In this document: positions 1-33,077 of the stretch, in pieces
Layout of the letters: every line of letters starts with the position of its first letter
Position numbering within the stretch: the stretch's first letter is position 1
Origin: Prevotella sp.
GTDB taxonomy: Bacteria; Bacteroidota; Bacteroidia; Bacteroidales; Bacteroidaceae
Length of the DNA: 33,077 nt
Assembly: GCA_017475265.1 (NCBI GenBank)
Contig: JAFVFY010000036.1
Coordinates: 1-33,077 of the forward strand
Direction: 5' to 3'
Translations under genes and position numbers: made by a program
The notes under the pieces: generated by a model
Seen by the model: the letters and a program-made list of their open reading frames with translations, nothing else
What the model was told of the DNA's origin: nothing
Databases searched by the model: none

Positions 1-109
1 GACAGTGGACAGTAAAGGACAGTAACTTTTAAACTTTTCTCGCGTACGTGTGTGCGTGTGTACGCGAAAATGTTTCTATTTTCTACTGTCTTTACTGTCC
101 TACTGTCCC
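1..109. repeat. Nested inverted repeat with ACAGT micro-repeat arms
   Basis: The left arm (1-26) holds three degenerate copies of GGACAGTAAA; the right arm (84-109) holds the inverted copies (TACTGTC...TACTGTCC). Between them is a second perfect 8-bp inverted repeat, TCGCGTAC (40-47) and GTACGCGA (60-67), separated by an alternating GT/GC stretch. The whole could fold into one long hairpin or cruciform. The design, arms made of short tandem repeats around an inner hairpin, recurs at 15855-16002. The element may extend beyond the left window edge. Confidence 0.75.
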
Positions 110-116
110 ACAAGAA

Positions 117-204
117 TATGTCACTTGCGACTCGTAAGTATGGCACTTGGACACCGTAAGTATGGCACTTAGCACCTGAAAATATGATACTTAGCAACTA
201 AAAA
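117..204. repeat. Four 22-bp tandem direct repeats (iteron-like)
   Basis: Four consecutive units of exactly 22 bp begin at 117, 139, 161 and 183, each starting TATG with a following CACTT or TACTT block. Units 2 and 3 are the most alike and unit 4 the most diverged. A 22-bp period is close to two helical turns, so a protein binding each unit would sit on one DNA face. The array ends 10 bp before the DUF4248 start codon, so an operator, or an iteron of a replication or element origin, is possible. No replication gene is visible nearby. Confidence 0.7.
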
Positions 205-214
205 CAATATAGTT

Positions 215-400
215 ATGAAAGCAATGAGCAAACAACAGTTGGCCGACCGCGCCGGGGTGTCGGTCAGGACGCTGAACAGCTGGTGCAGGCGCTACCAGCG
301 TGAACTACAGGAAATGGGCGTGACCCCGAGGATGAAGGTGCTGCCGCCACACGTCGTGATGTTCCTCGCAGACAAGTTCTGCATTGATGTGGATGGTTGA
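215..400 (+). CDS. DUF4248 small helix-turn-helix protein
   Basis: This 61-residue protein resembles the Bacteroidetes DUF4248 family: an N-terminal helix-turn-helix segment (QQLADRAGVSVRTLNSW, about residues 7-23) followed by the typical LPPHVV segment near residues 44-49. A second ATG at 224 is also possible. The family is of unknown function; the fold suggests DNA binding. Family members often lie near HU-like DNA-binding and amidase genes, but the left neighbour is outside this window. The 22-bp repeat array immediately upstream could be its own operator (inference). No clear TAnnTTTG promoter was seen directly before it. Confidence 0.7.
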   Translation: MKAMSKQQLADRAGVSVRTLNSWCRRYQRELQEMGVTPRMKVLPPHVVMFLADKFCIDVDG

Positions 401-401
401 T

Positions 402-531
402 GTCACACAGAAATCACGGAAATCACAGATGTTTTTATGGTCACACAGAAATCACGGAAATCACAGAAATCATATATGCGGAAGGTTTGTCGGCGCAGCC
501 TTTCTGTGGTTTCAGTGATTTCTGTGTGACC
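402..531. repeat. 28-bp direct repeat plus 31-bp near-perfect inverted repeat
   Basis: A 28-bp sequence starting GTCACACAGAAATCACGG occurs exactly twice (402-429 and 440-467). The second copy is also the left arm (439-469) of an inverted repeat whose right arm (501-531) matches at 29 of 31 positions, with a 31-bp loop. The arms are built from short AAATCAC-type repeats. It follows DUF4248 and may work as a terminator, but it has no strong T-run after the right arm and looks more like a dispersed intergenic element. Confidence 0.75.
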
Positions 532-593
532 TTTGAATTATTAATGGTATTTTTATGCTTTTAGCACGTTTGACGCAAAAATTCGCTCATCAG

Positions 594-625
594 TTTGGTT
601 TTTCGCTCAATTTGCACTATCTTTG
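594..625 (+). promoter_or_regulatory. Bacteroidetes-type promoter for the S8 peptidase
   Basis: TTTG at 594-597, a 20-bp spacer and TATCTTTG at 618-625 match the Bacteroidetes -33/-7 consensus. The start codon follows about 45 bp later, giving a leader of roughly 40 nt. Confidence 0.7.
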
Positions 626-669
626 CAACCGAATTGCTCACACCGTGATAATTAAATGGATATTAAGAT

Positions 670-3156
670 ATGATGCGAAAGATGGTTAGGTTATTCAGAT
701 TATGTGCCTTCGTCTTGTTGGCGATGGTGGTGATGGACTCCATGGCTCAAGGCTATCGTGAAGGTGAACTGATTGTAAAATTCCGCTATGAAAGAGTCCT
801 AAGCCGTGGAATGGCGGAAGTTGAAGGGATGGGACATGTTGAAGCCGAAAGGCTGATGCCCCTTACTGGAAACAAAATTGCTGCCACTCGTAGTGCTGCA
901 AGACAAAGCCTCGTGCCTGCCTTTAGCACTCCCACAGAGGATATAGACCTCTCACAACTCTATCTGATTCGCTTCGACGCAACGAGTATGACTGTCGAGG
1001 AGGCCGTCAAGGCTTATCAGGCAATGGATGGGGTGGAATATGCTGAACCCAACTATCTTTTAGGACAGATTTCGACTTCAGACGACGTGGCGAAGTATCA
1101 AGCCGAGCCACGATATGCAGAGCAATGGTATCTGGAAGCCATACGTATGCCTGAGCTTTGGCAACAGGCTATTACAAAAGAAAAACGCCCTGTTATAGCT
1201 ATCCTCGATACAGGAGTCGACACCTCCCATCCTGACCTGAAGGACAATATCGTGGCTGTGAAGAATGTGATTGATGACAGCGATGACGTGACTGATGATG
1301 TGGGACACGGAACGTCGTGCGCCAGCATGGCTGCAGCTGCATGCAATGGTGAAGGAATGGTGGGAGCCAATCCGATGGCTCAGATCATCGCTATCAAGCT
1401 TTTTAAGGAATCTACAGGTGCCACTGTGGCCAATGAAATCAAGGCTTACGATTTCGCGCTTAGTAATGGGGCTGATATCATCTCCATGAGTTATGCAAAC
1501 CCGATTGAATCGGAGGCTTTGCACGAGGCGCTGAAGAAAGCTTCGCAGCAAGCTATCATGATATCGGCGCCAGGCAATGAATCGACGAGTATCTACGATT
1601 TTGCCTATACGCCAGGTGCTTGGCCAGAAGTAATCGGCGTGATGGCTACAAATCGCCTCGGACAGTTGGCTAAGTTCTCGAATTACGACCTCGATGGTGC
1701 CTTTTACTCTGCAAACGACATGCCCTATAACTATGAGCTATATGTGCCTGGCGAGAATGTGCTGACTGCAAAAACTGGTGGTGGTTATCGCATCATCTCA
1801 GGCACCTCATTCGCTTGTCCGCTCGCAGCAGGAGCCATCTCTCGTCTGCTTCAGTGCCGTGATTTCGAGAACCGTGAAGAGCTGGTCCGTGCCTTAGCCG
1901 AATCTGCAGGCAGTCATCTCGACATCATGCAGGCTTATCAGTACCAGGAGCCTATCAATGGTGTGTTCGTGCGAAGAATCAACGGGACGGATATGACCTT
2001 TAATAAGGTGGGCGACAATCGCGTGGTGATTGGCGATGGGCTGCACGCCAGTGTCAGCAGTTCGCAGACGGACTCCCTCATGATTCCACAACTCGTAGCC
2101 GGCTATCCGCTCGATGGGGTTGCCGATCATGCCTTTGAGAGCTTAAGCATCAAGAAACTCACCTTTTGGGAGAACATCAAGACATTGGGTGCCAGCGCCT
2201 TTGCGGGAGCTAAAGTAGATACGCTCGACATGAGGAGAATCACAAAGCCGCTGACGTGTGGCGCAGGATGCTTCGACGACCAGCTTTACAAACATTGTAT
2301 AGTCAGAATTCAGCGGAAATACTTGAACGATTTCCAAAGTGACGACTCATGGAAAAGCTTCGCCCATTTCCTCACGGATGAGTTCTATTGGAAAAACAGC
2401 GATGGCGTTCAGATGAACTTCAGCATTATCGATGAAAATGGGAAAATTGCTGCCGTCAGTCTGACAATGGACACTCACAAACCTGCCATTGATGCCAGCT
2501 TGAGTGGCAAACTCACCATCCCTGCAGAGGTAAACGGCTACAAGATAACAGCTGTAGGCGATATGGCGCTGATGGGCTGCTCGCTACAGGAAATCGAATT
2601 GCCTGAGACCATCGACAGCATCGGCAAGCAGGCCTTTGAGAACTGCGGCGACTTGGAATCTGTCGTTCTGCCAAATTGTATTACTGTGCTTCCCGAAGCT
2701 TGCTTCAGTTTCTGTATGTCTCTGTCGGAGGTCATACTCCCCCAACACCTGAAATCCATCGGGAAGGATGCCTTCAGCGGATGTGCCATGAGTACGGTTA
2801 CGATTCCGGCAGAGGTGACCTCCATCGCCAAAGGTGCTTTTGACTGCGATGACCTGGAGTCTGTAGTATCGCTGATTACAGAGCCATTCGATTTGGGAAG
2901 CAGCAAAAGCGATGTGTTCGCAGCTAGCGAAACGCTGTATGTGCCAAAGGGAACCAAAGCCCTTTACGAGGCAAGGCAAGGTTGGAAGGATTTTCCCCAC
3001 ATCATCGAATCAGAGCCTACAGCCATCCATCAAGTGCTGCAGGCTCCCGCTGAGAATGCTCCCTATTACTCCATCGACGGCAAACAGATGGAAAATGCTC
3101 CACAGAGCCGGGGTCTCTACATCCGTCAGGGCAAGAAAGTCCTGGTGGCGCAGTGA
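670..3156 (+). CDS. Secreted subtilisin-like serine protease with BspA-type leucine-rich repeats
   Basis: The 828-residue product is predicted to be exported. A signal peptide covers about residues 1-26. After a propeptide-like region (about 30-135) comes an S8 peptidase domain with its full triad: Asp180 (AILDTGVD), His213 (GHGTSCA) and Ser380 (SGTSFACP), plus oxyanion Asn303 (APGNE). Residues around 450-760 carry LRR_5/BspA-like repeats ('LPETIDSIGKQAFENC' type). The C-terminus (YSIDGKQ ... GLYIRQGKKVLVAQ) is the short tail common on secreted Prevotella/Bacteroides proteins and may be a sorting or anchoring signal. Two ATGs stand in tandem at the start; the first is used here. The protease plus BspA-repeat combination suggests an adhesive or host- or diet-protein-directed enzyme (inference). 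Its 3' end overlaps the convergent phosphatase gene by 31 bp. Confidence 0.9.
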   Translation: MMRKMVRLFRLCAFVLLAMVVMDSMAQGYREGELIVKFRYERVLSRGMAEVEGMGHVEAERLMPLTGNKIAATRSAARQSLVPAFSTPTEDIDLSQLYLIRFDATSMTVEEAVKAYQAMDGVEYAEPNYLLGQISTSDDVAKYQAEPRYAEQWYLEAIRMPELWQQAITKEKRPVIAILDTGVDTSHPDLKDNIVAVKNVIDDSDDVTDDVGHGTSCASMAAAACNGEGMVGANPMAQIIAIKLFKESTGATVANEIKAYDFALSNGADIISMSYANPIESEALHEALKKASQQAIMISAPGNESTSIYDFAYTPGAWPEVIGVMATNRLGQLAKFSNYDLDGAFYSANDMPYNYELYVPGENVLTAKTGGGYRIISGTSFACPLAAGAISRLLQCRDFENREELVRALAESAGSHLDIMQAYQYQEPINGVFVRRINGTDMTFNKVGDNRVVIGDGLHASVSSSQTDSLMIPQLVAGYPLDGVADHAFESLSIKKLTFWENIKTLGASAFAGAKVDTLDMRRITKPLTCGAGCFDDQLYKHCIVRIQRKYLNDFQSDDSWKSFAHFLTDEFYWKNSDGVQMNFSIIDENGKIAAVSLTMDTHKPAIDASLSGKLTIPAEVNGYKITAVGDMALMGCSLQEIELPETIDSIGKQAFENCGDLESVVLPNCITVLPEACFSFCMSLSEVILPQHLKSIGKDAFSGCAMSTVTIPAEVTSIAKGAFDCDDLESVVSLITEPFDLGSSKSDVFAASETLYVPKGTKALYEARQGWKDFPHIIESEPTAIHQVLQAPAENAPYYSIDGKQMENAPQSRGLYIRQGKKVLVAQ

Positions 3157-3866
3157 GTTTTATAGTGTTTTATCGCCGTTTCAATCAGTTCCCGTTGCGC
3201 CATGAATGAGGTGTAGCATATCTTGACCAACTCCCAATTGTGGGTCAGCATTAGCACACCCAGGCATTTCTTGATGGTTGGCCAGAAAGCATTGCGGTTG
3301 GTACGCATGTAGTCACGGATGATTTCCTCGTCACTGACACCGTATGACTTCAGCAGGGCCATACTGACGATGCCCGTCCTGTCCTTCCCGGCTGTGCAAT
3401 GGAAAAGGGTACAGACTCCTTTCGCGGCATTATCCTTCAGCTTCGAGACGGCCTTATCCAACTGGCTCCGACTGTATTCGTCAGTTACAGCGTCCTTATA
3501 GAGAGCCTTGAAGTCAGGCACCATTTCCTTCAGCTTGTCAGGATTCTTCCGCAGATTCCTGATGATTGTCATTGGGTCGGAACCAGTCTCATGGGTGACA
3601 CCGACTGCAGCGTCTTTGATGAGTGGGATTTGCAGATATTCCACGCAATTAGGCAAGGGGTCAGGAAACTCGGCAGCTTCAACGGGTGTGCGCAGGTCTA
3701 TCACACAGCCAATATGATACTTCTTACAGAGGTCAGCACACTCATTTTCCGTAAGAATACTGAGCTTTCCACTTCGCAGATACAATCCGCTTGGGACAAC
3801 ACCTCCAGAAAAAGCTGTTCCCCCAAGATCCCGCAGATTAAGCTCACGTATTCTCATTGATTTCAT
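3126..3866 (-). CDS. Tyrosine/dual-specificity protein phosphatase (Y_phosphatase3-like)
   Basis: The protein shows the CX5R phosphatase signature HCTAGKDRTG with catalytic Cys157 and Arg163 (numbered from the start chosen here), and the family's N-terminal stretch (NLRDLGG ... LRSGKL). The reading frame is open upstream to 4040, but a TATTTTTG promoter box lies at 3954-3947 and a GAGGAAGG purine run sits about 7 nt before the ATG at 3866, so the shorter 246-residue form is preferred; ATGs at 3872 and 3857 are alternatives. No signal peptide is seen, so it is probably cytoplasmic. Substrates may be phosphotyrosine or phosphoinositides; the sequence does not decide. Its last 31 bp overlap the end of the S8 peptidase gene tail-to-tail. 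Confidence 0.85.
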   Translation of the reverse strand: MKSMRIRELNLRDLGGTAFSGGVVPSGLYLRSGKLSILTENECADLCKKYHIGCVIDLRTPVEAAEFPDPLPNCVEYLQIPLIKDAAVGVTHETGSDPMTIIRNLRKNPDKLKEMVPDFKALYKDAVTDEYSRSQLDKAVSKLKDNAAKGVCTLFHCTAGKDRTGIVSMALLKSYGVSDEEIIRDYMRTNRNAFWPTIKKCLGVLMLTHNWELVKICYTSFMAQRELIETAIKHYKTHCATRTFLP

Positions 3867-3946
3867 CTGCATACCTTCCTCGTCTTGGGTTGCTTGAAAA
3901 GTACCTTCATATCGACTTAAATCATAAAGTATTGTAATAGTTAGTG

Positions 3947-3954
3947 CAAAAATA
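3947..3954 (-). promoter_or_regulatory. -7 promoter box for the phosphatase gene
   Basis: TATTTTTG on the minus strand fits TAnnTTTG; no clean TTTG lies at the expected upstream spacing. An identical box, in the same local context (CGTATTTTTGCAC), stands before the GT8 gene at 21497-21490. Confidence 0.5.
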
Positions 3955-3976
3955 CGAAAAAGTGGAGAATTATCCG

Positions 3977-3984
3977 TAACTTTG
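3977..3984 (+). promoter_or_regulatory. -7 promoter box for the ZIP transporter
   Basis: TAACTTTG on the plus strand matches the Bacteroidetes -7 consensus and forms a divergent pair with the phosphatase promoter about 25 bp away. It gives a leader of roughly 95 nt to the ATG at 4087. Confidence 0.5.
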
Positions 3985-4086
3985 CCCGTAGTTTTAATAA
4001 GTTTTGTGAAATCTTTCTGTTTTTCACATTTCAAAATCAAATAAATAGCAATACGTAGGGTTCAAGATGAATTGAATGAGCTAGAT

Positions 4087-4866
4087 ATGACGACATTAAT
4101 CATTGGTTTACTGATTCCCCTGTTGGGTACGATGTTTGGATCGGCTTTCGTCTTTCTGATGAAGGATGAAATGTCGGTGCGATTACAGAAGTCGCTATTG
4201 GGCTTTGCTTCGGGAGTGATGGTGGCAGCATCGGTGTGGTCGCTGCTGATTCCGGCAATGGAAATGGAAACAGATAAAGGAGCTTGGTCTGTGTTCCCTG
4301 CTGCCGTGGGATTCCTGTTGGGTATGGGGTTCCTGCTGCTCATCGACGAACTGACACCGCACCTGCATATAGGAACGGACAAGCCAGAGGGTATGCGCTC
4401 CCATCTGTCGAAGACCGCCATGCTTGCCCTTGCTGTCACCATCCATAATCTGCCTGAAGGTATGGCCGTCGGCGTAGTCTTTGCAGGAGCGGAGAACGGG
4501 GCGGCACATATCTCATTGGCCGGTGCCGTTGCTGTTTCGTTGGGTATTGCCATCCAGAACATTCCCGAAGGAGCCATTATCTCCATGCCGATGCGAGCCG
4601 CAGGGAATAGTCGATGGAGGTCGTTCCTGCTTGGTTCCCTGAGTGGAGCTGTCGAGCCTATCGGAGCCGTTGCAGTCTTGTTGCTGGCCTCGATGCTGAT
4701 GCCGGCGCTTCCCTATATGTTGGCTTTTGCTGCCGGAGCTATGTTCTATGTGGTGGTCGAGGAACTGATACCCGAAGCCTCCAATGGCAAGCACTCGAAT
4801 CTCAGTACGATTGGCTTTGCTGTTGGTTTTGTTCTGATGATGGTACTTGATGTCGTAATGGGATGA
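4087..4866 (+). CDS. ZIP-family metal transporter
   Basis: The product is an inner-membrane ZIP permease (ZupT-like) for divalent metals such as zinc or iron. It shows about eight hydrophobic segments, the metal-binding HNLPEG motif in the fourth and NIPEG in the fifth, and a late EELIPEA motif. A short histidine-containing loop (PHLHIG) lies between helices 3 and 4. The ATG at 4087 is chosen; an in-frame TTG at 4072 would add five residues. The size (259 residues) is normal. It has its own promoter and is not clearly in an operon. The exact metal cannot be read from the sequence. Confidence 0.88.
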   Translation: MTTLIIGLLIPLLGTMFGSAFVFLMKDEMSVRLQKSLLGFASGVMVAASVWSLLIPAMEMETDKGAWSVFPAAVGFLLGMGFLLLIDELTPHLHIGTDKPEGMRSHLSKTAMLALAVTIHNLPEGMAVGVVFAGAENGAAHISLAGAVAVSLGIAIQNIPEGAIISMPMRAAGNSRWRSFLLGSLSGAVEPIGAVAVLLLASMLMPALPYMLAFAAGAMFYVVVEELIPEASNGKHSNLSTIGFAVGFVLMMVLDVVMG

Positions 4867-5034
4867 AACCTTGGCTATCCATATTCTTGCTTTGCGCTTG
4901 TGCAGCCCCCCAACCCCATGAAGGGGGAGAGGCCGTGCCAGCCTCGGAAGTGAGGACGGTGGCGGTGGTGGCTCCCTTGTCCGACGCTGCCAAAGGACTT
5001 CAGCTTTTACGATACGTTAAAAAAAACAATTCAT
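4867..5034. other. Short intergenic stretch with a C-rich/G-rich hairpin
   Basis: The gap between the transporter and the esterase contains CCCCCAACCCCATGAAGGGGG (hairpin, 4905-4925), related to the C5AA/G5 elements inside the TonB receptor gene at 24651-24766. A 65-codon frame starts at 4863 (ATGA overlap with the transporter stop) and begins like a lipoprotein, but the rest is of random composition and covers the repeat, so it is not called as a gene. Confidence 0.4.
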
Positions 5035-5065
5035 TTTGTTATTTGCTCTTTTCTTTATAACTTTG
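5035..5065 (+). promoter_or_regulatory. Bacteroidetes-type promoter for the CE7-like esterase
   Basis: TTTG at 5035-5038, exactly 19 bp, then TAACTTTG at 5058-5065 is a consensus promoter. The start codon is at 5074, only 8 bp after the box, so the transcript should be nearly leaderless. Confidence 0.75.
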
Positions 5066-5073
5066 CACCCAAT

Positions 5074-6822
5074 ATGAAATATCTGCTATTTTTACTTGCC
5101 GTGCTGCTTCCGTCGGTATCGTGGTGTGAAGACATTTGGAGTGGCACTAAAGTGTTCCCAACCAACTGGACGGGCTGGGAGAAGCTCGATGATTCCTGCT
5201 TCTCCAATGCTGTGGCTGGGAAGCTTTTGCGATTTAAATACAACGACCTGAAGGTGGGAGCCTCGGCCACACTCTACAAGAGTGACTGGACCACCATTCC
5301 TGGCATAGATGGGTATGTGGAGTTACAGGGTAACCACGTCGATATTCCCGTCACACAAAGTCTCGTGCAAGAACTCAAAAGAGACGGATGCATCGTCTTC
5401 GGACAGGGGTTCACGATGACCAGCGTGCAAATCATCGGCATAGACGAGGTTTCACGCCTGAAACAGAGCGTTCCCTTGGTGAACGACTGGCTCTGGACGG
5501 AGAACGCCAAACCACGTATCAGCATAGACATTTCCAATCCCACTAATGCTGCTGCAACGGCAAATGCCGAACTCATCATCCAGACAGACAAGCTGAAGCC
5601 TTGCACCACCCTGAAGAAGTCGGTTGCCGTGAGCGCTTTGGGTAATGTATCCGTTAGCTTCGACCTTAACATAGAGCCTGGCTTCTACCAATGTACAGCC
5701 CTCGTCAACGACGAGTTGGCCCGCACCTTTACTATCGGCTACGCGCCAGAGAGAATCGTCTCACCACCCGATATGCAGCCTGACTTCCACACCTTCTGGC
5801 AGGAAGCAAAGTCACAGCTGGCTGCAACACCTATGGACATCACTATGTCAGTGATACCCTCAAAAAGTACACCCAACCGTACTGTCTATCTCATTGAGGT
5901 GAGGTCGGTCAGCGACCAGACAGGCGAAGCGTTCATGCGCGCCTACTATGCTGAGCCTACAGGCAACGGCACCTATCCGGCACTCATACATTTCCTGGGG
6001 CACGATACTGGCAACCTGGAGCCCTATTGTATGGGTGGTGACGACTTACCTGGATACGCCGAGATGTATGTGTCCATACGAGGACAGTTCATCAACAATC
6101 GCCCGCCTTTTACCAACCCCTACGGGAAAAATGGCGATGACTATTTCATCTACGGTTTCGGTAACAAGGAAAACTACTATTACCGAGGAGCCTTCCTCGA
6201 TGCCGTCCGAGCTGTGGACTTCCTCTGCACACGCGAGAAAGTACAGAAGGATAACATCTTTGCCGAAGGGTCGAGTCAAGGAGGAACGTTGGCCATCGTT
6301 GCCGCAGCCCTGAGCGACGGAAGGGTGAAGGCTATCGCGCCTTCTGTGTTTTTCATGAGCGACTTCCCAAACTATTTCCAAATTACCGCCTGGCCAGGAA
6401 CAGAGTTCATAAAGCAGAAAGAGCTGTTGGGAATGACCGACGAGGAGATGTACAAAATGTTGTCCTACTTCGACATGAAGAACCTCGCCACCATGATTCA
6501 TTGCCCCGTCTATATGAACTTCTCGTTGCATGACGACATGTGTCCACCTTATACCAACTGGGTCTTCTACAACAACTTGGCATCTACAGAGAAGAAATAC
6601 CTGAACAACCCGACGCTGGGGCATCAGACACCAGATAACTGGTGGAGCGAGTTCCTCGACTTCTTTGCTGATTACATGAACACCGAAGGCATCGAGGACC
6701 CTCAGATGGTGGGAAGGACGTCCGCTCAAAGCTATTACACCCTTGATGGCAGGAGACTTCCCGAAACACCCCGCAGACCTGGCATCTATATCAATAACGG
6801 CAAGAAGGTCGTGGTGCGATGA
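5074..6822 (+). CDS. Secreted acetyl xylan esterase-like hydrolase (CE7/AXE1 family)
   Basis: The 582-residue protein has a signal peptide (about 1-18) and an N-terminal beta-rich region of about 200 residues. An alpha/beta-hydrolase domain of the AXE1/CE7 type follows from about residue 230: nucleophile Ser401 in GSSQGG, candidate acid Asp487 (LHDDMCPP, the family D-x3-PP pattern) and His517 (LGHQTP). An upstream RGQ motif (336-338) is also a CE7 hallmark. The C-terminal tail (YTLDGRR ... GIYINNGKKVVVR) resembles that of the S8 peptidase at 670 and suggests the same export or anchoring route. Likely role: deacetylating xylan or related hemicellulose oligosaccharides outside the cytoplasm. 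The substrate is inferred from family only. Confidence 0.85.
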   Translation: MKYLLFLLAVLLPSVSWCEDIWSGTKVFPTNWTGWEKLDDSCFSNAVAGKLLRFKYNDLKVGASATLYKSDWTTIPGIDGYVELQGNHVDIPVTQSLVQELKRDGCIVFGQGFTMTSVQIIGIDEVSRLKQSVPLVNDWLWTENAKPRISIDISNPTNAAATANAELIIQTDKLKPCTTLKKSVAVSALGNVSVSFDLNIEPGFYQCTALVNDELARTFTIGYAPERIVSPPDMQPDFHTFWQEAKSQLAATPMDITMSVIPSKSTPNRTVYLIEVRSVSDQTGEAFMRAYYAEPTGNGTYPALIHFLGHDTGNLEPYCMGGDDLPGYAEMYVSIRGQFINNRPPFTNPYGKNGDDYFIYGFGNKENYYYRGAFLDAVRAVDFLCTREKVQKDNIFAEGSSQGGTLAIVAAALSDGRVKAIAPSVFFMSDFPNYFQITAWPGTEFIKQKELLGMTDEEMYKMLSYFDMKNLATMIHCPVYMNFSLHDDMCPPYTNWVFYNNLASTEKKYLNNPTLGHQTPDNWWSEFLDFFADYMNTEGIEDPQMVGRTSAQSYYTLDGRRLPETPRRPGIYINNGKKVVVR

Positions 6823-7028
6823 ACATGAATCACTTTCGCAAAAAGGACTGCTTTGCATCCATTTCTATCCTTCTCTGTTAAAAAACAATAAGATAATGAA
6901 AAGATGTGACATAATTTGCGCCGTTCTATTACTTTTTTGTAATTTTACCGCGTGAAATGTCTACATGGTAGATGTTGTCACATTATTATTATGTTTGTAC
7001 CAATCGAATCAGTAACTAAAAAAGTTAA
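6823..7028. other. Intergenic region with a 19-codon secretion-leader-like ORF and inverted repeats
   Basis: A short frame at 6896-6955 encodes MKRCDIICAVLLLFCNFTA followed by a stop. It looks like a bare signal peptide, possibly the remnant of a secreted gene or chance. ATGTGACA (6904-6911) and TGTCACAT (6976-6983) form an 8-bp inverted repeat around the small palindrome CTACATGGTAG, which could end transcription of the esterase. Confidence 0.35.
6990..6997 (+). promoter_or_regulatory. -7 promoter box for the DUF349-rnpA-yidD genes
   Basis: TATGTTTG fits TAnnTTTG and lies 31 bp before the DUF349 start codon. No clean TTTG is found 19-20 bp upstream. Confidence 0.45.
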
Positions 7029-9014
7029 ATGATGGACTCTCAAGAGAACGTCCTCGTGAACCCTTCGCCAGTCGAAGAAGAGGCAAAAGTAACCAACCAG
7101 GAAGCCCTCGCTCCTGAAGTATCAACCGCAGATGAAGCCCCGCAGGAGGCAGCACCCGAAAAGGAACCCGCAACGGAGCCTGTAGTGGAACCCGCAGCAG
7201 GAGAACCCGCAAAGGAGGAAGCCGCAGCAGAGGAACCCGCTGCCGAGGAGCAACCCCGTCGCGTATACCAGACCAAACAGGAGGTGCTGGAGCGTGTGAA
7301 GGAAATAGCTCACGGCGAGGAGCCACCGCAGAAGGATGAGGTGGAACAGCTGAAAACAGTCTTCTACAAGCTGCACATCGCCGAGCGCGAGGCAAACATG
7401 AAGGCTTTCCTGGACGGAGGCGGTGACCCGGAGCAGTATCAGGTGCTGCCCGACGAGGACGAAGAGGTATTCAAGGCTGAGATGGGCATCATCAAGGAGC
7501 GCCGTCAGCAGCAGTTCCGCCAGCAGGAGGCCGAGAAGGAGGCTAACCTGAAGCGTAAACTGGAAATCATCGAGAAGATTAAGGCAATGGTCACCACACC
7601 CGAGGAGGCCAGCAAGACATACCAGGAGTTCAAGGCCCTGCAGACGGAGTGGCGTGAGATTAAGGCCGTGCCCGCAGAGAGGGCCAATGACCTCTGGCGT
7701 AACTACCAGCACTATGTGGAGCAGTTCTACGACTTGCTGAAGTTGAACAGCGAAGCCCGCGAGCTGGACTTCAAGAAAAATCTCGAAGCCAAGACACGCC
7801 TTTGTGAGGAAGCTGAGAAGTTGGCCGAGGAGACCGACATCATCGGAGCCTTCCACAAGCTGCAGCAGTTGCATGCCGAGTATCGCGAGATAGGTCCTGT
7901 GAGCAATGAGCTCCGCGAGGAAGTGTGGCAGCGTTTCAAGGCTGCTTCGACAGTCATCAACAAGCGCCACCAGCAGCACTTCGAGTCGTTGCGTGAGCGT
8001 GAGGAGCAGAACCTGGCCAAGAAGACCGAGATTTGCGAGAAGGTCGAGGCCATCATCGCCGAAGAGAATAAGAGTAGCGCCGATTGGGACCGCCATACGC
8101 AGGAGATTATTGCCCTGCAGGCTGAGTGGAAGACCGTTGGCTTTGCTCCCCAGAAGATGAACGTGAAGATTTTCGAACGTTTCCGCACGGCATGTGACCA
8201 GTTCTTTACGAGCAAGGGCGAGCACTTCAAGGCCCTGAAGGATACCTACAAGGAGAACGCCGACAAGAAGCGTGCCCTCATCGAGAAGGCCAAGGCCTTG
8301 CAGGACAGCACGGAGTGGCGCTCGACGAGTGACAAGCTCATTGCCCTGCAGAAGGAGTGGAAGACCATCGGTATGGTGCCCAAGCGTCTGGGCGACCAGC
8401 TCTGGGAGGAGTTTCTTGGAGCCTGCAACAAGTTCTTCGAGGCCCGTAATGCCGCAGGTGCAGGTCAGCGTGGTGAGGAACATTCCAATCTGGAGAAGAA
8501 GCGCGACGTTATCGAAAGACTGAAAGCCGCAGCCGAGGAGGCTGGCGAAGGGCTACAGGAGAAGGTGCAGAAGCTCGTCGAGGAGTATAACGCCATCGGC
8601 CATGTGCCTTTTAAGGAGAAGGACAAGCTCTACGAGGAGTATCATGCCGTGCTCGACAAACTGTACAAGGAACTGAACATCAGCGTGGCCAAGCGTCGCC
8701 TGACGAAGTTCAAGGACAGCCTGAAGCAGGTGGCTGAGCGTGGCGAGGGTGCCCTGGACAATGAGCGTGCACGCCTCATGCGCCAGTACGAGCAGATGAA
8801 GCAGGACATTCAGACCTACGAGAACAACCTCGGATTCCTCAGCGTCAGCTCGAAGAAGGGCAACTCGCTCATCGACGAGATGAACCGCAAGGTGGCAAAG
8901 CTGAAGGATGACCTGAAACTCGTCATGGAGAAAATCAAGGCCATCGACGCAGAGAATAAGCCCCAGCCTGCACAGGCAGAGAAAGCTGAGAAGGCTGAGA
9001 AGGCTGAAGAATGA
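7029..9014 (+). CDS. DUF349 repeat protein
   Basis: This acidic, highly charged 661-residue protein contains five recognisable DUF349 repeats, each with a 'LQxEWKxIGxVP ... W..F' core (for example ALQTEWREIKAVP, ALQAEWKTVGFAP, ALQKEWKTIGMVP). They are embedded in long helical, probably coiled-coil, sequence. The first 80 residues are low-complexity (EEPAAEEPA type) and the last residues are an AEK repeat. No signal or membrane segment is seen, so it should be cytoplasmic. The family's function is not established to my knowledge. A second ATG follows the first directly. Its stop overlaps the rnpA start (ATGA at 9011-9014), implying translational coupling. Confidence 0.85.
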   Translation: MMDSQENVLVNPSPVEEEAKVTNQEALAPEVSTADEAPQEAAPEKEPATEPVVEPAAGEPAKEEAAAEEPAAEEQPRRVYQTKQEVLERVKEIAHGEEPPQKDEVEQLKTVFYKLHIAEREANMKAFLDGGGDPEQYQVLPDEDEEVFKAEMGIIKERRQQQFRQQEAEKEANLKRKLEIIEKIKAMVTTPEEASKTYQEFKALQTEWREIKAVPAERANDLWRNYQHYVEQFYDLLKLNSEARELDFKKNLEAKTRLCEEAEKLAEETDIIGAFHKLQQLHAEYREIGPVSNELREEVWQRFKAASTVINKRHQQHFESLREREEQNLAKKTEICEKVEAIIAEENKSSADWDRHTQEIIALQAEWKTVGFAPQKMNVKIFERFRTACDQFFTSKGEHFKALKDTYKENADKKRALIEKAKALQDSTEWRSTSDKLIALQKEWKTIGMVPKRLGDQLWEEFLGACNKFFEARNAAGAGQRGEEHSNLEKKRDVIERLKAAAEEAGEGLQEKVQKLVEEYNAIGHVPFKEKDKLYEEYHAVLDKLYKELNISVAKRRLTKFKDSLKQVAERGEGALDNERARLMRQYEQMKQDIQTYENNLGFLSVSSKKGNSLIDEMNRKVAKLKDDLKLVMEKIKAIDAENKPQPAQAEKAEKAEKAEE

Positions 9015-9427
9015 AAAGTGAAGATTTTCATTTCAGGAAGTCTGAGCGCATAGCTAGCCAGAAGCAAATCGACGAACTATTCGCAGGAGTAGGCAGCCAC
9101 ACGCGGGCTGCCTTTCCTCTTAGGGTGGTATATATAAAAAAGGTACGCGAGGAGGGGCAGCAACCAGCTCAGCTCCTCATCAGCGTGCCGAAGCGCCGTT
9201 TCCGTCATGCCGTTGACCGTAACCGGGTGAAGCGGCAGCTACGCGAGGCCTACCGCACAAATAAACACCTGCTCCTTAGCGCCATTCCCTCCGACCAGAC
9301 GGTATTCATGGCTTTCATCTGGCTTTCCGACACGCACCTCCCTACCAAGGAAATAGTGGCACGTGTAAGATTTCTCCTTAAGCATATCGCGGAGAACTTT
9401 CTCCTTAAGCATATCGCAGAGAACTGA
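9011..9427 (+). CDS. rnpA: Ribonuclease P protein component
   Basis: The protein subunit of RNase P assists the catalytic RNA in maturing tRNA 5' ends. The family signature is clear: basic residues around [18 protein letters not shown] (the RNR motif) and a preceding ISVPKRRF strand. At 138 residues it is of normal length. The start overlaps the DUF349 stop by four bases, and yidD follows 22 bp later; rnpA-yidD is a classic pairing. The C-terminus is odd: FLLKHIAEN is encoded twice in tandem by a 27-bp duplication (see 9371-9424). Confidence 0.95.
9371..9424 (+). repeat. 27-bp tandem duplication at the 3' end of rnpA
   Basis: Two adjacent 27-bp copies (9371-9397 and 9398-9424) differ by one base (GCGGAG versus GCAGAG) and duplicate nine residues just before the stop codon. 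Being a multiple of three it keeps the frame; the single difference suggests a fairly recent event. Confidence 0.9.
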
Positions 9428-9449
9428 ATGGCTGCGCGTAGTATTTGAC

Positions 9450-9698
9450 ATGATAAAACGTGGTATCTATTACGTTAGCCAGGTGCTGAAGTGGATGCTG
9501 ATTCTGCCCATTATCTTCTATCAGCGTTGCATCAGTCCCTTCACTCCTGCCTCCTGTCGCTTTACCCCCACGTGTTCGCAGTATGCACGTGAGGCTATTA
9601 TAAAACATGGGCCAGTACGAGGTCTCGTACTGGCCATTTGGCGAATATTACGCTGTAATCCTTGGGGCGGTTCTGGTTACGACCCAGTTCCTGATTAA
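9450..9698 (+). CDS. yidD: YidD membrane protein insertion efficiency factor
   Basis: The 82-residue protein has the YidD/HlyA-like pattern: an N-terminal amphipathic or hydrophobic segment ([18 protein letters not shown]), the cysteine-containing [13 protein letters not shown] motif, and the C-terminal [14 protein letters not shown]. It is thought to sit on the inner face of the cytoplasmic membrane and help YidC-dependent insertion. It follows rnpA at 22 bp, probably in the same transcript. Confidence 0.95.
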
Positions 9699-9734
9699 CC
9701 CCCTTAACTCCTAAACTTGCGAAAGTTGGGTTAA
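9695..9734. terminator. Possible bidirectional terminator between yidD and hemD
   Basis: TTAACCC (9695-9701) and GGGTTAA (9728-9734) are perfect inverted copies enclosing a smaller AACTT/AAGTT hairpin. The structure lies between two convergent genes and includes the yidD stop codon. There is no obvious T-run, so the role is inferred. Confidence 0.45.
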
Positions 9735-9739
9735 CCCCT

Positions 9740-10492
9740 CTACTCTTCCTCTTGCATGAGCAGGAAGTGCTGTAGCGCGCCCGTCATCGAGGGATATTTC
9801 TCGGAGGGAGCTTTCAGGTCGAGTCTCAGCCCTGCTTCCTCGGCAGCCTTTGCCGTCGTGGGGCCGAAGGTGGCAATGGCAATCTTTCCTTGCTGGAAAT
9901 TGGGGAAGTTCTTCGCCAGCGCCTCAATACCTGAAGGACTGAAGAAGAGCAGCATGTCGTAGTCGAACGTCTTTACTTCCTCCTCGGTGAAGTCGTTGCT
10001 CACGGTACGGTACATCACGCACTCCTTGTGCTGCAGCTTCTTCGAATCGAGCAGCTTGGCGATGGAGTCGTTGTGAACGTCGCTCTGAGGCACAAGGTAA
10101 CGCTCGTTCTTGTGCTTGACCATCATCGGCAGCAGGTCGTCAACCTTTCCCGACGTGCCGAAGAACACCTTGCGCTTGCGGTATTGCACGTATTTCTGAA
10201 TATAGAGGGCAATGGTTTCGGTGACGCAGAAATATTTCATGTCCTCGGGTATATTGGCGCGGAGCTCTTTTGCGAGGGTGAAAAAGTGGTCGATGGCATG
10301 ACGTGAGGTGAAGATGACGGCCGTGTAGTCGGTAATGGTCACCTTCTGGGTGCGGAACTCGCGTGCTGTCATTCCCTCAACCTTGATGAACGGGCGGAAC
10401 ACCAGCTCCACCCCGAAGCGTTCTGCAATGTCATAGTAAGGCGACTTGTCGCTCGTCGGTTTGGGTTGCGAAACCAAAATCTTCTTAATCAT
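9740..10492 (-). CDS. hemD: Uroporphyrinogen-III synthase
   Basis: HemD closes and isomerises hydroxymethylbilane to uroporphyrinogen III in tetrapyrrole synthesis. The 250-residue length, the N-terminal 'ILVSQPKPTSDKSPYYDIAE' strand-helix, the central TAVIFTSRHAIDHFF and the late FFSPSGIEAL and ATFGPTTAKAAEEAGL motifs are typical of the two-lobed fold. It lies 19 bp downstream of the DUF4271 gene on the minus strand, a frequent Bacteroidetes neighbour, so the two are likely co-transcribed. Confidence 0.9.
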   Translation of the reverse strand: MIKKILVSQPKPTSDKSPYYDIAERFGVELVFRPFIKVEGMTAREFRTQKVTITDYTAVIFTSRHAIDHFFTLAKELRANIPEDMKYFCVTETIALYIQKYVQYRKRKVFFGTSGKVDDLLPMMVKHKNERYLVPQSDVHNDSIAKLLDSKKLQHKECVMYRTVSNDFTEEEVKTFDYDMLLFFSPSGIEALAKNFPNFQQGKIAIATFGPTTAKAAEEAGLRLDLKAPSEKYPSMTGALQHFLLMQEEE

Positions 10493-10511
10493 TTTTTTTC
10501 TTAGTTTTGTC

Positions 10512-11480
10512 CTAAAAATTTATTTTTATCGAATCGATAATTGTTAGCCCTGCGCCGCCCAATGCGAGCATGGGTGCTATTTCAAGGCTGCAAAAGTACA
10601 AAAAAGTTTGCAAATAGAGGCCATTTCCTCTGAAAAAGATTTGATAGGCCTTGTAAAATGTAAGGATTTTGTTCAAAAATAGAACTAGACCTACATATAA
10701 TAGTACATTTTTGGTAGGGAAGTCGAAGTATATCTGTAGTGCCAGGATGGGGAAGAGCAGTACTCCCTGGAGTGCCGTCACCTGGAGTTGGAGGATCATC
10801 CATTGTAAATTTTTTTTCACTCCGAAGAAGGTCAGATTCACTACTGTTGCCACCAGCCACTTCAGGCAGTAGTATGCCGTGAACGATGCGAAGAGGACTC
10901 CGATGAGCATGATGCCAGAACCAGCGATGGCGTTTGGCCCAACAATGTCGGTGGTCAGGATGAACGAGCCGATGGCGAGCACCAAGGCGTTGACCAGCGA
11001 GAGGAACACCATGAAGCGCAGTTCGCCACCGCTCTCGCTGTTGCCATTGTCGTGATGCGTCGGCCAGAACAGGTCTTTCAGCTGTTTGGCCAGGATGTGC
11101 TTGGAGTGGGACAGCGAGACAACGAAGAGTACGAAGCAGAGCAGCAGCAGGATGGTGAGCGAGTTGTCACCACGCACGGCGTAGGGTACTGGGTCGCCCG
11201 CCACGCCAAGGCTGCGGTAGGGTAGGGTAGTGGGTTGTAGGTAATCCCTGTCGTTGAAGAATTTCTGCCGGGCAATCTCCTGAAGGTTCGGGCCGATGGC
11301 TTCTTCTTGCAATGAGTCTTCGGGAAAGGGCATGATGTAGCACTCGCCGGGGTGCAGCGTGTCGGCCTTGATGTGGTTTTTCCAGACCTTTGGATGTAGT
11401 TGAAGCAACGCGTCTTCCAGCAACTGGGAGGAAAACTCGTCGTAGAGGGTAGCCCCTATGGAATCCTGTGGTGCAACCAT
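10512..11480 (-). CDS. DUF4271 membrane protein
   Basis: The 322-residue protein has a soluble N-terminal third and then about six to seven hydrophobic helices from roughly residue 110 onward. The C-terminal FLYFCSLEIAPMLALGGAG is characteristic of DUF4271. No function is established for this family. In Bacteroidetes it is commonly next to hemD, as here, so a link to tetrapyrrole metabolism is possible but unproven. An in-frame stop lies a few codons upstream of the chosen ATG and no other start is available. The gene is 57 bp downstream of metK on the same strand. Confidence 0.8.
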   Translation of the reverse strand: MVAPQDSIGATLYDEFSSQLLEDALLQLHPKVWKNHIKADTLHPGECYIMPFPEDSLQEEAIGPNLQEIARQKFFNDRDYLQPTTLPYRSLGVAGDPVPYAVRGDNSLTILLLLCFVLFVVSLSHSKHILAKQLKDLFWPTHHDNGNSESGGELRFMVFLSLVNALVLAIGSFILTTDIVGPNAIAGSGIMLIGVLFASFTAYYCLKWLVATVVNLTFFGVKKNLQWMILQLQVTALQGVLLFPILALQIYFDFPTKNVLLYVGLVLFLNKILTFYKAYQIFFRGNGLYLQTFLYFCSLEIAPMLALGGAGLTIIDSIKINF

Positions 11481-11537
11481 CGCTTTTGCACTATGAACTC
11501 AAATCGGGCTGGCACACGACGCCTGCCCTGCACTATG

Positions 11538-12794
11538 CTACAGACCGAACTCGCGGCGGATGTCGTCTACGCGGTCAAGCTTCTCCCAAGTGAACAGCTC
11601 CACGTCGATTTCCTTCGTCTCGTGGTAGTGGCTGGTGAAGATCTTTTTCACCACTTGCGGCTGTCGTCCCATGTGTCCGTAGGCTGCCGTCTCCAGGTAC
11701 ATGGGCTGGCGCAGCTTCAACGTACGTTCTATGGCTTTTGGCCTGAGGTCGAAGAGTTTCTCAATCTTCTGGGCAATCTCGCCGTCGCTCATGTTGACAT
11801 GCTTCTTTCCGAAGGTGTTCACGTAGATGTTCATGGGCTTGGCCACGCCGATGGCATAGCTCACCTGCACCAGCATCTCGTCGCTGACACCTGCAGCCAC
11901 CATGTTCTTGGCGATGTGGCGTGCGGCGTATGCTGCCGAGCGGTCAACCTTCGAGGAGTCCTTGCCCGAGAAAGCTCCACCGCCGTGAGCGCCTTTGCCG
12001 CCGTAGGTATCGACGATAATCTTGCGCCCCGTAAGACCCGTGTCGCCGTGAGGGCCACCGATGACGAACTTGCCTGTGGGGTTCACGTAGTATTTAATGT
12101 CGTCGCCGAAGAGGGCGAGCACTTTCTCAGAATGGATGTTCTGCTTCACGCGGGGGATGAGGATGTTGATGACATCGTCCTTGATGCGTTCGAGCATACG
12201 TTCGTCGGTATCGAACTCGTCGTGCTGCGTGGAGACGACAATCGTGTCGATACGCTCAGGCACACCCTCCTCGCTATACTGTATTGTCACCTGACTCTTG
12301 GCGTCGGGGCGGAGATAGGTCATCTGCTGGCCCTCCTTGCGGATGTCGGCAAGCGTGCGCATGATGAGGTGAGCCAGGTCGAGGCTCACGGGCATGAGGT
12401 TCTCCGTCTCATTGGTGGCATAGCCGAACATCATGCCCTGGTCGCCGGCACCCTGCTCCTCGTCGTCCTCACGGTCAACGCCTCGGTTAATGTCTTGGCT
12501 CTGCTCGTGGATGGCGGTAAGGATTCCGCAGGAATTTCCGTCGAACTGATACTCGGCCTTCGTGTAGCCAATGCGTTTGATGGTTTTGCGGGCGATGGTT
12601 TGCACGTCGATGTAAACGTCGCTGCTCACCTCACCCATGATGACCACCTGACCGGTAGTCACGAAAGTCTCACACGCCACGCGTGCTTTCTGGTCGTAAG
12701 CCAGGAACTGGTCGAGGATAGCATCTGATATCTGGTCGGCAACTTTGTCGGGATGTCCCTCCGATACTGATTCAGAAGAAAAGAAATATGACAT
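11538..12794 (-). CDS. metK: S-adenosylmethionine synthetase
   Basis: MetK joins methionine and ATP to make SAM. The family motifs are intact: [15 protein letters not shown] near the N-terminus, the ATP-binding [16 protein letters not shown] (115-130) and the P-loop-like [19 protein letters not shown]. The open frame continues to 12854, but the protein family begins at [15 protein letters not shown], and a promoter box lies at 12832-12825 inside that extension, so the start is placed at 12794 (418 residues). The Bacteroidetes form is slightly longer than the E. coli enzyme. DUF4271 and hemD follow. Confidence 0.95.
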
Positions 12795-12824
12795 AAAGAT
12801 TCTTGTTTTTTCGTTTTGAGCGTG

Positions 12825-12832
12825 CAAAGGTA
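12825..12832 (-). promoter_or_regulatory. -7 promoter box for metK
   Basis: TACCTTTG on the minus strand, about 30 bp before the metK ATG, matches TAnnTTTG and supports the shorter start. Confidence 0.55.
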
Positions 12833-12948
12833 CAAATAATCCTTGAAATGACACACGATTTTCTGAAAAAGTTGTACCCTGCGTACCTATTTTTAGGTAT
12901 TATATGCAAAAAATCGGGATTTCCTTCGACCGTTTCACGATTTTTGAC

Positions 12949-12956
12949 TACCTTTG
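12949..12956 (+). promoter_or_regulatory. -7 promoter box for feoAB
   Basis: TACCTTTG preceded by TTCG at roughly the -33 distance. Transcription from here would give a leader of about 190 nt that includes the four hairpin repeats at 13017-13106. Confidence 0.55.
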
Positions 12957-13016
12957 CAATCGGCTATGAAATCTGACTGCTGCACATCTCATGACAAAGC
13001 CTGAAAATCAAGCCTG

Positions 13017-13106
13017 GAGAAAGAACGGCTTTCTCTCCTAGAGAAAACGGCTTTTTCTAGTAGAGAAAACGGCTTTCTCTCCCAGACAAAACGGCTTTCT
13101 CTCCAA
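13017..13106 (+). repeat. Four tandem hairpin-forming 22-24 bp repeats in the feoAB leader
   Basis: Units lie at 13017-13040 (24 bp) and 13041-13062, 13063-13084 and 13085-13106 (22 bp each). Each has the core ACGGCTTT flanked by GAGAAA and TTTCTC, so each can form a 6-bp stem with an ACGGC loop; unit 2 reads TTTCTA and unit 4 GACAAA. The rest of the 360-bp gap between metK and feoAB holds only the two divergent promoter boxes. Whether the array acts as RNA hairpins or DNA binding sites cannot be told. Confidence 0.7.
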
Positions 13107-13155
13107 GGGGGGATATTTAGGGCTGGTGAATGTGCTCGGCAGAGAGGCTAGGATT

Positions 13156-15558
13156 ATGAAACTATCGGAACTGAAGACTGGTGAGCATGGTGTCATCGTG
13201 AAGGTTCACGGGCACGGAGGCTTCCGCAAGCGCATCATTGAGATGGGCTTCGTGAGGGGAAAGCTCGTGGAGGTGTTGCTCAACGCCCCGCTGCACGATC
13301 CCGTGAAGTACAAGCTGATGGGCTACGAGGTGAGCCTGCGCCGCCAGGAGGCCGAGCTGATTGAAGTGGTGTCGGAGCAGTCGTGGAAGCAGGAGACGGC
13401 TTATGCGGCCGTGACGTTCGACGCCAGCGACCATCCTGACGACTACCTGCGCCACGAGGCCCTGCGCCAGCGCCGAACCATCAACGTGGCACTCATCGGC
13501 AATCCCAACTGCGGCAAGACCTCGCTCTTCAATTTTGCCAGCGGAGCACATGGGCATGTGGGTAACTACAGCGGCGTAACTGTCGATGCCAGCTCTGCCC
13601 ACGCGGAGATGTTCGGTTACGAGTTCAACCTCATCGACCTGCCTGGTACGTATTCTCTCTCGTGTTATTCGCCCGAGGAACTTTACGTGCGCCGCTACCT
13701 CACCGACCAGATGCCCGACGTGGTCATCAACGTCATCGATGCCTCGAACCTGGAGCGCAACCTCTACCTCACCACGCAGCTCATGGACATGGACTTGCGG
13801 GTGGTTTGTGCCCTCAACATGTACGACGAGTTTGAGCGTCGTGGCGACTACCTCGACACCGACAAGCTCTCCACGTTGCTGGGTATTCCGATGGTGCCCA
13901 CGTCGTTCAAGAATGGAATGGGCGTGAAAGATCTATTCCGCTCTGTCATACAGGTTTACGAAGGAAAGAGTCGCATAGCACGTCACCTGCATATCAACTA
14001 CGGACACGAGCTGGAGAACGGTATCGCCCGACTACAGAAATACCTGAAGCCCGATGAGAAGATTCACGAGCGATACTCCACCCGCTACCTGGCCATCAAG
14101 CTGCTCGAAGGCGACAGTAGCGTGGAACGGCTAGTGGTGGGTGACGCTTCGCTGTTGGAGGTGCGCGACCGAGCTGCCGCCCGTGTGCTGGAGGAGACGG
14201 GCGACGACGCCGAGACGGCCATCATGGACGCAAAGTACGGATTCATCAACGGGGCACTCACCGAGGCGGGCTTCACTACGGGCACCAAGGAGGACACCTA
14301 CCGCATGACCCACATCATAGACAACGTGCTGTCCAACCGCTTCGTGGGCTTCCCCATCTTCTTCGCCATCCTCTTCGTCATGTTCCAGACGACCTTCGCC
14401 CTCGGCCAGTACCCGATGGATTGGATTGAGGCTGGCGTCGACTGGCTGGGCGGTTGGTTGGAGCAGACGCTGCCTGGAGGCTCCGTGCGCTCCATGCTTG
14501 TCGATGGTGTCATTGGTGGCGTCGGTTCGGTCATCGTTTTCCTGCCCCAGATACTCATCCTCTACTTCTTCATATCGCTCATGGAGGACTCGGGCTATAT
14601 GGCCCGTGCGGCCTTCATCATGGACCGACTGATGCACAAGATGGGACTTCACGGCAAGTCGTTCATCCCGTTGGTGATGGGCTTCGGCTGCAACGTGCCT
14701 GCTGTTATGGCCACACGAACTATCGAGAGCCGACGCTCACGCCTCATCACGATGCTCATCCTGCCCTTCATGTCGTGCTCGGCACGCCTGCCGGTTTACA
14801 TCATGATTACGGGCACGTTCTTCGCTGCCCAATGGCGCTCGTGGGTGATGATTTCGCTCTACGCCATTGGCATCCTCCTCTCCGTCATAGTCAGCAATGT
14901 GCTCTCCTCATTCGTCATCCGAGGCGAGGACACACCCTTCGTGATGGAGCTGCCACCCTACCGCTGGCCCACGCCAAAGGCCATCGGACGACACACCTGG
15001 GAGAAGGGAAAGGAATACCTGAAGAAGATGGGCGGCATCATCCTCGTAGCATCTATCATCGTCTGGGCACTAGGATATTTCCCGCACGATGACAGCCTCA
15101 CCGTGGAGCAGCAGCAGGAGCAATCCTACATAGGTCGTATGGGCAAGACCATCGAACCAGTCTTCTCCCCTCAGGGCTTTAACTGGAAGCTCGACGTGAG
15201 CCTCATCGCCGGCATCGGAGCCAAGGAAATCGTGGCCTCCACCATTGGCGTGCTTTATAGTGGAACGGATGATGTCGAGGACCAACCCTCAACTCTCAAC
15301 TCTCAACCCTCAACTCTCAACCCTCAAATCTCAAATCTCAAATCTCAACCCTCAAATCTAAAAGCCGACCTCACCCCCTTGACCGCCTACTGCTTCCTAC
15401 TCTTCATCCTCATCTATTTCCCCTGTATCGCCACCATCGCGGCCATCAAGCACGAGACCGGCTCTTGGCGCTGGGCAACCGTAGCCGCCGTCTATACTAC
15501 CGTCCTCGCCTGGATTGTCAGCGCCCTCGTCCATCAGTTAGGTCAGTTGTTTTTGTGA
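13156..15558 (+). CDS. feoB: Fused FeoA-FeoB ferrous iron transporter
   Basis: This inner-membrane Fe(II) permease carries its FeoA partner as an N-terminal domain, the usual Bacteroidetes arrangement. With the start at 13156 (800 residues) FeoA covers about 1-72. The G domain follows with G1 GNPNCGKT (115-122), G2 threonine 142, G3 DLPG (161-164) and G4 NMYD (221-224). The membrane part starts near residue 390 and includes the two Gate regions (SGYMARAAF ... MGFGCNVPAV). An earlier in-frame ATG at 13126 would add ten residues, but FeoA domains begin MKLSEL. In the loop before the last two helices (about 710-735) the protein is encoded by eleven heptanucleotide repeats, a clear insertion. Confidence 0.95.
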   Translation: MKLSELKTGEHGVIVKVHGHGGFRKRIIEMGFVRGKLVEVLLNAPLHDPVKYKLMGYEVSLRRQEAELIEVVSEQSWKQETAYAAVTFDASDHPDDYLRHEALRQRRTINVALIGNPNCGKTSLFNFASGAHGHVGNYSGVTVDASSAHAEMFGYEFNLIDLPGTYSLSCYSPEELYVRRYLTDQMPDVVINVIDASNLERNLYLTTQLMDMDLRVVCALNMYDEFERRGDYLDTDKLSTLLGIPMVPTSFKNGMGVKDLFRSVIQVYEGKSRIARHLHINYGHELENGIARLQKYLKPDEKIHERYSTRYLAIKLLEGDSSVERLVVGDASLLEVRDRAAARVLEETGDDAETAIMDAKYGFINGALTEAGFTTGTKEDTYRMTHIIDNVLSNRFVGFPIFFAILFVMFQTTFALGQYPMDWIEAGVDWLGGWLEQTLPGGSVRSMLVDGVIGGVGSVIVFLPQILILYFFISLMEDSGYMARAAFIMDRLMHKMGLHGKSFIPLVMGFGCNVPAVMATRTIESRRSRLITMLILPFMSCSARLPVYIMITGTFFAAQWRSWVMISLYAIGILLSVIVSNVLSSFVIRGEDTPFVMELPPYRWPTPKAIGRHTWEKGKEYLKKMGGIILVASIIVWALGYFPHDDSLTVEQQQEQSYIGRMGKTIEPVFSPQGFNWKLDVSLIAGIGAKEIVASTIGVLYSGTDDVEDQPSTLNSQPSTLNPQISNLKSQPSNLKADLTPLTAYCFLLFILIYFPCIATIAAIKHETGSWRWATVAAVYTTVLAWIVSALVHQLGQLFL
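15283..15359 (+). repeat. Eleven-copy heptanucleotide array inside feoB
   Basis: Eleven back-to-back 7-mers (CAACCCT, CAACTCT or CAAATCT) cover 77 bp. Because 7 is not a multiple of 3, successive units are read in different frames, and gain or loss of one or two units would shift the frame and remove the last two FeoB membrane helices. The encoded peptide is polar (S, T, N, Q, L, P) and lies in a loop. Confidence 0.9.
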
Positions 15559-15854
15559 CAAAGACACCTGATTTGTTACAATAACAACCCCCATTTTCGG
15601 TTACAAGATTGCCCATTTGAGCACAAAACCCCTTCGAAATGAGGTCTTGGCATCAAAATTCCGAACGGCTGTTTATGCGCTAAGTACAGGAAAAAGCATC
15701 AGAACAAGGGGTTTTTGCCTGTTTTTTGAGGCTTTTTGAGCTGTTTTTTGACATCTTTCTGTCACATTTTGAAGGTTGTAATCTTGCCTCAAAGGTTTAC
15801 GGATTTTGTATCTTACTGTTTCTCAATCATTTAGAACAATCGTTAATGCCCAGG
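15559..15854. other. Noncoding region after feoAB with inverted repeat
   Basis: No convincing gene is present in the 564 bp between feoAB and the next start codon. AAAACCCCTT (15625-15634) and AAGGGGTTTT (15706-15715) are perfect inverted copies 71 bp apart, and a run of TTTTTTGAGGCTTTTTGAGC-like sequence follows. It may end feoAB transcription, or be part of a dispersed intergenic element. A 70-codon frame at 15726 has no protein-like features. Confidence 0.45.
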
Positions 15855-16002
15855 CGTTACAGTTACAGTTATTACAGTTGTTTTTTAAGGGGTATCATTT
15901 TCTCAAAAATGTGTTATAACTATCTAATTATTAATTAGTTATATTATTATAGTAGTATAATAGCCCCCCTTTTTTTCAACTGTAATAACTGTAACTGTAA
16001 CG
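15855..16002. repeat. Perfect 26-bp inverted repeat with ACAGTTAC micro-repeat arms
   Basis: The left arm (15855-15880, starting CGTTACAGTTACAG) and right arm (15977-16002) are exact reverse complements, 96 bp apart. The interior holds two further hairpins: AAGGGG (15887-15892) with CCCCTT (15965-15970), and ATAACTA with TAGTTAT around 15915-15941. The arms are themselves short tandem repeats. The design matches the element at 1-109. Confidence 0.85.
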
Positions 16003-16066
16003 AGGAACCCTTTTTGCTATACCAATCTTACGGTTAGAGACCTTCTGAAGGTTTTCTGGTAAAATG

Positions 16067-16098
16067 TTTGCTCATGTCCTTTTTATTGTGTAACTTTG
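16067..16098 (+). promoter_or_regulatory. Bacteroidetes-type promoter for the four-helix-bundle/GH51 genes
   Basis: TTTG at 16067-16070, 20 bp, then TAACTTTG at 16091-16098. The ATG at 16123 follows 24 bp later, so the leader is short. Confidence 0.7.
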
Positions 16099-16122
16099 CC
16101 CCCACTAATATCAGCAAGGTAT

Positions 16123-16869
16123 ATGGACGAGGATAAAGACTTCCTGCGGCAAGACAACAACTACCGGACATTGAAGGCATTTCAGAAGGCGGAGTGCATC
16201 TACGATGTGACATTCTACTTTGCCCACCAGTTCCTGCAGCCTGGTGACCGCACCATCGACCAGATGATTCAGGCTGCCCGCACCGGCAAACAGAACTTGG
16301 CCGAGGGGAACATCGACGGCATCACTTCGCGCGAGATGGAGCTGAAGCTGACGAATGTGAACCGCGCCTCGCTCCACGAGCTGCTGCTCGACTACGAGGA
16401 CTATCTACGAGTACGTGGCTTGGAGCAATGGAAGCAGGACGACCCGCGACTGCGCCAGACGCGCGCCTTCTGCAAGGCACACCTTGACTCCACCATCTAC
16501 CGCGAGAAGATTCGCGAGCGCTCCGACGAGACCATTGCCAATATTGCCATCACGCTCATCCACCAATGCGACGTGCTCATCCGCGGCCTCATAGAGTGGA
16601 TAAAGCAAGACTTCAAGCAGAATGGTGGTATCAAGGAGGAAATGTATCGGGCCCGCAAGGACTGGCAGAAGAGAAACGGAGCCTACGGGGCGATTCCTTA
16701 TGGGGGGAATGGGTTTAATGGGTTTAATGGGTCTAATGGGGGGAATGGGCCTAATGGGTTTAATGGGGCGTCGCGAAACAATGCGCAGCCGCCCATTAAA
16801 CCCAATCAACCCATCCAACCCATCAAAAATCCCAATCAACCCATTAAACCCAATGACAGCCGCAAATGA
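16123..16869 (+). CDS. Four helix bundle protein with four-helix-suffix domain and a repeat-encoded tail
   Basis: The first 190 or so residues match the small four-helix-bundle family related to proteins encoded in 23S rRNA intervening sequences (FQKAECIYDVTFYFAHQFL ... QMIQAARTGKQNLAEG), with the extra C-terminal 'suffix' region (YREKIRERSDETIANIAITLIHQCDVLIRGLI). The function is unknown. The start is the ATG at 16123; the open frame begins at a TTG (16096) that overlaps the promoter box. The last 50 residues are low-complexity GFN/GGN and PIK/PNQ tripeptides encoded by inverted 9-bp arrays (16702-16857). The stop overlaps the GH51 start (ATGA, 16866-16869). Confidence 0.75.
   Translation: MDEDKDFLRQDNNYRTLKAFQKAECIYDVTFYFAHQFLQPGDRTIDQMIQAARTGKQNLAEGNIDGITSREMELKLTNVNRASLHELLLDYEDYLRVRGLEQWKQDDPRLRQTRAFCKAHLDSTIYREKIRERSDETIANIAITLIHQCDVLIRGLIEWIKQDFKQNGGIKEEMYRARKDWQKRNGAYGAIPYGGNGFNGFNGSNGGNGPNGFNGASRNNAQPPIKPNQPIQPIKNPNQPIKPNDSRK
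16702..16857 (+). repeat. Inverted pair of 9-bp arrays at the 3' end of a coding sequence
   Basis: Seven 9-mers of the type GGGTTTAAT (16702-16764) are followed after about 27 bp by about seven copies of the reverse complement type CCCATTAAA/CCCAATCAA (16792-16857, with a 3-bp interruption at 16828-16830). GGGTTTAATGGG and CCCATTAAACCC pair exactly, so the mRNA can form a long hairpin. Because the unit is 9 bp, the left side encodes G-x-N tripeptides and the right side P-x-x tripeptides in frame. Confidence 0.9.
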
Positions 16870-19457
16870 ACAACTGGAGCAAGATTATCTTACCACAAAT
16901 ATCTATGAGACTAATATCAAGACTACTGACAGCCGTCATGCTGCTGATGATGGCTGCTACGGCCAAGGGCCAGAGCGACAAAGTGTTTATCTATTCGCCC
17001 GATGAGCGTGGCGGGCTGCGTATTGCCGTGCAGGAAGGCGACGGTTGGAAAGATTTGGGGCAGCTGTGCTCCAGCGACTACGGCACGTGGGGCGCAGAGA
17101 AGCGTATGTATGCCCCGTCGGTATGTAGGGCCAGCGACGGCACGTGGAGGCTGGTGTTCCAGGTGAACGACAGCTCGCCGGTCTTTGCGGCATCCTACAG
17201 CCGAGACCTCATTACTTGGCGACCGCAGGACTACCCCATCATGAGCACGAAGAAGTGCCTGAAGCCTGTGGTGCGTCCTGCCAAGGAGGGCTTCGAGGTC
17301 GTCTACGAGTCGGAGCAGGGACAGCGCCTCGTCACAGCTAGTTACGACTTCCGCCACTTCACTACTGGTGTATCGGCAAGGGAGGTGAAAGAGAGCGACA
17401 GGGCCGCTATACCTGTCTCGGAATACAAACATCATCTGGTCTTGAACGGCAAAGGACATGACGGGCAGATGTTTGAGGTGAGCGAACAAGAGCTCACCAC
17501 TATCCGCCAGCACTTCGAGCAGAGCGCCCGCGACGGGCAGATGAGCAATGAGCGCATGCACGACGACGGGAAAAATGAATTATTTAGAAAATTAAAGAAT
17601 GAAACCATCGAGGTCACGCTCACCATCGACACGACAAAGGAGAAGCCTATCAGCGACAAGCTCATCGGAATCTTCTTTGAGGACATCAGCTATGCCGCCG
17701 ACGGTGGTCTCTATGCCGAGCTGGTGCAGAACCGCGACTTTGAATACACGCCGAGAGACCATCGTGGATGGGATGCCACCACCGGCTGGCACTCGTCGCG
17801 CCCCATAGAGATTGACAATGGTCACCCTCTGCACCCCAATAATCCTCACTATGCCGTGCTGTTGCAGGACACGCTGTGGAACGAAGGCTGGGACGGCATC
17901 GTGGTCGAGAAGGGCAAGAAATACGACTTCTCGATGTATGTCTTTGCGGGCGGACAGAAGCAGGACTTCGTCATTCAGCTGGTGGGACAGGATGGTACCG
18001 TGCTGGCCCAGAGCAAGCTGAGCACTAGCGCCAGCGACTGGCAGCAGTATGCCACCGTGCTCATGGCCAAAGCCAGCGACACGAAAGCCCGGCTGGTCAT
18101 CATTCCGCAACGGGCGGCACGCGTGGGCGTCGACATGATTTCGCTCTTCCCGCAGGAGACGTTCAAGGGCCACAAGAACGGGCTACGTAAAGACCTGGCG
18201 CAGGTCATCGCCGACCTTCATCCGAAGTTCGTACGTTTCCCCGGAGGCTGTATGTCCCACGGTCAAGGGCTGGAGAATATCTACCACTGGAACCATACCA
18301 TAGGCTCGTTGCAGGAGCGCAAGCCCGACTTCAACATCTGGGGCTACCACCAGACACGCGGTCTGGGCTTCTACGAGTATTTCCAGTTCTGCGAGGACAT
18401 CGGAGCCGAGCCGCTTCCCGTGCTTGCCGCTGGAGTGCCCTGCCAGAACTCGGCAGCCAATGCACAGGGCGTGGGCGGTCAGCAGGGAGGAATACCGATG
18501 GACGAAATGCCCGCCTACATCGACGAGCTTTGTAACCTCATCGACTGGGCCAATGGCGACCCCGACACCAACGAATGGGCTGCCAAGCGTGCCGCTGCCG
18601 GCCATCCGAAGCCTTTTAACCTAAAGTACTTAGGCATTGGAAATGAGGATATTATCTCTACTGTTTTCGAGGAACGTTACGAGATGATTTGTCGTGCTAT
18701 CCGCGAGCGTCACCCGGAGATTAAGTTATGTGGAACCGTAGGACCGTTCCATACTCCCTCGGCCGACTACATCGAGGGCTGGGACCTCTGCCGACGCAAT
18801 CCTGACTTGCAGTACATGACCGATGAGCACTACTATGAGTCGACGGGTTGGTTCATCAACCACCGTGACTACTACGACAAATACGACCGTCAGGGAACCA
18901 AGGTCTACTTAGGAGAGTGGGCGGCCTCTACCAATGTGAAGCGTCCCAACGTGGAGACAGCCCTTGCCGAGGCCCTCTACCTGACCGATATTGAGCGCAA
19001 CGGCGACGTCGTGGAGATGACCTCCTACGCCCCTATGCTCAGCAAGGACGGCCACTCCAACTGGAACCCCGACATGATTTATTTCTCGAACACCAGCATC
19101 CGCACCACTCCGGCCTACGAGATTCAGCGGCTGTTCTCTGTCTATGGTGGCGACCGCTATGTCAGTTCCCAACTCTCAACTGTTCAAGGGAATTTGCAAT
19201 CCCCGAACACCCAACTCACTCGTCGTCTTGGCGCCAGCCTAGTGCGCGACTCCAAGACCGGCAAGCGATACCTGAAGCTCATCAATGCCCTGCCGACGCC
19301 CATCCACATCACCGTCGAGGGCATCCAGATTCCCGCTACCTTGAAATGTCAGCAGTTCACCGGAGCCATCGACGACCAGAAGGCCAAGGTCGAGGAGATA
19401 GAAACCTCCGCTCCCACCACGCTCCCGCCATATTCCCTCCGCGTCATTGAGCTTTGA
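16866..19457 (+). CDS. Secreted alpha-L-arabinofuranosidase (GH51) with N-terminal GH43-like region
   Basis: GH51 enzymes release terminal arabinofuranose from arabinan or arabinoxylan. The 863-residue protein has a signal peptide; the ATG at 16866 overlaps the previous stop, but an internal ATG at 16905 would give a more classical 22-residue leader. Residues 37-165 look like part of a GH43-type beta-propeller (MYAPSVCRASDGTWRLVF). GH51 starts near 262 (ISDKLIGIFFEDISYAADGG), with a carbohydrate-binding-like insert at about 300-430. Catalytic residues are Glu594 (IGNEDI, acid/base) and Glu684 (YLGEWAAS, nucleophile). A repeat-derived insertion (SSQLSTVQGNLQSPNTQ) lies near residues 766-782. 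The propeller region is too short for an active GH43. Confidence 0.9.
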   Translation: MNNWSKIILPQISMRLISRLLTAVMLLMMAATAKGQSDKVFIYSPDERGGLRIAVQEGDGWKDLGQLCSSDYGTWGAEKRMYAPSVCRASDGTWRLVFQVNDSSPVFAASYSRDLITWRPQDYPIMSTKKCLKPVVRPAKEGFEVVYESEQGQRLVTASYDFRHFTTGVSAREVKESDRAAIPVSEYKHHLVLNGKGHDGQMFEVSEQELTTIRQHFEQSARDGQMSNERMHDDGKNELFRKLKNETIEVTLTIDTTKEKPISDKLIGIFFEDISYAADGGLYAELVQNRDFEYTPRDHRGWDATTGWHSSRPIEIDNGHPLHPNNPHYAVLLQDTLWNEGWDGIVVEKGKKYDFSMYVFAGGQKQDFVIQLVGQDGTVLAQSKLSTSASDWQQYATVLMAKASDTKARLVIIPQRAARVGVDMISLFPQETFKGHKNGLRKDLAQVIADLHPKFVRFPGGCMSHGQGLENIYHWNHTIGSLQERKPDFNIWGYHQTRGLGFYEYFQFCEDIGAEPLPVLAAGVPCQNSAANAQGVGGQQGGIPMDEMPAYIDELCNLIDWANGDPDTNEWAAKRAAAGHPKPFNLKYLGIGNEDIISTVFEERYEMICRAIRERHPEIKLCGTVGPFHTPSADYIEGWDLCRRNPDLQYMTDEHYYESTGWFINHRDYYDKYDRQGTKVYLGEWAASTNVKRPNVETALAEALYLTDIERNGDVVEMTSYAPMLSKDGHSNWNPDMIYFSNTSIRTTPAYEIQRLFSVYGGDRYVSSQLSTVQGNLQSPNTQLTRRLGASLVRDSKTGKRYLKLINALPTPIHITVEGIQIPATLKCQQFTGAIDDQKAKVEEIETSAPTTLPPYSLRVIEL
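19171..19204 (+). repeat. Heptamer plus 17-bp palindrome inside the GH51 gene
   Basis: Two CAAC-type heptamer-like units (AACTCTCAACTGTT) run into CAAGGGAATTTGCAATCCCC. The 17-mer at 19188-19204 differs by one base from GGGGATTTGCAATCCCC found twice in the TonB receptor gene. It is read here as GNLQSP. Confidence 0.75.
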
Positions 19458-19460
19458 GTT

Positions 19461-19630
19461 AATCCGTTAAATCCGTAAAATCCGTTGTTAATGTAATCCG
19501 TTTAATTCGTAAAATTCGTTGTTAAAATAATCCGTTTAATTCGTAAAATCCGTTGTTAAGGTAATCCGTTTAATTCGTAAAATCCGTTGTTAAAGCAATT
19601 CGTTTAATTCGTAAAATTCGTTGTTTAAAG
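19461..19630 (+). repeat. Five 34-bp tandem repeats directly upstream of coaD
   Basis: Five units of exactly 34 bp (starting 19461, 19495, 19529, 19563 and 19597) fill the gap between the GH51 stop and the coaD start codon, ending 4 bp before the ATG. Each unit is itself made of three 9-bp AATYCGTNN blocks plus a TTAA-containing 7-mer, so the array has two levels of repetition. No TAnnTTTG promoter is visible within it, so coaD may be read from the GH51 promoter, with the array in the transcript. Confidence 0.85.
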
Positions 19631-19634
19631 TATT

Positions 19635-20099
19635 ATGGATAGAATCGGAGTTTTTGTGGGGACCTTCAACCCCTTCACCGTGGGTCACGACAGCATCGTC
19701 CGTCGTGCCCTCCCTCTCTTCGACCGTCTTGTCATTGGTGTTGTCGGCGACCACGTTCAGAAGTCCGGCCTGCCCTCAGCTGAGGAGCGTGTAGAGGCCA
19801 TTGCCAGCGTTTATGCCGACGAGCCTCATGTCATCGTAAAACCCTATTACGGCCTCGCCGTAGACTTCGCCCGCGAACAGGGTGCCCGCTTCATCGTCAA
19901 GGGTGTCCGCTCGGTAAAGGACTTCGAATACGAGCGCGAGCAGGCCGACATCAACCGCCTCATCACCAATGGCGAAATAGAAACCATCTTCCTCTACGCC
20001 GAGCCCCAGTTGAGCAGCATCTCCTCCACGATGGTGCGCGAGCTGCAACATTTCGGCGTAGACACATCACCATTCTGCAACATAACCAAAAACAAGTGA
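19635..20099 (+). CDS. coaD: Phosphopantetheine adenylyltransferase
   Basis: CoaD makes dephospho-CoA from 4'-phosphopantetheine and ATP. The nucleotidyltransferase motif GTFNPFTVGHDSIVRRA is at the N-terminus; KGVRSVKDFEYE and SSISSTMVREL are the other signature segments. Length (154 residues) is usual. It lies immediately after the 34-bp repeats and just before ybeY, which begins at or next to its stop codon. Confidence 0.95.
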   Translation: MDRIGVFVGTFNPFTVGHDSIVRRALPLFDRLVIGVVGDHVQKSGLPSAEERVEAIASVYADEPHVIVKPYYGLAVDFAREQGARFIVKGVRSVKDFEYEREQADINRLITNGEIETIFLYAEPQLSSISSTMVRELQHFGVDTSPFCNITKNK

Positions 20100-20101
20100 C
20101 T

Positions 20102-20512
20102 ATGATCACCTACAATTGTGAAAACGTGAAGATGCCTGCCATCCGTCGGCGTGACACGTCGGCTTGGATTAAGCGGGTGGCAGAGAGCTATGGAAAGCGA
20201 GTGAGCGAGGTGGGCTACCTCTTCTGCGACGACGAGAAGATACTGGAGGTGAACAAAGAGTACCTGCAGCACGACTACTACACGGACATCATCACCTTCG
20301 ACTATTGCGAGGACGATGTGCTCAATGGCGACATCGTCATCTCTCTCGATACCGTGCACTCTAATGCGGAAAAGCTGGGGAAGGACTACGACGAGGAGCT
20401 TCATCGCGTCATCATTCATGGAATCCTCCACCTCTGCGGCCTGAACGACAAAGGGCCAGGCGAGCGGGAGCAGATGGAGGCTGCGGAGAATCAGGCCTTG
20501 GCGATGAGATAG
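20102..20512 (+). CDS. ybeY: Endoribonuclease YbeY (rRNA maturation factor)
   Basis: YbeY is a metal-dependent RNase needed for 16S rRNA 3' maturation. The signature HGILHLCGLNDKGPGE is present near the C-terminus. In the classical motif (HGxLHLxGYDH) a third histidine binds the metal; here that place is Asp, which I recall as usual in Bacteroidetes, so it is not a sign of decay. The ATG at 20102 is preferred; a GTG at 20096 overlapping the coaD stop is the alternative. The 3' end overlaps the convergent GT8 gene by 22 bp. Confidence 0.92.
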   Translation: MITYNCENVKMPAIRRRDTSAWIKRVAESYGKRVSEVGYLFCDDEKILEVNKEYLQHDYYTDIITFDYCEDDVLNGDIVISLDTVHSNAEKLGKDYDEELHRVIIHGILHLCGLNDKGPGEREQMEAAENQALAMR

Positions 20513-21453
20513 CGCCTGAGTCTTTGCTTTATTGTGGAGACATGCTTCCGCGCCCGGTATGTCATGACGGCCCATCCTCGGGTGATGGCGTTCTGGGGAT
20601 GCAGGTGGCGGAAGTGCTGGGTCTGTCTGGCGTAATGATAATATAAGTTGTATAGCGGGTGTACGCAGTTGTGCTGCCAGGGCTTGGGGTGCGATGCATA
20701 GTGCAATATCGTGGGGTCAGCCTTATGCTCCAGGGCGTTACACTTATCGGCAGCATAATCGTTTACCACCTGTCCGTCTATCCGGTCATATTGGAGGGAG
20801 TAGTCAGGGTCGTAGACGTTGGATGTCATGTTCCATTGTGCCGCAAGGTGAAGGCATTGCTTGTAGAGCACGGCGTTGAGCGTGTCCTGGTCGTGGTATT
20901 TTATGCTGTTATAGTTCTTGGCGATGTAGTCCATGAGCTGCCGGCTCACGTCGTATTGGCGGAAATAATCAACGTTTATCAGCGTCACCCCGGCGTTGAA
21001 GTAACCATACTCCACGGGGTAGCCCAATCGGATGGCCTCGTGTCCGAATCCCACTTGCGCCACAGCAGCAATAGCATAGCCTGTGAGGTCGGTGTTCCAA
21101 AGAGTAGCAACGGAATGGTTGACCACGATGTCGCAGTCGAGGTAGAGCACCTTGTCCACTTCCTTTGGCAGCAAGTCGGGAATGAGCAGCCGATAGTAGG
21201 TGGCGCGGCTGATGTGTGCCAGCTCGGCTCCAGACGGCATAGGGAAGCGGTCGATGACCGTAGGGTCGACATTGCAGAAATGCACTTTGCCGCCACGTGC
21301 CGTCACCTCTTCGCTGATGATTTGCTCGTTCTCGGGAGTCAGGCCTTCGGTAAGCAAAAAGACGGTCACATCATCATTGTTCATCAGCAAGGAGACGAGC
21401 ATCACGCAGCAATGTTGCACAAAATTATCATCGGTAGCACAAACTATGACCAT
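20491..21453 (-). CDS. Glycosyltransferase family 8 protein
   Basis: GT8 enzymes are retaining transferases that move galactose, glucose or related sugars from UDP-sugars, often to lipopolysaccharide or surface glycans. The protein (320 residues) has the N-terminal IVCATDDNFVQHCCVMLVSL strand-helix, the metal-binding DCD (106-108, in LYLDCDIVV), and the late ILHYASHPKPW motif, all typical. It stands alone on the minus strand with its own promoter box at 21497-21490. The acceptor is unknown. It overlaps ybeY tail-to-tail. Confidence 0.9.
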   Translation of the reverse strand: MVIVCATDDNFVQHCCVMLVSLLMNNDDVTVFLLTEGLTPENEQIISEEVTARGGKVHFCNVDPTVIDRFPMPSGAELAHISRATYYRLLIPDLLPKEVDKVLYLDCDIVVNHSVATLWNTDLTGYAIAAVAQVGFGHEAIRLGYPVEYGYFNAGVTLINVDYFRQYDVSRQLMDYIAKNYNSIKYHDQDTLNAVLYKQCLHLAAQWNMTSNVYDPDYSLQYDRIDGQVVNDYAADKCNALEHKADPTILHYASHPKPWQHNCVHPLYNLYYHYARQTQHFRHLHPQNAITRGWAVMTYRARKHVSTIKQRLRRYLIAKA

Positions 21454-21489
21454 GGATCATTAACCATTTAACATCGAACATAGAGGGTG

Positions 21490-21497
21490 CAAAAATA
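21490..21497 (-). promoter_or_regulatory. -7 promoter box for the GT8 gene
   Basis: TATTTTTG on the minus strand, about 37 bp before the start codon, in the same local sequence context as the phosphatase promoter at 3954-3947. Confidence 0.5.
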
Positions 21498-21552
21498 CGA
21501 AAAAGCAGGGTAACGGCCAAATTTTTCTGGCGAATAGTTTTTAAAGTCATGC

Positions 21553-21568
21553 TATTTTTGTAATTTTG
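21553..21568 (+). promoter_or_regulatory. -7 promoter boxes for tamL
   Basis: Two adjacent candidates, TATTTTTG (21553-21560) and TAATTTTG (21561-21568), lie 20-28 bp before the ATG at 21588. They face away from the GT8 promoter. Confidence 0.5.
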
Positions 21569-21587
21569 CACGCAAAATCCAAATGTG

Positions 21588-24047
21588 ATGGTTTCATTAA
21601 GAGCTGTGCGTTGCCTTTTGCCAGGCTTTTTGCTGTCGGTTATGCTTCTTTCGTGTTCTACGACGAAGAACATTCCCGACGGCGACCAGCTGTTTATTGG
21701 CCTGACGAAGATAGAGTATAAGCAGGACACCGTTCAGCAGCAACATGAGCAGGACTCCGTCCGGCAGCAACGTGAGCACTTCGTCAAGACGCAGGAGGAG
21801 GTGGAGGCAGCCCTTGCCACAGCTCCCAATGGCGCTTTCTTCGGCAGCAGCTACTACCGCACGCCGTTCCCCTACAGCCTGTGGATATGGAATTGGGCAG
21901 GCGACAGCAGCGGCAAGCTGAAGAAATGGATGAAGAAGTCGTTTGGCAAGGCTCCCGTGCTGATGAGCCAGGTGAACCCCGCCCTGCGTGCCTCGGTGGC
22001 CCAGTCGGTATTGCATAAGAACGGTTACATGCACGGCACGGTGTCCTATACCGAGGTGCCCCAGCGCAATCCGAAGAAGATGAAGATAGGCTACACGGTC
22101 ACCCCCGGTCCGCTCTTCCTCGTCGACTCGCTGAGCTACCAGAACTTTCCGGCTCCCATGCGGCTGCTTATCGACTCTACCATTACTGAGGCGAATATCG
22201 TCAAGGGCTCGCCCTTCAGCGTGGGCAATCTCGATGCAGAGCGCACCAGGCTTTCGCAGCTCATGCGTAACAATGGCTATTACTACTATCAGCCCAGCTA
22301 TGCCTCATTCCTTGCTGATACCTTTGCTGTGGCCAATCATGTTAACCTGCGGCTGCAACTTGCCGACTCCTTGCCAGAGCAGGCCCTCCACCCTTGGTAT
22401 ATCGGTACCACGACGATGCAGATGCGGCGCACTCCGCGTGAACAGCTTACCGACAGCACAGGCCGCAGTTTCCTGAAGATACGCTTCAACGGCAAGCGGC
22501 CTCCCATGCGCCCCAGGGTGGTGCTTCGCAACATGAGGCTGCGTCCGCGAAGTCTTTTCAGCTATGACAACTACCAGGAGTCCATGCAGAAGGTGAACGC
22601 CACGGGTGTATTCTCCTCCGTAGACTTCCAATTCAGGCCCCGACTCGGCACAGACACCCTCGACCTGACCCTTAACTGCGTCTTCGACCAGCCCTACGAC
22701 TTCTATGTGGAGACAAGCTTTGTGAACCGCACCATAGGCCGTCGCGGCCCAGAGTTGAAGGTGGGTCTTGTGCGCCGTAATGCCTTCCGTGGAGGTGAGC
22801 GTCTCGACGTGAACTTGCACGGAGCCTACGAGTGGCAGAGTGGTGGCAATAACTCCTACCAATATGGTATCGATGCCAGCGTGGAGTTTCCCCGGATATT
22901 GTTCCCCTTCCTTAATGATGAGCCGCGACGTCGTCGTGTAGAGCGGGATAGCACAGGAACAGCTCCTACTGGTGAGAGACGCCGTCGTCGCCGGCGTTAC
23001 TACTCCACGCCGTGGACGATAGCGAAGTTGTCGACGGACATCGTACGACGCCCCAACTACTACAAGATGCACATCGTTGCAGGTGAGTGGACCTACCGAT
23101 GGCAGAAATCGGAGAACACTCAGCATGAGTTCTCGCCGCTTACCGTGAAGTACCAGTACATGAACAGCCATACCGATGAGCTTGAAGCTCTACTGGCGGA
23201 AAACATGTACCTTAGTGCTACCATGAGCGACCGCTTCATCCCGAAGATGCGCTACACCTATGTCTACACCAGCCCCCGGAAACACCATAACCCGTTGCGC
23301 TGGGAGACAAGCCTCGAGGAGGCTGGCAACGTGACGTCGCTCTACTTCATGGCCAAGGGTGACAGTTGGTCGGAGAAGGACAAAACGTTGTTCAAGACAC
23401 CCTACGCCCAGTTCCTGCGTCTGGAGACTGACCTCACCAAGACATGGACGCTCTCCCAGACGTCGCAGCTAGTAGGTCATATCAATGCGGGCTACCTCCA
23501 CAGCTACGGAAACTCTAGTGAGGCTCCCTTCAGCGAGAAGTTCTATGTGGGAGGTGCCAACAGCATACGTGCCTTCCCCGTGAGAAGCATCGGCCCGGGT
23601 GCCTTCCCCGGCTTCACCAGTTCCGGCAACCAGTTTGCCTACGTGATGTGCAACGGAAACCTCAAGCTGGTGATGAATCTGGAGTATCGCCAGCGTCTGG
23701 TGGGCAATCTTTATGGAACCCTTTTCCTGGATGTGGGCAATGTGTGGGACTCTGCCGACTGGACATTAAGCGAGGAAGATTTTGAAGGCGATGATGACAT
23801 TATTGATGATATCATCGACTGGAATGAAGCTGTCAGTAAGATGAGTTTTAAGCCCCGCAACCTCTTCCGGGAGCTGGCTACGGGCACAGGCATTGGTCTG
23901 CGCTATGACCTCGACTTCCTGATTGTCAGAGTTGACTGGGGTTTCGGTTTCCATGTGCCCTACGATACAGGAAAGAGTGGATACTTCAACATCCCACGGT
24001 TCAAGGACATGCACACCCTTCACCTTGCCGTCGGCTATCCGTTCTGA
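21588..24047 (+). CDS. BamA/TamA-family outer-membrane lipoprotein (TamL-like)
   Basis: The 819-residue protein has a lipoprotein signal with lipid-attachment Cys23 (VMLLSC) followed by STTKNIPDGDQLF, a typical start for Bacteroidetes TamL proteins. POTRA-like repeats fill the N-terminal half (for example YTVTPGPLFLVDSLSY). A 16-strand Omp85 barrel follows, with the lid-loop motif GGANSIRAFPVRSIGPG (Arg661 at the place of the conserved VRGF arginine) and a final strand ending in aromatic Phe. It probably helps assemble outer-membrane proteins or move lipids to the outer membrane. ATG at 21588 is chosen over an overlapping GTG at 21585. The TonB receptor gene follows 17 bp later. Confidence 0.88.
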   Translation: MVSLRAVRCLLPGFLLSVMLLSCSTTKNIPDGDQLFIGLTKIEYKQDTVQQQHEQDSVRQQREHFVKTQEEVEAALATAPNGAFFGSSYYRTPFPYSLWIWNWAGDSSGKLKKWMKKSFGKAPVLMSQVNPALRASVAQSVLHKNGYMHGTVSYTEVPQRNPKKMKIGYTVTPGPLFLVDSLSYQNFPAPMRLLIDSTITEANIVKGSPFSVGNLDAERTRLSQLMRNNGYYYYQPSYASFLADTFAVANHVNLRLQLADSLPEQALHPWYIGTTTMQMRRTPREQLTDSTGRSFLKIRFNGKRPPMRPRVVLRNMRLRPRSLFSYDNYQESMQKVNATGVFSSVDFQFRPRLGTDTLDLTLNCVFDQPYDFYVETSFVNRTIGRRGPELKVGLVRRNAFRGGERLDVNLHGAYEWQSGGNNSYQYGIDASVEFPRILFPFLNDEPRRRRVERDSTGTAPTGERRRRRRRYYSTPWTIAKLSTDIVRRPNYYKMHIVAGEWTYRWQKSENTQHEFSPLTVKYQYMNSHTDELEALLAENMYLSATMSDRFIPKMRYTYVYTSPRKHHNPLRWETSLEEAGNVTSLYFMAKGDSWSEKDKTLFKTPYAQFLRLETDLTKTWTLSQTSQLVGHINAGYLHSYGNSSEAPFSEKFYVGGANSIRAFPVRSIGPGAFPGFTSSGNQFAYVMCNGNLKLVMNLEYRQRLVGNLYGTLFLDVGNVWDSADWTLSEEDFEGDDDIIDDIIDWNEAVSKMSFKPRNLFRELATGTGIGLRYDLDFLIVRVDWGFGFHVPYDTGKSGYFNIPRFKDMHTLHLAVGYPF

Positions 24048-24064
24048 TATATCTTTATTATTTT

Positions 24065-26212
24065 ATGTACAAACCATTGTTCTTGAAGCGCGAGATGCTC
24101 GTGTTCCGCCAATTCCAGCGGAAGGGCTACTCGCTCTTTGCATGTCTGGGTCGCGAGGTCATTATCTCCGTGCTCAGCGTCGCCACGCTCTCGGCCACTA
24201 AGGCTGCTGGCATCAGCGATGAGGTGTGGCGTGTAGACTCCGCCGGACATGTCAGGGAGGTGTTTCTTAGTGACGTTGGCGTCACTGGCTCCCGAGCGCC
24301 GCTGGCTACGAGCCAGGCGGCTCGCATGGTAACTGTACTGAGCCGTGAGGACATTGCGCAGGCGCCAGTACAAAGTGTTAACGATTTGCTGAAGTACGCC
24401 GTCGGCGTCGATGTGCGACAACGAGGAGCCCTTGGCTCCCAGACCGACGTCTCCATCCGTGGCGGCACGCAGGAGCAAATCACCGTACTGCTTAACGGCG
24501 TCAACATTGGCGACCCGCAGACGGGGCATAATACCCTCGACCTGCCCTGTCAGCTCGAAGATATTGTGCGTATAGAAGTGCTCGAAGGCCCTGCCGGACG
24601 GGTCTACGGAACGTCCTCGCTCGTTGGAGCCATCAATATTGTTACGACAAGCCTCCCCCAACCCCTCCAAAAGAGGGGAGAAGTGAAGCTGGAGGCTGGT
24701 TCCTACGGCTATGCCAAGGCTGCCTTTACAGCAAGCCTCCCCCAATGGCGGGAGGTTGGAGGGGGCCTCTCTGCAAGCTATTCCCGTTCCGACGGTTACT
24801 CTCGCTCCCGTTCAGGCAACCTGAATACTGGCTATAGTGGTTCAAAGGCTTTCTATCAGGGAGCCTACGACACCCGTGGCCTTCGTGTAAACTGGCATCT
24901 GGGACTTTCAGACCGAGGGTGGGGGAGTGGCACCTTCTATGCTACGCCCCGTTGGCAGGCTGACGAGCAGTATGAGCACACCACGAAGCTCTTCGCCGAT
25001 GTGCAAGCAGACCTTTCTGCTGGAGGGGATTTGCAATCCCCGACCTTCCACCTACAGCCCGCCATCTACTGGCAGCAGCATCGCGACCGCTACGAGGGCT
25101 ACCACGACCGTCCCGACCTCATGCCCTATAATTATAATAGGTGTGACGTCTACGGCGTAAAGGTCAACGGCTATTTCGACTCTCCGCTGGGGCGTACCGC
25201 CATTGGTGCCGAGCTTCGCAACGAGGACCTTGTCAGCGGCAACCTTGGCGAGCCGCTTTTCCGTACCCATCACATCAACGGTACCGACCGTGACTATACC
25301 CTCGGCATTAACCGCACGAACATCTCCGCTCACCTCGAGCACAACGTCCTGCTGCGCCGTCTTACCGTCTCGGCAGGCTTTGTGGCAGCGAAGAGTTCTT
25401 GGAGCGACATGAACATGACCCTCTATCCTGGCATCGATCTCAGTTATCGTATCCCGTTCAACGTCCAACGTTCAAGGGGACTTGCAAACGGCTCAAGGGG
25501 ATTTGCAATCCCCGTCACGCTGAAACTTTTCGCTGGCTGGAACACTTCCCTGCGGTTGCCCACGTTCACCGAGATGTACTACAAGCTGCAAGGCTATGCC
25601 GCCGACCCTCACCTGAAGCCCGAGGAGATGCAGGCCTTGGAGGTAGGCGCACAGCTAGCCACGCCTCATGTCGAAGCCAAGACCACACTCTTCCATCATC
25701 ACGGCCGCAACATGATTGACTGGGTGATGGACACCTCCCTGGGCGATGCCGCCGTATGGCAGAGCGTCAACCACACGCGTATCAACACTACAGGACTCGA
25801 AATCTCGCTTTCCACACAGTTCTCCCCTCTTACCGCTCATCTCTCCTACACCTATCTTTCTCAGGACAAACACCTGTCGGATGGCCTCGTGTCGCAATAT
25901 GCCCTGGAGTATCTTCGCCACAAGCTCGTGGCCACCATTCAGGCACCCCTCTGGCGTAACCTTAGTGGCCGACTCGGATTACGCTGGCAAGACCGCAAAG
26001 GCACCTACACAACCTTCTCTGGTGACCTGTGTCCCTACCGTCCCTACGCCCTCATGGATGCCCGTCTGTCCTGGGTGCAATCCCGTATCACCCTCTATGC
26101 CGAGGCCAGCAACCTCCTTAACAACCGCTCCTACGTAGACTTCGGCAACGTGCCACAGCCTGGCCGCTGGCTTGTGGTTGGATTCAGCTGGCGATACGTT
26201 AATCTTCCATAA
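24065..26212 (+). CDS. TonB-dependent outer-membrane receptor (BtuB-like)
   Basis: This 715-residue receptor has an unusually long basic leader (KREMLVFRQFQRKGYSLFACLGREVIISVLSV split over about residues 8-40) ending in a signal-peptide-like segment, a style seen in Bacteroidetes BtuB-like receptors. A plug domain (about 70-180: VSIRGG ... VLLNGVNIGDPQTG ... VYGTSSLVGAINIVT) and a 22-strand barrel follow. The ligand cannot be named. The gene is 17 bp after tamL, probably co-transcribed. It carries at least four in-frame repeat-derived insertions in extracellular or periplasmic loops: two C5AA/G5 hairpin elements (24651-24766) and two palindrome elements (25025-25041, 25463-25513). Confidence 0.9.
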   Translation: MYKPLFLKREMLVFRQFQRKGYSLFACLGREVIISVLSVATLSATKAAGISDEVWRVDSAGHVREVFLSDVGVTGSRAPLATSQAARMVTVLSREDIAQAPVQSVNDLLKYAVGVDVRQRGALGSQTDVSIRGGTQEQITVLLNGVNIGDPQTGHNTLDLPCQLEDIVRIEVLEGPAGRVYGTSSLVGAINIVTTSLPQPLQKRGEVKLEAGSYGYAKAAFTASLPQWREVGGGLSASYSRSDGYSRSRSGNLNTGYSGSKAFYQGAYDTRGLRVNWHLGLSDRGWGSGTFYATPRWQADEQYEHTTKLFADVQADLSAGGDLQSPTFHLQPAIYWQQHRDRYEGYHDRPDLMPYNYNRCDVYGVKVNGYFDSPLGRTAIGAELRNEDLVSGNLGEPLFRTHHINGTDRDYTLGINRTNISAHLEHNVLLRRLTVSAGFVAAKSSWSDMNMTLYPGIDLSYRIPFNVQRSRGLANGSRGFAIPVTLKLFAGWNTSLRLPTFTEMYYKLQGYAADPHLKPEEMQALEVGAQLATPHVEAKTTLFHHHGRNMIDWVMDTSLGDAAVWQSVNHTRINTTGLEISLSTQFSPLTAHLSYTYLSQDKHLSDGLVSQYALEYLRHKLVATIQAPLWRNLSGRLGLRWQDRKGTYTTFSGDLCPYRPYALMDARLSWVQSRITLYAEASNLLNNRSYVDFGNVPQPGRWLVVGFSWRYVNLP
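24651..24766 (+). repeat. Two GCCTCCCCCAA hairpin elements inside the TonB receptor gene
   Basis: The first copy (24651-24680) has CCCCTC and GAGGGG as stem arms around CAAAA. The second (24735-24766) has GCCTCCCCCAA and TTGGAGGGGGC as imperfect inverted arms. Both are read as SLPQ followed by variable residues. A related C-rich/G-rich hairpin lies in the intergenic region at 4905-4925. Confidence 0.65.
25025..25041 (+). repeat. 17-bp palindrome GGGGATTTGCAATCCCC, copy in TonB receptor gene
   Basis: The imperfect palindrome is preceded by a short G-rich run and is read in frame as GDLQSP, the same frame as the GH51 copy at 19188-19204. Confidence 0.8.
25463..25513 (+). repeat. Compound repeat: heptamers, half palindrome, full 17-bp palindrome
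   Basis: CAACGTC-CAACGTT heptamers lead into CAAGGGGACTTGCAAACGG (a half or decayed palindrome), then CTCAAGGGGATTTGCAATCCCC with an exact 17-mer at 25497-25513. Here the 17-mer is read as RGFAIP, a different frame from the copies at 25025 and 19188. Confidence 0.8.
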
Positions 26213-26215
26213 TCG

Positions 26216-26247
26216 TTTCGTGGTTACAAGCTTTTTTCGTACTTTTG
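26216..26247 (+). promoter_or_regulatory. Promoter for GH28 gene
   Basis: TTTC at 26216-26219 (one mismatch to TTTG), 20 bp, then TACTTTTG at 26240-26247. The GH28 ATG is 43 bp downstream. Confidence 0.55.
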
Positions 26248-26289
26248 CCGAAAAATAGGATTACTAACTATCACTAAACTATACCCCCG

Positions 26290-27636
26290 ATGAAACAGAC
26301 AATGATTCTGGCCCTGGCGCTGCTCATGGCGTGCACGATGGCCTACGGAAAGAAGAAAGTAGAGAAACAGGAGCTATGGCCCAACGGCGAGCCAATGGCC
26401 GAGTGGTTTCGTGACACGACGAAAGTGAAGGTGCAAGACCTGGGACGGCAGTATGTGCTGACCAGCTACGGTGTGCGCCAGGGCACCACCGACATCCAGA
26501 CAAAGGCTATCCAGGCCGTCATCGACAAGGCTGCCAGCGAGGGCGGTGGCGTCATTGTAGTGCCGAAGGGGACGTTCTACTCAGGTAGTCTCTTCTTCAA
26601 GCAGGGCACGCATCTGCACCTGCAGGAGGGCGCGGTGCTGAAAGGCTCAGACCGCATACGCGACTTCGAGATTCGTGAGACACGCATAGAGGGGCAGACG
26701 TGCAAGTACTTCGTGGCCCTGGTGAACGCCGACGGGCTGGATGGCTTCACCATCACCGGAAAGGGTACCATCGACGGCAACGGAGAGTCGTACTGGGAGC
26801 AGTTCTGGATTCGCCGTCAATGGAATCGCCAATGCACGAACAAGGACGAGCAGCGCCCACGACTGACATACATCTCCAATTGCAAGAACGTCACCGTGCA
26901 GGACGTGCGGCTCATCAACTCGCCCTTCTGGACGAACCACGTGTACCGCTCAGACCATGTGCGCTACCTCGACCTCTACATCTACTCTTCGACGCAGGAC
27001 ATCAAGGGTCCGTCGACCGATGCCGTCGACATCGATGTGTGTCACGACGTGGTGGTGCGCGGATGCTACATGAACGTCAACGACGACGCCGTGGTGCTGA
27101 AGGGTGGCAAGGGTACCTTCGCCGACCAGGCGCCGGAGAATGGACCCTGCTATAACATATTGGTGGAGAATTGCCATTACGGCACCGTTCATGGTTGTAT
27201 GACGCTCGGCTCGGAGTCGGTACACGACTGGAACGTCATCATGCGTCGTTGTCAGGTGGACGATGCCCATCGTGTTCTCTGGCTGAAAATGCGACCCGAT
27301 ACGCCACAACACTATGAGTATGTCACCGTAGACGAGATGAAGGGCAACACCAAGTCGTTCCTCGTGTGCAAGCCTTGGACGCAATTCTATAACAAAGAGG
27401 AACGTGAGGATATGCCACTCTCGCAATGTAACAATATCACGCTGAGCAACATACACATGGATTGTTCGACCTTTTTCGATGTAGACGGCTCTGACAAGTA
27501 CGCCCTGAAGGACTTCACTTACGAGAACATCGACGTCACGGACAAGGCCAAGGTAAAGGCCTTCTCAGTAAACCCCGTTGTGAACCTCCAGTTGAAGAAC
27601 GTCACCATCAATGGCGAGAAGATAGAGCAACCGTGA
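26290..27636 (+). CDS. Secreted GH28 family polygalacturonase-like enzyme
   Basis: The 448-residue protein has a signal peptide (about 1-20) and a right-handed parallel beta-helix of the GH28 type. Recognisable segments are GGGVIVVPKGTFYSGSLFF near the N-terminus and the active-site set STDAVDID (Asp244, Asp247), NDDAV (Asp265, Asp266) and TVHG (His301). In classical polygalacturonases the motifs are NTD, DD and GHG, so this is a divergent member that may act on another uronate- or rhamnose-containing pectin linkage; the exact substrate is not decided by the sequence. The ribD gene follows 26 bp later and may share the transcript although functionally unrelated. Confidence 0.85.
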   Translation: MKQTMILALALLMACTMAYGKKKVEKQELWPNGEPMAEWFRDTTKVKVQDLGRQYVLTSYGVRQGTTDIQTKAIQAVIDKAASEGGGVIVVPKGTFYSGSLFFKQGTHLHLQEGAVLKGSDRIRDFEIRETRIEGQTCKYFVALVNADGLDGFTITGKGTIDGNGESYWEQFWIRRQWNRQCTNKDEQRPRLTYISNCKNVTVQDVRLINSPFWTNHVYRSDHVRYLDLYIYSSTQDIKGPSTDAVDIDVCHDVVVRGCYMNVNDDAVVLKGGKGTFADQAPENGPCYNILVENCHYGTVHGCMTLGSESVHDWNVIMRRCQVDDAHRVLWLKMRPDTPQHYEYVTVDEMKGNTKSFLVCKPWTQFYNKEEREDMPLSQCNNITLSNIHMDCSTFFDVDGSDKYALKDFTYENIDVTDKAKVKAFSVNPVVNLQLKNVTINGEKIEQP

Positions 27637-27662
27637 TGATTTAGTAGCTGACCTGATGAGAA

Positions 27663-28703
27663 ATGAATACAGACGAGAAGTTCATGCGCCGTTGCCTTCA
27701 ACTGGCACAAAACGGCCGCAACGGAGCACGGCCTAACCCCATGGTAGGGGCGGTGATAGTAGTTCCCTGGGGGCAGGGGGAGGCCCGCATCATCGGTGAG
27801 GGCTATCATGTACGTTGTGGGGAGGGTCATGCCGAGGTGAATGCCTTCGCTTCTGTTAGGCCAGAGGACGAGCACCTGCTCCCTGAGGCCACGATGTACG
27901 TTAGCCTGGAACCCTGTTCCCACTACGGCAAGACGCCGCCCTGCGCCGACCTTATCATCAAGAAAGGAGTGCGCCGCGTGGTGGTGGGGTGTCAGGATGA
28001 TTTCTCCAAGGTGCAGGGACGTGGCATACAGAAGCTGCGCGAGGCAGGTATCTGCGTCACCGTCGGCGTTCTGGAGCAGGAGTGCCGATGGCTTAACCGC
28101 CGGTTCTTCACCTTTCATCGAGAGCATAGGCCTTATATCATCCTGAAATGGGCACAGACGGCCAACGGCTTTATCGATGATGACGGTCGGGCGCTTAAAA
28201 TATCCTCAGACTTCACCCAGATGCTCTGCCACAAGCTTCGCTCCGAGGCTGATGCCATCGCCGTGGGCCGCATCACCAACGATCGGGAGCACCCACAACT
28301 GAATGTCCGCCACTGGTCTACGTACAATGGCCAACGTTCAATGGTCAATGTTCAATGGCCAACGTTCAACGTTCAATGTTCAATGTTCAATGTTCAATGG
28401 TCAATGGTCAATGGTCAATGGTCAATGGCCCGCCAGCCCCGCCGCATCGTCCTGAGTCATGACCATCCTCTCGACCTCGAGGGCCTTTATGCCGACAACG
28501 TGCAGTCGCTCATCGTGGAGGGCGGTGCCAAGACACTTCATTCATTCCTCGATAGTAACCTCTGGGATGAGCTCCGCGTAGAGACAAATCTCGCCCTCAC
28601 CGTCCCCAAGGGAACCCCTGCTCCACTTATTCCTCCAAGCGCCAAGGTCATTGGCAAAGAAATCTACGGAGACAACATCATCACACATTATTATAATATG
28701 TAA
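27663..28703 (+). CDS. ribD: Riboflavin biosynthesis deaminase/reductase RibD
   Basis: RibD carries out the deamination and then the side-chain reduction steps of riboflavin synthesis. The N-terminal deaminase has the zinc site His56-Ala-Glu58, Cys85 and Cys94 (EPCSHYGKTPPC). The reductase half begins near residue 155 (PYIILKWAQTANGFI) and has the late VEGGAKTLHSFLD motif. Between them, residues about 221-256 are encoded by fifteen heptanucleotide repeats and read as NVQ/SMV/W-rich sequence foreign to the family. The insertion is 105 bp, a multiple of three, so the frame is intact; whether the reductase still works is not known. Confidence 0.92.
   Translation: MNTDEKFMRRCLQLAQNGRNGARPNPMVGAVIVVPWGQGEARIIGEGYHVRCGEGHAEVNAFASVRPEDEHLLPEATMYVSLEPCSHYGKTPPCADLIIKKGVRRVVVGCQDDFSKVQGRGIQKLREAGICVTVGVLEQECRWLNRRFFTFHREHRPYIILKWAQTANGFIDDDGRALKISSDFTQMLCHKLRSEADAIAVGRITNDREHPQLNVRHWSTYNGQRSMVNVQWPTFNVQCSMFNVQWSMVNGQWSMARQPRRIVLSHDHPLDLEGLYADNVQSLIVEGGAKTLHSFLDSNLWDELRVETNLALTVPKGTPAPLIPPSAKVIGKEIYGDNIITHYYNM
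28325..28429 (+). repeat. Fifteen-copy heptanucleotide array inside ribD
   Basis: Fifteen back-to-back CAAYGKY 7-mers (CAATGGC, CAACGTT, CAATGGT, CAATGTT) cover 105 bp. Runs of identical units (three CAATGTT, four CAATGGT) are good substrates for slipped-strand mispairing. A one- or two-unit change would shift the frame and remove the rest of the reductase domain. Confidence 0.92.
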
Positions 28704-28727
28704 AGGTGAGGTGATATTAAGGCCTTT

Positions 28728-29269
28728 TCATTTCTCGTCGGATGTGATTTCCCAATGACCACCTTTGTCTGGACCAACACGACGGATGAAACCTTGCTCG
28801 CGGAGATTTTTCAGTTGCCATTCGACCCCCTTGATTGTTATTGTTAGTTTTTCAGCGAGTTCAGATGTTGTGATGTTTGGGTTCTCTCTAATAGCATTAA
28901 AGATTTTCTCCCTAGTTTTCTTCCTAGTTTCCTCCCCAGTTTTCTGGATAGTTGTTTCCCATCCAGATTAACTACCTCCACATCTGAATCCTTCAGGATG
29001 TTCTGGCTCACCTTACTGCTGTTGATGGTATTCCAGAAGTCTTTTAGAATCTTATCTGCGTATTCCACACCATGAATTTCGAACCGCCGGGCAGCGTCTT
29101 TCTCCTTTGGATGCTCATCAACGCCAAGAAGTATCAGTCCGCCAACAGTATTGGAAAAAGCCGAATATGTTTCCCATACTGACTTAGGCACCTCCGCCTT
29201 TGCTCGTTTACACTCCAGAGTCACCCGCTCCCCCTTCCATAGTGCCTCTTTTATCGTTTTCTCGTCCAT
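28728..29269 (-). pseudogene. Remnant of an AlbA_2/Schlafen-type ATP-binding regulator
   Basis: The N-terminal part (29269 to about 28965) encodes a good AlbA_2/Schlafen-like domain (VTLECKRAKAEVPKSVWETYSAFSNTVGGLILLGV). The frame then runs into three RKLG repeats and soon stops at 28844. In the -1 frame (about 28964-28728) lies a typical winged-helix C-terminus (EKIFNAIRENPNITTSELAE ... RRVGPDKGGHWEI). Intact relatives have several hundred residues, including an ATP-binding region, between these two parts, so this looks like an internal deletion plus frameshift. Start at 29269 is chosen; a promoter box lies at 29297-29290. Confidence 0.7.
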
Positions 29270-29289
29270 ATCTCGCTTTGTTTTGACTG

Positions 29290-29297
29290 CAAAAGTA
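29290..29297 (-). promoter_or_regulatory. -7 promoter box for the AlbA_2 remnant
   Basis: TACTTTTG on the minus strand about 20 bp before the ATG at 29269. Confidence 0.45.
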
Positions 29298-29379
29298 ATC
29301 AAAATAATTGACTATAAGCTCTTTTTACGCTAAATTAGCCTCCAATTAGCAACTTTTCATAAAAATATCGGGTAAAAAG

Positions 29380-29411
29380 TTGGCTTATATGAGTTTTTTT
29401 GTTTATCTTTG
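29380..29411 (+). promoter_or_regulatory. Promoter driving the structured leader RNA
   Basis: TTGG at 29380-29383 (approximate -33), 20 bp, then TATCTTTG at 29404-29411. Transcription would begin near 29417-29420, immediately before the first hairpin. Confidence 0.6.
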
Positions 29412-29417
29412 CACTCG

Positions 29418-29739
29418 CATCGAGCCGCAAGGCTCGGAGCTTAGGTGATACTGAGGTATCTGCTGATAATGATTTCGTGGGAACTTAGCAACATTTGCTA
29501 TTTATTCGAAAGAACGTCCTTGAAGCTTGGCCGCAGAAAGACGTAATTACGGAATAAAGAGCAGATGTCCACTTGATACGTGGGCATCTGACTCGTCTGT
29601 AATTACGGGTTAGGCCAAGCACCCAGGGACGTGGACGAGGAAGATTGTCCACGTTCTTTGTGTCTTATAGCGACACGGGTGATTGGCCTGACTGCGCGTT
29701 TCTTTTTGATGCTCCCCATTTGTGTGAACCAAAGAAACG
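29418..29739 (+). ncRNA. Long structured RNA leader upstream of methyltransferase/HNH genes
   Basis: At least seven helices can be drawn. CGAGCC/GGCTCG closes a GCAA tetraloop (29421-29436). GATAC/GTATC lies at 29447-29460 and TAGCA/TGCTA at 29486-29500. A long composite stem follows: ACGTCC 29514-29519 with GGACGT 29627-29632, GCTTGGCC 29525-29532 with GGCCAAGC 29613-29620, CGTAATTAC 29542-29550 with GTAATTACG 29599-29607, and CAGATGTCCAC 29562-29572 with GTGGGCATCTG 29580-29590. Then come ACGTGGAC/GTCCACGT (29629-29654), GTGTC/GACAC (29660-29676) and CGTTTCTTT/AAAGAAACG (29697-29739). The ACGT at 29629-29632 is shared by two exclusive helices. It matches none of tmRNA, RNase P RNA or SRP RNA by eye; a 6S-like or other Bacteroidales RNA family is not excluded. 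Boundaries are approximate. Confidence 0.6.
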
Positions 29740-29747
29740 TGCTACTA

Positions 29748-30770
29748 ATGGTTAAAAGAACAGAGAGATTACAAGGTAGTAAGAACAGACGCGATGACGA
29801 ATATTATACCCTCTACGACGACATTGCCGCAGAGGTACGTCACTATCTGCCACAGCTGCGTGGTAAGCGGATTCTTTGCCCCTGCGACTGGGACGAGAGC
29901 TACAACGAGGAGATTGTCTATAAGGAAGAGGGCTATATCCTTGGACGTAGCTTGTTCTCGCAGGAGGGTACTATCAAAAACATTGACATTGCCCAAACAA
30001 AAGCAAAAATTGAGAAACGGCTTGATATGGTGAAGTGCCAGTTTGTGGAGTATCTACTCAACCAGGCTGAGGAATGGGGCTTCCGTTCCATCAGCGTGAG
30101 TGGTTACAATCCCAAGACTGGCGAAGGCGTCCGCTTTCAGGATATTGACTACAGCCACTATGATGTCATCATCACCAATCCCCCGTTCAGTCAGTTCGAT
30201 GAATTTATAGACATACTCGTGAAGAACAAGAAGCAATTCTTGGTGATTGGTCCTCAGACAGCACCAACGGAAAAAAGTATCATTCACCATTTTCAGAATG
30301 GCAATATACGTGTGGGCTATCATTATCATCTGAGTGGGTTCCGTCGTCCAGATGGTAGCGTACTTCCCAAACAGCATAACACGCCTCGCAGTTCCATGTG
30401 GTACACCAATCTGCAAGTGGATGAAAACGAGAAGCAGATAGTATTGAGTTGTTCCTACGAAGAGAATCCGGAGCGTTATCCACGCTATGTGAACTACGAT
30501 GCAATCGAGGTTCCAACAGTTGCAGAGATACCCTTTGATTATGATGGGGAGATGGGAGTGCCTATTACTTTCATGCAGAAGTATAACCCAAAGCAGTTTG
30601 TAATCATTGGGTCAAGTACCACTTTATGTAAACCCTTAAAAGATATAGTTGAGAAAGATGCGTCTTATACTGGAGGTGGAAATGGACGTTTTTATTTAGC
30701 GTTGGGAAACAAAAAATACCGCAGATTGTTTGATAGAATAGTCATTAAACACAGAAAGGAGGCAGAATAG
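29748..30770 (+). CDS. EcoRI-type adenine-specific DNA methyltransferase
   Basis: The protein (340 residues from ATG 29748) resembles the EcoRI methylase family: SKNRRDDEYYTLYDDI near the N-terminus, the ILCPCDWDES segment (about 42-51), and the catalytic NPPF (144-147, in VIITNPPFSQFDEFID) of N6-adenine methyltransferases. The open frame reaches a GTG at 29631, but that extension lies inside the RNA hairpins and has no family match. It precedes the DUF262-HNH gene by one base, so the two are co-translated in one operon. Likely role: host DNA protection in a restriction-modification-like pair; the recognition sequence is unknown. Confidence 0.85.
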   Translation: MVKRTERLQGSKNRRDDEYYTLYDDIAAEVRHYLPQLRGKRILCPCDWDESYNEEIVYKEEGYILGRSLFSQEGTIKNIDIAQTKAKIEKRLDMVKCQFVEYLLNQAEEWGFRSISVSGYNPKTGEGVRFQDIDYSHYDVIITNPPFSQFDEFIDILVKNKKQFLVIGPQTAPTEKSIIHHFQNGNIRVGYHYHLSGFRRPDGSVLPKQHNTPRSSMWYTNLQVDENEKQIVLSCSYEENPERYPRYVNYDAIEVPTVAEIPFDYDGEMGVPITFMQKYNPKQFVIIGSSTTLCKPLKDIVEKDASYTGGGNGRFYLALGNKKYRRLFDRIVIKHRKEAE

Positions 30771-30771
30771 A

Positions 30772-31875
30772 ATGACAGTAAAAGAGCTATACGAAAAAGT
30801 AGCCAGCGGCAAGATTATCAGCGATATAGAGTTGCAACGGGCTATAGTGTATGATACGGCCAAGCAGGCATTGGTCATTGACAGCATCTATCATGGAATC
30901 CCCTTACCAGCCTTCTATCTTTGGGAGCGCGAAGACGGAATCCTTGAAGTGCTTGATGGTAAGCAACGCATAGAGGCAATTACGAAGTTCAAGCAGGGCG
31001 ACTACAAATACAACGGGCTGACTTGGAAAGAGTATGCCTATAACAGCGACTTACAACAGGTCGTTGACGAGACTACGCTTACTATTATTATATGTAAGGG
31101 CACAGAGGAAAAGAAACGTGAGATATTCAAGCGCATCAACACCCTTGGTGTCCCCTTGTCTCGCTATGAGGTGCTCAATGGTCTCTATCATGGTGAATAC
31201 TTGGAAGGTCTCGACTACTACATCCGCAACGATGCCAACGCCAGAAAGATTTTACCTACTGCCAGCATCGACCGTGGAGATAACAAGTGCCACCTCCTGG
31301 AGTATATCTTCTATGTGCGCCATGATAGCCGCTTCCCCAAGAAGGATGAACTGGATGAATATGTGAAGAGTCATAAGGACGAGAGCTTCAACGATGAGGT
31401 GAAGAAGATAAAACCCTACATCAGCTTTATCCGTGATGTCTTCCACGAGAAGTCGAAAATCTCTCCCGTCCTAAAGTTCAAACTCTCCGTCAAGTGTCTG
31501 AAAGACCGTGCCATTTGGCTACAGCACAAAGATGCTATCTGGAAAGAGGTCAACGACTTCATGAAGACAGAAGGTTACAGCCTTTCCAAAACCAAAGAGG
31601 CAGACATCGAAGCCATGATTCTCGGCATAGTCGGTAACTGCCGTGTTGACCCCAAGCGTCTCTTCACCCAAGATGACAAACTCCGCTTGCTCTCAGAAAA
31701 GACTCCCGACGAAAACGGTCTTTATGAATGTGAAGATTGCCACCAGCACTTCCGTGCAGACGAACTGACTGTAGACCACATACGTCCTTGGAGCCTTGGA
31801 GGAAGGACGGAACTCTCGAATGCCCAGTTGCTATGCAGGGCGTGTAATAGTAGAAAAAGTAACAATCAAAAATAA
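30772..31875 (+). CDS. DUF262 and HNH endonuclease domain protein
   Basis: The 367-residue protein starts with a DUF262 (ParB/GmrS-like) domain (SDIELQRAIVYDTAKQ ... PAFYLWERED, with DGKQR at 62-66, the DGQQR-type motif). It ends with an HNH nuclease module: Cys320-x2-Cys323, VDHIRPWSLGG (His336), Asn350 and Cys355-x2-Cys358, a zinc-bound HNH. The middle is helical. An AGGAGG site lies before its ATG, and the stop of the methyltransferase is one base upstream. The pairing implies a restriction nuclease partner of the methyltransferase, or a modification-sensing defence nuclease (inference). It is not IscB- or Cas9-like: no RuvC-type motif is visible. Confidence 0.85.
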   Translation: MTVKELYEKVASGKIISDIELQRAIVYDTAKQALVIDSIYHGIPLPAFYLWEREDGILEVLDGKQRIEAITKFKQGDYKYNGLTWKEYAYNSDLQQVVDETTLTIIICKGTEEKKREIFKRINTLGVPLSRYEVLNGLYHGEYLEGLDYYIRNDANARKILPTASIDRGDNKCHLLEYIFYVRHDSRFPKKDELDEYVKSHKDESFNDEVKKIKPYISFIRDVFHEKSKISPVLKFKLSVKCLKDRAIWLQHKDAIWKEVNDFMKTEGYSLSKTKEADIEAMILGIVGNCRVDPKRLFTQDDKLRLLSEKTPDENGLYECEDCHQHFRADELTVDHIRPWSLGGRTELSNAQLLCRACNSRKSNNQK

Positions 31876-31883
31876 AAATCAAT

Positions 31884-33002
31884 ATGAAACAGACAATTAT
31901 ATTAATGATGCTGACATTGGGAATGTGCAGCATCAACATCAAAGCCCAAGAGAAAACTTACAAAGTTGAAGATGATGGATTTGAGTGGTACAGTCTTTAT
32001 GATTATAAGAATGGAGAACATTACGACGGGGCTCAAGACAAATATGGAAACTCAATAATTCCTCTGCAAAAAGATATTTCCGTCCATTATTTTGATGGAT
32101 TTTTCTGTATAGAAAACAGAACCACTAAATTAAATGGAGTTACTGATAAAAAAGGATGTCTAATAGTACCTGTAGAATACAATTCAGTATGCCCTATGAG
32201 TGGTGACAACTATCCCATACCTTACATATCAGTATATAAAGATGGTTATCAAGGTATCTACGATATTCATGGCAAATGTATAATTCCTGTAAATAGACGA
32301 TATAAATCTATTCTTCAATTAGATGGTAAGAATGGGGAACGATGTGTCTATTACGAATGTTATGAATATAATGAACCGAGAATGAAAAAATACACTATCT
32401 GCGATGCATCGGGAAAGGTCGTATTTACAACATCGAAAAGCTACCGATCATTCTCGCTAATAAGAGATAAAGCAAGTGGGAAATGTGCTTTAGCTGTATG
32501 GGAAAATGATCGTTATCATTTTATAAATAAAGAAAACAAAGTACTGTGGAATCCGAATAATATCATCCACCTTGATTATTGGCCTATAAAGATTAAGACC
32601 TCGGAGAATGGTCCTTGGAGAAGATTAACCCAAGCAGAATTAAACAAAATACTATTAAGCGAAGACATCCTAAAGGGAAGCAAAGAATACTTTGCTCATG
32701 CTTCAGAATACCCAAAGCAGAAAATCGGTAAAATTGGTGAGAATAATATAATGACTGAAACCAAGGTCGAAACGACACCTACTCAGCAACCAGAAAAAGA
32801 TCAGAAAATTATCATTGAGCATCCTCGTGACCCAATACCTGTGCAGGAGTGGCAACAGTGTACAAATTGTGGGGGAGCTGGAAAATTGGGTTGTGAAAGA
32901 TGCGGTGGTTCAGATACAATCTATATTGGCAACAACCTCCTGTTTTCCGCGTTGGGTCACTCATGTGTTTTGCCCCCATCCCGGCACCGCCAGCCTGCAT
33001 AG
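31884..33002 (+). CDS. WG-repeat (KWG) exported protein, 3' end disrupted
   Basis: A signal peptide (about 1-21) is followed by WG/KWG-type beta-propeller repeats (YGNSIIPLQKDIS, KKGCLIVPVEYNSV, IHGKCIIPVNRRYKSI) to about residue 250, a linker, and a DnaJ-like zinc motif beginning CTNCGGAGKLGCERCGG near residue 332. The zinc motif stops after two CxxC pairs. The remaining 25 or so residues are translated from GC-rich sequence unlike the AT-rich gene body and overlap an opposite-strand frame, so the natural C-terminus is probably lost at a junction near 32930. It lies 8 bp after the HNH gene and may be in the same transcript; its function is unknown. Confidence 0.7.
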   Translation: MKQTIILMMLTLGMCSINIKAQEKTYKVEDDGFEWYSLYDYKNGEHYDGAQDKYGNSIIPLQKDISVHYFDGFFCIENRTTKLNGVTDKKGCLIVPVEYNSVCPMSGDNYPIPYISVYKDGYQGIYDIHGKCIIPVNRRYKSILQLDGKNGERCVYYECYEYNEPRMKKYTICDASGKVVFTTSKSYRSFSLIRDKASGKCALAVWENDRYHFINKENKVLWNPNNIIHLDYWPIKIKTSENGPWRRLTQAELNKILLSEDILKGSKEYFAHASEYPKQKIGKIGENNIMTETKVETTPTQQPEKDQKIIIEHPRDPIPVQEWQQCTNCGGAGKLGCERCGGSDTIYIGNNLLFSALGHSCVLPPSRHRQPA

Positions 33003-33077
33003 CTCCGACTGTTCCTCGTCCATGCCGAGGTACGCCCTTTTGACCTGTTTGGAGCGTGGCAGCGCGTAGGTGATGGC
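32961..33077 (-). CDS. C-terminal end of an unknown protein entering from the right
   Basis: On the minus strand an open frame of 38 codons (ITYALPRSKQVKRAYLGMDE ... LAVPGWGQ) runs from the window edge to a TGA at 32963-32961. Its codon use is GC-rich and regular compared with the neighbouring WG gene. I do not recognise the protein; a mobile-element or conjugation gene is a guess from the context of a broken neighbour. It is partial at its 5' end because the window stops. Confidence 0.4.
   Translation of the reverse strand, partial: AITYALPRSKQVKRAYLGMDEEQSELCRLAVPGWGQNT

Follow-up and report, generated by a model that had tools for sequence, protein, structure and literature searches.

This locus raises the question of why two genes of a rumen Prevotella-like genome carry, inside their reading frames, back-to-back heptanucleotides of the form CAANNNN, and whether such arrays belong to the encoded proteins or to a process acting on the DNA. 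The features concerned lie in the window, the whole stretch of 33,077 nucleotides that was analysed:

13126..15558, + strand: feoB-like ferrous iron transporter gene (810 aa), an ORF with an in-frame heptamer array inside
15283..15359, + strand: feoB heptamer array, 11 CAA-anchored units, a CAACCCT/CAACTCT/CAAATCT mosaic encoding the peptide QPSTLNSQPSTLNPQISNLKSQPSNLK
25459..25475, + strand: three-unit mini-array CAACGTC CAACGTT CAA in a TonB-receptor gene
27663..28703, + strand: ribD, bifunctional deaminase/reductase gene (346 aa), an ORF with an in-frame heptamer array inside
28314..28429, + strand: ribD heptamer array, 15 exact CAA units (28325-28425) and 2 degenerate 5′ units

The 11 tandem CAANNNN units of feoB and the 15 of ribD, first noticed from the sequence alone, were confirmed at 15283-15355 and at 28325-28425, respectively, and the degenerate units TGGTCTA and CGTACAA carry the ribD array 5′-ward to 28314. 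Three-unit CAANNNN matches numbered 23 in the window, versus an average of 0.43, and never more than 5, in 100 dinucleotide shuffles. The sequence-only reading had also placed shorter pieces of the pattern in two further genes, which held for the TonB-receptor gene, with its three-unit run, but not for the GH51 gene. The latter contains a single CAACTCT at 19170, without any run of three, and this is at chance level, since two-unit CAA pairs stand at background in a 969-kb sample of the genome (203 sense pairs versus 197-219 at periods 8, 10 and 11).

Orthologue alignments indicated that the array peptides are not conserved. All 60 of 60 related genomes gave feoB matches, and the array peptide was missing from each of the 27 FeoB orthologues covering the loop in which it lies, a loop whose length differs between them. 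Solved RibD structures match the ribD product, and the array was absent from all 49 aligned RibD orthologues (L052 was left out for its length); it was likewise observed that 17 of 18 orthologues of RsmH, the product of another array-bearing gene, were without the array peptide. RibD is 35 aa longer than its nearest orthologue, L098, corresponding to 105 bp or 15 × 7, and exceeds the next two by 36 aa, the insert being of low confidence and disordered in the structure model (disordered segment 204-256). The clean junctions that had been anticipated were found for ribD but not in general: the net gain or loss of length relative to the best-scoring orthologue was a multiple of 7 bp in 3 of 12 cases, where chance gives 1 or 2, these orthologues being only 65-87% identical and 3 of the 13 genes with a match giving no comparison. 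In most genes other than ribD, the loop residues around the array also differed from the orthologue.

The unit proved to be common across the whole genome, with 688 five-unit CAANNNN matches versus 107 for the reversed pattern; short arrays number in the hundreds, and many are placed in frame within essential genes. In the 969-kb sample, no other short period came close to 7 bp in over-representation (141 arrays, versus 0 in one shuffled copy; 19 arrays at period 9 and 11 at period 11), and the array densities obtained there are biased upward, since the sampled contigs were partly picked for having matches. Tandem 7-nt units are thus dispersed beyond chance, as in heptanucleotide LSSRs. A C-A-A core was found in 92 of 124 merged arrays, with C, A and A at 93, 98 and 98%. 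The low variation at these positions in the sample (1.5, 2.6 and 3.1%) is partly a matter of construction, because the chains were found by CAA, and the conserved core was accordingly dropped as evidence. A universal CAA core across the phylum was also rejected, because the reversed control was nearly as rich as the CAA pattern in G531 and G563 and richer in several other Bacteroidota, the stretches of other genomes examined for the core having been partly chosen at known CAA matches. An assembly artefact is unlikely because intact ORFs contain the arrays, which turn up again in many independent genomes. In a viral collection, the near-consensus array pattern matched 2 contigs.

Genes in the sample were called by a dicodon script, and 65 of its 102 CAA chains lay within genes in the sense orientation, while 17 were intergenic and 16 partly genic. 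In-gene arrays were sense in 65 of 69 cases and often deep within genes, and their hosts, which include rsmH, dxs, two Mur ligases and relA/spoT, encode functionally unrelated proteins. If the heptapeptide repeats were useful flexible linkers or interaction segments of particular proteins, protein-level selection would account for the mostly genic, sense placement and for the position of the ribD array within a segment modelled as disordered. However, variation in the variable half of the unit was 15.2, 12.3 and 15.5% at first, second and third codon positions, showing no effect of position, the same units were present in the non-coding arrays, the hosts share no function, and the peptides are missing from RibD and RsmH orthologues, all of which renders this explanation highly improbable. 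The proposal that a process acting on DNA is involved, and not protein function, is thus well supported by the orthologues without peptides, the codon-position-blind variation, the non-coding copies and the copy steps, which differ between genes (21 bp) and the DNA outside them (14 bp).

Reading frame leaves its mark on the arrays that genes contain. Unit identity peaked at lags 3 and 6 within genes, corresponding to 21-bp steps, and at lag 2 (14 bp) outside them, values reached by 0 of 1000 unit-order shuffles in each case; the 21-bp copy steps are a sign of purifying selection for staying in frame. They also bear on the idea that the arrays are contingency loci, in which, 7 not being a multiple of 3, the gain or loss of a unit would switch genes off and on and the arrays would be kept for phase variation. 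On contig C52 of this assembly, a further copy of feoB has its array at a different position and a reading frame interrupted there, as this idea would predict, but it is difficult to reconcile with 21-bp steps, with arrays often placed far inside genes, and with targets such as rsmH, dxs and Mur ligases, which are unsuited to being switched off, and we consider it improbable.

How the arrays arise and grow is a further matter. Mrazek et al. (2007, as cited in PMC4679880 and PMC4692102) are credited with the observation that heptamers dominate the long simple repeats of prokaryotes, being the commonest in many bacteria and phylogenetically scattered, and with the proposal of 7-nt polymerase slippage related to the polymerase footprint. 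Under ordinary replication slippage on chance seeds, a polymerase favouring 7-nt slips could expand any TCAANNNTCAA pair with no seeding from other loci, and the common core would reflect local sequence preference. In-place growth was indeed seen in rsmH: the orthologue in G608 contains this array with three units, and the version in the present genome is 42 bp (6 units) longer, the one case of the in-place change by whole units that characterizes LSSRs. Moreover, exactly-two-unit TCAA chains exceeded the reversed control in 14 of 16 whole genomes (291 versus 193 in G000 and 86 versus 39 in G588), which leaves room for some step-by-step growth.

The distribution of chain lengths in this genome, however, argues against slippage as the whole cause. 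Besides the two-unit CAA pairs being at background, three-unit sense CAA chains in the 969-kb sample (17 versus 1-5 at periods 8, 10 and 11) were no commoner in excess than four- and five-unit chains (16 and 19 versus 0-1 at control periods), both in and outside genes, and 50 of 60 arrays of four or five CAA already mixed unit types. In the same sample, exactly-two-unit TCAA chains stood above the control periods in the sense (33 versus 6-12) and antisense (18 versus 6-10) orientations, with 16 versus 2-15 outside genes, but 39 of the 67 were pieces of interrupted or longer CAA chains, and the isolated pairs that remained (10 sense, 7 antisense and 11 outside) were at background level. In addition, two-unit TCAA chains number 174 in the whole genome of the sister species G394 and 225 in that of G540, neither of which has a chain of three or more units. 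Slippage alone is possible but rather doubtful. Loss of the mismatch-repair protein MutS was ruled out as the cause, because its domain I occurs in 39 of 42 genomes of the family, array-rich (19/21) and array-poor (20/21) alike; MutS is present in both sister species, as in most array-rich genomes.

Sharing of ordered unit words between loci was modestly above that of shuffles, with 30 common words versus a mean of 19.3 at k=4 (2/200 shuffles) and 110 versus 90.9 at k=3 (10/200 shuffles). A rare TTCACCA variant arm was common to four loci; this supports copying less than it seems to, because at all four the variant base turns what would be an in-frame TGA into a TCA codon, and the variant may be of convergent origin. 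The spreading or seeding suggested by the sequence-only reading is therefore backed indirectly, by the common unit vocabulary, the mosaic short arrays, the two-unit pairs at background and the array-free sisters.

Spreading could also be attributed to a hairpin-forming MITE- or REP-like mobile element, in which arrays would flank a short core as terminal inverted repeats, single arrays being decayed or partial copies. Inverted array pairs were found in the examined stretches of G588 and G596, with upstream TTGA motifs at 48 versus a background of 5.7 (downstream 5) in the former and 46 versus 9.3 (downstream 6) in the latter. Folding was strong for three pairs of G588 (z −8.6, −3.9 and −11.6), and a search of 72 kb of that genome with the 28-base core of one G588 pair gave four matches, in both orientations. 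In the present genome, an upstream inverted arm accompanied 7 of 92 arrays (downstream 0; expected 0.2), including one rsmH array with a fold z of −5.5. Against this, the remaining 85 of 92 arrays and those of the window have no terminal inverted repeats of the MITE or Rickettsia palindromic element kind, the upstream excess in G551 was weak (12 versus 5.7; downstream 7), and the feoB and ribD arrays fold no better than shuffles (z +1.5 and −0.2, in a calculation without a quadruplex model). Such an element is an unlikely general explanation. Contig C11 terminates no more than 2 bp from an array.

Bacterial heptamer arrays have been noted before without an established cause. The LSSRs surveyed by Mrazek et al. 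favour, in coding regions, unit lengths that are multiples of three, whereas the arrays described here are mostly genic 7-mers with a fixed CAA and a variable remainder. MacGregor (2015, PMC4679880) described TAACTGA direct repeats in Beggiatoaceae, Cyanobacteria and some Bacteroidetes, for which a horizontal or mobile origin was considered. Like the present arrays, they are dispersed, sporadic between species and of no known mechanism, but their sequence is single and fixed, in the main genome studied they mostly lie a short way upstream of start codons, and coding cases are few and mostly peripheral in proteins; here the unit differs and varies, and most chains are genic and sense. Rehm et al. 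(2015, PMC4692102) described G-quadruplex-forming GGGNATC and GGGGAYT heptamers in Xanthomonas and Nostoc, with nearly 200 arrays per Xanthomonas genome. The Xanthomonas heptamers also have a fixed core, variable positions, heterogeneous units and a preference for about four units; in contrast with the arrays found here, those of Xanthomonas and Nostoc are enriched in non-coding DNA and depleted on coding strands, and the CAA/TTG core has no G tracts, the window arrays being neither G-rich nor folded. Blocks of four to five units without G tracts also raise the question of whether a quadruplex is required to explain why G-rich heptamers prefer four units. Rickettsia palindromic elements (PMC10969869) similarly lie in frame in many unrelated genes that tolerate them, but they are about 150 bp long with a conserved peptide, whereas the present arrays are mostly single-orientation and variable in length. 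Heptanucleotide arrays are thus a known class, and the coding-dominant, in-frame form looks new, because the two detailed reports, in their available text, describe mostly intergenic arrays; among the matches listed in the open-licence literature, no description of heptamer arrays in Prevotella coding genes was found.

In our reading, the arrays act like a spreading repeat of the DNA, tolerated by the genes that contain it, and not like conserved protein parts. The feoB and ribD arrays are members of a genome-wide dispersed heptanucleotide family with the core YCAANNN. A putative lineage-specific enzymatic process would copy short blocks from other arrays into new sites, each block comprising about four or five units and being a mosaic from the start; the blocks would then grow and shrink in place by tandem duplication of whole units. 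Within genes, only sense, stop-free copies changed in 21-bp (7-codon) steps survive, 14-bp steps predominate elsewhere, and the encoded heptapeptides (QWSMVNG, QPSTLNS and similar) would be tolerated loop insertions without a selected sequence. Taken as a whole, this account is on balance probable. Its observed elements are the family, the way this behaves at the DNA level, the filter exerted by reading frame and, in rsmH, growth in place; the arrival of blocks copied from other arrays is what the account would add to them.

More tentatively, a putative trans-acting, lineage-specific system, gained and lost between sister species, could write YCAANNN blocks into new sites, essential-gene interiors included, with frame selection turning them into 7-codon insertions; its templates may be intergenic elements with hairpin arms, of the kind present in G588 and G596. 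One genus contains species with and without arrays, both having two-unit seeds and MutS, and the cause is therefore mappable by comparative genomics. If true, trans-acting writing of blocks would constitute a natural source of peptides inserted in frame into housekeeping enzymes. The capacity of essential enzymes to absorb repeated 7-codon insertions bears on protein evolution, genome annotation and assembly.

Both long arrays reported by the sequence-only reading could be counted in the window, together with one of the shorter pieces it had described: the TonB-receptor gene carried a mini-array, whereas GH51 contained only a single CAACTCT.

15283-15355: feoB array, 11 tandem CAANNNN units
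28325-28425: ribD array, 15 CAANNNN units, with two degenerate units extending the array back to 28314
TonB-receptor gene: mini-array of three CAA units

An arm search and folding against shuffles revealed no inverted arm and no fold in the feoB and ribD arrays. The host genome comprises 4.75 Mb in 135 contigs, the window lying on contig C54, and its RibD has its closest named relatives in rumen Prevotella metagenome genomes. Throughout this genome, five consecutive CAANNNN units were matched 688 times, against 107 for the reversed pattern, and the host genes were diverse, which bears out the claim that one unit family recurs in unrelated coding sequences. Among the 20 proteins searched, out of 53 array-bearing genes, the hosts included a UvrD-like helicase, rsmH/mraW, dxs, two Mur ligases, relA/spoT, a pseudouridine synthase, an FGGY kinase and three glycosidases. 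The feoB and ribD observation stands.

Arrays of at least five units with enough constant columns were scanned at each period in 969 kb of this genome and in one Markov-shuffled copy, and period 7 yielded 141 arrays, against none in the shuffled copy. Other periods gave 19 (period 9), 11 (period 11), 7 (period 5, with 2 in the shuffled copy), 5 (period 8), 2 (period 12), 1 each (periods 4 and 6) and 0 (periods 10 and 13). CAA-type arrays made up 92 of the 124 merged period-7 arrays, and in the unit consensus C (.93), A (.98) and A (.98) were followed by a position where G hardly ever occurred, by two unconstrained positions and by T (.81). Chains of at least four TCAA units, the stricter anchor, occurred at period 7 and its double only, among ten periods tested. 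Period 9 was the second commonest array class in this sample, and a 9 bp repeat at 16708-16767 of the window encodes a GFN-rich tail ending a 257 aa ORF. Tandem repeats of 22 bp units and of 34 bp were also observed in the window (13024-13104, 117-204 and 19460-19632), the 34 bp array lying just before an ORF at 19635 that presumably resembles coaD; period 22 was prominent in the period spectrum as well.

Gene calls from a purpose-written script (coding fraction 0.89) placed 65 of 102 CAA chains within genes in sense, 4 antisense, 16 across a gene end and 17 in intergenic DNA. Antisense arrays are rare because TCAA reads TTGA in that orientation, and three units bring TGA into every frame. Within genes, the variable half of the unit differed from the array consensus by 15.2, 12.3 and 15.5% at codon positions 1, 2 and 3, and in-gene unit variation is therefore independent of reading frame. 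This flat profile, together with orthologues mostly without arrays, strongly indicates that the arrays are due to a DNA-level process and not to protein function, as had been proposed. The reading frame marks the copy steps: identical units recurred in genes at lag 3 (128/237, shuffled mean 86), with a second peak at lag 6, but outside genes at lag 2 (56/123, shuffled mean 37), and for each peak 0/1000 shuffles were as high. Alternating CAATAAC/CAATAAA arrays may be behind much of the lag-2 peak.

The RibD segment was absent from 49/49 aligned orthologues (L052 being excluded for length); the nearest, L098, was shorter by 35 aa, equal to 105 bp or 15 units, and the next two by 36 aa. In the RibD structure model, residues 204-256 fell below pLDDT 50 (mean pLDDT 73, pTM 0.73). 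The FeoB array was absent from all 27 orthologues covering its site, a loop of differing length among them, so that neither peptide segment is conserved. RsmH orthologues lacked the array in 17/18 cases, and the one from genome G608 carried the same array with three units, this genome's version being 42 bp longer, which shows in-place growth in this one gene. Clean junctions, also expected by the sequence-only reading, were mostly not found. An orthologue was present among the sequences compared for 13 of the 53 array-bearing genes, 10 of them usable and carrying 12 arrays, and the net length difference from the best-scoring orthologue was a multiple of 7 bp in 3/12 arrays, near chance; therefore, most insertions were not clean and the surrounding loop was altered too. 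A second feoB-like gene, on contig C52 of the same assembly (L218:112-1727; 81% aa identity over residues 341-810), lacked the window's array; a different heptamer array was present in it near residue 343, where its frame is interrupted. In the dxs orthologue of genome G620 (L301), a CTAG-containing 9 bp repeat was seen by eye at the loop that holds the array in this genome's dxs, and this loop may tolerate repeats in general.

Arrays of heptanucleotides form an established class (Mrazek 2007, as cited in PMC4679880 and PMC4692102; MacGregor 2015, PMC4679880; Rehm 2015, PMC4692102). In the latter two reports they are mainly intergenic, whereas the CAA arrays of this genome lie mostly in genes, a likeness in this respect being offered by Rickettsia palindromic elements, described in PMC10969869 as inserted in frame into many genes. 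The combination of features in this genome, variable heptamers anchored on CAA that lie predominantly in genes and pass a filter of 21 bp steps, was not found in the literature searched, which was covered in part.

Unit-by-unit growth from chance pairs would leave surplus two-unit chains. In the 969 kb sample, two-unit CAA chains at period 7 stayed at background in all three classes (sense 203, compared with 197-219 for periods 8, 10 and 11; antisense 148, 128-146; outside genes 102, 97-110), and four- and five-unit chains far exceeded background both inside and outside genes. Two-unit TCAA chains were in excess (sense 33, controls 6-12; antisense 18, 6-10; outside 16, 2-15); 39 of these 67 belonged to CAA chains that were longer or interrupted, so that the isolated pairs came down to 10, 7 and 11, respectively. 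Short arrays were already mosaic, more than one unit type occurring in 50/60 arrays with four or five CAA. Whole-genome counts separated pairs from longer chains less sharply: this genome held 291 exactly-two TCAA chains, against 193 in a reversed control itself inflated by CAACT units, and 405 chains of at least three, and exactly-two chains exceeded the reversed control in 14/16 genomes. The array-free sister species G394 and G540 had 174 and 225 two-unit TCAA chains without a single longer one; therefore, seeds alone do not make arrays. Arrays would arrive at sites in blocks rather than growing from chance pairs. The spreading or seeding mechanism put forward earlier, with seeds coming from other sites, best explains why there is a size threshold and why units are shared, although it is unproven.

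In stretches of genomes G588 and G596, arrays occurred as inverted pairs, with TTGA units preceding TCAA units. Several in G588, with the arrays 38-40 bp apart, were located as follows.

L257:3347-3437: inverted heptamer arrays
L258:8309-8407: inverted heptamer arrays
L260:15219-15318: inverted heptamer arrays
L260:17848-17943: inverted heptamer arrays

These had no spanning ORF of 100 codons, and some shared a related core; the 28-base core of one pair had four matches, in either orientation, in 72 kb of G588. Three pairs folded far better than shuffles, and the G588 arrays, being strong hairpins, look like a palindromic repeat family. In the window's genome an inverted arm was found at only 7/92 arrays. 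Four arm-bearing loci had one rare unit in common, TTCACCA, as the third unit counted from the core. At 4/4 its changed base fell within a called gene, in a codon that reads TCA and without the change would read TGA. Either an arm compatible with coding was copied, or selection led to convergence, as this pattern suggests.

At least one five-unit match was present in 210/395 genomes of the phylum sample and in 92/201 of the family, ranging from 0 to several hundred even inside one genus. Common unit types differed from genome to genome, and MutS was found in array-rich and array-poor genomes alike. Two contigs of a viral collection carried the same kind of array (L333:8780-8810 and L334:6168-6198). 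A heptamer array at 6713-6799 lies no more than 2 bp from the end of contig C11 of this genome (L207, 6801 bases), and such arrays may break assemblies.
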